Positions 1-64,000 of a stretch of 64,000 nucleotides of DNA are shown in pieces. Under the pieces are notes generated by a model. It was given only the letters and a program-made list of their open reading frames with translations, searched no databases and had not been told where the DNA came from. The stretch comes from Branchiostoma floridae. Its lineage: Eukaryota > Chordata > Leptocardii > Amphioxiformes > Branchiostomatidae. Location: assembly GCF_000003815.2 (NCBI RefSeq), contig NC_049989.1, positions 6,407,836-6,471,835 of the forward strand. Reading direction: 5' to 3'. Both the position numbers and the translations under genes were made by a program. Numbering within the stretch: position 1 is the stretch's first letter; each line of letters opens with the position of its first letter.

Positions 1-280
1 CATATCTGCACTGGTGCAGGTAACATTGAAAATTACCTGCACCAGACAAATTTTACCTGCACCACTCTGAATTTAGGAAGTATGAATCATACTAAAATTG
101 TTCAGGAACCATTACTATTTTTTCTTTTATACTTTATAGGTGCTAACAGTCAATGCAGCTAATAACAATCCATATACACCTACATCATAGGACATTTATG
201 TATAAAACCCAGTGCTTGGACCAGCGCAGGTAGACACCAAAAATACCTGCACAGCTCCAATTTTACCTGCACTAACATGC
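1..280. repeat. Two diverged copies of a TACCTGCACC repeat
   Basis: Bases 6-65 and 215-280 share the order GCAGGTA, about 20 bases, TACCTGCAC, about 13 bases, TTTTACCTGCAC. The motif also occurs inverted in the first copy, so it is partly palindromic. The family is not recognised; it may continue left of the window. Confidence 0.45.
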
Positions 281-2257
281 ATATGTGGTATTTCAAGCCC
301 TGAATGTACACACGACTGTCTACTATCGGAATCGACACCGGAGGCACACACGACAGAGCTAAATGTCAAAAACCATGTTTTCTTTTGTCCCTTACAACGG
401 CCAGTCTTAATCCATGTATACTCAATCGTTTGTATCATGTTATGACTTTTAGAATATGTATAAGTTTTACCATCCTCCTGTGTCCAAGATATGAATATGT
501 TCTTGAAGGAAAGCGTCGAAATCCGCCAGGCTATACGGGGAGGTACCCAAAGGTCGACCAGAGTACTAGATAAGATTCGTTGTTGAGAAATAAGTTTGTA
601 CGTATAAAAGTTGGTATTGAACTACTATTGATAAAGCTTTAATTAAAGACAATAAAAGGGCGGACATTATCACATTCTTTGTCATCCTTTCGAGTATAGC
701 TATAACAAATGAAACCGATCTTTTGTTTGACAACTATCGATACATAATGAGACTCGAAACATTTCGTAATCAGGCCCTTCAGGACATTCGGTCTCTTAAT
801 TGCATCATTCTTCAATCTGATCTGGTATAGAGATAAGAAGGTCATACTCCGGTGAAATGTTCAAATGGATTGGATTTCGTAGTCAGATGAATTTTGCATT
901 CCTCCTCAAAACGAAATAAACGATGCCCTTCGTCTTAACTTGGCACCTATAAGATAATCATAAAGACAACAAATTTTAGTTGGCATTACACTAGAATATG
1001 CCAATAGAATTCTAGAAGAAAATTGTGCCTTCCGCACTTCACACGGATTAATTAAGGTCATCTTACATTTCCACACGGACTGTTTGCGCTGTGTCTAAGA
1101 GCGGACAGATCTTTTCCAGTGCACAAACATGTCAATGATAAGTATTAGCAATGGTTCAGAGAAAGATAATCAAATCATATAATGCTTCACTTGCTTCGTG
1201 TACTTCTTGCCCTTTGATCGAGTGCATTGGTGAAGAAAATAAAAGTTTTCAATGGTAATTATGCACACCCAATTTCGCGTCTGAGCCCTTAATCTGGTGA
1301 GGCAAGATGTCACCTGGGCTATCCTTCAAACAAAAGTAATCTAATCATATTCTCAAGGTAACCAATATTCTATAACCATGACCATACTTTACTTATGAAG
1401 TTTTACTTCGGTATGGTGAGATAGACAAGCAAAACTTGAAAGAATGGAGTTAACGTCACATCATGTCAATTACTTCTATGGTATTTTGGTACTTAGTTTT
1501 CAACGATGTTATCTATTTCCCATTGTGCATTATCAGTAGCATTTAAAATATTAATGATCCTTCATAAGACTAAGCTGGATTAGACTCGAGAAAATCTTAC
1601 TTTGTTCAAGGAATACAAAGGAACAAAACAGCTTTTAAAACACTTCCCCTGCATTGAGACAAAACAAAGGCATCGGCCTGGAGTGGATAGGGTGTAGATA
1701 GAGAATGAATACTGAATGAGGTTTATCAAGATAAGAGTGTTTCATGATGACCAAGCAAATATTGATGTAGGACGGGACACGAGGCCGTTGTCATCGTTGC
1801 TGTGTTTCTCAACTGTTTTCCGACCTTGTATAAAATTATCACTGCGATATATCAAGCCTTCAAATGACAGCATATCGTTGGCATATTTGTCATGCCCGCC
1901 ACAGGGAGCCTGCAATTTGTGTCATTGCTTGTCCATTATGTTTGTCGTCACGGATGATTAAGGGTAGGTGTCGTGGGTCGGCCTCTTTTCCTGATCATCT
2001 CCAACTTTGTGTTTTGTGTTATGATTGCCTCGGAAAATGTTTTTGACACTTCAGTGACACGTAAAGAAATCATTGATAAAATCATATGACGATCGATTTG
2101 CCCAATTTTTGTGTTATGTCGTTACGATTTTTTCACATGTTGCTACATATTTGTTTTTGATAACTGCTTATTTGGACCACTGATAGCCATCAATTTCTAT
2201 TGTCTTAGGATTACCTCGCCGGTCCATAATGTAGCTCCAACATGTCGCTAATTAAGC
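281..2257. other. Non-coding, no feature recognised
   Basis: AT-rich sequence with frequent stops in all frames. No RNA gene, long repeat or plausible exon was seen. Confidence 0.5.
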
Positions 2258-2503
2258 AAATGGCGCCTGGCTACGATCCGTGGAAACAAAAGACGACTTG
2301 AAGTATGGTCCCCGGAGGAGGGGGTTGACCTGTGATCGCCGCCGCTCCAGGCAGAAGAGGACTGTCTTACAAATGTAGATCGGTACCAGACGGACTCAGC
2401 GCTAGCTGTGACAGGAGCGGAGCTTTCTTCGCTCGCCGCAAAGGTACGGTTGATGTATGTTTCATATGTCTGTATAAATGACTAAAAACGGAAACAAAAA
2501 CAA

Positions 2504-2662
2504 TCTCCAAGCAGATCCTACGGTAGCATAAGATAGTTTCAAAAGCTGCAAGAGGAGCGAAGCCGACCTATGAGTGTGTTTGGCAAATGTACACCTCTTG
2601 GCTGACTACACTCCTTGGCCAGTTTAGCACTATCTTATGCCATCGTAGGATCTGCTTGGAGA
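2504..2662. mobile_element. 159-bp inverted-repeat element (MITE-like)
   Basis: Ends are near-perfect inverted repeats of about 34 bases, starting TCTCCAAGCAGATCCTACGG on each strand. No open frame. The first 12 bases, TCTCCAAGCAGA, are the same as the arm start of the foldback elements at 28-64 kb. No clear target duplication is visible. Confidence 0.75.
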
Positions 2663-3208
2663 TTTATTCACAACATTGGTTCTTAGCATTTACAATCGTG
2701 TGTTTCAATGTTACCAAGTCTATATGTCTTTTTGATCTTTCGTAAAATAGCGTCACCAGAACATTCCCTGCACGTAATAACAGACGTTAGACATATAGAA
2801 AATTGTAGATTTTTTTGCAATAGGTTATATCTATATGTGGTATATTTTTACCGTTAAAGGTTTTGTTATCTCTTCTGAGTGAAAAACGGCCCGACCTATT
2901 TAAGTATATTCAACCTTAATGGTAACTTAAGCAGTTAGCCCGCCTAACTGAATATCCTGTCTGTAAAGAGTGTAACTCTAACCAGTGATGATAACTCTGA
3001 AAAATGAAATCCCTGACGAACATATATAGACTGTAGATTAAGAAAGTTCCTTAGAACGTATACATGATACACTGTGTTTCCTCTTCCTTACCAGGGTATA
3101 TCTATGGACATAATGAGGATGGTACATCGGGTTGGCGTGACGTGATTCACTAAACTCTATAGAGACGACAGAAGACGAGGGTGTGCGAGTCAGAAGAAGA
3201 ACCAAAAC

Positions 3209-3337
3209 ATGCCGAAGTCTTGTCCGGTTATCCCTATCCCCCTAATGTCCCCAATGAGGAAAGTCAGTCCAGGACGCCACATCAGCGACCGGATTGCGAG
3301 GTTTGGATATGGCGAAGCGCGCAGGCGTCCAGACTGA
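3209..3337 (+). CDS. Candidate 42-residue small ORF in a possible two-exon transcript
   Basis: ATG at 3209, TGA at 3335-3337; the peptide starts MPKSCPVIPIPLMSPMRKVS and is basic (ends GEARRRPD). A pyrimidine-rich acceptor (CCTTACCAG, ending 3094) lies upstream, and a donor-like AAAG/GTACGG sits at 2443/2444 at the end of a GC-richer stretch, which would be a leader exon. An AATAAA lies near 4256. Nothing else supports translation. A second, longer frame overlaps it (3181-3429) without an ATG start. Confidence 0.2.
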   Translation: MPKSCPVIPIPLMSPMRKVSPGRHISDRIARFGYGEARRRPD

Positions 3338-3430
3338 GAACAAACTATGGACACCTGTTACAGACATTCTGCAGACGGCATGTGAAAACAGTCTTCGTAC
3401 AGGCTCCGGTATTGCCTATGCCAATGTGAG

Positions 3431-5590
3431 ATGAGATAGTTGATCATGGCTCTGTTTGAATAGTGATGACTGAATCAGCATAATGATAAGGTCTAAACCT
3501 CTAGCTAAGTGTTACGCCTAATAGCAATGTTTACCAAAATGTAAATCATGGTGGCAATTTCCTCGCAGGCGACGGCCTTACCAAAATCAGTAAATACAAG
3601 GCGAGAAAAAACATGGTTATGGAAATTGTGGGGGTCATTTATTGTCCTCCCAATGCCATGAAATGTATGAAGACATTGTCAAAGTAGGTGCCCATTTAAT
3701 TCACTGATCACTGCTTTGTTTTACGAAAGTCGGCTTATTAGCTTTAACGATGATCACCATTTGTTTGTCGTTGAACCCTCCTGAATGGTGTCATTAGAAT
3801 ACGGTGAATTATAGAATTTGTCATTTTACTAGTGCATTATTACTTAAGTTGCTAATAACGCCTGATATGTGTTTCGTATTTAGTTGTATATCAATAAGTA
3901 ATGAATTATTTTGCCCTTATCCACTCCGTCCATATGAGGGTTACTATCATTAGTGTTGAGGTAACATAATGTTTGTTTAGCAAGTACATTGTTTACATTG
4001 TAAGACGAATTTGTCTTGTATATAGATCTAGTTCTGCGATACGGTTAAATGTGGTCATGTCTGTTTTAACACTTAAGGTCTGAAAAGTGAATTTTGTGAC
4101 CTTCTTATTCTGTCCTTTTTATCCTTTTTTTGTGATATCATCTTTGTATAATCTATTTGGTTTCCTTCAATTTAACAGTTATGAATGTGAAATTACCTTC
4201 TTGATAATTGGTTGCAACATTGTATGAATTTAACCATTTTTCATTGGAAACGCGACAATAAACCCTGACGTGTGATGCGTCCGTTTGTTCCCTGGTCTGT
4301 TCCTTCGTTGTACAAACTTTTTACTCGAAGACTACAACAACTGTTTGTTTTAGACAGTCACATACATTTAGAGCTTCCAACTACGGGTATAACCTCATTT
4401 CTTACATAATCACAAGAATTATACTTAAACGATCGAGACCAGTACAAATAACTTTATATGATAATCATTGAATATGTCTCAGTTGAACAAAATATTGCAA
4501 ATGAACATGGAAATAGAAGTTACAGACAGTCAAGGACAGTTTAAAGATTTTGAAGAATATGAATCAAGTTTTTGACAGTTGCTTGGAGCAATTTAGAAAA
4601 ATAAACACGATATATCAAGTACTTGCGGCGATTAAATTGTCAAGGAAAATATTTGTTTTAAGTGGACCAGACACATAATGATAATACTAAATGTACTATC
4701 AAAGCAAAGCGTAAAACGCTATCTGCAAAATCTTGTCGTAATTGTTATCATTATCAACTTTGGAGTCTCATGCGGCATTTCCTGATGAGAGACCATACAC
4801 GACTGTGTCCTCCAAACAAACATCAATCACGTTAAGGCTACTCTCTCACACATACACGTACGCCACACTCTCCGGCCAGTGACCTGGAGTCGCGACATGA
4901 CGAGCCATACGTACAACACACGTACAGCACGTATACATTGTACACACACAATGACATTATTCATCTCCGTCATGCAGTCACTGCTATTTGTTGTGGGAAC
5001 TTGGAGCGCGCGGCACAATAACTTTATGAAATGATATGTAATAATGACTTCTTCATACACTAAAACATAATTTCCACTAGTATTAGCATTGAAGTTGAAA
5101 CTGGGATGTAACATTGATACCAAAATTATACATGACACCCTCCTTAATAACCAATATGATGATGATCAATATTGAACGGAAATGAACGGAAGAACAATAT
5201 CTGTAGAGGAAAACCATCATGCAGTTAGATACAATTCTATCCCTGCCATACACGTTTTGAATGGACTATATGTGTGGGACGTCATCGGTTTCATGAATGA
5301 TGGATGTATCTCAATCATGTTCCTTTCATGGTACAGATAACACTATACATGTATATCCCTATTAAATAAAGTCATTGGCGGTAACTTATTCCCATCAAAA
5401 GCACCTTACAGGGCATACGCCTGGACGGACAGGTCGTTTGCCAGCACCAATTAACCGGCTAATGGGCACAGATAAAAGCTCCCTTTAGTCTCTTTGAACT
5501 GTACCCATAAATCATCGCGGTGTTTCTAGTCTACTGATCAAACAGACAGCGGTCGTGGCCCCATGAACTTTTGCACTGCGTCGTCATGAA
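3431..5590. other. Non-coding, no feature recognised
   Basis: AT-rich; no exon-like or structured segment recognised apart from an AATAAA near 4256. Confidence 0.45.
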
Positions 5591-5631
5591 CTATTGCCCC
5601 GCATTATCTACAGTTAGTTTGATGTCAGGAG

Positions 5632-5775
5632 CAAGGAGCTGGATTCCAAGGCTAGAGATACAAAAGCAGGAGGCCTTGCTACAGCACCAAGGGAAGCCGC
5701 TAGGAGTCCAAAATCGACCTTGATCTGCCCATGACCCTCCCGCATATCCATTGCTTCTTGAGTTACGCTGCGCAA
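5632..5775 (+). repeat. Dispersed repeat, copy 1
   Basis: Matches 22140-22260 on the same strand: shared blocks AAAGCAGGAGG / AAAACAGGAAG, GCACCAAGG / AGTACCAAGG, and CCAAAATCGA. The class is unknown. Confidence 0.45.
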
Positions 5776-5975
5776 AGTATGTGTAATAAAGCACACACCA
5801 AAAACAAGACTCACAAAGGCTGGACTTTGCTCATCCTAACAAACCAGCTTTTCTGTCTCAGTGCACTGAGGGAGAGTCGACGGGGAAAACAGTGCCTGTG
5901 GTTTACAATCTTCGCTTTTCTTGTGTCAGTCTTTCGTTGTGAATTGTCTGTCTTGTTTGTGTTTATTTCATACTG

Positions 5976-7941
5976 ATGTGTCAAGTTGGAAGGAGTGAGT
6001 TGGTGGGAGCTCGGCGGGCAAGAAACCTGTCGTGGGTAGCTTGATACTTTAAAAAAATGAAAAGTCGAAACGCCTTTGTTTCTCCTGTCTAGTCCTCTTA
6101 CTTTTTTTTGAATTTAGTGATACCAAATTAAAAACGGGTACTGACAGCTTAAAGAAAGTTATTTTGGGTTCCTTTGTATTCTTTGCTTCGTAAGGATTGA
6201 TGCATGGGCGCATTGATTCGATGTATCATGGAGAAGGTAGGCGACTACATCATTGTCTGCACAACACAACGCAACCTGTCAAATATATCACCTCACATCA
6301 CATGGAACCCCTCATTATATGTATATAAAGTGAAAAGAAGGTGAGAAGAAATTATCCTCACCTGATTGACCTGCCATAGCCTCCATTTCGCACACTTCAT
6401 TTTTTTTTACCAGCGCTAAACAAACAACAATGGTCGTTATTACCGAGCTTTCTCATAAGCTATCATGTCTGACGGAATCACCTGGATAGAATTAGGGACA
6501 AATTGATTTTTTTAAATCTCAAACTTGTGTAGGTACAGGGAGAGACTATAGGGTGTATATGCCCCCAAGACCAAGAATAACCAGCATTTGAAAATTGCGG
6601 TCTTGTGCCCACTCATTTAAATGTAATTTTCTTAAGAACTTTATATCACATTGACAAATACAATTTGCTAGAAGACTAACGTTAGAAATACGGGAGTAAT
6701 CCAATATCTTTGTCATATACATGTTTAAATTGCATCTGAAGCCTTTAATTGGGCACATCAATGACCATAGTTTTTTTAGTTTTTTATTTATGAGTTTTTT
6801 AAAACCCACTCGTTAACTCGCAGCAGGTGGCGCCAATGTTGTCAAAATATCCCTCAAGTTATCTTTTTAAAGGTTTTTAATTTGGGGGAATGCAGTGTGT
6901 CCTTTGTAGAAAAATGGCTTCAGCTCAGCATCTATCATTATTTTAGTGCGGACCCCAGGGAAAAATCACACTGCTCTGCACTGCCCAAGGTACAGCACAG
7001 TTCACCTATAGGGTTATTTTTGTCATAGATACAAAGGATGATCAGAAATATCAAGACACTGCGACAATCGAAGAGTAACAGGACTCAGGAGAGTCCATAT
7101 GGTTGAATGTGAGGTGAAATAAAAACCAAACACATGCTTATAAATATACGCACAAAGTGATATTACAACAAGATCCAAGAATCATCTTACAAGCGTTGTA
7201 TTGCAGGCCTATAAGAGCATCTTGTTTATACACTATTGGGTGGCAATAGGTCAATGAAAAATAAATTCATTAGTGCCAACTGAAATGTGAGTGGACAGCA
7301 CTAAAATGTGAGGTTGTTGCTTCTTTCCTGTGTGCATTACATTGTCGGTACATTTGTACCTATATACCCGGTACCTCATTTTGTACAAAATGTACATTCT
7401 GGACAATGTAAATATGAAATATGAATGGAAATATTCTTCTTGTTCTCTGTATCCTCATCATTGTACAGTAAGCATATACAACCTAATACATGTACATGTA
7501 TACATTTATAAATATCATGAATGCTAGATTGAACTTTGACATTTCAAAAAATAATCAACACTTTGTAAATTGACTGAAAAAAAGTTTTATGGCACATTTT
7601 CTAACCTTACACTCAAAGGCCCATAACATTTCCACATGGCCATTCGCATACAGGCCAAAATTCACAATATTACTGGTAAGCCTTACATTTTACAGTCATG
7701 TATCATATGTACAAACTTAATATATCTCTACTATTTCTTTAACCTTCTTGATATAATTGATATAAATGCCTAATTACCATATAATAGGATAATTTCTTAT
7801 CTTTGAAGTAGGCAAGTGATGAAGTAACAACAGTATGCTAAATTATGTATATTTGTTTGAGGGATACTGTACGATTGTTCTGGTAACCGATTCAAGATGC
7901 AAACTATTTTTTTTTGCATCTCACAGGACTGGGTTTCTTGT
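5976..7941. other. Non-coding, downstream of CENPJ
   Basis: No exon recognised. The short frames here have no similarity that I can name. Includes the 3' flank of CENPJ. Confidence 0.45.
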
Positions 7942-7947
7942 TTTATT
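7942..7947 (-). other. Candidate CENPJ poly(A) signal AATAAA
   Basis: An AATAAA on the minus strand begins four bases after the CENPJ stop codon. If used, the 3' UTR would be only some tens of bases. A later signal cannot be excluded. Confidence 0.4.
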
Positions 7948-7951
7948 TTCT

Positions 7952-8080
7952 TCACATCCTTTTGTCCACAACGATGTTTCCATCCTTGTCTTTGACACGG
8001 ATCCGCCCATTGCTGTACCTGGTCTCCTGCTTACCATCTGGGTACACAGTTTTCACTGTTCCATCTGGGTACTCTCGTTT
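7952..8080 (-). CDS. CENPJ: CENPJ coding exon 24 (stop codon)
   Basis: Encodes [20 protein letters not shown] and [17 protein letters not shown], then TGA at 7954-7952. Acceptor TTTCAG. Length and ending match the vertebrate C terminus. Confidence 0.95.
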
Positions 8081-11000
8081 CTGAAAGTACACAAAGGAAA
8101 ATGGTCAAATCATTGTGCAATCGACTCAGCACAATTTTTGATTCAACTACACCATCCTATGTTGTATACAGAAATAAAACAAGGCAAGAGTTGTTCCTTT
8201 TGATAAAATTATGGCTCTTGGTGGTAAATGTGCAAATGTAAATGCATACTTTTTGCCAGATTAGCTGAAGAGGCTCAGTGGGCATCACTCCAACATTACC
8301 TTGAGTACATGGTGTACAGGTAAAGTTCCTTTCAACAAAACAGAGTCCAACACATTTTAAAGTCAGTAAATGAAAGTATGTTTTGAGAAGATTGTACATG
8401 TACCTTGTAGTTGAGAGTGTGTATTTCTCGCTGTCCATTGGCAAACTCAACCACCCTGTCTCCACTTTTGGACACTCTTAGCACAGTGCCATCCTGGAAA
8501 ACCAACATAATTCTATTAAAGGTTCAGTGATCTAAAAGATACATCATAAATCCCCTTCTTGGTTTGAACAAATGAAAATGTCCAGCCTGAATGTGAATTG
8601 ATTTGGACCAAACCATATTACTTACTACTTTCTGATGATCCTTTCACGTTTGAAATGGTTTGTAACATACCTGAAAAATACTTTCTTCATCCCCATTAGG
8701 AAACAGATATTTGATAGTCTGGTCTGGGAAAGTGATTTCTTTGGTGCCATCTGGATAGTGCTTCTCCATTTGACTGTTGGGAAACTGTAGGATCTCCAGA
8801 CCATCAGGGTATGTGGTATGGGTAGTCTGCGCCTCTGCATAGTAGTAGATCTGGAACAAGGTAAACCGTAAAATAAAAACACAATTTACATTCTTGACAC
8901 ACAACTGTCAGTAAATCATACCAGGTACAATTCAAACCAATCACAGGTGTGGTTACATCAGGGTTCAAGCCAGTCTGAAATATTTTTCCGTCCCCTGGAT
9001 TTTGAATTGAGTGCCAGAGGTGTGAGATGTTACACGGAACGTGTGACAATCCTTGGGGGGTCTGGGAAAATTTTGAATCTAGATGGGAATATTTTGCTGG
9101 TAGAGTAGAGTCAGCTTGGTTCAATGACATCTGTGCTCAACGTTCTATGACAAGATTTAATCTGTATCTACTTTGTTTCTGTAGTTTTATAGTTGACCAT
9201 ACAGAAGTCACTGGAATTTTTGATGTGTATAAAGCTTATGTTATAGTATCAGCTTTACTCACCACCCGTTGGTCAGGCATGATCTGTTTAATGTCTCCGT
9301 TGCAGAAAGTGACGATGAGCGTCTGTCCGTCAGCGCTGATCTCCTTCCTTGTCCCATTACTGAAGGTGATGACACGTCTTCCGTCCTTCAGAACATTCTC
9401 AGTCTGTCAGGTAAAGTCAAAAATCTGTGACAGCTGTAACAGACCTTTACTTGTTTGCTCAATACAAAGTAAAGTAACATAAACATAAGGTGTAAGAAGT
9501 ATATGATGAAGTTTGAAACATACATGTACCAAAGTATTGTATACAGCTAGGTTATACATGCACTCGAAAAATAACATATCAACCTGAATTGTCCATAATT
9601 CCTTGACAAAGACTGGAGTCGATCAGTCAATTGGGTATTACTAACTAAGCATTATTTCTTGTGTTAGAAATTGCAGTTGAACTTCATCCTGAACACAAAA
9701 TATTGCAAACTCCCAATACATAAATACACCAAATATGCTGATGTCACCATGACTTTTCTTCTGAAGCACTTACTATGGATTTTATTCAGACACCGTAAAG
9801 ATTAGTGCAGTCATGCAAATATATGGTAACTTCATCTAGCCTTACTAGTTTAAGGAGATACACGTACATAGCCATCCACAGAGAATTAATGAGATCATTA
9901 TGTAAATTACAGGGAAGAGTGACCTTTCCATCTCCATGTTGAAGATGCTCCACTGCATCAGCATCCTCTTCTTCCAAGCTCAAGTCCTCGTCTCCTGCAA
10001 ACTTCACGGCCTTCTTCCGCTGCAGTGGTCTCCTTGGCTTTGGGCCATCGGATGTCTTAACCCCAGAAGGGTGCTCTTCCAGGGCTGCAGCTATGGGAAT
10101 CTTCCTTGGAGTTTCTTCAGGAACGGAGTCAGAATCCCACTCGTCTAGGGGAAAATGACCTGTACGTTTTTCCTTTCGGTCTTTCTGTGATTGGAGCTGA
10201 GATTTGGGTGGAGCGGGCATTTCTGGAGACTTGTCGCTGTCTTCACTGGACTTCGTCTCTTCATCCTTCTCTGGAGAGATTTCCTTTCTCACTTTTTGCT
10301 TGTGGAAGGCCTTGGCTGGGGCGTGGTCTTTCTTCTGTAGTCAAAAGTGTGTATCAGATTACGTTATTGAAATATAGATACAGATAAAAAGTATGTAGGG
10401 TCCAAATGTTTTTTTGTTCTTTTGTTCTGGAGTGTGGAAAGAGCAGCTGACTGCAACAAACCTACAAACCAGGGTTCTAGGCAGCATCTGCCCTTCAGCC
10501 CTTTGACAGAATTTTTCAGTTTGCCCATTTCATCCTGTGTAACTGACAAAAATCGGCATGTAAAGATATTAAACAAATGAAATTTTGCAGGATCCCAGAA
10601 ATTCAGCACAGATTCCATTGAACCAAGCTGAGTCTTACTCTACTCTACCAGCAAAATTTGCCCTTCAAAATGCAGGAAACTGTTTTAGAGGGTCTTACAT
10701 TGTAGATTTCAAAATTTTCATGGACCCCCCTTGGACCACTGCGTGGAAGCCTCTGGCACTCGCACTCAATACTCAACAGGATTTCTGTTCAAAATCCAGG
10801 GACAGACGGAAAAAAATTCAGACTGGCTAGAACACTGCTACAAACTAGCAACAACTGAAGAAATATCAGGTTTTGAACACCTGACCTTAGTGTCTGCTTT
10901 ACTCCAGGCATCTAGCCTCTGTTTCTCCATCATTCTCAACTCTTCCCGGAGCTCCTGGCTTTCATTTTGAGCTGCCTGCAGCTGGTTCTTTAACCGGTTC

Positions 11001-14000
11001 AGACTGCTCTGCCAACGCTGTTCCCTCCTCTGTAGTTCATCTTGTAACTCCTGAACCTAGACGGGATAAAAAGGTGTCTTAACCTTTAGAAAATGGATTA
11101 CCTAAGCTGCATTAGGGCTAAGGGTAAAATGTCACCAAATCTAGAGTACAGTAAGTTGATCCTGCATAATACATACCTGTTGAAGACTGTTAAACCTAAC
11201 AATCCTTGTGTAATCCATATACTTCTTTTTTCTTATGTAACTGATCTGACTTTTAAAAAGCAACGTGCAAGATACACAAATAGAGCTTCAAAGATAAAAT
11301 CTTCAAACAACATATGTATAATATATGTAGTTGGGGTTTCTTTAATTCAAAGTATGTGCAGCCTGTAGTATGTAACATCAATAATATCTCTACAGACATA
11401 CAATGTATTCTACTAGCATACAACACTGAATGACTGAAAGCTGTGGTAAATTTGAAGTGCCAACCTAATGCCAATGCACTCACGATGGCTTCCAATCTAA
11501 TTTTGAGCCAATACAAAGCAAAGCTGTGCTTTTAGGGAAGCTACGGGTGTTGAAGAAAGGCTTAACTGTTACATGTATCTTGTAATGACAAAAAGCAGGT
11601 AACAGGCGTATAACCAACCTGCTAGTACATTGTACTTCTATTTATGGGTACAGACAAATTGGTGTCAGCTTAAATATACAAAATGTAACTGACAATGTGC
11701 AACACTGAATTCAAAATACACACTCACAGTAACAGTTGACCAGCAAAAGACTAAACGCCATGTGGAGGGAAAAATTGGCCTTCATCATTATTTTTCATAC
11801 TCTTTATCGACCTCCAAACAGAGTCATTGCACTATGATGATGCTAAGATTTGGTACTTCTCAGACCTTTAAGAGTTGATGTTGTTTACCTGATACTGCTG
11901 ACAGATGAGCAACATATGTGGATCCTGTTTTGTCTTTTTGATCTTATCATCTTTGTTATCCTCATCATCCATAAAACAATGTTAAGTATTGATACCCTGA
12001 GCCATATACATCAAAATCAAACAGCAGGAGGACCGTACAAAATGTACATCTTCTAAGGTTAACATCAAACATAACATTGACAGCCTTTGTTCTCTTACCC
12101 TCTTAAGCGCATTAGGGTCAATCTGAGGTTGGCAAATTACCACCGCAGTTATAACTTCCCTTCAAAGTAGTCCTGTTCACTGAGGCGGAGTTACATGTAT
12201 AGTCAGTGACCTCGAATAGCCTTGCGTGTTAGCTCCTTACCAAAGCACTTAAAGATTCTGGCATACAGGTACTTTGTACTTTGTACAAATTTTCTTCACA
12301 CGATAGCGCTAACCCTCACCAGTCAGGGACCAAGTCACTTTTGCCTTGGGGAGAGAAGGTAGCAGAAGGATTACCCAGTTGTAGTTGGTAATTGGTTTTG
12401 GCCGTATACCAAGACTTTACTAGTAAATACCCTCTTTACAAACCTGATGAAGCTATTCATAGACATCTCACCATAGGAGCTTCAAATCAAGAGCACGATT
12501 TCATCTCTGATGCAGACTGGGCAACTAATATTAGCAGCTGGAGCAGTGGCAACTATACTACTACTACTCTTTCCGAGCGTCAAGCCAGTAGCGACTTTTG
12601 AGTTGATATAATCTGCATTGAGAGAAGACAGAAACTGCATCAAAAGGATTTGATTCTTCGCCATAAGATGGAATAAGAAATCGGACTACTCCGGTAAAAC
12701 AGGAGACTGAGAACATGGCAAACAACAGTTCTGCTGCAATGCCTGGACCCAGCGAGTTGCATCATGCAGATCCGTTTGAATGCTATGCCTGGCACGTCCT
12801 GCTACAGAACATGTCGTATGATGAAGCTGTCAACGCCTGCTCCTGGTACGAGGAAGCTCCCTTCAGCAAGGTAGTGACTGTCCTTTATATCCTTGTAGGA
12901 GTCACCATTGTAGTCTGCAACATTCTTGTGCTGTGGGGAATCGTGGCTAAGCAAGAACTCCATCAGCCCATGTATTTCTATGTCGCAAACCTTGCCATTA
13001 CGGACTTGTTGGGTGGGGCAATGATTCTGTGGCATGTCCATTACAATGTAGATCACCACATGTACAAGCCGGGACCATACAATGTCTTACAGGTGAGGAG
13101 TGTCACCATGTTCTCCCAGTTTATGTCAGCGTCTGCTCTGAACTTACTGACTATGGACAGGTTTGTGGCAGTTAAGTACCCCATATTGTACTACAACCAG
13201 GTTACTCATGCCAGGCGTAATGCAGGTGTAGCGATTGTGTTTTCTTGGGTTGTACTTGCTCTGGTTGTGTTTCCAACATTGATGGGATGGAACTGTCTGG
13301 AGGAACCATACTTGAGACATGGACACTGCATAGGACTTTTGCCCCTAGGGTACATCATAAGTAATGCATCTCTGATGCTCCTCCTTATTAGCATTTTGCT
13401 GTCCGTGAACATCGTTGTGTATAAGGCAGTAAAACAACGGCAGGCAATAAAACAGAGAAAACAAAGAGAGTTGTTACAACCCAGCATTGCTGAGGATCAA
13501 CAAAGAAAAAGGAAACAAGAACTAAATCAAGCAGCCAACATGGATTCAGACACAAGCAACAACAAACTGGCACCAAGAGCAGAAAAGCAGCAATCTGCAA
13601 TTCAAACCAACAAAGGTTTCCAATCCAGTATCATACAGAAGACACGGGCAGTCATGATCTTTTCCATTGTGGCAGTTGTCTTTTGGCTATTGGGTTTAAT
13701 AGTTATGTCTGTCAAATGGATCCTGCAGAAAACATATCCAGAAAAAGACCTTCACAGGCAAGTTATACATTGGGCAGTTTTGTTCTTCTGTTTGAACTCA
13801 GTGGTCAACCCAATTGCAGGTATTGTCCGACTGACCGATCTAAGGGAAGCTATACGCCAGCAGCTTGGTAGACTCCTGCCTGGTTTCTGTAAATTATGTT
13901 ATTGTATGTTTCAGCAAAAAAGTGCACAAGAAAATCAGCAGTGTGAACAGAATGATACTGATAAGCAAGAGAAACAGATGGTAGAAACTGAAATGCATGC

Positions 14001-17000
14001 AAACATTACTTCAGGACTTGATATGCATGGTCATAACACACGCGTTTTGGAAACTAATGTATAGAAAGGCATAGAAGACTGTGCTTCAAACATAGGTCAT
14101 ATTACAAGAAAAGAAAAATTCATAATGGTTCACAGATGTAAAGCAAAGCATTCATCAAACATTTTTGGAAAGAGGGACCCTAAGCTGAAAAATGTTTCTT
14201 TGCTACAGCTTGCAAAGATTGCAAATAAAGAAAGAACAAGTGAGGAACATCCACTGATATGACAGTATGTACATGTAAATGGCATCCTGATCCATACCCA
14301 CTATCATCAAGAAACAAACAGGTTGTGGATTTAGATTTTCATCTGCAAGGTTGTTCTCAATTCAAGCACTCCCGTGTAGATTTGTGTTTTTCAACATGAT
14401 TATTTGTAACATAACATGATTATGATTAACATAATCTATGTCAGGATACTTCAAAAATATCTTTAGAATAACCGAAAGAAATTTGTTACAATCAGTCACA
14501 TTTTTGAAATCAAAACTAGATAAAGTATGAATTGAAATTGATCGGATAAAAAGAAAGAAGAATGCTTTCATTTCATGAAAAATTTGACTAGAATGGATTG
14601 CCGTGGTCCGGCAGCTTGCCGTGGTCCGGCAGCTTGCCGTGGTCCGGCAGCTTGCCGTGGTCCGGCAGCTTGCCGTGGTCCGGCAGCTTGCCGTGGTCCG
14701 GCAGCTTGCCGTGGTCCGGCAGCTTGCCGTGGTCCGGCAGCTTGCCGTGGTCCGGCAGCTTGCCGTGGTCCGGCAGCTTGCCGTGGTCCGGCAGCTTATA
14801 CAGCTTGGTGTATATGGGAATTAAGTACAAATGTATCAAAACCATTTGATTGTAAATTTCTTCCTGCACCAAGGAAAGTTTGGTATTGTACAGCTTAGTC
14901 GAGTCATGGTTGGTATTCTATGTACATTGTACGTGTGCTTGCATGTAAATCTGCTTGGGAGAATACATTAAATGTCTGGGCTACAAGTCTTTGTCTTTCA
15001 TCATTATGACCTACTAGACCTTTGGAAGAGGAAACAGACTGAAAGGTCTTGCTCTATTCATTGAGTTAAAGGCTTTTAATGGAAGCCTAGGTCAACCAAA
15101 TTAGATCTTCCCTCAGTCATACTACTGTTTCAATATCCAATGTGAAACTCATTGTATATAGCTACAACAGAATTACCTACTACACAGGGTTGAAAAAGCC
15201 GATAATTAGCCAGATTGCCTGTACTACCATACATTTGTACAAGCAAACAAGAAAAACCTCTTCTACAACACAACCACCGCCTCAAGACAACCATTGTTTT
15301 ACTGTTCCAAAATAGAAGAATGATTGTCATTAAAATTTCAGGCCAGTTAAAAGTTGGTTCCATCCAGTAGATATTCCATAGGGCAAGTCTTGTCTAGCCC
15401 TCAATACAACAGTATCAATACAACAGTATCAATACAACAGTATCATAAGACAGTTGTTCTGTTTCCTACCTGTTCCCTGAGTTCCTCTATCTCTGCACGT
15501 TCTTTCTTGTCTGGCTGGAGAAGTGCCTTCTTATGTTGCTCAAACAACTTCCTTTCCTTCCTGCAACATGAAACGGATGCTACTAGTATACTTAATCATG
15601 TGTCTTTCCTTCTAGAAATATCATTACTTCTGCAGTTGAAAGACTTGAGTGAAATGTATACAATCATGTGAATAATCATTGCTTAAAGCTTCCCCAAATG
15701 AAAGTACATGTAAGTACAATTAATGCCAGTACAAATGTATACCTAGTATTTTGAATGTGATAGAAACTTGAATTTGCTAATAGCTGCAATGCTTTTTCTA
15801 AGTTTAAAGATGTAATGTGTACTGTCTCATACTTGAGTTTCGCTGCCTCCTGTTGTCTAAACTCTTCCAGTCGTTTCAGTTCATCAGATTTGAGTTTCTC
15901 AAATTCTGTCATCTCCTGCTGCAGACGTTGCATCCCCTGTAAGAAAATCAGGGCATGGACCATAGCAAAGTTTGCAAACACATATCAAAAACAGAATCAC
16001 TGATATTCCAAGATAGTAGTGGTAAACCAGAAGATTTAGGAATCACATGTCATAGCCCACTTTTGCTCCATGTACAATGTATGTGTTATATGATAGGGTC
16101 AACACATACAGTATAACAGTTCTGCCTTTGCTCGTACATAAAAATCAAACCCTGGCCTTCTCCTTCTAAGCAAACTCTTTCACAGGAGGAGTTCTGGACC
16201 TTGCAAGAATCTCTAATAGATCAGAAGGAGTATCTGTACCTCTTCCCTGTCAGCCCTAAGTTTTGCCAGAGCAGTGTTCTCTTGTCTGAACCTCTCAATC
16301 TCCGTCTCCAGCTGAGCCAGCTTGTCTCTCAGTACTTTAGACTGGAAACCTTCCCCAACAGACTTCTCTGCAGCAGTATGCAGCTTTTGTTGCTGTTCCT
16401 CCTGGAAAAGATAAAAGTTTAGACTTTAAGAATGATGATGATGCTCAAAATGTACATGTAGAAGAACCATGATGCACAGGAACAACAGTAGAAAACACCA
16501 CAAATACAAAAGCACTGCATTATCATCTTAATGTGCATTGCATGTGTAATATATCATATGTATTACTATAATATACCAGTAATGATTATCCCAATATGGA
16601 AACCTCCCAGAGACGTGATACACATGTACTTCTGAGAAAGTCTGCCTGGTGTCCCCTCGAGACTGTCGACAGGGGCGGCTCTGTTTAGAACCCGGCATGA
16701 TCGATGGGCATATGTTTCCCGTATATTTGTCCCGGTCGGTTAGATAAATAGGGGAGATGCGAAGAACAGAGGAGAACAGATCGAGCAGAGAAGGGAGAGG
16801 GATGCGAGATGGTCTTGTGTGAATAAAAAGGAACTCCAGCCACGACAACTTCCGAGTCTGTTCTCACTCCTTGCTCTGGACTATCTTCTCATTCTCTACA
16901 CATGCCTACATGAATTCCTGATTGTTCACCTGTTCAGCAGAGACTTTAGGTTTGGAAGGTTTCAGCTTCGGGAAGAGCTTGGCGACCAGTTCAGATGTGG

Positions 17001-20000
17001 GCGGAGGCTCAACACTGACTGGAGCTGGGGCTTCATCAGAGCGTGGGCTACCCTGTCCTCTTGTTGAAAATCCTGTGTTTGAAGTACAAAATACTCATGT
17101 TTTTGACTGATACATATTATCAAGGCACCCATTAACACATGTTACCAAAGGAAAGATACAATATAAAAGGGAGCTTGCACTTTTGATTAGCCTGCAAGAT
17201 TTTGCCCTATGTTGAGTGCAAGGTCATTTATAAAGTTATTATAAGTTCAAGTCATTATTATCATTATAAAAATACACACCTTAAAAGTAGATTCTGTAAA
17301 TTGCCAGAGTCTTTTTAAACAGTTAATTCATCATTGCTAAAAGGTACATGTAAGACCAAGCTTGAGAATGGCATATTTGAAAGAAGGTAATGGCCTACCC
17401 AGTCTGTTTGCCTTGGCTGGTGGTGTAGAGGTGTCGAGAGGAGGGGCGCCTGCTACGATGCTGTCATCCAGCGTGGTGTCATGGTCATCCTCTTCCAGTC
17501 CTTTATTACTTATGTCCCCCCAACTGTCATCATCATCAAAATCCACATTTCGAGCCTGGGATGACACTGCTGCTGCGTCATCATGGCCACTGGGAGAACC
17601 AAGGAGGTAAAAGAATGTAGGAAATCAACTTGAGAACTTACCATACATGTAATTGTCTAATTTCAAATTGGGTCTGATTACAGTGATATTGATCCAGTTA
17701 AGCCCACTGAAGAGCTTTAGTTCCACTGGTCAAGATAGAAAAGACAGATGCCATGTACAATTTTTACAGGTTCAGATTGTACTGACAAAATGCCCCTGGC
17801 TCTTGTCAATGAGCTCAGTGGACTGCAAGCAGTAGCGTGCATGTTGGGTGAGCAATACAGCTGGGATCGAACTCACGGCTTCTAGTTCCAGAGGTAGGGC
17901 TAACTCCTGAATTACACATTTACCAATCATGCTCTGCCTTTCAATTGCTTGTGAACAACTTTATGTATCAAATACTAGTATTCAATGTACCTTTCAGAAT
18001 CCCTGTCATCCTCTTTCTCCATGTCTGTTCTATCCTGCAGCTCTTCAGCTGTTTCAGCTGACACTGCTACCCCATGTGGTGAATCTGTTTTACTTTCCTG
18101 TCCTTCGTCTTCATCATGCCACCAATCATCGTCTCCCTCTGGCTGTTCTCTGATGGTACAGTCCAAGTCACTGTCTTCCTCCTCTAAAGTCTGCTCCAAT
18201 TGGACATCATCTTCATTCATCTTGTGTCCTTCGTCATCACTTTTTACTGGCTGTCTCAAAGACTACATAGAAAATTAGTAGTTTTAGTATATTTGTATGT
18301 GCGGGGAAAAAAGCACTTCATCCACCCTGCAACTGAAATAGCGTAAAGTTGTAGAAAGATTTAATTCATTTCTGCATGTTCAATGGGATTAAATTCTGTA
18401 GGCTGAGTTGATGGTGAAAAGTTGCAATTTTACAACTGTAGATAAACAAGAAAGTTAAATCCATTAGAGGCAGTGGGTTGTTATTCACTGTGTCTAGGAA
18501 ACAATAGTGGAAGGTGGGGCCTACCCCTCTCCTTCCACAAGCTTTTTTACCACCCCAAAGTCAGGGAGTGGAGTACCAAAAGTCGTGTTAAGTACATTGT
18601 ACCAAGGATATAATGACTAGCCAGGAATGCCAGGAATTGACACTGTGACTTTTAAATCTGGTGTCCACTACACTAGCCACTTGGCCATTCAACACCGCTT
18701 AGCTTTAGACTGTACTAAATATGTTATATACAGAAATGCTGCAAAGTCCTGTTTGCCTGTAAATTAGTGTAAACTGACCCCAGATGGCCCCTGACTCCTG
18801 GACATGTTGGCCTTGGCTGGAGTACTGCCCATGAAGGAAGACATGTTTGCTGCCATTCTCTCCAGCATCTCAAACTCCTTCAGCTCCTCATCTTCCAACT
18901 ACAACAACAATAACAACATCAGACTCAGTTCACTTCATGGTAAACAAATTATATGTACTTTGAAACACTAGCAGTCAGCAAAAATCAACAAAATCAAAAT
19001 CAAAATCAAAGGATCATTGCAAGGAAGCAAAGCAGTTGAGCAATGGACAGTGTGAGTTTCCTTTGTCTATTGTGTTTTTTTTGGAGGATTTTAAGTAAAA
19101 ATAAAATGAGTCAAAAGTACTGTATGACAAGCCATGGTTTGTTTGTTTGTTTGTTTATTTTTATCTAACCAGGGATACATATCGCCTATTTAGGCGTTTT
19201 TCAAAGTTCCCTGGGGGGCAACCCCGAAACATACATGCAACATAAAAGCGATATCAAGTAACATAAATGGTAACATATCGAGTACTAACGAAAATTAACA
19301 CAACTTGGTATACAAATGATAAAGTAAAACAAATCAATTATACAACGTAAGCATAATATAACTCGAAATCATTATCAAAATGAAATAAATGGAAATGAAT
19401 AGAGATTTGCATACCAATGTGAACAAAACAAGAAAGACATAATAGTTACGTTTTAGACCATGTGGTATTCTGTTTTGTATATGGTTTTGAAGGTGGAGAT
19501 GGATGCTGCTGCTCTTAAGTGTGGAGGTAGCGAGTTCCACAGGGATGCGCCGGAGAACGAGAGAGACTTTTTCTTGTATTGTAGACGTGTTTTAGGTAGT
19601 TGAAGCCCCCCCTGTGTACTGTGCCGGGTGTGGTGTGAGTGTGTTTCAGCAGATGTGGTGAAGAGTTGGGAAATGTGTGGAGGAGACATTCCGTTGAGTG
19701 CTTTGAACATAAAGACAGCCTTATTTCTCTTGTGATGCTGCGCTACAGGGGTCCAGCCCAGTGTGTTCAGAATGGTCTCTCTTGGAGTGTGGTGGTCGCA
19801 CCCTAGCACTACCCTGCCCGCCCTGTGTTGCAACTTTTGTAGTTTGTCAATGCCCCCCTTCCCTCCCTGGTCCCATATGGTGCTACAATATTGAATGGTG
19901 TAGCATCTCTGGTCAATCAGAATTTTATGCTTGTCAGAGGTTAGGGGTAAAGGAGTACAGGGTTAGGTTATTTGGGTGTAGTCCACCATTAAAACAGAAC

Positions 20001-23000
20001 TCTTCATTAATTGTCTTAAACTCTTCACCTGTTCCTTCTGTTCCAACTCTTGGAGTCTGACCTGGAAGGACATATCCCAGGATGCAACAGAGGTTGGGCT
20101 GCCATGAACTTCAGCAGTCCTGCCTTCATCTTCCATTTCTTGTCTTGTATTTTCCACAGGTAAAGCATCACCGTTATCTACTGGCTCTTTTGCTACAGTA
20201 GGCTGTGGGGCAACCTTTTCTTGGGTCACTAAAAAGGGTGGTGGAAAATATGAATAATTGATTGATTGGTCAAACAGGATAACAAGTGGTTCACTTTAAA
20301 AGAACATACACAAAATATAATATACTGTATCACACTGTATTTAAGAAAACTGTCAAGATGTAGCAAACTTTCAAACTTTAAACTAGTACTGCTGTTGTCT
20401 TCTTTTTAACTGAAAAGGGTGACTTACTGCCAGATTTGGCACACAGAACCAAGAGTTAATTCTTCTAACATCAACTATCACATCCAGGCTATAGAGAATC
20501 ACGAGTTTGCAATAAATTTAAAAAACAGTCACCTGCTACAGATTTCCTAACTGGCTGGGGTCTGAGCTTCAGGGTGGTGATGAGTCTTTTGGGCTGTCTC
20601 ACTGAGCTGGAGGTTGGAGGGGTGGAATGGGCACTTGTCCTCTGGGATGAAACCTGGATGAAACATGTGAGAAATGTTAATCGAAATACACACTTGTACA
20701 TGATATAAAAAGGTAGGTAAGGAAGTCTTTTAGAGGCAGTAGGGGCAGTGGGTTGTCACCTACTCAGGGTTGGACAAGTTTTCTAAAATTCACTTGCCCT
20801 ATCGGGCAAGCACATAAAAAATTTACTTGCCAGAACCAACTTTTCACTTGCCCAAAATTCAAATGATGGTCACTTTTATATGCATTGTCACTTCCAGCAA
20901 TGGAATTCTTATTATTAATGTTTGCCATTGGTTGATGTCATGACTGTAGAAGGTAATAAGTATAAAATCTGACTCAATGGAAAAATCGTACTTGCCCGAT
21001 CGGGCAAGTGGGGTAGGTCATGCACTTGCCCGAACAGCTCTTTTACTTGCCCGGGACAATAGGGTTAGTGGACTTGTCCAACCCTGCTACTGTGTCTAGG
21101 GCACAAATCATTCATATCCTTCCTGTAAGCCAGATACCTGTAGTACCTATTTTTACACCTGGTTGGAGTGAGGAAAGTCGTGTAAAGTGTCTTTCCCAAG
21201 GACACAATATTTAGCCAGGAATCAAACGCTTGAAAGACAGCATACAGCCGCTCTGCCATTTGACGCAACAACCATTCTTATCCAGTATATCAGCACATAA
21301 GGAAATACCTTGTCATTAATGCTGGATACTTTTTCCCGCTGAGTTGTAGACCTCCCAGTCTGATTAGTGTGTCTGGTCTCCTGTACATCTTCTGAGGGGG
21401 GTGTTTTACCAGCTGTCCTATTTTGAGTCAACCCAAACCTAGCCAAACCCTGGCCTTTCCTCAGAAATGGTCTCTTGGTGGCTTTCTGTTTGGGTCCATC
21501 AACATTTTCTGAGTCCTTCTGTAACAGTGTTTAAATTCCATTGTTATATGTCTATGATCTCAAACTTCATTGACATCTAACTTCAAAAAACTGAATCACA
21601 AAATGACATGAAAAATCAAAATAGAATGAGAGCAGTAAAGGATAACTCACTGTGTAACTCTGCTTTAATATTGCTCTACATTTTGTATACAGAAGTCTTG
21701 TCTATAACACACCTTAGATTCTTCTAGATGTAATTTCTCTTCAAGTAGTTGTTCAAAAGTTTTGGGTCTCCCTGTAAAAGAAAAAAAAAATTCAGTCAAA
21801 TTAAGATTTAAAAAATCTAACAGGCCTGAATAGATCATTATTATACACCACAGGTGATGGTTGGTGAATCCTGTAAACACATTTTCCCAAGAATTGACAT
21901 CTATAGTCCTGATTAGGTACTCACCAGCAGAAAGTGGCTTGATTGGTCTCTCATCTTCTGGTGTTCCAGAGCCCTGCAATGGAGCATAGCGTCTCAGGAA
22001 ACGAGCTTATCCAAGCTCAAACATTTGCATTTTGATACTGTTTATGACAAGCTGCTAGAGGCCCGAACACTTCTTGTAACTCCTTACGTCTAAAGCTTCC
22101 TGCCACGAAAAAAACTAAGACCACAGTACATTCATGGCCAAATATACTAAAACAGGAAGTCCTACTGCAGTACCAAGGTTGCCAACCAGGAGGCCCAAAA
22201 TCGAACCTGACCATCAGGTCAACAACACGTACCCACATACCAAGTATCATTGCAATTGCTCAAAACATTCTAGGGATTACTGCCAGACATGAACGCTCGT
22301 ACACATACACAATTGCCCAGCAAAAACAGTATACATCCACTTTTCTGTAGGTGATAAGTAACTCCACTGTTTGAAAGTCTCATGTGTACAAATAATGTCC
22401 AAACACTTTCCCTGCTCATACAAACAAGTTCTCCACAAACCTCTCTATACTGTATTAACCTTACCTGACTGCTGTTAGACCTGCTATCCTTGGGAAGGCT
22501 GCTAGGTGGAGTTGTATTGCCCCTTGAATCTGTGTCATTTCCCTGTTCCTGGATGGCAAAAGATAACCACTATTTTACTATAATTTACCTACTAAGCACA
22601 GAAGTTTGGCTGCTTTAACAGGGTTTGAACAAATGAGTGAATGAATGAATGAATGAATGATCTAATAACATTGTCACTATCAGTCAGTATTATCAGTTGT
22701 TACTTAACAAAAAAAGCAAAATAGAGGAGCCATAGGGTTTAACATATGTACAAATGTGTAAAGTATTCCTTTAAGCAACCTGGGCATGGTCCACTGATTG
22801 GTCATCCTCCATCTCTGAGGCTGTTTCAGGCAACGGAAACACCCCCTCCATCTCCAAAGGTGGCCCATCATCCATGACAGACCCCAGGTCACTGTCTGTA
22901 GGGGCAGGCACAGGAGCCTCCATCCTGCTCTGTCTCATGTGGTCATGGGATTCTGGTGCTTGGGGCAAATCATCCTAGTAAAAAGACACAGGTACAATGT

Positions 23001-25200
23001 AAGTCCATGTTCCTTTGTGAAAGAGTAGTACTGTACGTCTTTCAATAACATCAGCTACAATACAATACAATCTTTTTTTACATGTATCGTATCTGTATCT
23101 GTTTAAATATAAAATAAATAATACCCCAGCTGGATAGCTTACATACAGAAAATCCTGTTGCGTTGTAACTCAATATGACAAAAGTCGCTAAAAGGTTACT
23201 GTATTTGTTTGCATATTTTTCAAAATATAATGTATTGTTCAAACTTGCTGCCTATAACAAAAGCAAATAGTGAATTCACCAGTAAGGTACACATATGTCT
23301 AGAAGTATGAATGCCTACCTGAGGTAGAAAAGACTGCGCCAGTCTTCTGGGAGACATGGATGCTCTCGCCAAGGCATCAGGAAGGGTACTCCTGGGTCTG
23401 CCAGGGCTGGAACCTGGGCCGGCCCTGGGGGGACTTCTGGTGCCCCACGGTCTGTGAGAAGGGCTGAGGGGCTGCCGGCTACCCGTGGGGCTCACGCCTG
23501 TCTTGGATCGAGATGGGCTCCTCTGTTTAGGAGATGAGGGGGCTTTCACTTCACCTGCAAGAAATGAAAGACCCATAATCTGTTGTTTAGGTTTTATTGT
23601 TAATTAGAGAAAGATAACAATGTATGGGAAGTAAGATGTTTGGTTTCAATACGATGCAAAAAAGCCACTTCACACATGGATTCCCAACGTACTTCACACA
23701 TGGATTCCCAATGTAATGCAATCTTTTGAACCTAAAAGATACTGGATGCTGGAACTTTTAGGTACAATTTCATTGGCAACTCGAGAAAATGTTTTCAATG
23801 AAAATGTCATTTTCTTCAGACACATATCAAGTGTTGTATTAACGGTGAAATCTGACCTCCCCAATGCCCTGTCCTCTGAGCCACCAACAGGCTCTTCATC
23901 TTCTCTTGCTCCTGCCGGATCCGGGCTAGCTGCTCCATCTGTTGCCGTAGCAACTGCTCCTGCTGTTCCCGTTGCCACGCCTGGAGCTGGTGCATATGAC
24001 TCATCAGGTGAGCATGCTGTTTGGCTCGGACATGCTCCATCATGTCTGCATCTGAAAGGACAGGAGAGATCCTAAATATTTGCAAAAACAGGTTTATGTT
24101 TAACACACTCTTTCTTGTCTCTATCATCAAAATGTACTATTTATCAGCAATAGCCAATAAGCATATTGTGCAGATAAGAATAAAAGATTTGAACGTGTAA
24201 CATCAACACCTATGCAACACCTGTTTAATCAATATAATAATATGGGTATACCTGTGATCAAAGGAGCTCTTCCTCTGACAGATCCTGTTGCATTATGCAT
24301 GGGAAATGAAGCACATGTACATGAAATTTGCCATCAGAGCTTTGGAGATCAGTCTTTCAGAATACAAAAAAAACATGCACATGTGCATACATGTATCAAT
24401 ATTTTTGTAGGGTTTCTACAATGTATTTTTTCTGTTGTTATTTTTCTCTAGCAGAGCATAAGTAAACAAAAGTAATCCATTCCAAATGTACCTTTTTGTG
24501 ATAATGGTAGTGGTCCCCCTTCAAGGCCTTGCCCTCCAACACTATGTGAAGGCTGCACACTAGACTCTATCATTTGGCCTCCTAGTTCTGACTTGTTCCA
24601 CGCATGCTGTCTCATGACACCCCCTGTGGTACTGTCCAATGGCTCCTGATTCTCCTTCCCATTTACATAGGGTAGTGAAACAGCTGCATCACCTCTACCA
24701 CCTTTGTTCATTGTCTGCAGCATTGAGAAGTTTGGCATTGCTGTGGTTCCATACAGCTGGTCTCTGTTCTGTGGAAAGCCAGGCAGACTGTGTCCATCCA
24801 TGGGGAAAGAGGGTGCATCGGCTCCACCAAATCCTAATAGGACCCCTGATCGTGGTCCTACAGGGGACGAGGAAATGCGGCACTTTGGGCAACTTTTAAT
24901 GTTGTTGTAGTGTTATGAAAAGGTATCATCTATTCTTATAATCCAAAAGAGTAAATCATGAATATGGACAGGTTTCAAAAAGTGATGAAATAGAAATCTT
25001 TACTAGCAGTCAAGCAACCCACAATACTTTGCACACATAGTCTCAACAACTGGCCAAATGAATGCCATAAAAAGATGTAATTTTGCAGTCAATACAACAA
25101 ATCTTATACCATAACTATCCAAGGGAAATGCTAGCCTCTCTCTTCCAGGTAAGACTGGTTGGGATGGTCCGTACGCAGGGATATCCCCCTGTCCCTGCAT
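7952..25200 (-). CDS. CENPJ: Centromere protein J / CPAP (SAS-4 orthologue), complete, 24 coding exons
   Basis: This is a centriolar scaffold that binds tubulin, controls centriole length and tethers pericentriolar material; these roles are known from the animal CPAP/SAS-4 family. I spliced it by hand. All 24 exons have AG acceptors and GT donors, phases agree at every junction, and the sum is 3981 bases (1326 residues plus stop), against about 1338 in human. Visible in order: a Gln-rich coiled coil (about 150-200); a Pro/Ser-rich basic stretch (about 210-288); a PN2-3-like segment (about 390-450) with [15 protein letters not shown] and then [13 protein letters not shown]; acidic low-complexity stretches; [13 protein letters not shown] (about 820); a long coiled coil (about 837-1010); and the C-terminal TCP/G-box beta repeats (about 1140-1326) with repeated PDG and NG turns, including [17 protein letters not shown]. 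The start is the ATG at 25200, which has an in-frame stop upstream. Exon edges are predicted from sequence only. Confidence 0.95.
8404..8493 (-). CDS. CENPJ: CENPJ coding exon 23 (TCP/G-box)
   Basis: Encodes [20 protein letters not shown] followed by [10 protein letters not shown], continuing the beta-sheet repeats. Acceptor TTCCAG, donor AAG before GTACAT. Confidence 0.95.
8671..8850 (-). CDS. CENPJ: CENPJ coding exon 22 (TCP/G-box)
   Basis: Encodes 60 residues: [17 protein letters not shown], then [20 protein letters not shown]. This is the part of the G-box that binds a proline-rich STIL peptide in vertebrates. Ends ESIFQ where vertebrates have ESIFP. Confidence 0.96.
8960..9135 (+). repeat. 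Intronic dispersed repeat, copy 1
   Basis: The reverse complement of 10600-10835 shares several blocks with this piece, for example GTCCCTGGATTTTGAA and GCTGGTAGAGTAGAGTCAGC / GCTGGTAGAGTAGAGTAAGA. It lies in the intron between CENPJ exons 21 and 22. Confidence 0.5.
9263..9403 (-). CDS. CENPJ: CENPJ coding exon 21 (TCP/G-box)
   Basis: Encodes [20 protein letters not shown] and [15 protein letters not shown], almost identical to the vertebrate TCP domain. Acceptor CTGACAG, donor GTG before GTGAGT. Confidence 0.95.
9924..10334 (-). CDS. CENPJ: CENPJ coding exon 20 (linker before the TCP domain)
   Basis: Encodes 137 charged, low-complexity residues (Lys/Glu/Ser/Pro-rich), ending [17 protein letters not shown], which starts the first PDGK-type beta strand of the TCP domain. 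Acceptor CTACAG, donor AAAG before GTCACT. Confidence 0.9.
10600..10835 (-). repeat. Intronic dispersed repeat, copy 2 (inverted relative to copy 1)
   Basis: Same repeat as 8960-9135 in opposite orientation, with a longer middle. It lies in the CENPJ intron between exons 19 and 20. No coding frame. Confidence 0.5.
10886..11050 (-). CDS. CENPJ: CENPJ coding exon 19 (coiled coil)
   Basis: Encodes 55 residues, including [20 protein letters not shown] and [12 protein letters not shown], matching RETKWSSTHSRLRSQIQ and ERFRLDAWKRAE of human CPAP. Acceptor GGTTCAG, donor AAG before GTCAGG. Confidence 0.93.
12715..14064 (+). CDS. Intronless rhodopsin-class GPCR, MECA (S1P/LPA/cannabinoid-like) type, orphan
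   Basis: A 449-residue seven-helix receptor encoded in one exon. Visible: N-glycosylation sites at Asn3 and Asn32; TM1 with Asn69; TM2 LAITD with Asp97; TM3 ending [10 protein letters not shown] (DRF in place of DRY, 148-150); ECL2 GWNC...RHGHC with Cys194 and Cys205; a lysine/glutamine-rich third loop of about 70 residues (238-308); TM6 with Trp324; TM7 NPIAG (365-369); and a tail cluster Cys392/395/397. No Cys is seen at the top of TM3, and two lie within ECL2, as in S1P, LPA and cannabinoid receptors. The CWxP proline and the NPxxY tyrosine are both missing, so signalling may be atypical. The ATG is the first after an in-frame TAA near 12664. It lies inside a CENPJ intron on the opposite strand. 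The ligand is unknown. Confidence 0.92.
   Translation: MANNSSAAMPGPSELHHADPFECYAWHVLLQNMSYDEAVNACSWYEEAPFSKVVTVLYILVGVTIVVCNILVLWGIVAKQELHQPMYFYVANLAITDLLGGAMILWHVHYNVDHHMYKPGPYNVLQVRSVTMFSQFMSASALNLLTMDRFVAVKYPILYYNQVTHARRNAGVAIVFSWVVLALVVFPTLMGWNCLEEPYLRHGHCIGLLPLGYIISNASLMLLLISILLSVNIVVYKAVKQRQAIKQRKQRELLQPSIAEDQQRKRKQELNQAANMDSDTSNNKLAPRAEKQQSAIQTNKGFQSSIIQKTRAVMIFSIVAVVFWLLGLIVMSVKWILQKTYPEKDLHRQVIHWAVLFFCLNSVVNPIAGIVRLTDLREAIRQQLGRLLPGFCKLCYCMFQQKSAQENQQCEQNDTDKQEKQMVETEMHANITSGLDMHGHNTRVLETNV
14224..14229 (+). other. Candidate poly(A) signal of the GPCR
   Basis: An AATAAA lies 160 bases downstream of the receptor stop codon on the same strand, still inside the CENPJ intron. Confidence 0.5.
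14595..14800 (+). repeat. 18-bp minisatellite, about 11 copies
   Basis: A near-perfect tandem array of GCCGTGGTCCGGCAGCTT. It is GC-rich in an AT-rich intron and open in several frames (for example repeated CRGPAA). It is not part of any spliced exon of CENPJ. Confidence 0.95.
15470..15560 (-). CDS. CENPJ: CENPJ coding exon 18 (coiled coil)
   Basis: Encodes [20 protein letters not shown], matching the KERKVFEKY...PDKKEREEI block of human CPAP. Its downstream intron holds the antisense GPCR. Acceptor TTGCAG, donor CAG before GTAGGA. Confidence 0.93.
15833..15936 (-). CDS. CENPJ: CENPJ coding exon 17 (coiled coil)
   Basis: Encodes [20 protein letters not shown] and more of the coiled coil. 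The Lys codon is split AA/G with exon 18. Acceptor TTACAG, donor GTATGA. Confidence 0.93.
16240..16401 (-). CDS. CENPJ: CENPJ coding exon 16 (coiled coil)
   Basis: Encodes 54 helical residues including [20 protein letters not shown], nearly the same as the vertebrate coiled coil. Acceptor TTCCAG, donor GAG before GTACAG. Confidence 0.93.
16650..16905 (+). mobile_element. Possible solo LTR fragment
   Basis: An intronic stretch with a purine-rich block, a TATA-like GATAAATAGG near 16745, AATAAAAAGG near 16821, and a following pyrimidine-rich part, which resembles the order of signals in an LTR. Ends and target duplication were not found. Confidence 0.2.
16930..17072 (-). CDS. CENPJ: CENPJ coding exon 15 ([12 protein letters not shown] motif)
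   Basis: Encodes [20 protein letters not shown], which matches PPTSELMMKFFPSLKPKPK of human CPAP. Acceptor AACACAG, donor CAG before GTGAAC. Confidence 0.92.
17399..17589 (-). CDS. CENPJ: CENPJ coding exon 14
   Basis: Encodes an acidic run, [17 protein letters not shown], equivalent to MDFDDERTWTDLEEN of human CPAP, then a Pro/Thr linker. Acceptor CTCCCAG, donor CTGG before GTAGGC. Confidence 0.88.
17815..17925 (-). repeat. tRNA-like SINE fragment
   Basis: On the minus strand, GAGTTCGATCCCAGC matches an RNA polymerase III B box. The A box is not convincing. Lies in the intron between CENPJ exons 13 and 14. Confidence 0.3.
17991..18262 (-). CDS. CENPJ: CENPJ coding exon 13 (acidic region)
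   Basis: Encodes about 90 very acidic residues ([20 protein letters not shown]). CTIREQP resembles the DVTIKPS phrase at the same place in human CPAP. Acceptor TATGTAG, donor AAAG before GTACATT. Confidence 0.85.
18468..18705 (+). repeat. SINE-like repeat, copy 1
   Basis: Starts GAGGCAGTGGGTTGT and shares CACTGTGTCTAGG, GTCGTGT and GACTAGCCAGGAAT with 20733-21275. In this copy the site that holds an MITE in the other copy is empty. Confidence 0.5.
18779..18898 (-). CDS. CENPJ: CENPJ coding exon 12
   Basis: Encodes [20 protein letters not shown], matching the ELDEFLFLEQAADEISF block of vertebrate CPAP. Acceptor TTGTAG, donor GGG before GTCAGT. Confidence 0.88.
19136..19945 (-). mobile_element. 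5'-truncated non-LTR retrotransposon (CR1/Jockey-like RT C terminus)
   Basis: On the minus strand an open frame ending at 19453 encodes the end of a reverse transcriptase: [60 protein letters not shown], then [19 protein letters not shown] 3' UTR follows and ends in a tail of AAAC repeats (19136-19155). The N-terminal RT and endonuclease are missing, so it cannot move by itself. It lies in the CENPJ intron between exons 11 and 12, on the same strand as the gene. Confidence 0.8.
20029..20228 (-). CDS. CENPJ: CENPJ coding exon 11
   Basis: Encodes about 66 residues, ending in the helical [14 protein letters not shown] that leads into the next exon. Acceptor TTTTTAG, donor CAG before GTGAAG. Confidence 0.85.
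20533..20653 (-). CDS. CENPJ: CENPJ coding exon 10
   Basis: Encodes a Ser/Thr/Pro stretch followed by a basic [17 protein letters not shown]. Acceptor CATCCAG, donor AG before GTGACT. The Val codon is split with exon 11. Confidence 0.8.
20733..21275 (+). repeat. SINE-like repeat, copy 2, interrupted by an MITE
   Basis: Flanks 20733-20764 and 21087-21275 are the two halves of the repeat also seen at 18468. The right half has CCAAGGACACAATATTTAGC and an inverted tRNA-like end. Confidence 0.5.
20765..21086. mobile_element. 322-bp hAT-like MITE
   Basis: Terminal inverted repeats CAGGGTTGGACAAGT at both ends. The interior has several ACTTGCCC / GGGCAAGT blocks, including a palindrome around CGATCGGGCAAG. 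The flanks repeat CTACT (20760-20764 and 21087-21091). The empty-site order is seen in the related repeat at 18485. CAGGG-type ends suggest hAT, but the visible duplication is 5 bp rather than 8. Confidence 0.75.
21309..21518 (-). CDS. CENPJ: CENPJ coding exon 9 ([12 protein letters not shown] motif)
   Basis: Encodes 70 residues with [14 protein letters not shown], matching the family signature PFLKRGEGLARF just after PN2-3. The usual Glu of GEGLARF is Gln here. Acceptor TTACAG, donor AAG before GTATTT. Confidence 0.9.
21713..21771 (-). CDS. CENPJ: CENPJ coding exon 8 (PN2-3-like helix)
   Basis: Encodes [19 protein letters not shown], the counterpart of the TFEDYLEEQIQLEE helix in vertebrate CPAP PN2-3, which binds the tubulin dimer. 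Acceptor TTTACAG, donor AAG before GTGTGT. Confidence 0.9.
21925..21973 (-). CDS. CENPJ: CENPJ coding exon 7 (PN2-3-like segment, part 1)
   Basis: Encodes [17 protein letters not shown]. The ERPIK core aligns with the start of the vertebrate tubulin-binding PN2-3 region. Only 49 bases long, with acceptor TTGCAG and donor G before GTGAGT. Confidence 0.85.
22060..22285 (+). repeat. Dispersed repeat, copy 2
   Basis: Related to 5632-5775 (see there). It lies in the CENPJ intron between exons 6 and 7. No frame of interest. Confidence 0.45.
22465..22548 (-). CDS. CENPJ: CENPJ coding exon 6
   Basis: Encodes 28 polar residues (ends KDSRSNSSQ). Acceptor CATCCAG, donor CAG before GTAAGG, phase 0 at both ends. 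Confidence 0.8.
22630..22660. repeat. GAAT microsatellite
   Basis: About six tandem copies of GAAT in a CENPJ intron. Confidence 0.8.
22780..22974 (-). CDS. CENPJ: CENPJ coding exon 5 (acidic linker)
   Basis: Encodes 65 acidic, Met- and Pro-rich residues ([20 protein letters not shown]). Acceptor TTACTAG; the donor GTTGCT after CCCAG is weaker than the others, so this edge is the least certain in the gene. Confidence 0.75.
23319..23554 (-). CDS. CENPJ: CENPJ coding exon 4 (Pro/Ser/Arg-rich)
   Basis: Encodes about 78 residues rich in Ser-Pro and Arg (for example [19 protein letters not shown]). It is basic, likely disordered, and has many potential proline-directed phosphorylation sites. Acceptor CTTGCAG, donor CTCAG before GTAGGC. 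Confidence 0.85.
23857..24051 (-). CDS. CENPJ: CENPJ coding exon 3 (Gln-rich coiled coil)
   Basis: Encodes a Gln/Glu/Met-rich helix ([19 protein letters not shown]), which matches the N-terminal coiled-coil position of vertebrate CPAP. Acceptor CTTTCAG, donor GGAG before GTCAGA. Confidence 0.9.
24492..24833 (-). CDS. CENPJ: CENPJ coding exon 2
   Basis: Acceptor CTATTAG before GATTTGG; donor AAAAG before GTACATTT. Encodes a low-complexity N-terminal stretch that includes [15 protein letters not shown]. The Gly codon split with exon 1 reads through cleanly. Confidence 0.85.
25110..25200 (-). CDS. CENPJ: CENPJ coding exon 1 (start codon)
   Basis: Encodes residues 1-30, beginning [13 protein letters not shown]. 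It ends TTATG before the donor GTATAAG and leaves one base of a Gly codon. An in-frame TGA lies 42 bases upstream of the ATG, which supports this start. Upstream exons would be untranslated. Confidence 0.75.
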
Positions 25201-25631
25201 CTTTGTTCCTGTTGACTTGTGTCTGCAGAAACTTTCTGTTCACTTCCCTTTTCTCCTGCTGCAGTAACTTCGTCAGTAAGGTCAGGTCATGACTGCAAAA
25301 TATGGCGAAATAACAATTACTTAGGTCAGGAAAGGTAAAATGCATAAGTGTTAAATATAACATACATAAGTTGAGAAGTAGCACTGCACAAGTGTCAGGA
25401 TACTGTAACTCCTTTACTTTTATTTGTTTACTTGAAATTTCATCACAGTTCACACAGTGAAGTGTAAATTATGATTCTCTCATCATACGTACAGAAGCAG
25501 CCAAAGACACAAGGAACTCAAGGTCTGTGTGAGTCATGGACCTACTACAAGTACAAGACGTACCTACACATACGGTATGGACAGGTTATGGTATGTTGAG
25601 ATTCATGATATCACAAATTTTCGCCTTTAAG
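25201..25631. promoter_or_regulatory. CENPJ upstream / 5' UTR region
   Basis: A minus-strand acceptor-like TTTGCAG near 25292 suggests that the first coding exon continues upstream as 5' UTR to about 25290. The frame upstream of the ATG is closed, while another frame is open (see findings). No TATA box was recognised; the promoter may lie in the adjacent gap. Confidence 0.35.
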
Positions 25632-25731
25632 NNNNNNNNNNNNNNNNNNNNNNNNNNNNNNNNNNNNNNNNNNNNNNNNNNNNNNNNNNNNNNNNNNNNN
25701 NNNNNNNNNNNNNNNNNNNNNNNNNNNNNNN
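25632..25731. other. Assembly gap, 100 N
   Basis: Exactly 100 N: a contig join of unknown true size. Confidence 0.99.
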
Positions 25732-26269
25732 CCTGCTGAGAATTTTTTTGCATATTTAAGCATATTGATTAATCAGATCAGATCTCCCCAGTCGATGTGG
25801 TTTGTTCCGGCTTGCCGCATTAAGTAAGAAATACTCCAAACCCATAAAGATACAGACATCATATATGTGCATCCCGTATATGTACGGGTTCAACAGGACA
25901 AGATCCCTTATACGTTGTGTTTAAAGGACCTTATTATCTCCATGAAAATGGAGATATTATTTTGGGTGTACGTGTGTCTGTCTGTGTGTATGTTTGTCTG
26001 TGTGTATGTGGTTAAAGAGTTAAAGATAAGCAGGTACTAATTATACAGATTATTCCCTAATTTGCATTATTAACGTAAAAGTGTCATATGTACATACAGT
26101 AAATAATCAGATTGTCAACATTATGACCTGTGTAAGTTAGTCAAAGGTGTACATAACCAAGTATATATTATGCATATATAAAAGTCATTTGCATAATCAG
26201 AATATTTCATGGAGATATGAGGTCTCCGAACTCTTATTTTTCCACGTTCTTGCTGTTCTGAAACTCCAG
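25732..26269. other. Non-coding sequence between gap and putative exon
   Basis: AT-rich with TGTGTC/TGTATG low-complexity near 25970-26010. No exon recognised. Confidence 0.4.
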
Positions 26270-26416
26270 GCGGTTAGAGCTCCGAAGTATGGCGGCATCC
26301 CGAACGACCTCGGCGACAAGTTGATGGAGTTTGAGTTCGTGGAGAGTCTGATCGAGCGAGGGACGCTGGTTCCCGAGAACGAGGAGGGCACCCAGTTCAA
26401 ACTCGTCATCTGTTAG
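26270..26416 (+). CDS. Putative 3'-terminal coding exon of an unidentified gene (partial)
   Basis: A pyrimidine-rich tract and AACTCCAG acceptor precede an open frame of 48 codons ending in TAG. The frame uses G/C-ending codons far more than the surrounding AT-rich DNA. The peptide includes PKYGGIPNDLGDKLMEFEF and ERGTLVPENEEGTQF. I do not recognise the family. The opposite strand is also open here, so strand is not fully settled. Upstream exons would lie in 25.7-26.2 kb or in the gap at 25632-25731; none is visible. It could be a pseudogene fragment. Confidence 0.4.
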   Translation, partial: AVRAPKYGGIPNDLGDKLMEFEFVESLIERGTLVPENEEGTQFKLVIC

Positions 26417-26689
26417 GTCCTCGTTATCTGTTAAGTCATGAGATTCGGTCACATAGGTCGCGCGATCGTCATACCATCACTAACTTGGGGCATTCCAGAG
26501 GACAATCATGTAACGTTAAGTCTCTTGCGAAGTTCAACTGTCTTTGTACACAAAATGCTGTTTTAGATCCATGTCGGTTGTTGGTTCTGTCACGAAAAAC
26601 TGTCGACCCTAGCCTTTTTAGGGTGGTGTGAGTGCGGGGGAGAGTTTGGGGGCCAAGTGTTGCAAAATTACTTACATATAAAGACAAGG

Positions 26690-27190
26690 ATTTCCTCATA
26701 TATAAGGCATCGATTAACACACTCATATATGTTCAGCTTTACACACACATATATATCTGGCAGGACAAACACATATATGTTCGTCTGCACACATACACAT
26801 AACACATCGAAGCACACGCTCTTATATGTTTCTCTATACACATGCACATATACATGGTAGGACACACTCATATATCTTCAGCATTACACACACACATATA
26901 TATGGTAGGACAAGCACATATATGTTTGTCTGCACACATACACATACACATCGAAGCACACGCTCTTATATGTTTCTCTATACTCATACACATATACATG
27001 GTAGGACACCAATATATATTTCAGCTTTAAAAGTACACACTCATTTGTTTCAGCTTCACACACACACTTGCGCACACAGACACACCTATATATATAGTAT
27101 GTCACGTTCTTATATGTTTCGCTTTACACACACACACATAATTACGCACACAGACACCCACTCACATATTTACATACATGATAACTCAGT
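26690..27190. repeat. CACATATATG spaced array (S1 start), copy a
   Basis: CACATATATG/CATATACATG motifs about every 48 bases, with GGTAGGACA and CATCGAAGCACACGCTCTTA spacers. No real frame; the His/Thr-rich frames are products of the repeat. Confidence 0.8.
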
Positions 27191-27928
27191 CATAAATTTC
27201 TGAAAGTTATTACTGTCACAAGCTATGGTCATGATTCTTTTAAAGTAGAAAGCTCTTACTAGTCGTAAAGAATTGGCGTCGGCTTGGGTCCCCTGTTTTG
27301 TTTGAGAAATTGAAGGGTAGAACTCCAGAAATGTTTGACAAATCTTCATAACTATTTGTATGTTCATAGCTTAAGTGATGATGGATATAAGCTCACGCTA
27401 CATATGCAAAGAATGACCTACTTTGCATAATTGTGTGACTTTAGAACATGAAGAGAGTGAGATTAACTTTAATTGGAAACTTTGCAAATAAAGACATCAT
27501 CTGCAAAATTGGTGTGTGCTGCAAATCATATATACGTATATGTATCATATAATTATACGTTTGGGCTGCAAACACTCCAACCGTTTGTCTTTTGTCGTCA
27601 CCAATGATCATAGAAAATATCGTCATGTTAGTCCAATGTTAAAGTATGCGGCAACGGTGTGGTGAGGACCAAGGTTAGCCTCTACCAGGCTTCGTAGATC
27701 GGTGGTCTAAATGTAGCAATTGGACAAATAGAGTCATACTACACTAGGGGAGTCAGCCGGCCAGAACAATCATTTCCTCCGTAGGTCGCAAGCTGTTCCC
27801 TAGCTGGCTGTACTTCTCTGGCCGGTTTGCCTATATTTGTTCCATCCTATGGTTTTCCGGCCAGCGACCTATGGAGTCTGGTATAGATTAGACTGTGGTA
27901 CCAAACTTGCATCAATGTTAAATGTTAA

Positions 27929-28314
27929 GCGGCGTCACATATATCTGTGCTACAAAACATAGACATATGTGCGTGGTGAAGCACATATATATATATGTTT
28001 TGCAGGCAGATGTATGTGTAACTGGTGCAGCACATATGTCTGCCACAGGACACAGATATATATGCGCTTCAGCACACACATATGTCTGCGTGCAAAACAG
28101 ATATATATGTGTGATTCACCACACATATATGTGTGCCGTTGAAAACAGATATATCTGTGCTCCACTAAGCACATATGTCTGTCTTCGACGGCACACATAT
28201 ATGTGTGTGGTGAATCATATATATATCTGAATTTGACGGCACACATATGTGTGTATAAAGTAACACATATATCTGTTCTTTGCAGCACACATATATGTGT
28301 AGAAAGTCATATAT
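27929..28314 (+). repeat. ATATGTG hairpin array 1
   Basis: The short form of the array (about 385 bp). It starts AAGCGGCGTCACATATATCT and breaks off at TATATAAAAAGGAGTCGA. Confidence 0.85.
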
Positions 28315-28599
28315 AAAAAGGAGTCGAACCCAATAATCCAGGATCTAGAGTTAGCTTTTGACTAGTTTTAGAGTACAGTAGACACTTGTGATTTTGTATC
28401 TTACACCTTTCTTAATCTGTTATGTTAATTGTAATTATCCCACGGGCAAGAACTTGCAATTAACTTGTCAATATATAAATCTCTGTTATTTTTGGAACAT
28501 GGTTATGTGATTTAAAAATATATCTGATAATATACTATCACCGATATGTTCTTTAATGCACTGGCTCGCCCATCCATTCCAGCCGATTGGGAGTCGCAC

Positions 28600-28789
28600 T
28601 ACTCTCCAAGTAGAGGTTAGGCTCCAGCTGTTTTTTTAACGTTTTTTGGTCGTTTTTTTATCGGACTCTCTATTTGTATCTTGTTAGGGTTTGACAACAC
28701 AAGATACAATACAAATTAGAAAGCCCGATAAAAGCTATTTAAAAAAAGGTAAAAAAAAAACAGCCGGAGCCTAACCTCTGCTTGGAGAG
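28600..28789 (+). repeat. Foldback 1
   Basis: Arms pair from TACTCTCCAAGTAGAGG to CCTCTGCTTGGAGAG. The downstream tail module is shortened (the arm joins directly to GCCTGCAAGTTC). Confidence 0.85.
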
Positions 28790-28849
28790 GCCTGCAAGTT
28801 CACGGGAATATTCAACTTGCTCCTGCTAGCCTTTACTAAGGTGCCGTTT

Positions 28850-29343
28850 GCATATATTATATCTGTGCTACAACACACAGATATATGTAAAGCGGCGTCA
28901 CATATATCTATGCTACAAAACACAGACATATGCGCGTGGTGAAGCACATATATATCTGTTTTGCACGCAGATATATGTGTGACGGGTGCAGTACATATAT
29001 GTCTGCCACAGGACACAGATATATATGTGCTTCCGCACACACATATGTCTGCGTGCAAAACAGATATATATGTGTAATTCACCACACATATATGTGTGCC
29101 GTTGAAAACAGATATATATGTGCTCCACTAAGCACATATGTCTGTCTTCGACGGCAAACATATATGTGTGTGGTGAATCACATATATATCTGTCTTTGAC
29201 GGCACACATAATGTGTATAGAGTCACATATATATATATATCTGTTCTTTACAGCACACATATATGTGTAGAAAATCATATATATTTGTAATTTTTGGAAC
29301 ATGTATATGTGATTTACACACATATATATCTGATAATATACTA
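28850..29343 (+). repeat. ATATGTG hairpin array 2
   Basis: Full-length array; has the variants GACGGGTGCAG and GGCAAACATATATG, shared with arrays 6 and 18. Confidence 0.85.
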
Positions 29344-29405
29344 CTACCAATCTGTTTTTTAATGCTCTGGCTCACCCATCCATTTCAGCCGATTGGGAGT
29401 CGCAC

Positions 29406-29607
29406 TACTCTCCTAGCAGAGGTTAGGATCCGGCTGTTTTTAAAAACTTTTTTCAGTCGATTTTTATCGGGCTTTCTATTTTGTAGTGTATCTTGCATTG
29501 TTGTTAGGGTTTGACAACACAAGATACAATACAAAATAGAGATCCCGATAAAGATGACTAAAAAAAATGTTAAAAAACAGCCGGAGCCTAACACTGCTTG
29601 GAGAGCA
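29406..29607 (+). repeat. Foldback 2
   Basis: Subfamily with TCCTAGCAGAGG / CACTGCTTGGAGAGCAG arms, followed by the TTTG tail module near 29655. Confidence 0.85.
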
Positions 29608-30199
29608 GAGACGCACGCGGTCGCGCTGAATCTAGGACCCAATTGTGTGTGTGGTTGTTTGTTTGTTTGTTTGTTTGTTTGAATCATTGTTTATTCATAA
29701 AAGCTCAAATCGGCCTACAGGCCTGCAAGTTCGCGAGAATATTCAACTCGCTCCCGCTAGCCTTTACCAGGCTCCTAGGATAGGTAATCAGTAGTCTAAT
29801 AGTAGAAATTGGACAAATAGAGTTAATCTTTAGTACGCTGGAGGAGTCGGCCGGCCAAAGGAGTTATTTCCTCACCTGATTTTTAAAAAGAGATTAAATT
29901 CTACCTGTCTGGAGCTGAAAGAAAAATACAGCTGGCTCGCTAAAGCAGTTGCGGTCTAAATAAAAACAAAATTTCTGTATTCTAGCCTTGTATCAAATCA
30001 GACTTAATCTTCAAGTTTCAAATCTTCGATAAACATTGAGGAAATTTTTTTAATGAAAATCCAATCCTCTGGCAACATTCGTTTTTCGCCTCAGCCTGGC
30101 CTTCAGTTACGTGGTGACCTCTTATGACCTCCTCTGTCTGGCCAAACTGCTAGTAATATGTACTTTTGTCGTGTCTCAATAAAGACTATATATCGTTTG

Positions 30200-30680
30200 C
30201 ATATATCTGTGCTACAACACACAGATAAATGTTATGCGGCGTCACATATATCTGTGCTACAAAACATAGACATATGTGCGTGGTGAAGCACATATATATC
30301 TGTTTTGAACGCAGATATATGTGTGACTGGTGCAGCACATATATGTCTGCCACATGACATAGATATATATGTGCTTCCGCACACACATATGTCTGCGTGC
30401 AAAACAGATATATGTGTGTAATTCACCACACATATATGTGTGCCGTTGAAAACAGATATATGTGTTCCACTAAGCACATATGTCTGTCTTCGACGGCACA
30501 CATATATGTGCGTGGTGAGTCACATATATATCTGTCTTTGACGGCACACATTTGTGTGTATAAAGTAACACATATATCTGTTCTTTGCAGCACACATATA
30601 TGTGTGGAAAATCATATATATGTATATCTGTTATTTTTGGAATATGTTTATGTGATTTCAAATATACATCTGATAATATC
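30200..30680 (+). repeat. ATATGTG hairpin array 3
   Basis: Full-length, with the variant GTTTTGAACGCAG. Confidence 0.85.
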
Positions 30681-30745
30681 CTACCACCAAGCTGTTATTT
30701 AATGCTCTGGCTCGCCCATCCATTTCAGCCGATTGGGAGTCGCAC

Positions 30746-30947
30746 TAATCTCAAGGCAGAGGTTAGGCTATGGCTGTTTTTTTAAACGTTTTTTTAGTCG
30801 TTTTTATCGGACTCTCTATTTTGTATTGTATCTTGTATTGTTAGGGTTTGACAACACAACATACAATATAAAATAGAAAGCCTGATAAAAACTATTTAAA
30901 AAAAGCTAAAAAAACACAGCCGGAGCCTAACCTCTGCTTGGAGAGTA
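30746..30947 (+). repeat. Foldback 3
   Basis: Arms TAATCTCAAGGCAGAGG / CCTCTGCTTGGAGAGTA; central loop TTAGGGTTTGACAACA. Confidence 0.85.
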
Positions 30948-31132
30948 GAGACGCACGCGGTCGCGCTAAATCTAGGACCACACGGGGGAATTGCTTGTGT
31001 GTTTGTTTGTTTCTTTGTTTGTTTGTTTGTTTGAATCATTGTTTATTCATGAAAGCTCAATTCGGCCTGCAAGCCTGCAAGTTCACGGGAATATTCAACT
31101 TGCTCCTGCTAGCCTTTACTAAGGTGTCATTT

Positions 31133-31622
31133 GCATATATTATATCTGTGCTACAACACACAGATATAGATTAAAGCGGCGTCACATATATCTGTGCTAC
31201 AAAACATAGACATATGTGCGTGGTGAAGCACATATATATCTGTTTTGCACGCAGATATATGAGTGACTGGTGCAGCACATATATGTCTGCCACAGGACAC
31301 AGATATATATGTGCTTCCGCACACACACATGTCTGCGTGCAAAACGGATATATATGTGTCATTCACCACACATATATGTGTGCCGTTGAAATCAGATATA
31401 TATATGTGCTCCACTTAGCACATATGTCTGTCTTCGACGGCACACATATATGTGTGTGGTGAATCACATATATATATGTCTTTGACGGCACACATATGTG
31501 TGTATAAAGTAACACATATATCTGTTCTTTGTATCACACATACATGTGAGGAAAATCATATATTTAGATCTATCCATTATTTTTGGAACGTTTATGTGAT
31601 TTCAAATATGTATCTGATAATA
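31133..31622 (+). repeat. ATATGTG hairpin array 4
   Basis: Full-length; variants ATATGAGTGACTGG and CTTTGTATCACACATAC. Confidence 0.85.
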
Positions 31623-31679
31623 TACTACCATCAATCTGTTCTTTAATGCTCTGGCATCTCAACCGATTGGGAGTCGCAC

Positions 31680-31883
31680 TTATCTCCAAGCAGAGGTTAG
31701 GCTCCGGCTGTTTTTAGACGTTTTTTTTTTGTCGTTTTTATCGGACTCTCTATTTTGTATTGTATCTTGTATTGTTAGGATTTGACAACACAAGATACAA
31801 TACAAAATAGAAAGCCCGATAAAAGCAATTAAAAAAAAGCTAAAAAAACACACAGCCGGAGCCTAACCTCTGCTTGGAGAGTA
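31680..31883 (+). repeat. Foldback 4
   Basis: Right arm reaches GGAGAGTAG, 20 bases before the 31903-32002 join. Confidence 0.85.
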
Positions 31884-31902
31884 GAGGGAGTATTAGACTC
31901 CT

Positions 31903-32002
31903 NNNNNNNNNNNNNNNNNNNNNNNNNNNNNNNNNNNNNNNNNNNNNNNNNNNNNNNNNNNNNNNNNNNNNNNNNNNNNNNNNNNNNNNNNNNNNNNNNN
32001 NN
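31903..32002. other. Assembly gap, 100 N
   Basis: Exactly 100 N, at the point where copy b of the segmental repeat begins. Confidence 0.99.
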
Positions 32003-32049
32003 TATTGGGGGCCAAGTGTTGCAAAATTACTTACATATAAAGACAAGGA

Positions 32050-32640
32050 TGTCCTCATATATAAGGCATCGATTAACACACTCATATATGTTCAGCTTTA
32101 CACACACATATATATCTGGTAGGACAAACACATATATGTTCAGCTTTACACACACATATATATCTGGTAGGACAAACACATATATGTTCAGCTTTACACA
32201 CACATATATATCTGGTAGGACAAACACATATATGTTCAGCTTTACACATACACATAACACATCGAAGCACACGCTCTTATATGTTTCTCTATACACATGC
32301 ACATATACATGGTAGGACACACTCATATATCTTCACCATTACACACACACATATATATGGTAGGACAAGCACATATATGTTCGTCTGCACACATACACAT
32401 CGAAGCACACGCTCTTATATGTTTCTCTATACTCATACACATATACATGGTAGGACACCAATATATATTTCAGCTTTAAAATTACACACTCATTTGTTTC
32501 AGCTTCACACACACACTTGCGCACACAGACACACATATATATAGTATGTCACGTTCTTATATGTTTCGCTTTACACACACACACATAATTACGCACACAG
32601 ACCCACTCACATATTTACATACATGATAACTCAGTCATAA
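32050..32640. repeat. CACATATATG spaced array, copy b, expanded
   Basis: As at 26690, but the 48-bp unit TTCAGCTTTACACACACATA... is present about four times (32090-32245) rather than once or twice. Confidence 0.85.
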
Positions 32641-33375
32641 ATTTCTGAAAATTATTACTGTCACAAGCTATGGTCATGATTCTTTTAAAGTAGAAAGCTC
32701 TTACTAGTCGTAAAGAATTGCCGTCGGCTTAGGTCCCCTGTTTTGTTTGAGAAATTGAAGGGTAGAACTCCAGAAATGTTTGACAAATCTTCACAACTAT
32801 TTGTATGTTCATAGTTTAAGTGACGGTGGATATAAGCTCACGCTACATATGCAAAGAATGATCTACTTTGCATAATTGTGTGACTTTAGAACATGAAGAG
32901 AGTGAGATTAACTTTAATTGGAAACTTTGCAAATAAAGACATCATCTGCAAAATTGGTGTGTGCTGCAAATCATATATACGTATATGTATCATATAATTA
33001 TACGTTTGGGCTGCAAACACTCCAACCGTTTGTCTTTTGTCGTCACCAATGATCATAGAAAATATCGTCATGTTAGTCCAATGTTAAAGTATGCGGCAAC
33101 GGTGTGGTGAGGACCAAGGTTAGCCTCTACCAGCGGCTTCGTAGATCGGTGGTCTAAATGTAGCAATTGGACAAATAGAGTATTACTACACTAGGGGAGT
33201 CAGCCGGCCAGAACAATCATTCCCTCCGTAGGTCGCAAGCTGTTCCCTAGCCGGCTGTACTTCTCTGGCCGGTTTACCTATATTTGTTCCATCCTATGGT
33301 TTTCCGGCCAGCGACCTATGGAGTCTGGTATAGACTAGACTGTGGTACCAAACTTGCATCAATGTTAAATGTTAA

Positions 33376-33760
33376 GCGGCGTCACATATATCTGTGCTAC
33401 AAAACATAGACATATGTGCGTGGTGAAGCACATATATATATGTTTTGCAGGCAGATGTATGTGTAACTGGTGCAGCACATATGTCTGCCACAGGACACAG
33501 ATATATATGCGCTTCAGCACACACATATGTCTGCGTGCAAAACAGATATATATGTGTGATTCACCACACATATATGTGTGCCGTTGAAAACAGATATATA
33601 TGCACTCCACTAAGCACATATGTCTGTCTTCGACGGCACACATACATGTGTGTGGTGAATCATACATATATATGAATTTGACGGCACACATATGTGTGTA
33701 TAAAGTAACACATATATCTGTTCTTTGCAGCACACATATATGTGTGGAAAGTCATATATA
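33376..33760 (+). repeat. ATATGTG hairpin array 5
   Basis: Short form, the counterpart of array 1, with TATATGCACTCC in one loop. Confidence 0.85.
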
Positions 33761-34044
33761 AAAAGGAGTCGAACCCAATAATCCAGGATCTAGAGTTAGC
33801 TTTTGACTAGTTTTAGAGTACAGTAGACACTTGTGATTTTGTATCTTACACTGTTCTTAATCTGTTATGTTAATTGCAATTAGCCCACGGGCAAGAACTT
33901 GCAATTAACTTGTCAATATATAAATCTCTGTTATTTTTGGAACATGGTTATGTGATTTAAAAATATATCTGATAATATACTATCACCGATATCTTCTTTA
34001 ATGCACTGGCTCGCCCATCCATTCCAGCCGATTGGGAGTCGCAC

Positions 34045-34234
34045 TACTCTCCAAGTAGAGGTTAGGCTCCAGCTGTTTTTTTAACGTTTTTTGGTCGTTT
34101 TTAATCGGACTCTCTATTTGTATCTTGTTAGGGTTTGACAACACAAGATACAATACAAATTAGAAAGCCCGATAAAAGCTATTTAAAAAAAGGTAAAAAA
34201 AAAACAGCCGGAGCCTAACCTCTGCTTGGAGAGG
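34045..34234 (+). repeat. Foldback 5
   Basis: Counterpart of foldback 1, with the same shortened tail. Confidence 0.85.
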
Positions 34235-34293
34235 CCTGCAAGTTCACGGAAATATTTAACTTGCTCCTGCTAGCCTTTACTAAGGTGCCGTTT

Positions 34294-34785
34294 GCATATA
34301 TTATATCTGTGCTACAACACACAGATATATGTAAAGCGGCGTCACATATATATATGCTTAGCAGCTACAAAACACAGACATATGCGCGTGGTGAAGCACA
34401 TATATATCTGTTTTGCACGCAGATATATGTGTGACGGGTGCAGTACATATATGTCTGCCACAGGACACAGATATATATGTGCTTCCGCACACACATATGT
34501 CTGCGTGCAAAACAGATATATATGTGTAATTCACCACACATATATGTGTGCCGTTGAAAACAGATAGATATGTGCTCCACTAAGCACATATGTCTGTCTT
34601 CGACGGCAAACATATATGTGCGTGGTGAATCACATATATATCTGTCTTTGACGGCACACATAATGTGTATAGAGTCACATATATATCTGTTCTTTACAGC
34701 ACACATATATGTGTAGAAAATCATATATATTTGTAATTTTTGGAACATGTATATGTGATTTACACACATATATTTCTGATAATAT
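34294..34785 (+). repeat. ATATGTG hairpin array 6
   Basis: Counterpart of array 2, with a small insertion GCTTAGCAGC near 34350. Confidence 0.85.
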
Positions 34786-34851
34786 ACTACTACCAATCTG
34801 TTTTTTAATGCTCTGGCTCGCCCATCCATTTCAGCCGATTGGGAGTCGCAC

Positions 34852-35053
34852 TACTCTCCTAGCAGAGGTTAGGATCCGGCTGTTTTTAAAAACTTTTTTC
34901 AGTCGTTTTTTATCGGGCTTTCTATTTTGTAGTGTATCTTGCAATGTTGTTAGGGTTTGACAACACAAGATACAATACAAAATAGAAATCCCGATAAAGA
35001 TGACTAAAAAAATGTTAAAAAACAGCCCGAGCCTAACACTGCTTGGAGAGCAG
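34852..35053 (+). repeat. Foldback 6
   Basis: Counterpart of foldback 2. Confidence 0.85.
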
Positions 35054-35289
35054 AGACGCACGCGGTCGCGCTGAATCTAGGACCCAATTGTGTGTGTGGT
35101 TGTTTGTTTGAATCATTGTTTATTCATAAAAGCTCAAATCGACCTACAGGCCTGCAAGTTCGCGAGAATATTCAACTCGCTCCCGCTATCCTTTACCAGG
35201 CTCCTAGGATCGGTAATCAGTAGTCTAATAGTAGAAATTGGACAAATAGAGTTAATCTTTAGTACATTTCAGCCGATTGGGAGTCGCAC

Positions 35290-35492
35290 TAATCTCAAGG
35301 CAGAGGTTATGCTACGGCTGTTTTTTTAAACGTTTTTTAGTCGTTTTTATCGGACTCTCTATTTTGTATTGTATCTTGTATTGTTAGGGTTTGACAACAC
35401 AACATACAATACAAAATAGAAAGCCTGATAAAAACTATTTAAAAAAAGCTAAAAAAAACACAGCCGGAGCCTAACCTCTGCTTGGAGAGTAG
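35290..35492 (+). repeat. Foldback 7
   Basis: Counterpart of foldback 3. It directly follows the 884-bp deletion junction, so no array lies between foldbacks 6 and 7. Confidence 0.85.
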
Positions 35493-35672
35493 AGACGCAC
35501 GCGGTCGCGCTAAATCTAGGACCACACGGGGGAATTGCTTGTGTGTTTGTTTGTTTGTTTGTTTGTTTGTTTGAATCATTGTTTATTCATGAAAGCTCAA
35601 TTCGGCCTGCAAGCCTGCAAGTTCACGGGAATATTCAACTTGCTCCTGCTAGCCTTTACTAAGGTGTCATTT

Positions 35673-36160
35673 GCATATATTTTATCTGTGCTACAACACA
35701 CAGATATATGTAAAGCGGCGTCACATATATCTGTGCTACAAAACATAGACATATGTGCGTGGTGAAGCACATATAATCTGTTATGCACGCAGATATATGA
35801 GTGACTGGTGCAGCACATATATGTCTGCCACAGGACACAGATATATATGTGCTTCCGCACACACACATGTCTGCGTGCAAAACAGATATATATGTGTCAT
35901 TCACCACACATATATGTGTGCCGTTGAAAACAGATATATATGTGCTCCACTAACCACATATGTCTGTCTTCGACGGCACACATATATGTGTGTGGTGAAT
36001 CACATATATATCTGTCTTTGACGGCACACATATGTGTGTATAAAGTAACACATATATCTGTTCTTTGTATCACACATACATGTGTGGAAAATCATATATT
36101 TATATCTATCCATTATTTTTGGAACGTTTATGTGATTTCAAATATGTATCTGATAATATA
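35673..36160 (+). repeat. ATATGTG hairpin array 7
   Basis: Counterpart of array 4, with deletions in ACATATAATCTGTTATGC. Confidence 0.85.
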
Positions 36161-36215
36161 CTACCATCAATCTGTTCTTTAATGCTCTGGCATCTCAATC
36201 GATTGGGAGTCGCAC

Positions 36216-36418
36216 TACTCTCCAAGCAGAGGTTAGGCTCCGGCTGTTTTTAGACGTTTTTTTTGTCGTTTTTATCGGACTCTCTATTTTGTATTGTATC
36301 TTGTATTGTTAGGATTTGACAACACAAGATACTATACAAAATAGAAAGCCCGATAAAAGCAATTTAAAAAAAAGCTAAAAAAACACACAGCCGGAGCCTA
36401 ACCTCTGCTTTGAGAGTA
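36216..36418 (+). repeat. Foldback 8
   Basis: Counterpart of foldback 4; right arm end altered to CTTTGAGAGTA. Confidence 0.85.
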
Positions 36419-36644
36419 GAGGCGCACGCTGTCGCGCTAAATCTAGGACCACACGACGGGATTGCTTGTGTGTTTGTTTCTTTGTTTCTTTGTTGTTTTT
36501 TTTAATCATAGTTTATTCATGAAAGCTCAAATCGGCCTGCAGGCCTGCAAGTTCACGGGAATATTCAACTTGCCCCTGTTAGCCTTTACTAAGGTGTCGT
36601 TTGCATATATTATATCTGTGCTACAACACAGATATACAAATAAA

Positions 36645-36960
36645 ATCTTTATTGACACGACAAAAGTACAGCGACTTTCGTAAGGTCTACATGTATAACA
36701 CTACTCACAGTACAGCTAAACACACATATATGGATATCTATAGGTATGGATACATTAACATAAAGGGTCTAGCATGTCATTTACACTATTGGTTCTACGG
36801 TATTATCAATTGTGGATATATTTACCTACTTTTACACAGTGAGATTTCTCGCCTCCCAATATGTAGTTAAATTTATCCATCGAACAGAGAGTAGCAAAGT
36901 CTTTAGAGCAAGCGGAAAGTAATGTGAACAGCTCTGTGCGTTTATCATCATATCGAGAAC
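36645..36960. other. Unique-looking segment between arrays
   Basis: Not part of the module: includes AAATAAAATCTTTATTGACAC and no visible exon. It is absent from copy c, which jumps from 52480 to sequence like 37670. Confidence 0.4.
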
Positions 36961-36967
36961 AATCCTA

Positions 36968-37418
36968 TGTGATGCGGCGTCACATATATCTGTGCTACAA
37001 AACATAGACATATGTGCGTGGTGAAGCACATATATATCTGTTTTGCACCCAGACATATGTGTGAATGGTGCAGCACATATATGTCTGCCACAGGACACAG
37101 ATATATATGTGCTTCCGCACACACATATGTCTGCGTGCAAAACGGATATATATGTGTAATTCACCACACATGTGTGTGCCGTTGTAAACAGATATATATA
37201 TGTGCTCCACAAAGCACATATGTCTGTCTTCGACGGCGCACAGATATGTGCGTGGTGAATCATATATATATATATCTTTGACGGCACAACATAGTGTGTA
37301 TAGAGTCAGATATATTATCTGTTCTTTCCAGCACACATATATTTTTGGAGAGTCATATAAATATCTTTTATTTTTGGAACATGTGTATGTGATTTACACA
37401 TATGTATCTGATAATATA
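36968..37418 (+). repeat. ATATGTG hairpin array 8
   Basis: Diverged full-length array (ACCCAGACATATGTG; AACATAGTGTG). A stub of another array start lies at 36602-36640. Confidence 0.8.
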
Positions 37419-37479
37419 CTACCACCAATCTGTTTTTGCTCTGGCTCGCCCATCCATTTCAGCCGATTGGAAGTAGCAC

Positions 37480-37617
37480 TACTCTCCAAGCAGAGGTTAG
37501 GCTACGACTGTTTTTTTAACGTTTTTAAGTCGTTTTTTATCGGGTTTTCTATTTTGTATTGTATCTTGTATTGTTACGCTAGAAACAGCCTGAGCCTAAC
37601 CTCTGTTTGGAGAGTAG
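37480..37617 (+). repeat. Foldback 9, internal deletion
   Basis: Left arm complete, the inner right arm lost; the sequence jumps from TTGTTACG to CTAGAAACAGCCTGAGCC. Confidence 0.8.
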
Positions 37618-37800
37618 AGACGCACGCGGTCGCGCTAAATCTTGGACCCACGGGGGAATTGTTTGTGTGTTTGTTTGTTCATTTGTTTGTTTGAACCATT
37701 GTTTATTCATGAAGTTCAAATTGGCATGCAGGCCTGCAAGTTCGCGGAAATATTTGATTCGCTCCTGCTAGCCTTTACTAGGCTTTACTAGGTATCGTTC

Positions 37801-38213
37801 GCATCTATCTGTGCTACATTACACAGACATATGTGCGTGGTGAAGCAAATATATATCTGTTTTGCACGCAGATATATGTGTGACTGGTGCAGCACATATA
37901 TGTCTGCCATAGGAAACAGATATATATGTGCTTCAGCACACACACATGTCTGCGAGCAAAACGGATATATATATGTGATTCACCACACATATATGTGTAC
38001 CGTTGAAAACAGATATATATGCTCCACTAAGCACATATATGTGTGTGGTGAATCGCATTTATATCTGTCTTTGACGGCACACACATGTGTGTATATAGTC
38101 ACATATATATATATGTTCCTTGCAGCACGCATATATGTGTGGAAAGTCATATATATATTTGTTATTTTTGGAACATGTATATGTGATTTACACATATATA
38201 TCTGATAATATAC
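37801..38213 (+). repeat. ATATGTG hairpin array 9
   Basis: Lacks the first hairpin and one later unit (GCTCCACTAAGCACATATATGTG). Confidence 0.8.
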
Positions 38214-38278
38214 TACCGCCAATCTTTTTTTTTAATGCTCTGGCTCGCCCATCCATTTTAGCCGATTGGGAGTCGTAC

Positions 38279-38463
38279 TACTCTCCAAGCAGAGGTTAGG
38301 CTACGGCTGTTTTTTTAACGTTTTTTGGTCATTTTTTATCGGACTATCTATTTTGTATTGTATCTTGTATTGTTAGGGTTTGACAACAAAATACAATACA
38401 AAATAGAAAAACCGATAAAAACTATTTTTAAAAAAGCTAAAAAAAAAGTCGGAGCCTAACCTC
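38279..38463 (+). repeat. Foldback 10
   Basis: The right arm is cut at GAGCCTAACCTCGGGGG, so the outermost about 15 bases are lost. Confidence 0.8.
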
Positions 38464-38913
38464 GGGGGAATTGTTTGTGTGTTTGTTTGTTTGTTTGTTA
38501 GTTTGTTTGTTTGAACCATTGTTTATTCATGAAAGCTCACATCGGCTTGCAGGCCTGCAAGTTCGCGGGAATATTCAACTCGCTCCTGCTAGCCTTTACT
38601 AGGGCTCCCCGGATTGGTGATCGGTAGTCTAGTTGTAGAATTTAAACAAATAGAGTCAATAGTACGCTAGAGGAGTCGGCCGGCAAGAGGATTTATATCC
38701 TCAAGTCATTTTTAAAAAGAGATTAAATTCTACATGTCTGGAGCTGAAGAACAAAAACAGGTGGATAGCTAAAGCAGTTGTGGTCTAATATTCTCAAATC
38801 TTCGATTAACGTAATGGGAAAATTTTAAATCAAAATCCAGCCTGGCCTTCAGTTACGTGGTGACCTCCTATGACCTCCTTTGTTTGGCCAAACTGCTAGT
38901 AATATTTATCGTT

Positions 38914-39398
38914 TACATATATCCGTGCTACAACACACAGATATATGTGATGCGGCGTCACATATATCTGTGCTACAAAACATAGACATATGTGCGTGGC
39001 AAATCACATATATATATGTTTTGCACGCAGACATGTGTGACTGGTGCAGCACATATATGTCTGCCACAGGACACAGATATATATGTGCTTCCGCACACAC
39101 ATATGTCTTCGTGCAGAACAGATATATATGTGTAATTCACCACACATATATGTGTGCCGTTGAAAACAGATATATATGTGCTCCACTAAGCACATATGTC
39201 TGTCTTCGACGGCACACATATATGTGTGTGGTGAATCACATATATATCTGTCTTTCACGGCACACATATGTGTGTATAGAGTCACATATATATCTGTTTT
39301 TTTCAGCACACATTTATGTTTGGAAAATCATATATATATCTATCTGTTATTTTTGGAACATGTTTATGTGATTTCAAATATATATATCTGATAATATA
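38914..39398 (+). repeat. ATATGTG hairpin array 10 (empty site)
   Basis: Intact at GCAAATCACATATATATATG near 39000, the place where copy c has the 1.83-kb element. Confidence 0.85.
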
Positions 39399-39463
39399 CT
39401 ACCACCAATCTGTTCTTTAATGCTCTGGCTCGCCCATCCATTATAGCCGATTGCGAGTCGGAC

Positions 39464-40562
39464 TACTCTCCAAGCAGAGGTTAGGCTCCGCTGTTTTTTT
39501 AACGCTTTTCAGTGGTTTTTTATCGGACTCTTTATTTTGTATTGTATCTTGTATTGTTAGGGTTTGACAACACAAGATACAATACAAATTAGAAAGGCCG
39601 ACATTTGCTTAGGAGCAAATACAGCATATTGCAATCCATCTTCATCCTTGAAAAAATCCCAAAATTCAACAATTTGAAGTAATAGTACTGTGGGCACTTG
39701 TCCTACACACCTTCATGCCGAGTTTTTGGTCATTTGGTTTCATTACAAGGGCATATATGACAAAAATATACATTTTTATACAAAAATGGCTAAAAATCCC
39801 AAAATAACTCATTTTATAAGTGCTCTATGAAGAAAGTGTTGATGGGGTCCTGTTGTCATATGTCCAATGCACCTCTATACTAAATTTCAGGCCATTTGGT
39901 TTACATACAAGGGTAAAGGGGCCAAAAATATACATTTTTAGTCAAAAATGACTGAAAACCCCAAAATAACTAATTTCTGAAGTGATCTATGAAGAAAGTG
40001 TCAATGGGGTCCTGTGAGCATATGTTCAATGCACCTCTGTACCAAATTTCAGGTCATTTGGTTTCTATACAAGGTCATAGGAGCAATAAATATACATTTT
40101 TAGTCAAAAATGGCCAAAAACCCTAAAATAACTAATTTTTGAAGTGATCTATGAAGAAAGTGTTGATGGTTTTCTGTGCTCATATGTCTAATGCACCTCT
40201 GTACCAAATTTCAGGGCATTAGCTTGTAATACCAGGGCACAGGGGCCCAAAATATACATATTTTGTCTAAAAATGACCAAAAACCCTAAATATCATAAAT
40301 TCTAAGGCCTCTATCAAGAAAGTGAAAAAAATGCCTGGGGGTATTTGCTATTTCTACCACCCTGCCAAATTTCAGCTCATTTGGCCAAAAAATGAAAAAA
40401 ATTAATCCCATTTGAAGATTTGACACGAGAAGAGACAAAGGAAAAACAGTATATTGCATCCATACTATGTATGGATTGCAATATAAATAGAAAGTCCGAT
40501 TAAAACTATTTAAAAAAAGCTAAAAAAAAAACAGCCGGAGCCTAACCTCTGCTTGGAGAGTA
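39464..40562 (+). repeat. Foldback 11, split by an insertion
   Basis: Left arm and loop 39464-39601, right arm 40485-40562. The insertion lies within the right arm after GAAAGGCCGA. Confidence 0.8.
39602..40484 (+). repeat. Insertion of about four 162-bp tandem repeats
   Basis: AGAAAGTG-type landmarks recur at 39831, 39993, 40155 and 40317. Each unit has ATACATTTTTAGTCAAAAAT, a CCAAAATAACTAATTT-like part and ACCAAATTTCAGGTCATTTG. The outer ends carry inverted ATATTGCAATCCAT. The flanks repeat an imperfect AAAT(T)AGAAAGNCCGA. Not present in copy c (56220). Confidence 0.85.
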
Positions 40563-40732
40563 GAGACGCACGCGGTCGCGCTAAATCTAGGACCACACGG
40601 GGGAATTGCTTGTTTTTTTGTTTGTTTCTTTGAATCATTGTTTATTCACGAAAGCTCAAATCGGCCTGCATGGCCTGCAAGTTCACGGGAATATTCAACT
40701 TGCTTCTGCTAGCCTTTACTAAGGTGTCGTTT

Positions 40733-41220
40733 CCATATATTATATCTGTGCTACAACACACAGATATATGTGATGCGGCGTCACATATATCTGTGCTACA
40801 AAACATAGACATATGTGCGTGGGGAAGCACATATATATCTGTTTTGCACGCAGATATATGTGTGACTGGTGCAGCACATATATGTCTGCCACAGGACACA
40901 GATATATATGTGCTTCCGCACACATATATGTCTGCGTGCAAAACAGATATATATGTGTAATTCACCACTCATATATGTGTGCCGTTGAAAACAGATATAT
41001 ATGTGCTCCACTAAGCACATATGGCTGTCTTCGACGGCACACATATATATGTGTGGTGAATCACATACATATCTGTCTTTGGCGGCACACATATGTGTAT
41101 ATAGAGTAACATATATCTTTGTTCTTTACAGCACATATATATGTATGGAAAATCATATATATATATCTGCTATTTTCGGGACATGTAAATGTGAATTACA
41201 CATATATATCTGATAATATA
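40733..41220 (+). repeat. ATATGTG hairpin array 11
   Basis: Arm 40828-40864 is the near-perfect complement of 40919-40957 (27 paired bases, then a 2-base offset, then 10 more); a second inverted pair is at 40979-41042. Confidence 0.88.
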
Positions 41221-41284
41221 CTACCACCAATCTGTTTTTTAATGCTCTTGCTAATGATCCATTTCAGCCGACTGGGAGTCGCAC

Positions 41285-41484
41285 TACTCTCCAAGCAGAG
41301 GTTAGGCTCTGGCTGTTTTTTTTTAAACGTTTTTGGTCGTTTTTTATCGGGCTTTCTATTGTGTATTGTATCTTTTATTGTTAGGGTTTGACAACACAAG
41401 ATAAAATATACAAAATAGAAAGCCCGATAAAAACGATTAAGAAAACGCTACAGACAGCCGAGCCTAACCTCTGCTTGGAGAATA
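41285..41484 (+). repeat. Foldback 12
   Basis: Arms with CTCTGGCTG / CAGCCGAGCC; loop TTAGGGTTTGACAACA. Confidence 0.85.
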
Positions 41485-41531
41485 GAGACGCACGCGGTCG
41501 CGCTAAATCTTGGACCCACGGGGAATTCTTT

Positions 41532-41765
41532 GTATCTGTGCTACAACACACAGATATATGTGATGCGGCGTCACATATATCTGTGCTACAAAACACAGAC
41601 ATATGTGCGTGGTGAAGCACATATATATCTGTTTTGCACGCAGATATATGTGTGGCTGGTGCAGCACATATATGTCTGCCATGGGAAACAGATATATATG
41701 TGATTCAGCACACACATATGTCTGCGTCCAAAACGTTTATATATGTGTAATTCACCACACATATT
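41532..41765 (+). repeat. ATATGTG hairpin array 12, 3' truncated
   Basis: Stops after CACCACACATATT. Followed by non-module sequence shared with 57770-58380. Confidence 0.85.
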
Positions 41766-42055
41766 GACGGTAATATTCAACTGTTTTAACCTACGTCACT
41801 TTAACGTTGTGGATGTTTGAAAATAAAAATAAAGAAATCCCAAACCTGGGTTTCCATGCTCTAGTCACAAGACAAAAGAGTTGTGTATATAAAATGAAAC
41901 AATAAACCTTTAGAAAAAATTGGCCGTATTTAAAAAAAAAAATGCCTGGATGTTTAACAAAATCACAAGAAAAGAAAACTTTAAAGTATTGAATTGGTCT
42001 CTTTCTATCAAAAGACATAAAATGGGATTTGTTGAGCAAAGAAAAAAACACGTTG

Positions 42056-42146
42056 TCATAACTGGGATTCGAACTCACGCCTGCGGAAACTGACTGAGTA
42101 ATGAACACATGCAGAACCTCACCATTAGACCGCTCGGCCATCGTGT
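42056..42146 (-). ncRNA. tRNA-like pseudogene or SINE head, copy 1
   Basis: The minus strand has an A-box-like TGGCCGAGCGG near the 5' end and GAGTTCGAATCCC as B box, as in Leu/Ser tRNAs. The T stem has mismatches and the acceptor does not close properly, so it is not a working tRNA. Confidence 0.4.
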
Positions 42147-42229
42147 AACAGTTGCGCAACTGAGGTTTAGAAGGGTCCTAAGAAGGCCGGTTAACTTGAC
42201 CTACTAAACGATCCACGGAACAAACCGCT

Positions 42230-42325
42230 TCTATCAAGATTCCTCACAGGAAATTGCGGCCCCTGGCTGGATCTAAAGAGTGAAGACAGCTCTACGACTG
42301 GGCTACGCGAATCGGCCAGCCAGAG
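42230..42325 (-). repeat. Second tRNA-like fragment
   Basis: Minus strand GCGTAGCCCAGTCGTAGAGC resembles a tRNA A box and D arm (the copy near 58300 reads TAGCTCAGTCG). No good B box. Confidence 0.25.
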
Positions 42326-42372
42326 GAGATTCAATATCAAGTGTTGCCATTGACATGGGGATCAAAATACAG

Positions 42373-42677
42373 AATATGTGATGTGGAGTCAAATATATGT
42401 TGCTCCAAACACAGATATATATCTGATGTGGCGTCACATATATCTGTGCTACAAACACAGATATATGTGTGATGTGGCGTCACATATATATGTGCCCCAA
42501 ACACATATATATGTGTGATGTGGCGTCACATATATATGTGCCCCAAACACAGATATATATGTGATGCGGCGTCACATATATGTGTGCTCCAAACACAGAT
42601 ATATGTGTGATGCGGCGCCACATATATATGTGCTACAAACACAGATATATGTGTGGTTCGGTGTCACACATGTATGT
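42373..42677 (+). repeat. ATATGTG array 13, simple 60-bp form
   Basis: Tandem GATGTGGCGTCACATATAT...CACAGATATATGTGT units, about five. Ends at the 958-bp element. Confidence 0.85.
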
Positions 42678-43635
42678 CACAGTAGAGATTGCGATTCAGA
42701 ACAATCGCCGATTGTCCTAGGAGAGATCGCGATCGGAGTTTGTCCTGGCTAGGACAAACTGCGCATGCGATCGGGATCTGTCCCAGGACAATCTGCGATT
42801 CTGTTAGTACAGATTGCAATATCAATCGGGATCTGCCCTAGGATAAACTCCGATACAAACTCAAATGATGCTAAGTTAAAAGAAACAGCAATACTTTGAT
42901 AAACCATGACTACTGAAGGATACCAGACTTGTGTCTGTACTGAATAGGTGTGGAATTGTAAGTAATATCTTGAAACTGTGATTGATATTTGGGCATCTGT
43001 ATGATGCCTTTACAGTTGTAATTGTTCTTCCAAATTTGTGAAATGATTCAGTATATGTTTACTGACTATTGAAATGTACTAAATCGTTGTGAAACTGTAA
43101 TATCTTGACACCTTAAAATTTGCATTCTGACACATTGTTTGATCACCTTTTGTCATCTTTCACATATCATTGGATGTTTGCCACTACAGTACTTTATCAG
43201 AAATTATTTTATCAGAAAACATACTCGCATGTAATTTATCCGTTACAAATTACAAACTAATTCACCTAGAACAGTTAGTAATTCTGAATGCAGGTATGCT
43301 TAACACTGGTTGCAATGTTAGTTGTGCAGTGATTCATTACATTTTTATCTAATCAGAATTTCTCCGAGTAGAATTGGAGATTGTCCTACTAGAATCGCTG
43401 TAAACTTTTGTCTTATGACAGATCCCGATCGCAGTCTGTTTCCTTTATCTTCATCATTTGAGTTTGGATCGGAGTTTCTCCTAGGTCAGATCCCGATTGC
43501 AATCTGTACTAATAGAATCACCGATTGTCCTAGGACAGATCCCAGTCGCAGTTTGTCCTAGCCAGGACAAACTGCGATCGCGATCTCGGCTCCTAGGACA
43601 ATCGGTGATTATTCTGAATCGCAATCTCTACTGTG
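42678..43635. mobile_element. 958-bp long-TIR element (CACAGTAG ends), copy 1
   Basis: Ends CACAGTAGAGATTGCGATTC are inverted repeats that continue for nearly 200 bases with small gaps, and hold internal palindromes of TCCTAGGACA type. The core has no transposase. It shares core blocks (GAAACAGCAAT, GAAACTGTGATTGATATT) with the 53828 element, although the termini differ. Confidence 0.85.
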
Positions 43636-43926
43636 ACATATGTGACGCCGCATCACACATATATCTGTGTTTTGAGCACATATATATATGTGAAGCCGCA
43701 TCGCAAATATATTTGTGTTTTTAGCACATATATATGTTAAACCACATCACACATATATCTGTGGCTGTAGCACATATATATGTGACGCTCACATCACACA
43801 TATATCTGTGTTTGTAGCACAGACATATGTGACGCCGCATCACACATATATCTGTGTTTGCAGCACATATATATGTGACGCCGCATCACACATATATCTG
43901 TGTTTTGTAGCACAGATATATGTAAG
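43636..43926 (-). repeat. ATATGTG array 14, inverted
   Basis: GACGCCGCATCACACATATA units: the reverse complement of array 13, so arrays 13 and 14 form inverted flanks around the 958-bp element. Confidence 0.85.
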
Positions 43927-43989
43927 CCGAAATAACTCCTCTGGACGGCCGAATCTTCTTCCGTGCTATTGACTATAGATCTATTTGCA

Positions 43990-44760
43990 ATTTTTTTTTC
44001 ACATTTCTTTAAAGAGGATGAGACGGAAAGCAGACCCTGCTTATCGAGGTCTTCTCCTCATGTACATAAACAAAATAAAGACACACATACAGGACTACAA
44101 AACGCTAAATAACAAAGGCAAGAGATAATGATAACGACATGAAATAAAACAACAAGGAATCAAATAACAAAGTGACGTGTAGCTGGCATACAAACTTAGA
44201 AGTAATCAAATAAGGTTATAAATCAACTTAAACAACCTGTCTATTGAACACAAGACATAACTACATGAAAATAAACAAGGAATCAAACAACAGAGTGACA
44301 TATGGCTGATAAACAAACTTAGAAATAATCAAATAAGGTTCAGCTAAAACGATCTGTCTGTTTGATGAACTTAAATACAACATCAAATAAATGACAGTTT
44401 TGAATGGTAGATAGTACTGGGTTTCCCCTGAGTAAGGTTGAACATAAAATATTTTCAGTGGTGTGTCTTGGGTCAAATGGTAAGATACCCTGCATGAACA
44501 TAGTGGTTAAAGATGACAACATATCAAGTCTTGCATCATTGTATAGAGGACAGTGTCGAAAATAATGTATAGTTGATTCGTTAGGGTGGCCACATTTACA
44601 CATAGGACTATTTGCACATTTATGTTGGAACAGGTGGAAATTCAACTGACCGAAGTTAAGTCTAAGTCTAGTGAGATGGATTGCTGGGTATCTGGGACCA
44701 TGCGAGAAGTGAAGGTGGGTAGGAGGTCTATAGAAAAAAGACTCCAACTCATTTGCTATT
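43990..44760 (-). mobile_element. 5'-truncated non-LTR retrotransposon (RT C-terminal zinc knuckle), copy 1
   Basis: The minus-strand frame at 44340-44747 encodes HLTRLRLNFGQLNFHLF, then CKCGHPNESTIHYFRHCPLY, the Cys/His C-terminal motif of many LINE reverse transcriptases. A 3' UTR of about 350 bases ends in poly(A) (the T run at 43991-43999). Only the C terminus is present. Confidence 0.75.
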
Positions 44761-44787
44761 TACCTTCGCCGGTTATACGTTGGGTAG

Positions 44788-44791
<4 letters not shown>

Positions 44792-44829
<38 letters not shown>
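44792..44829. repeat. TG microsatellite
   Basis: About 19 TG units with a GCGCGC end; duplicated near 60748. Confidence 0.95.
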
Positions 44830-44843
<14 letters not shown>

Positions 44844-45639
44844 CATGGATTATATTAATGTTTGGTATGTGGGTAGGTCTTGATCAGACCTAAACACGAT
44901 TAGATTTTGGCCCCTCCTAGCGACTTGTTACGGTACTGCAGCGGAACTTCCGAGTAGAATATCTCGAGTTCTGGACATGATTTTTGAGCGTTAGATAGCT
45001 CATCGGGTCGAGAAAAAGTGGCGGTAGGTTTGGGCCTCCTAGTGGTTTGCTTTGGAAATGCAGGGACTGGTTTAATGTCAGACTTTAAAAGGGAATAACT
45101 CAAGAAATGTTTGACGGATCGTCATGTTTTTTTTTTTGGTATGTAGGTAGCTTACATGATGCTTCACATACTTCAATATCAATTATGGAAATCGGAATCT
45201 GATTTGTATATTCAATTAGGAAATTGTCTAAACGCGCTCTGTTCTACCATAGAACTATTGCAACATGTGACATCTGTAAATGAGGAAGAGAAGAATGTTG
45301 AAAGATAGATAATATGCAAATAAGGACATAATTTGCATTATTTGCATAAAATGCTATAATCCCATTGTGGTAAATAACAAGAATTTCTTACTTATGGCAT
45401 TTGCAAGTGTACAGGTGAACATCATTGGACATTGATTATGCAGATGAGGACATCATTTGCATAAACTATCAGGAAATGCGATTAAAGCCTTCTTTCTGAA
45501 CATAGATTGTGTATGTCTTTTACTTTGGTTGGAGGAGATGATCGGCTAATAGAAATTATGCAAATGAGGACCATATTCCCATGATTAATGACAAACAATT
45601 AATACACAAGTGTTAAAAAGGTTAAATCATTTTGGCGAA

Positions 45640-46205
45640 GACAGATACATATGTGATTCATCACACACATATATGTGTGCCTTCAAAAACCAATTTTACG
45701 GCAGACATATTGGCTTAGTGGAGCACATATATATCTGTTTTCTACGGCACACATGCATGTGTGGTGAATCATACATGTATATCCGTTTTCACGCCATATA
45801 TATGTGTGTGCTGAAGCACATATATATCTGTTTTGCACGCAGACATATGTGTGACTGATGCAGCACATATATGTCTGCCACAGGACACAGATATATATGT
45901 GCTTCCGCACACACATATGTCTGCGTGCAAAACGGATATATATGTGTAATTCACCACACATATATGTGTGCCGTTGAAAACAGATATATATGTGCTCCAC
46001 TAAGCACATATGTCTGTCTTCGACGGCACACAGATATGTGTGTGGTTAATTACACATATATATTTGCTTTTGACGGCACACATAATGTGTATAGAGTCAC
46101 ATATATATTTGTTCTTTGTATCGCACATATATGTGTGGAAAATCATATGTATCTGTTATTTTTGGAACATGTATATGTGAATTACACATATATATCTGAT
46201 GATAT
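45640..46205. repeat. ATATGTG array 15, head-to-head
   Basis: 45640-45810 is in minus orientation (GGCTTAGTGGAGCACATATA) and 45815-46205 in plus orientation (GCTGAAGCACATATATATCT), so two arrays meet head to head. Confidence 0.8.
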
Positions 46206-46270
46206 ACTACCACCAATCTGTTTTTAATGCTCTGGCTCGCCCATCCATTTCAGCCGATTGGGAGTCGCAC

Positions 46271-46460
46271 TACTCTCCAAGTAGAGGTTAGGCTACGACT
46301 GTTTTTTAACGTTTTTTAGTCGTTTTTTTATCTGACTCTCTATTTTGTATTGTATCTTGTATTGCTAGGGTTTGACAACAAGATACAATACAAAATCGAA
46401 AGCCCGATAAAAACTATTTTTAAAAAAGCTAAAAAAAACAACCCGCCGGAGCCTAACCTC
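46271..46460 (+). repeat. Foldback 13
   Basis: Left arm TACTCTCCAAGTAGAGG; the right arm is cut at CCTAACCTCGGGGG, as in foldback 10. Confidence 0.85.
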
Positions 46461-46889
46461 GGGGGAATTGTTTGTGTGTTTGTTTCTTTGTTTGTTTGAA
46501 CCATTGTTTATTCATGAAAGCTCACATCGGCTTCCAGGCCTGCAAGTTCGCGGGAATATTCAACTCGCTCCTGCTAGCCTTTACTAGGGCTCCCCGGATT
46601 GGTGATCGGTAGTCTAGTAGTAGAATTTAAACAAATAGAGTCAATAGTACGCTAGAGGAGTCGGCCGGCAAGAGGATTTATATCCTCAAGTCATTTTTAA
46701 AAAGAGATTAAATTCTACATGTCTGGAGCTAAAGAAGAAAAACAGGTGGCTCGCTAAAGCAGTTGCGGTCTAATATTCTCAAATCTTCGATTAACGTAAT
46801 GGGAAAATTTTAAATCAAAATCCAGCCTGGCCTTCAGTTACCTCTTATGACCTCCTTTGTTTGGCCAAACTGCTAGTAATATTCATCGT

Positions 46890-47003
46890 TTACATATATC
46901 TGTGCTACAACACACAGATATATGTTATGCGGCGTCACATATATCTGTGCTACAAAACATAGACATATGTGCGTGGTGAAGCACATATATATCTGTTATG
47001 CAC
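46890..47003 (+). repeat. ATATGTG hairpin array 16, cut by the gap
   Basis: Only the first three hairpins remain before the 100-N join. Confidence 0.85.
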
Positions 47004-47103
47004 NNNNNNNNNNNNNNNNNNNNNNNNNNNNNNNNNNNNNNNNNNNNNNNNNNNNNNNNNNNNNNNNNNNNNNNNNNNNNNNNNNNNNNNNNNNNNNNNN
47101 NNN
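47004..47103. other. Assembly gap, 100 N
   Basis: Exactly 100 N, between copies b and c of the 15-kb unit. Confidence 0.99.
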
Positions 47104-47159
47104 CGCGGCCTATTGGGGGCCAAGTGTTGCAAAATTACTTACATATAAAGACAAGGATT

Positions 47160-47650
47160 TCCTCATATATAAGGCATCGATTAACACACTCATATGTCTT
47201 CAGCTTTACACACACATATATATCTGGCAGGACAAACACATATATGTTCGTCTGCACACATACACATAACACATCGAAGCACACGCTCTTATATGTTTCT
47301 CTATACACATGCACATATACATGGTAGGACACACTCATATATCTTCAGCATTACACACACACATATATATGGTAGGACAAGCACATATATGTTCGTCTGC
47401 ACACATACACATACACATCGAAGCACACGCTCTTATATGTTTCTCTATACTCATACACATATACATGGTAGGACACCAGTATATATTTCAGCTTTAAAAG
47501 TACACACTCATTTGTTTCAGCTTCACACACACACTTGCGCACACAGACACACCTATATATATAGTATGTCACGTTCTTATATGTTCGCTTACACACACAC
47601 ACATAATTACGCACACAGACACCCACTCACATATTTACATGCATGATAAC
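47160..47650. repeat. CACATATATG spaced array, copy c
   Basis: As at 26690, unexpanded; nearly base-for-base equal to copy a. Confidence 0.8.
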
Positions 47651-48392
47651 TCAGTCATAAATTTCTGAAAATTATTACTGTCACAAGCTATGGTCATGAT
47701 TCTTTTAGAGTAGAAAGCTCTTACTAGTCGTAAAGAATTGCCGTCGGCTTGGGTCCCATGTTTTGTTTGAGAAATTGAAGGGTAGAACTCCAGAAATGTT
47801 TGACAAATCTTCATAACTATTTGTATGTTCATAGCTTAAGTGATGATGGATATAAGCTCACGCTACATATGCAAAGAATGAGCTACTTTGCATAATTGTG
47901 TGACTTTAGAACATGAAGAGAGTGAGATTAACTTTAATTGGAAACTTTGCAAATAAAGACATCATCTGCAAAATTGGTGTGTGCTGCAAATCATATATAC
48001 GTATATGTATCATATAATTATACGTTTGGGCTGCAAACACTCCAACCGTTTGTCTTTTGTCGTCACCAATGATCATAGAAAATATCGTCATGTTAGTCCA
48101 ATGTTAAAGTATGCGGCAACGGTGTGATGAGGACCAAGGTTAGCCTCTACCAGGCTTCGTAGATCGGTGGTCTAAATGTAGCAATTGGACAAATAGAGTC
48201 ATACTACACTAGGGGAGTCAGCCGGCCAGAACAATCATTTCCTCCGTAGGTCGCAAGCTGTTCCCTAGCTGGCTGTACTTCTCTGGCCGGTTTACCTATA
48301 TTTGTTCCATCCTATGGTTTTCCGGCCAGCGACCTATGGAGTCTGGTATAGACTAGACTGTGGTACCAAACTTGCATCAATGTTAAATGTTA

Positions 48393-48776
48393 AGCGGCGT
48401 CACATATATCTGTGCTACAAAACATAGACATATGTGCGTGGTGAAGCACATATATATATGTTTTGCAGGCAGATGTATGTGTAACTGGTGCAGCACATAT
48501 GTCTGCCACAGGACACAGATATATATGCGCCTCAGCACACACATATGTCTGCGTGCAAAACAGATATATATGTGTGATTCACCACACATATATGTGTGCC
48601 GTTGAAAACAGATATATATGTACTCCACTAAGCACATATGTCTGTCTTCGACGGCACACATATATGTGTGTGGTGAATCATATATATATAAATTTGACGG
48701 CACACATATGTGTGTATAAAGTAACACATATATCTGTTCTTTGCAGCACACATATATGTGTGGAAAGCCATATATA
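48393..48776 (+). repeat. ATATGTG hairpin array 17
   Basis: Short form, the counterpart of arrays 1 and 5. Confidence 0.85.
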
Positions 48777-49035
48777 AAAAGGAGTCGAACCCAATAATCC
48801 AGGATCTAGAGTTAGCTTTTGACTAGTTTTAGAGTACAGTAGACACTTGTGATTTTGTATCTTACACTGTTCTTAATCTGTTATGTTAATTGCAATTAAC
48901 TTGTCAATATATAAATCTCTGTTATTTTTGGAACATGGTTATGTGATTTAAAAATATATCTGATAATATACTATCACCGATATGTTCTTTAATGCACTGG
49001 CTCGCCCATCCATTTCAGCCGATTGGGAGTCGCAC

Positions 49036-49224
49036 TACTCTCCAAGTAGAGGTTAGGCTCCAGCTGTTTTTTTAACGTTTTTTGGTCGTTTTTATCGGAC
49101 TCTGTATTTGTATCTTGTTAGGGTTTGACAACACAAGATACAATACAAATTAGAAAGCCCGATAAAAGCTATTTAAAAAAAGGTAAAAAAAAACAGCCGG
49201 AGCCTAACCTCTGCTTGGAGAGTA
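49036..49224 (+). repeat. Foldback 14
   Basis: Like foldbacks 1 and 5, but with the full tail module (GAGAGTACAGACGCACGCGG) that those copies lost. Confidence 0.85.
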
Positions 49225-49397
49225 CAGACGCACGCGGTCGCGCTAAATCTAGGACCACACGGGGGAATTGTTTGTGTGTTTGTTTGTTTGCTTGTTTGAA
49301 TCATTGTTTATTCATTAAAGCTCAAATCGGCCTGCAGGCCTGCAAGTTCACGGGGATATTCAACTTGCTCCTGCTAGCCTTTACTAAGGTGCCGTTT

Positions 49398-49835
49398 GCA
49401 TATATTATATCTGTGCTACAACACACAGATATACTGTATGTAAAGCGGCGTCACATATATCTATGCTACAAAACACAGACATATGCGCGTGGTGAAGCAC
49501 ATATATATCTGTTTTGCACGCAGATATATGTGTGACGGGTGCAGTACATATATGTCTGCCACAGGACACAGATATATATGTGCTTCCGCACACACATATG
49601 TCTGCGTGCAAAACAGATATATATGTGTAATTCACCACACATATATGTGTGCCGTTGAAAACAGATATATATGTGCTCCACTAAGCACATATGTCTGTCT
49701 TCGACGGCAAACATATATGTGTGTGGTGAATCACATATATATCTGTCTTTGACGGCACACATAATGTGTATAGAGTCACATATATATATATCTGTTCTTT
49801 ACAGCACACATATATGGTAGAAAATCATATATATC
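49398..49835 (+). repeat. ATATGTG hairpin array 18, cut by the gap
   Basis: Counterpart of arrays 2 and 6. Confidence 0.85.
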
Positions 49836-50626
49836 NNNNNNNNNNNNNNNNNNNNNNNNNNNNNNNNNNNNNNNNNNNNNNNNNNNNNNNNNNNNNNNNN
49901 NNNNNNNNNNNNNNNNNNNNNNNNNNNNNNNNNNNNNNNNNNNNNNNNNNNNNNNNNNNNNNNNNNNNNNNNNNNNNNNNNNNNNNNNNNNNNNNNNNNN
50001 NNNNNNNNNNNNNNNNNNNNNNNNNNNNNNNNNNNNNNNNNNNNNNNNNNNNNNNNNNNNNNNNNNNNNNNNNNNNNNNNNNNNNNNNNNNNNNNNNNNN
50101 NNNNNNNNNNNNNNNNNNNNNNNNNNNNNNNNNNNNNNNNNNNNNNNNNNNNNNNNNNNNNNNNNNNNNNNNNNNNNNNNNNNNNNNNNNNNNNNNNNNN
50201 NNNNNNNNNNNNNNNNNNNNNNNNNNNNNNNNNNNNNNNNNNNNNNNNNNNNNNNNNNNNNNNNNNNNNNNNNNNNNNNNNNNNNNNNNNNNNNNNNNNN
50301 NNNNNNNNNNNNNNNNNNNNNNNNNNNNNNNNNNNNNNNNNNNNNNNNNNNNNNNNNNNNNNNNNNNNNNNNNNNNNNNNNNNNNNNNNNNNNNNNNNNN
50401 NNNNNNNNNNNNNNNNNNNNNNNNNNNNNNNNNNNNNNNNNNNNNNNNNNNNNNNNNNNNNNNNNNNNNNNNNNNNNNNNNNNNNNNNNNNNNNNNNNNN
50501 NNNNNNNNNNNNNNNNNNNNNNNNNNNNNNNNNNNNNNNNNNNNNNNNNNNNNNNNNNNNNNNNNNNNNNNNNNNNNNNNNNNNNNNNNNNNNNNNNNNN
50601 NNNNNNNNNNNNNNNNNNNNNNNNNN
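49836..50626. other. Assembly gap, 791 N
   Basis: By comparison with copy a it should hold sequence like 29290-30075, about 785 bases, which agrees with the gap length. Confidence 0.95.
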
Positions 50627-50750
50627 AACATTCGTTTTTCGCCTCAGCCTGGCCTTCAGTTACGTGGTGACCTCTTATGACCTCCTCTGTTTGGCCAAAC
50701 TGCTAGTAATATGTACTTTTGTCGTGTCTCAATAAAGACTATATATCGTT

Positions 50751-51220
50751 TGCATATATCTGTGCTACAACACACAGATATATGTGATGCGGCGTCACAT
50801 ATATCTGTGCTACAAAACATAGACATATGTGCGTGGTGCAGCACATATATATCTGTTTTGAACGCAGATATATGTGTGACTGGTGCAGCACATATATGTC
50901 TGCCACAGGACACAGATATATATGTGCTTCAGCACACACATATGTCTGCGTGCAAAACAGATACATGTGTGTAATTCACCACACATATATGTGTGCCGTT
51001 GAAAACAGATATATGTGTTCCACTAAGCACATATGTCTGTCTTCGACGTGCGTGGTGAGTCACATATATATCTGTCTTTGACGGCACACATTTGTGTGTA
51101 TAAAGTAACACATATATCTGTTCTTTGCAGCACACATATATGTGTGGAAAATCATATATATGTATATCTGTTATTTTTGGAATATGTTTATGTGATTTCA
51201 AATATACATCTGATAATATC
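50751..51220 (+). repeat. ATATGTG hairpin array 19
   Basis: Counterpart of array 3, with about 24 bases lost near 51048 (TTCGACGTGCGTGGTG). Confidence 0.85.
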
Positions 51221-51285
51221 CTACCACCAAGCTGTTATTTAATGCTCTGGCTCGCCCATCCATTTCAGGCGATTGGGAGTCGCAC

Positions 51286-51488
51286 TAATCTCCAAGCAGA
51301 GGTTAGGCTACGGCTGTTTTTTTAAACGTTTTTTTAGTCGTTTTTATCGGACTCTCTATTTTGTATTGTATCTTGTATTGTTAGGGTTTGACAACACAAC
51401 ATACAATACAAAATAGAAAGCCTGATAAAAACTATTTAAAAAAAGCTAAAAAAAACACAGCCGGAGCCTAACCTCTGCTTGGAGAGTA
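51286..51488 (+). repeat. Foldback 15
   Basis: Counterpart of foldbacks 3 and 7. Confidence 0.85.
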
Positions 51489-51674
51489 GAGACGCACGCG
51501 GTCGCGCTAAATCTAGGACCACACGGGGGAATTGCTTGTGTGTTTGTTTGTTTGTTTGTTTCTTTGTTTGTTTGTTTGTTTGAATAATTGTTTATTCATG
51601 AAAGCTCAATTCGGCCTGCAAGTTCACGGGAATATTCAACTTGCTCCTGCTAGCCTTTACTAAGGTGTCATTTG

Positions 51675-52162
51675 CATATATTACATCTGTGCTACAACAC
51701 ACAGATATATGTAAAGCGGCGTCACATATATCTGTGCTACAAAACATAGACATATGTGCGTGGTGAAGCACATATATATTTGTTTTGCACGCAGATATAT
51801 GAGTGACTGGTGCAGCACATATATGTCTGCCACAGGACACAGATATATATGTGCTTCCGCACACACACATGTCTGCGTGCAAAACGGATATATATGTGTC
51901 ATTCACCACACATATATGTGTGCCGTTGAAATCAGATATATATATGTGCTCCACTTAGCACATATGTCTGTCTTCGACGGCACACATATATGTGTGTGGT
52001 GAATCACATATATATCTGTCTTTGACGGCACACATATGTGTGTATAAAGTAACACATATATCTGTTCTTTGTATCACACATACATGTGTGGAAAATCATA
52101 TATTTATATCTATCCGTTAATTTTGGAACGTTTATGTGATTTCAAATATGTATCTGATAATA
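51675..52162 (+). repeat. ATATGTG hairpin array 20
   Basis: Counterpart of arrays 4 and 7. Confidence 0.85.
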
Positions 52163-52219
52163 TACTACCATCAATCTGTTCTTTAATGCTCTGGCATCTC
52201 AACCGATTGGGAGTCGCAC

Positions 52220-52424
52220 TTATCTCCAAGCAGAGGTTAGGCTCCGGCTGTTTTTAGACGTTTTTTTTGTCGTTTTTATCGGACTCTCTATTTTGTATTG
52301 AATCTTGTATTGTTAGGATTTGACAACACAAGATACAATACAAAATAGAAAGCCCGATAAAAGCAATTTAAAAAAAAGCTAAAAAAAAAACACACAGCCG
52401 GAGCCTAACCTCTGCTTGAGAGTA
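52220..52424 (+). repeat. Foldback 16
   Basis: Counterpart of foldbacks 4 and 8. Confidence 0.85.
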
Positions 52425-52613
52425 GAGGCGCACGCTGTCGCGCTAAATCTAGGACCACACGACGGGATTGCTTGTGTGTGTGTTTGTTTGTTCATTTGTT
52501 TGTTTGAACCATTGTTTATTCATGAAGTTCAAATTGGCATGCAGGCCTGCAAGTTCGCGGAAATATTTGATTCGCTCCTGCTAGCCTTTACTAGGCTTTA
52601 CTAGGTATCGTTC

Positions 52614-53028
52614 GCATCTATCTGTGCTACATTACACAGACATATGTGCGTGGTGAAGCAAATATATATCTGTTTTGCACGCAGATATATGTGTGACTGG
52701 TGCAGCACATATATGTCTGCCATAGGAAACAGATATATATGTGCTTCAGCACACACACATGTCTGCGAGCAAAACGGATATATATATGTGATTCACCACA
52801 CATATATGTGTACCGTTGAAAACAGATATATATGTGCTCCACTAAGCACATATATGTGTGTGGTGAAACGCATTTATATCTGTCTTTGACGGCACACACA
52901 TGTGTGTATATAGTCACATATATATATATGTTCCTTGCAGCACGCATATATGTGTGGAAAGTCATATATATATTTGTTATTTTTGGAACATGTATATGTG
53001 ATTTACACATATATATCTGATAATATAC
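52614..53028 (+). repeat. ATATGTG hairpin array 21
   Basis: Counterpart of array 9. The segment equal to 36500-37660 is missing before it. Confidence 0.85.
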
Positions 53029-53093
53029 TACCGCCAATCTTTTTTTTTAATGCTCTGGCTCGCCCATCCATTTTAGCCGATTGGGAGTCGTAC

Positions 53094-53278
53094 TACTCTC
53101 CAAGCAGAGGTTAGGCTACGGCTGTTTTTTTAACGTTTTTTGGTCATTTTTTATCGGACTATCTATTTTGTATTGTATCTTGTATTGTTAGGGTTTGACA
53201 ACAAAATACAATACAAAATAGAAAAACCGATAAAAACTATTTTTTAAAAAGCTAAAAAAAAAGTCGGAGCCTAACCTC
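53094..53278 (+). repeat. Foldback 17
   Basis: Counterpart of foldback 10, with the same cut right arm. Confidence 0.85.
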
Positions 53279-53723
53279 GGGGGAATTGTTTGTGTGTTTG
53301 TTTGTTTGTTTGTTAGTTTGTTTGTTTGAACCATTGTTTATTCATAAAAGCTCACATCGGCTTGCAGGCCTGCAAGTTCGCGGGAATATTCAACTCGCTC
53401 CTGCTAGCCTTTACTAGGGCTCCCCGGATTGGTGATCGGTAGTCTAGTTGTAGAATTTAAACAAATAGAGTCAATAGTACGCTAGAGGAGTCGGCCGGCA
53501 AGAGGATTTATATCCTCAAGTCATTTTTAAAAAGAGATTAAATTCTACATGTCTGGAGCTGAAGAACAAAAACAGGTGGATAGCTAAAGCAGTTGTGGTC
53601 TAATATTCTCAAATCTTCGATTACGTATGGGAAAATTAAATCAAAATCCGTTGATGGCTTCAGTTACGTGGTGACCTCCTATGACCTCCTTTGTTTGGCC
53701 AAACTGCTAGTAATATTTATCGT

Positions 53724-53827
53724 TTACATATATCCGTGCTACAACACACAGATATATGTGATGCGGCGTCACATATATCTGTGCTACAAAACATAGACAT
53801 ATGTGCGTGGCGAATCACATATATATG
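53724..53827 (+). repeat. ATATGTG hairpin array 22, left part
   Basis: Counterpart of array 10 up to the insertion. The last ten bases, CATATATATG (53818-53827), are the left target duplication. Confidence 0.88.
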
Positions 53828-55657
53828 TCACAGGGGAGATTGGAATCCAGGGGGATTCGGAATCCTCCTAGGGGAGATTGGAATTCCAATCTCCCCTACG
53901 GGAGATCAGAATTCCAATCTCCCCTATGAGGATTCTGGATCCCCCTATGGGAGATCGGAATTCTAATCTCCCCTATGTGAGATTGGAATTCTAATTTCCC
54001 ATAGGGGAACCCCGATCCAATCTCAAATCATGCTAAGATGTAGGAAACAGCAATCCTGTTTTGATAAACAATTGATTTTATTTAGCATTAATGCAAACCT
54101 TCTAACTCAAGCCTACTTGTGTCACTTCTACAATGTTAACTTCACCGAAGACTACCACACTAGAGTCACTTCTGCAACTTTACTCAATGCAGGTCCACTC
54201 AATTATCTGCTCTATCACACTGCATACCGGATTGAATGAGATGGAGATTGGTAAAGTTTAATCGCGTTCTCACAACATTGAAAACCACATTGAAGTTATA
54301 GTAGAGTTTTTCTGATGACCTGACGAATGCAGCCCTGACGTGGCTGAGCTCCCTGGTGGGGGGTTCTGGTTTGAGTCACATGAGGTTGTTCAAGGCCGCT
54401 AATTAACTAAAGTGATCTGCATTCACTTGCTTCGATTGCTACCTCACTAGTGTCACTTCTACAATCAAGATACCATACTGGTCGTCTCCTTCTTTTGTGT
54501 CATCACTACTGGTGTCACTACCACTACACCAAGGCAACCACACTATCGTATAGAATATAGCATCACTTTGGCAAGAGTATATTCAACCTTACCACATTTT
54601 TTAGTGTCTTTCCTAGAACTACACTCAAGGATGTTACACTATTGTCACTTTTACAATTATACTGAAGGATACCAAACTTGTGTCACTTCTACAACGTTAA
54701 CTACACTAAAGTCTGACTAGTGAAATGTACTGATCTGAATAGGTGTGAAACTGTAACATCTTGAAACTGTGATTGATATTTTGGCATTTTGGCACTTTGA
54801 TCACTTTTCAGTTGTTATTGTTCTTCCAAAGTTGCGAAATGATTCTATGTCAATGTTAACTACACTGAAGTCTGACTGTTGAAATGTACTCATGATCACT
54901 AGCTGTTAATTTTGCCAAATTTTGAACTGCAGGCTTTGATTGGAAAATGACCTCTAAAGTATGGAGTTGATTGGAAAATGACCTCTAAAGTATGGAGTCG
55001 ATTGGAAAATGACCTCTAAAGTATGGAGTCACTAACTTATAATGGCATATGCAAATGTGCTAATTTATATATTGGTGACATTTGCATACCATTATATGAT
55101 TATGATTTAGTGACTCAAATGATTCAGTCTACTTTCCAAAACAATTTCATCCATTCTGATTATTGGTAACATCAAAGATTGTCCTGGTAGAATTCTGGAT
55201 TCTCCTCTATTACTAAATGCTTGAAAATGTGATGTTTACTGAGCTATAGTATAGGATAAGGTGCTATTGTACACTATAGAGAAGTATTCTTAACCTTTAA
55301 TTGTCAGCAAAAATGATAAGTGTTAAATATAAATTATAAAGCATAAGATATGATGATTTATTCTTAGAAATAATTATAAATCCTTTGTTGCATTGTTTGA
55401 AACTTTGAATCCACTCATGGTACATTCAAAGATTATCCTGGTAGAATTCCAATCTCTCCTAGGAGAGATTGGAATTCCAGTAGAACTCCAAAAGAATTCT
55501 AATCTCCCCTAGGGGAGATTGGAATTCCAATCTCCCCTAGGAGGATTCCAGATTCTCCTAGGGGAGATTGGAATTCTGATCTCCCCTAGGGGAGATTGGA
55601 ATTCCAATCTCCCCTAGGAGGATTCCGAATCCCCCTGGATTCCAATCTCCCCTGTGA
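53828..55657. mobile_element. 1.83-kb long-TIR element (TCACAGGGG ends) with 10-bp target duplication
   Basis: Ends TCACAGGGGAGATTGGAATC are inverted repeats for at least 140 bases, built from GGGGAGATTGGAATTCC / CCAATCTCCCC palindromes. CATATATATG flanks both sides (53818-53827, 55658-55667). The interior has no long frame, so it is non-autonomous. Three tandem copies of ATTGGAAAATGACCTCTAAA lie at 54938-55030. Core blocks match the 42678 element. Confidence 0.92.
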
Positions 55658-56040
55658 CATATATATGTTTTGCACGCAGACATGTGTGACTGGTGCAGCA
55701 CATATATGTCTGCCACAGGACACAGATATATATGTGCTTCCGCACACACATATTCGTGCAGAACAGATATATATGTGTAATTCACCACACATATATGTGT
55801 GCCGTTGAAAACAGATATATATGTGCTCCACTAAGCACATATGTCTGTCTTCGACGGCACACATATATGTGTGTGGTGAATCACATATATATCTGTCTTT
55901 CACGGCACACATATGTGTGTATAGAGTCACATATATATCTGTTTTTGCAGCACACGTTTATGTTTGGAAAATCATATATATATCTATCTGTTATTTTTGG
56001 AACATGTTTATGTGATTTCAAATATATATCTGATAATATA
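55658..56040 (+). repeat. ATATGTG hairpin array 22, right part
   Basis: Continues array 22 after the insertion in the same orientation. Confidence 0.88.
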
Positions 56041-56105
56041 CTACCACCGATCTGTTTTTTAATGGCCTACCTCGCCCATCCATTATAGCCGATTGCGAGT
56101 CGCAC

Positions 56106-56304
56106 TACTCTCCAAGCAGAGGTTAGGCTCCGCTGTTTTTTTTAACGCCTTCAGTCGTTTTTTATCGGACTCTCTATTTTGTATTGTATCTTGTATTGTT
56201 AGGGTTTGACAACACAAGATACAATAAAAAATAGAAAGCCCGATTAAAACTATTTAAAAAAAGCTTTAAAAAAACAGCCGGAGCCTAACCTCTGCTTGGA
56301 GAGT
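56106..56304 (+). repeat. Foldback 18
   Basis: Counterpart of foldback 11 without the 0.88-kb insertion. Confidence 0.85.
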
Positions 56305-56479
56305 ACAGACGCACGCGGTCGCGCTAAATCTAGGACCACACGGGGGAATTGCTTGTGTGTACGTTTTTTTCTTTGTTTGAAAGATTGTTTATTCATTAAA
56401 GCTCAAATCGGCCTGCAGGCCTGCAAGTTCACGGGAATATTCAACTTGCTTCTGCTAGCCTTTACTAAGCTGTCGTTTC

Positions 56480-56697
56480 CATATATCATATCTGTGCTAC
56501 AACACACAGATATATGTGATGCGGCGTCACATATATCTGTGCTACAAAACTCAGACATATGTGCGTGGTGAAGCACATATATATATGTTTTGCACGCAGA
56601 TATATGTGTGACTGGTGCAGCACATATATGTCTGCCACAGGACACAGATATATATGTGCTTCAGCACACACATATGTATGCGTGCAAAACGGATATA
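56480..56697 (+). repeat. ATATGTG hairpin array 23, truncated
   Basis: Breaks at CAAAACGGATATACGAGGGG, where a mariner-like end begins. It corresponds to array 11. Confidence 0.85.
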
Positions 56698-56865
56698 CGA
56701 GGGGTGATCAAGAAGTTCTCGGCCTCACCAAGAAATAATAAGCACACCTCAAATTTTATGGCACAACTTCATAGTATAGAGCCTTTTATCCATATCCTTC
56801 AAATTTCAAATCAATGCAGTCATTACTTTACAGGCATTCGTTTGTTCCAAATCAGAGGGTAAGTT
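56697..56865 (+). mobile_element. Fragment with a mariner-like terminus
   Basis: TA followed by CGAGGGGTGATCAAGAAGTT resembles mariner inverted-repeat ends. About 165 bases follow, without a coding frame, and then join foldback 19 directly. No second terminus. Confidence 0.4.
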
Positions 56866-57033
56866 GCTGTTTTTTTAACGTTTTTTAGTCGTTTTCATCG
56901 GGCTTTCTATTTTGTATTGTATCTTGTATTGTTAGGGTTTGACAACACAAGATACAATACAAAAAAAATGCCCGATAAAAACGACTAAAAAACGCTAAAA
57001 AACAGCCGGAGCCTAACCTCTGCTTGGAGAGTA
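56866..57033 (+). repeat. Foldback 19, left end truncated
   Basis: Starts inside the left arm at GCTGTTTTTTTAACG; the right arm is complete to GGAGAGTAG. Confidence 0.85.
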
Positions 57034-57227
57034 GAGACGCAGGCGGTTGCGCTGAATCTAGGACCCACGGGGAATTATTTGTGTGTTTGTTTGTTTGTTT
57101 GTTTGTTTGAACCATTTTTTATTCATGAAAGCTCACATCGGCTTGCAGGCCTGCAAGTTCGCGGGAATATTCAACTCGCTCCTGCCTTTACTAGGCTTTT
57201 ACTAGGTATCGTTTACATATATCTGTG

Positions 57228-57537
57228 TAACCTGGAATCCAGTCTACTGCTGGCACGGCCTACCGTAATTAGTGCAGGCTCTCTACGGGGCCAGAGTAGC
57301 TCTCCGCCGCCGGGATAATCATTCACACCCGGTAGGATTCTCACGCGGTTAGACTTTGCCCATGGGGGGTAATTGCTGGCCGGTAATTAACCCCCCCCCC
57401 CCCGGGCAAAGTCTAACCGCGTGAAAATCCTACCTGGTGTGGCCCATTACCCCGGCGGCTGGGAGCTTCCCTGGCCTCGTACAAAACCTGCACTAACTAC
57501 GGTAGGCCGAGCCAGCAGTAGACTGGATTCCAGGTTA
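57228..57537. mobile_element. 310-bp MITE with about 140-bp inverted repeats and 9-bp target duplication
   Basis: Ends TAACCTGGAATCCAGTCTAC on both strands. Inner parts pair through GGGCAAAGTCTAACCGCGTG. ATATCTGTG flanks both sides (57219-57227, 57538-57546). The centre has a C run (57393-57406). No coding frame. Confidence 0.93.
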
Positions 57538-57769
57538 ATATCTGTGCTACAACACACAGATATATGTGAGGCAGCGTCACATATATCTGTGCTACAAAAC
57601 ACAGACATATGTGCGTGGTGAAGCACATATATATCTGTTTTGCACGCAGATATATGTGTGGCTGGTGCAGCACATATATGTCTGCCATGGGAAACAGATA
57701 TATATGTGATTCAGCACACACATATGTCTGCGTCCAAAACGTTTATATGTGTGTAATTCACCACACATA
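57538..57769 (+). repeat. ATATGTG hairpin array 24, truncated
   Basis: Counterpart of array 12, starting at the MITE target duplication. Confidence 0.85.
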
Positions 57770-58065
57770 TTGACGGTAATATTCAACTGTTTTAACCTAC
57801 GTCACTTTAACGTTGTGGATGTTTGAAAATAAAAATAAAGAAATCCCAAACCTGGGTTTCCATGCTCTAGTCACAAGACAAAAGAGTTGTGTATATAAAA
57901 TGAAACAATAAACCTTTAGAAAAAATTGGCCGTATTTTTAGAAAAAAATGCCTGGATGTTTAACAAAATCACAAGAAAAGAAAACTTTAAAGTATTGAAT
58001 TGGTCTCTTTCTATCAAAAGACATAAAATGGGATTTGTTGAGCAAAGAAAAAAACACGTTGTCAC

Positions 58066-58151
58066 AACTGGGATTCGAACTCACATCTGCGGAAACTGAC
58101 TGCGTGTTGAACGCATGCAGAACTTTACCATTAGACCGCTCGGCCATCGTG
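58066..58151 (-). ncRNA. tRNA-like pseudogene or SINE head, copy 2
   Basis: Counterpart of 42056-42146 with several substitutions, same A- and B-box-like blocks. Confidence 0.4.
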
Positions 58152-58377
58152 TAACAGTTGCGCAAGTGAGGTTTAGAAGGGTCCTAAGAACGCCGGTTAA
58201 CTTGACCTACTAAACGATCCATGGAACAAACCGCTTCTATCAAGATTCCTCACAGGAACTTGCGGCCCCTGGATCTAAAGAGTGAAGACAGCTCTACGAC
58301 TGAGCTACGCGAATCGGCCAGCCAGAGGAGATTCAATATCAAGTGTTGCCATTGACATGGGGATCAAAATACAGAAT

Positions 58378-58633
58378 ATGTGATGTGGAGTCATATATAT
58401 GTTGCTCCAAACACAGATATATGTGTGATGTGGCGTCACATATATCTGTGCTCCAAACACAGATATATGTGTGATGTGGCGTCACATATATATGTGCCCC
58501 AAACACAGATATATATGTGATGCGGCGTCACATATATGTGTGCTCCAAACACAGATATATGTGTGATGCGGCGCCACATATATATGTGCTACAAACACAG
58601 ATATATGTGTGGTTCGGTGTCACACATGTATGT
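58378..58633 (+). repeat. ATATGTG array 25, simple form
   Basis: Counterpart of array 13, one unit shorter. Confidence 0.85.
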
Positions 58634-59375
58634 CACAGTAGAGATTGCGATTCAGAACAATCGCCGATTGTCCTAGGAGAGATCGCGATCGGAGTTTGTC
58701 CTGGCTAGGACAAACTGCGCATGCGATCGGGATCTGTCCCAGGACAATTTGCGCTTCTGTTAGTACAGATTGCAATATCAATCGGGATCTGCCCTAGGAC
58801 AAACTCCGATACAAACTCAAATGATGCTAAGTTAAAAGAAACAGCAATACTTTGATAAACCATGACTACTGAAGGATACCAGACTTGTGTCTGTACTGAT
58901 TAGGTGTGGAATTGTAAGTAATATCTTGAAACTGTGATTGATATTTGGGCATCTGTTTGATGCCTTTACAGTTGTAATTCTTCTTCAAAATTTGTGAAAT
59001 GATTCAGTATATGTTTACTGACTATTGAAATGTACTAAATCGTTGTGAAACTGTAATATCTTGACACCTTAAAATTTGCATTCTGACACATTGTTTGATC
59101 ACCTTTTGTCATCTTTCACATATCATTGGATGTTTGCCACTACAGTACTTTATCAGAAATTATTTTATCAGAATACATACTCGCATGTAATTTATCCGTT
59201 ACAAATTACAAACTAATTCACCTAGAACAGTTAGTAACTCTGAATGCAGGTATGCTTAACACTGGTTGCAATGTTAGTTGTGCAGTGATTCATTACATTT
59301 TTATCTAATCAGAATTTCTCCTAGTAGAATTGGAGATTGTCCTACTAGAACAATGTAGGTTCTAGTTCAAGACAG
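58634..59375. mobile_element. 958-bp element, copy 2 (right end in gap)
   Basis: Nearly the same as 42678-43400, cut by the gap at 59376. The last about 20 bases before the gap diverge from copy 1. Confidence 0.85.
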
Positions 59376-59965
59376 NNNNNNNNNNNNNNNNNNNNNNNNN
59401 NNNNNNNNNNNNNNNNNNNNNNNNNNNNNNNNNNNNNNNNNNNNNNNNNNNNNNNNNNNNNNNNNNNNNNNNNNNNNNNNNNNNNNNNNNNNNNNNNNNN
59501 NNNNNNNNNNNNNNNNNNNNNNNNNNNNNNNNNNNNNNNNNNNNNNNNNNNNNNNNNNNNNNNNNNNNNNNNNNNNNNNNNNNNNNNNNNNNNNNNNNNN
59601 NNNNNNNNNNNNNNNNNNNNNNNNNNNNNNNNNNNNNNNNNNNNNNNNNNNNNNNNNNNNNNNNNNNNNNNNNNNNNNNNNNNNNNNNNNNNNNNNNNNN
59701 NNNNNNNNNNNNNNNNNNNNNNNNNNNNNNNNNNNNNNNNNNNNNNNNNNNNNNNNNNNNNNNNNNNNNNNNNNNNNNNNNNNNNNNNNNNNNNNNNNNN
59801 NNNNNNNNNNNNNNNNNNNNNNNNNNNNNNNNNNNNNNNNNNNNNNNNNNNNNNNNNNNNNNNNNNNNNNNNNNNNNNNNNNNNNNNNNNNNNNNNNNNN
59901 NNNNNNNNNNNNNNNNNNNNNNNNNNNNNNNNNNNNNNNNNNNNNNNNNNNNNNNNNNNNNNNNN
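59376..59965. other. Assembly gap, 590 N
   Basis: By comparison with copy b it should hold the right TIR of the 958-bp element and an inverted array like 43636-43926. Confidence 0.95.
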
Positions 59966-60716
59966 TATAGAGGATGAGACGGAAAGCAGAACCTGCTTAT
60001 CGAGGTCTTCTCCTCATGTACATAGACGAAATAAAGACACACATACAGGACTACAAAACGCTAAATAACAAAGGCAAGAGATAATGATAACGACATGAAA
60101 TAAAACAACAAGGAATCAAATAACAAAGTGACGTGTAGCTGGCATACAAACTTAGAAGTAATCAAATAAGGTTATAAATCAACTTAAACAACCTGTCTAT
60201 TGAACACAAGACATAACTACATGAAAATAAACAAGGAATCAAACAACAGAGTGACATATGGCTGATAAACAAACTTAGAAATAATCAAATAAGGTTCAGC
60301 TAAAACGATCTGTCTGTTTGATGAACTTAAATACAACATCAAATAAATGACAGTTTTGAATGGTAGATAGTACTGGGTTTCCCCTGAGTAAGGTTGAACA
60401 TAAAATATTTTCAGTGGTGTGTCTTGGGTCAAATGGTAAGATACCCTGCATGAACATAGTGGTTAAAGATGACAACATATCAAGTCTTGCATCATTGTAT
60501 AGAGGACAGTGTAGAAAATAATGTATAGTTGATTCGTTAGGGTGGCCACATTTACACATAGGACTATTTGCACATTTATGTTGGAACAGGTGGAAATTCA
60601 ACTGACCGAAGTTAAGTCTAAGTCTAGTGAGATGGATTGCTGGGTATCTGGGACCATGCGAGAAGTGAAGGTGGGTAGGAGGTCTATAGAAAAAAGACTC
60701 CAACTCATTTGCTATT
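59966..60716 (-). mobile_element. 5'-truncated non-LTR retrotransposon, copy 2
   Basis: Counterpart of 43990-44760; the frame at 60296-60703 differs by one residue in the zinc knuckle (HYFLHCPLY). The poly(A) end lies in the gap. Confidence 0.75.
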
Positions 60717-60743
60717 TACCTTCGCCGGTTATACGTTGGGTAG

Positions 60744-60747
<4 letters not shown>

Positions 60748-60785
<38 letters not shown>
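60748..60785. repeat. TG microsatellite, copy 2
   Basis: Same as at 44792. Confidence 0.95.
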
Positions 60786-60799
<14 letters not shown>

Positions 60800-61653
60800 C
60801 ATGGATTATATTAATGTTTGGTATGTGGGTAGGTCTTGATCAGACCTAAACACGATTAGATTAGATTTTGGCCCCTCCTAGCGACTTGTTACGGTACTGC
60901 AGTGGAACTTCCGAGTAGAATATCTCGAGTTCTGGACATGATTTTTGAGCGTTAGATAGCTCATCGGGTCGAGAAAAAGTGGTGTAGGTTTGGGCCTCCT
61001 AGTGGTTTGCTTTGGAAATGCATGGACTGGTTTAATGTCAGACTTTAAAAGGGAATAACTCAAGAAATGTTTGACGGATCGTCATGTTTTTTTTTGGTAT
61101 GTAGGTAGCTTACATGATGCTTCATATACTTCAATATCAATTATGGAAATCGGAATCTGATTTGTATATTCAATTAGGAAATTGTCTAAACGCGCTCTGT
61201 TCTACCATAGAACTATTGCAACATGTGACATCTGTAAATGAGGAAGAGAAGAATGTTGAAAGATAGATAATATGCAAATAAGGACATAATTTGCATTATT
61301 TGCATAAAATGCTATAATCCCATTGTGGTAAATAACAAGAATTTCTTACTTATGGCATTTGCAAGTGTACAGGTGAACATCATTGGACATAGATTATGCA
61401 GATGAGGACAACATTTGCATAAACTATCAGGAAATGCGATTAAAGCCTTCTTTCTGAACATAGATTGTGTATGCCTTTTACTTTGGTTGGAGGAGATGAT
61501 CGGCTAATAGAAATTATGCAAATGAGGACCATATTCCCATGATTAATGACAAACAATTAATACACAAGTGTTAAAAAGGTTAAATCATTTTGGCGAAGAC
61601 AGATACATATGTGATTCATCACACACATATATATGTGTGCCTTCAAAAACCAA

Positions 61654-61839
61654 TAGGCTCCGGCGGGTTGTTTTTTTTAGCTTTTTTAAAAATAGTTTTT
61701 ATCGGGCTTTCGATTTTGTATTGTATCTTGTTGTCAAACCCTAGCAATACAAGATACAATACAAAATAGAGAGTCAGATTAAAAAACGACTAAAAAACGT
61801 TAAAAAACAGTCGTAGCCTAACCTCTACTTGGAGAGTAG
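61654..61839 (-). repeat. Foldback 20, inverted orientation
   Basis: Reverse complement of foldback 13 (46271-46460), including its GGCTCCGGCGGGTTG end; followed by TGCGACTCCCAATCGGCTGA. Confidence 0.88.
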
Positions 61840-61904
61840 TGCGACTCCCAATCGGCTGATATGGATGGACGAGCCAGAGCATTAAATACAGATTGGTGGT
61901 AGTA

Positions 61905-62142
61905 TATCATCAGATATATATGTGTAATTCACATATACATGTTCCAAAAATAACAGATACATATGATTTTCCACACATATATGTGCGATACAAAGAACAA
62001 ATATATATGTGACTCTATACACATTATGTGTGCCGTCAAAAGCAAAAATATATGTGTAATTAACCACACACATATCTGTGTGCCGTCGAAGACAGATATA
62101 TTGGCTTAGTGGAGCACATATATATCTGTTTTCAACGGCACA
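61905..62142 (-). repeat. ATATGTG hairpin array 26, inverted, cut by the gap
   Basis: Reverse complement of 46000-46205, then joins GGCTTAGTGGAGCAC, which is also in array 15. Confidence 0.85.
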
Positions 62143-62853
62143 NNNNNNNNNNNNNNNNNNNNNNNNNNNNNNNNNNNNNNNNNNNNNNNNNNNNNNNNNN
62201 NNNNNNNNNNNNNNNNNNNNNNNNNNNNNNNNNNNNNNNNNNNNNNNNNNNNNNNNNNNNNNNNNNNNNNNNNNNNNNNNNNNNNNNNNNNNNNNNNNNN
62301 NNNNNNNNNNNNNNNNNNNNNNNNNNNNNNNNNNNNNNNNNNNNNNNNNNNNNNNNNNNNNNNNNNNNNNNNNNNNNNNNNNNNNNNNNNNNNNNNNNNN
62401 NNNNNNNNNNNNNNNNNNNNNNNNNNNNNNNNNNNNNNNNNNNNNNNNNNNNNNNNNNNNNNNNNNNNNNNNNNNNNNNNNNNNNNNNNNNNNNNNNNNN
62501 NNNNNNNNNNNNNNNNNNNNNNNNNNNNNNNNNNNNNNNNNNNNNNNNNNNNNNNNNNNNNNNNNNNNNNNNNNNNNNNNNNNNNNNNNNNNNNNNNNNN
62601 NNNNNNNNNNNNNNNNNNNNNNNNNNNNNNNNNNNNNNNNNNNNNNNNNNNNNNNNNNNNNNNNNNNNNNNNNNNNNNNNNNNNNNNNNNNNNNNNNNNN
62701 NNNNNNNNNNNNNNNNNNNNNNNNNNNNNNNNNNNNNNNNNNNNNNNNNNNNNNNNNNNNNNNNNNNNNNNNNNNNNNNNNNNNNNNNNNNNNNNNNNNN
62801 NNNNNNNNNNNNNNNNNNNNNNNNNNNNNNNNNNNNNNNNNNNNNNNNNNNNN
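62143..62853. other. Assembly gap, 711 N
   Basis: Lies within an ATATGTG array. Content unknown. Confidence 0.95.
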
Positions 62854-63346
62854 ATATGTCTGTCTTTGACGGCACACATATGTGTGTATAAAGTAACACA
62901 TATATCTTTTAACTCCTGTAACTAGAACAACAGGAGCTAATTGACTCATTTGCATTAACTGTGTCTTAGCCTTGCTATCCTTTGAAATCCAAATTGTCTT
63001 CAGCTTGACTTTGGCTTAGCTTTGTTTTCTTTGGAATCCAAACTGTCTTCAGTCTGAATTGTCTTACAACCTTTCCTATTGGACATCTGAAATTGTCTTC
63101 ATTAATAGTTAGAGTATAAAAGACCTGTTTCTTCCAGATCTCTTCTGTGTCACTGACGAAGGATAGTGGATTCTATCCGAAACGTCTGACCGTTTCAAAA
63201 CCATATTATATTGAGTAACTATTTTTGGCGTAACACATATATCTGTTCTTTGCAGCACACATATATGTGTAGAAAATCATATATATATAAAAATCTGTTA
63301 TTTTTGGAACATGTTTATGTGATTTCAAATATATATCTGATAATAT
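62854..63346 (+). repeat. ATATGTG hairpin array 27, interrupted
   Basis: Array sequence at 62854-62907 and 63230-63346, split by a 322-bp insertion with a 15-bp target duplication. Confidence 0.85.
62908..63229 (+). mobile_element. 322-bp insertion with 15-bp target duplication, TATA box and hammerhead-like motif
   Basis: GTAACACATATATCT is present on both sides (62893-62907 and 63230-63244). Inside are AGTATAAAAG near 63112 and, at 63149-63190, a hammerhead-like order: GTCA, CTGACGA, a 6-bp stem, GAAAC, GTC, TGAC. The 15-bp duplication points to retrotransposition. Penelope-like elements are one known class with hammerhead motifs. No coding frame, so it would be a fragment or non-autonomous unit. 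Confidence 0.7.
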
Positions 63347-63412
63347 AGTACCACAAATCTGTTCTTTAATGCTCTGGCTCGCCCATCCATTTCAGCCGAT
63401 TGGGAGTCGCAC

Positions 63413-63611
63413 TAATCTCCAAGCAGAGGTTAGGCTCCGGCTACTTTTTTAACGTTTTTTAGTCGTTTTTATCGGACTCTCTATTTTGTATTGTATCTTT
63501 TATTGCTAGGGTTTGACAACACAAGATACAATACAAAATAGAAAGCCCGATGCAAACTATTTAAAAAAAACTAAAAAAAACAGCCGGAGCCTAACCTCTG
63601 CTTGGAGAGTA
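63413..63611 (+). repeat. Foldback 21
   Basis: Arms TAATCTCCAAGCAGAGG / CCTCTGCTTGGAGAGTA, with its TTTG tail module at 63655-63680. Confidence 0.85.
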
Positions 63612-63864
63612 GAGACGCACGGGGTCGCGCTAAATCTAGGACCACACGGGGGAATTGTTTGTGTGTTTGTTTGTTTGTTTGAACCATTTTTTAGTCATGA
63701 AAGCTCACATCGGCCTACAGGCCTGCAAGTTCGCGGGAATATTCAAATCGCTCCTGTTAGCCTTTACTAGGCTCGCCGGATTGGTGATCGGTAGTCTAAA
63801 AGTAGAAATGGGACAAATAGAGTCAATAGTACGCTAGAGTATATCTGTGCTACAAAACATACTC

Positions 63865-64000
63865 TTCTTCGCAAGCTCCGAAGAGAACTATGTTTTCCGA
63901 CTATTTCACAGACAAGTACACACACCGTTAGGGTAGTGAGCTCACCGTCACGAATATGACCGTACTCAGTGATGGAGAAGCCACGAATGACCTACATGGG
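63865..64000. other. End of window, outside the repeat module
   Basis: After a stub CTGTGCTACAAAACATA the module sequence stops. The rest looks non-repetitive, but no exon can be called. Confidence 0.4.

Follow-up and report, generated by a model that had tools for sequence, protein, structure and literature searches.

IS3EU/GingerRoot elements have TA..TA termini and target site duplications that are usually 6 bp long, the length also given for Polinton elements (PMC10045372). In Galileo, subterminal repeats have been proposed to act as secondary transposase binding sites (PMC3573991). No terminal inverted repeats (TIRs) were found in Dada-U6 and Dada-U1 (PMC3706591), and the amphioxus 'mirage' minisatellites duplicate intron/exon boundaries (PMC3087553).

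The locus described here is a 64,000-nucleotide stretch of the Branchiostoma floridae contig NC_049989.1 (C11), positions 6,407,836 to 6,471,835, referred to as the window. It contains arrays of overlapping palindromes (ATATGTG or B-type arrays). These form internal repeats close to the termini of giant DNA transposons, a family with TIRs TATTGGGGGCC...GGCCCCCAATA, target duplications of 6-7 bp and lengths of 6-67 kb. The family appears to resemble IS3EU/GingerRoot at its ends, with TA..TA-type tips (here TATTGG...CCAATA), duplications of 6 or 7 bp and, in a 67-kb copy, an integrase-type match that is a candidate IS3/IS481-type DDE transposase. It differs in that duplications of 7 bp (five pairs) occur about as often as those of 6 bp (four), in measuring 6-67 kb end to end with an integrase-type match in one of 28 pairs, and in its long palindromic subterminal arrays, of which the accessible part of PMC10045372 makes no mention for IS3EU/GingerRoot. 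The presence of TIRs separates it from Dada. Galileo, of the P superfamily, is a much smaller element with a different tip. Like Galileo/Foldback-like elements (PMC3573991), this family has 7-bp target duplications and long inverted ends with internal repetition, here in pairs that span 6-67 kb. The 'mirage' repeats are likewise lancelet minisatellites, but were rejected as a match since no link to intron/exon boundaries of the kind described in PMC3087553 is seen here.

Giant transposons with inverted ends

The B arrays lie just inside 28-bp ends, TATTGGGGGCCAAGTGTTGCAAAATTAC. With up to three mismatches, this 28-mer occurs at 79 places in the genome, against 0 for a reversed control. The ends form 28 facing pairs 6-67 kb apart (limit <100 kb; median 17.2 kb) and one back-to-back pair. 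Target duplications were read at 12 pairs and are exact in nine (four of 6 bp, five of 7 bp), with two pairs showing none and one lying in poly-C; the exact cases are GAAATAC at the C2 copy, GCGTGAC at the C11 67-kb copy and seven of ten further pairs. The ten further pairs all carry TATTGG...CCAATA, as do the C2 and C11 67-kb copies at either end; this count is not independent because the pairs were picked by a search with that end. TIRs of the C11 67-kb copy are 98-100% identical over their first 400 bp, satellite included; arrays lie further in on both sides, and about 34 kb of the enclosed sequence is free of them. Three left ends fall within the window, which also holds D48 subterminal satellites:

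26644..26700, plus strand: giant-element left end (C11:6434479), GTTTGGGGGCCAAGTGTTGCAAAATTAC, with two mismatches at the tip; flank and end match a C9 site at 99.3% identity
32003..32060, plus strand: giant-element left end (C11:6439838), exact TATTGGGGGCCAAGTGTTGCAAAATTAC, directly after assembly gap 31903-32002
47111..47170, plus strand: giant-element left end (C11:6454946), exact, 7 bases after assembly gap 47004-47103
26717..27029, plus strand: D48 subterminal satellite, 48-bp unit made of two 24-bp halves
32076..32478, plus strand: D48 subterminal satellite, six palindrome centres with four 24-bp gaps and one of 146
47208..47475, plus strand: D48 subterminal satellite

The window has six assembly gaps, and gaps directly adjoin element ends. 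The region is rich in duplications, the longest of 95-98% identity, and because they fill the region, the array blocks are not independent. Positions 26325-26924 are 99.3% identical to a C9 site; some window contigs may therefore be out of place.

Across the genome, array patterns occur only on C2, C9, C11, C14 and C19. Two of them, searched with up to three mismatches, are confined to C2, C11 and C14, plus C19 for one of the two, and the end-proximal satellite is present at C9 too. A dispersed small element was ruled out, as a 35-base array pattern has 63 places, of which 51 are on C11, nine on C2, two on C14 and one on C19.

An integrase-type match to PF24764 (rva_4) lies inside the 67-kb copy at C11:6561464 (29.2 bits against a cut-off of 26), and an ORF 4 kb from it on the same strand, also inside the copy, has weak HTH matches below the cut-offs. 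No common transposase was found, the integrase-type match occurring in one of the 28 pairs only, namely the 67-kb copy. One ORF in the interior of this copy looks carboxypeptidase-like but matched 0 Pfam families. A 10-kb stretch of the same interior matches C6 and a dispersed repeat (39 of 5420 candidates scored), and none of the matches listed among those 39 lies in the C2 copy. Polinton/Maverick elements are of a size comparable to the median of 17.2 kb here, and KDZ/Zisupton elements are large TIR elements. The Polinton marker DNA_pol_B_2 (PF03175) has at least 13 genome matches, and none of these 13 lies inside the 28 pairs (compared by eye); the KDZ transposase (PF18758) has at least 12, and none of these 12 lies inside them.

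Composition and spacing of the palindrome arrays

The arrays and associated modules of the window are as follows:

28858..29340, plus strand: B-type array, near-complete, reference copy
Starts of the other 17 near-complete B-type arrays: 27919, 30202, 31141, 33366, 34302, 35683, 36966, 37799, 38918, 40741, 45800, 48384, 49406, 50755, 51682, 52612, 55659
40741..41220, plus strand: B-type array, 'array 11' of the initial annotation
61903..62142, minus strand: partial B-type array, inverted
41285..41484, plus strand: J, a palindromic MITE inserted in the array unit between GAGTCGCAC (41276-41284) and GAGACGCAC (41485-41493)
29608..29873, minus strand: L module, AATAAACAATGATTC then (CAAA)n on the minus strand; by its look, possibly a retroelement 3' tail
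42374..42677, plus strand: C46 palindromic satellite
43638..43923, minus strand: C46 palindromic satellite, inverted
58376..58633, plus strand: C46 palindromic satellite, ten centres with gaps of 22-24 bp

The initial annotation described chains of overlapping palindromes whose half-sites, about 36-40 bp apart, could pair with the neighbour on either side. The arrays are real, with 305 occurrences of CACATATATCTG (up to one mismatch) in the window against 0.87 expected, and both fold and palindrome-centre analyses recover the overlapping chains and their alternative pairings. The spacing was misjudged: palindrome centres are mostly 21-24 bp apart, with some wider gaps (41-76 bp) where one centre is absent, and half-sites of the same orientation are often about 45-48 bp apart. 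Three B arrays examined contain 14-16 centres each, against 0.7-0.9 in shuffles, at a median gap of 23-23.5 bp, whereas control stretches from the unique part of the window have 0 centres (two of 500 bp) and 2 centres (one of 1000 bp). Counting symmetric-loop palindromes alone, a definition too strict for use, gave 4, 1, 2, 0, 3 and 0 centres in six arrays. Two further satellite types built in the same way are mixed in, one with a 46-bp and one with a 48-bp period; ARAGORN calls of tRNA-Cys inside the C46 arrays were taken as false.

The order of spacers is kept, as had been noticed, and this at least partly reflects copying of the units from a single ancestor. A BLAST search with one array returned 33 non-overlapping window matches, 18 of them near-complete arrays, and 22 of the 33 were taken into the alignment of array copies. 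Among the units readable on both sides, most have the same MITE between GAG(T/A)CGCAC duplications, in keeping with that common ancestry. Two readings of J, as TIRs of the array unit and later as a TA-duplicating MITE, were rejected because none of 18 C1 loci with J (8 + 10 loci, two pairs among the eight overlapping) has an array half-site and several J copies have 8-9 bp duplications (by eye; exact 9 bp in L002, L003, L014 and L016).

Half-site cores are not better conserved than spacers, with diversities of 0.072 and 0.075. Pairwise divergence is only slightly lower in the array (7.0%) than in its flanks (8.5% and 10.1%), and constraint on the array is weak at best. These pairwise values replaced a first estimate (array 0.076, flank 0.163) that was probably inflated by misaligned J.

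Over its first 2 kb, a sister element on C4 has only a 29-bp tip in common with the C11 region (96.6%). Its array has 32 palindrome centres against 0.9 in shuffles, which are not independent because the array is one 141-bp unit repeated seven times; a stricter short-loop definition gives four centres against a shuffle maximum of five. The C4 centre gaps are multiples of about 11.75 bp and look similar to those of the window arrays. A member on C1, read over 450 bp, shows a direct 48-bp array and no palindrome lattice. The palindrome array on C4, with unrelated letters at similar spacing, hints that layout, not sequence, may be what matters.

Foldbacks and competing explanations

Two larger foldbacks were delimited in the array at 40741:

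40819..40968, plus strand: foldback H1 (GTGGGGAA ... TTCACCAC)
40961..41060, plus strand: foldback H2 (TTCACCAC ... GTGGTGAA), TTCACCAC common to H1

The long inverted pair that the initial annotation named is present: 40828-40864 matches 40919-40957 read in reverse complement, with a 2-base insertion as the sole difference, and TTCACCAC at 40961 does belong to both larger foldbacks. Of the pair said to bracket the next hairpin, GCCGTTGAAAACAGA stands at 40981, but its partner TGTCTTCGACGGC at 41026 follows GC and not the claimed TC. The folds are very stable: z is -14.9 when one strand is folded as DNA and -14.1 when the other is folded as RNA, values reached by 0 of 200 shuffles in either case. 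This stability, together with a common arm that permits mutually exclusive alternatives, would suit hairpins selected as folded single-stranded DNA or hairpin RNA (such as small-RNA precursors) that switch between foldbacks, a reading that nonetheless appears very improbable. Compensatory changes, which the initial annotation had named as the check on selected structure, were sought in 22 window copies, and two-sided changes were found at 0 of 67 pairs in H1, 1 of 43 in H2 and 1 of 56 in H2'. The single change in H2, reached by 47 of 500 shuffles, speaks for the hairpins; the H1 cells, 25 of them one-sided and 66 broken, speak against. An apparent excess in 51 copies (H1 14 cells against 3.33, H2 4 against 1.26) came largely from two rows that are C46 satellites and supplied 13 of the 18 two-sided cells; with both rows dropped, 49 copies remain and show 3 such cells in H1 (2.24 expected) and 2 in H2 (0.89 expected). 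Two-sided changes are thus in no clear excess over chance, no Rfam family reaches its threshold in the window (0 matches), and selected hairpins are not supported. The arrays are still more than a simple satellite, as first proposed, because they sit in giant TIR transposons with target duplications.

They could also be a passive palindromic minisatellite that grows inside a giant transposon through slippage and template switching at hairpins, without a role and with the 23-24 bp period as a mutational product. This explanation is a serious possibility, albeit a doubtful one: it agrees with the lack of a clear covariation excess, the equality of cores and spacers, near-neutral divergence and the variety of period types (46, 48, 49-51 and 141 bp), but the similar centre gaps of two arrays without detectable common sequence would demand a process with a fixed register, and the unique-window controls also tell against it. 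AT-rich palindromes are fragile, and cruciform breaks at a recombination hotspot, with repair spreading units locally and to other chromosomes, would fit the 82 direct and 72 inverted self-matches of at least 1 kb in the 264-kb C11 region, as well as the modest excess of match ends lying in J (30 of 177 against 10.7%, p 0.011). Arrays, however, show no such excess of long-match ends (54 of 177, with 29% expected, in a test to which exchanges within arrays are invisible), and the C2 and C11 67-kb copies carry TIRs and target duplications; transposition therefore explains their spread, and a hotspot is a highly unlikely explanation.

A proposed role of the arrays in joining distant ends

Judged from sequence, there is a slightly better than even likelihood that these are putative subterminal protein-binding arrays of the giant TIR transposon family. 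Each array would offer a series of inverted half-sites to a DNA-binding protein that belongs to the element and is most probably the transposase or an accessory factor; this protein may coat the ends and help to unite termini tens of kilobases apart. As its specificity changes, the arrays would drift or be exchanged with it while the cleavage tips stay fixed, and the foldbacks would then be a side effect of the inverted arrangement, not a selected feature. A broader proposal, tentative and on present evidence rather unlikely, is that the elements, 6-67 kb long with duplications of 6-7 bp, represent a new group of giant TIR transposons in animals, in which a palindrome lattice of about 23.5 bp, kept while its sequence is replaced, would serve as a sequence-independent architectural code for a co-evolving putative end-binding protein.

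To our knowledge, the joining of transposon ends tens of kilobases apart is poorly understood. A family that swaps its array sequence but keeps the spacing would, if this is true, offer a natural experiment on whether letters or layout are needed at the ends. The giant elements may carry host DNA too. For annotation, the lesson is that a dense local satellite cluster can be the visible end of a far larger mobile unit.

Giant terminal inverted repeat elements as hosts of the arrays

The ATATGTG palindrome arrays are hosted by a family of giant terminal inverted repeat (TIR) transposons, identified by facing pairs of a 28-mer TIR tip and by the duplications that flank them. Seven ends, six of them in the C11 region and the seventh on C2, begin with TATTGGGGGCCAAGTGTTGCAAAATTAC, one of them in slightly altered form. 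The C2 end faces an inverted copy 31.1 kb away, with GAAATAC on both sides, and a C11 pair 67.4 kb apart has GCGTGAC on both sides; the ends of this 67-kb copy are 98–100% identical over the first 400 bp. Genome-wide, the 28-mer occurs at 79 places with up to three mismatches (reversed control, 0). Ends less than 100 kb from a neighbour form 28 facing pairs versus one back-to-back, with a median distance of 17.2 kb, on 15 contigs. Both edges were read in ten further pairs: duplications are exact at 7 bp in three and at 6 bp in four, one pair lies in poly-C, and the edges of the other two show no target duplication. The window covers C11:6407836-6471835; one of the 28 pairs, C11:6454946-6511889, begins inside it and crosses assembly gaps.

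Left ends of the giant element in the window
26644, left end
32003, left end
47111, left end

The window contains six assembly gaps. Because window 26325-26924, comprising flank and element end, matches C9:16027400-16028000 at 99.3% identity, the contig at 25732-31902 may be misplaced or recently duplicated. A C19 locus (L044 1113-1859) is identical to window 62854-63600 at 747 of 747 bases; an assembly gap borders it on one side and its own flank, in inverted copy, on the other, so this copy is probably a misassembly.

The 28 pairs contain none of at least 13 genome matches to DNA polymerase-B (compared by eye) and none of at least 12 to KDZ, evidence against a Polinton or KDZ identity. Dada-U6 and Dada-U1 are described without TIRs (PMC3706591), whereas the elements here have them. 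According to the relevant passages of PMC10045372, IS3EU has TA..TA ends and duplications mostly of 6 bp, and GingerRoot mostly has TA..TA ends with 6 bp; the TA..TA termini of the giant elements fit this description, and their exact duplications are divided between 6 and 7 bp. The main text of a giant-transposon review (PMC6431247) mentions neither IS3EU nor amphioxus nor Branchiostoma, and in the literature searched the IS481EU paper is the only one found to combine at least two of amphioxus, IS3EU, GingerRoot and giant transposon.

Element interiors were read almost only in the C11 67-kb copy, which contains two candidate coding features.

Coding features of the 67-kb element
C11:6561464-6561619 (-), integrase-core match (rva_4, PF24764)
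C11:6565714-6566319 (-), open reading frame with weak HTH matches, all below cut-offs, on the same strand as the rva_4 match

The integrase-core match is one of at least 13 in the genome (29.2 bits; cut-off 26). Since none of the matches listed lies in the other 27 pairs, the integrase-type gene may be cargo rather than the transposase. Elsewhere in the genome the HTH-type frame has a single relative, on C6, at 52% identity. Lying on one strand, the two features could represent a transposase remnant or a captured gene.

Array units follow the order R (a flank), J, L, array. J is an abundant palindromic MITE (TAC TCTCCAAGCAGAGGTTAGGC...) present at many places, with a window copy at 41285-41484; its end motif has 2341 exact occurrences in the 513-Mb genome (reversed control, 0), and several copies show 8–9 bp duplications when read by eye. 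Array half-sites are absent from 18 C1 loci with J (8 plus 10, two pairs among the 8 overlapping). Copies of GAG(T/A)CGCAC bracket J in most array units readable on both sides, suggesting that a single J probably inserted into an ancestral unit and was inherited by the others. L resembles a retroelement 3' tail on the minus strand.

Palindrome spacing and genomic distribution

Sites matching CACATATATCTG with up to one mismatch number 305 in the window, where 0.87 would be expected. The repeat region begins at about 26.6 kb; within the window, no self-match reaching 100 bp involves the first 26 kb. A perfect 18-bp minisatellite TTGCCGTGGTCCGGCAGC (14598-14797; 11.1 copies, 100% match) and a long reading frame encoding a rhodopsin-type GPCR (12667-14064, +; Pfam 7tm_1, E 1.3e-29) lie upstream of the repeats. 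For array 11 (40741-41220, +), the pairing coordinates of the initial annotation are correct to within a few bases. In place of the proposed 36–40 bp half-site spacing, palindrome centres in the arrays mostly lie 21–24 bp apart, with a few longer gaps. A short-loop count (12-bp arms, 6–16 bp loops) finds 14, 16 and 15 centres in three arrays, against shuffle means of 0.7–0.9 and maxima of 3, and none in two control stretches of the window.

The 35-base core of foldback H2 occurs, with up to three mismatches, at 63 places (C11 51, C2 9, C14 2, C19 1; reversed control, 0), and the pattern of foldback H1 at 70, on C11, C2 and C14 only. Two further palindromic satellites, C46 (46-bp period) and D48 (48-bp period), occur at 43 places, only on C11, C2 and C14, and at 25 places on C2, C9, C11 and C14, respectively. 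Palindromes resembling GATCGGAGTTTGTCCTAGGACAAACTCCGATC adjoin C46 arrays at window 42704-42854, 43467-43579 and 58660-58810, another palindromic satellite, GAATTCCAATCTCCCCTAGGGGAGATTG, adjoins arrays at 53831-54008 and 55494-55654, and a 162-bp tandem repeat (3.7 copies, 82%) occupies 39731-40324.

The first 2 kb of a 6.0-kb sister element on C4 have only the 29-bp tip (96.6%) in common with the C11 region. Its array has its own sequence, with a period of 141 bp, 7.1 copies and, in places, a 23-bp sub-period. The short-loop count gives 4 centres there against a shuffle maximum of 5; the C4 palindromes are therefore longer-range. When arms of 14 bp and loops of at most 60 are used, array 11 has 24 centres versus 0.9 in shuffles, a 1000-bp control has 2, and the C4 array has 32 where 10 shuffles average 0.9, the C4 centres being one unit seven times over and not independent. 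Gaps cluster at 10–13, 21–25 and 33–36 bp in both arrays, a likeness judged without a formal test, and in C4 also at 47.5 and 58.5 bp, with some longer ones. Over the 450 bp read, a C1 member lacks a palindrome lattice; its repeat is direct, with a 48-bp period. The general claim of a lattice layout is drawn from two arrays, array 11 and that of C4.

Foldbacks and paired substitutions

The initial annotation proposed that the arrays can form alternative hairpins. A consensus of 22 aligned copies, out of 33 matches, yields the foldbacks H1, H2 and H2', the last a competing structure. The 269-nt core of one copy reaches z -14.9 for one strand folded as DNA and z -14.1 for the opposite strand folded as RNA, in each case unmatched by any of 200 shuffles. 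Such stable, competing folds make alternative foldbacks possible on paper; two-sided changes show no clear excess. Across the 22 copies, H1 has none in 67 pairs (shuffle mean 0.5), H2 one in 43 (mean 0.1; 47 of 500 shuffles as high) and H2' one in 56 (mean 0.9). A larger set of 51 distinct copies, drawn from a 264-kb stretch of C11 and from the C14 locus, gave raised values (H1, 14 cells versus 3.33 expected; H2, 4 versus 1.26), but 13 of the 18 two-sided cells came from two C46 satellite rows. With these dropped, 49 copies give 3 cells versus 2.24 for H1 and 2 versus 0.89 for H2. Paired substitutions thus show no clear excess in the 22- and 49-copy sets, the outcome that the initial annotation named as refuting selected structure; within the reach of this test it counts against such structure, the power being limited because the copies are so similar.

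Function of the arrays

Among the explanations considered, the most likely is that the arrays would be rows of inverted binding sites for a putative element-encoded protein, a reading we hold with barely more than even confidence. Repeats in the ends of Galileo have been proposed as binding sites in the passage of PMC3573991 concerned, and the arrays here may be read in the same way. The near-neutral divergence of the arrays would allow the main rival, a passive minisatellite: over 91 pairs of 14 units, divergence is 7.0% in the array, 8.5% in flank R and 10.1% in the J arm, and diversity is equal in half-site cores (0.072) and spacers (0.075). If the palindromes acted as recombination hotspots, match ends might concentrate in arrays; 54 of 177 do so versus 29% expected, which lends this no support in a test to which exchanges within arrays are invisible.

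What the sequence shows is the element with its duplications and the regular spacing of its palindromes; the binding protein and the function of the array are what we infer. The repeated unit behind the C4 centres and the informal comparison of the gap patterns lower our confidence both in the binding-site reading and in that of the lattice as a code of layout. With considerable doubt, the elements may constitute a new group of giant animal TIR transposons, in which a palindrome register of about 23.5 bp would be kept while the lattice sequence is swapped.
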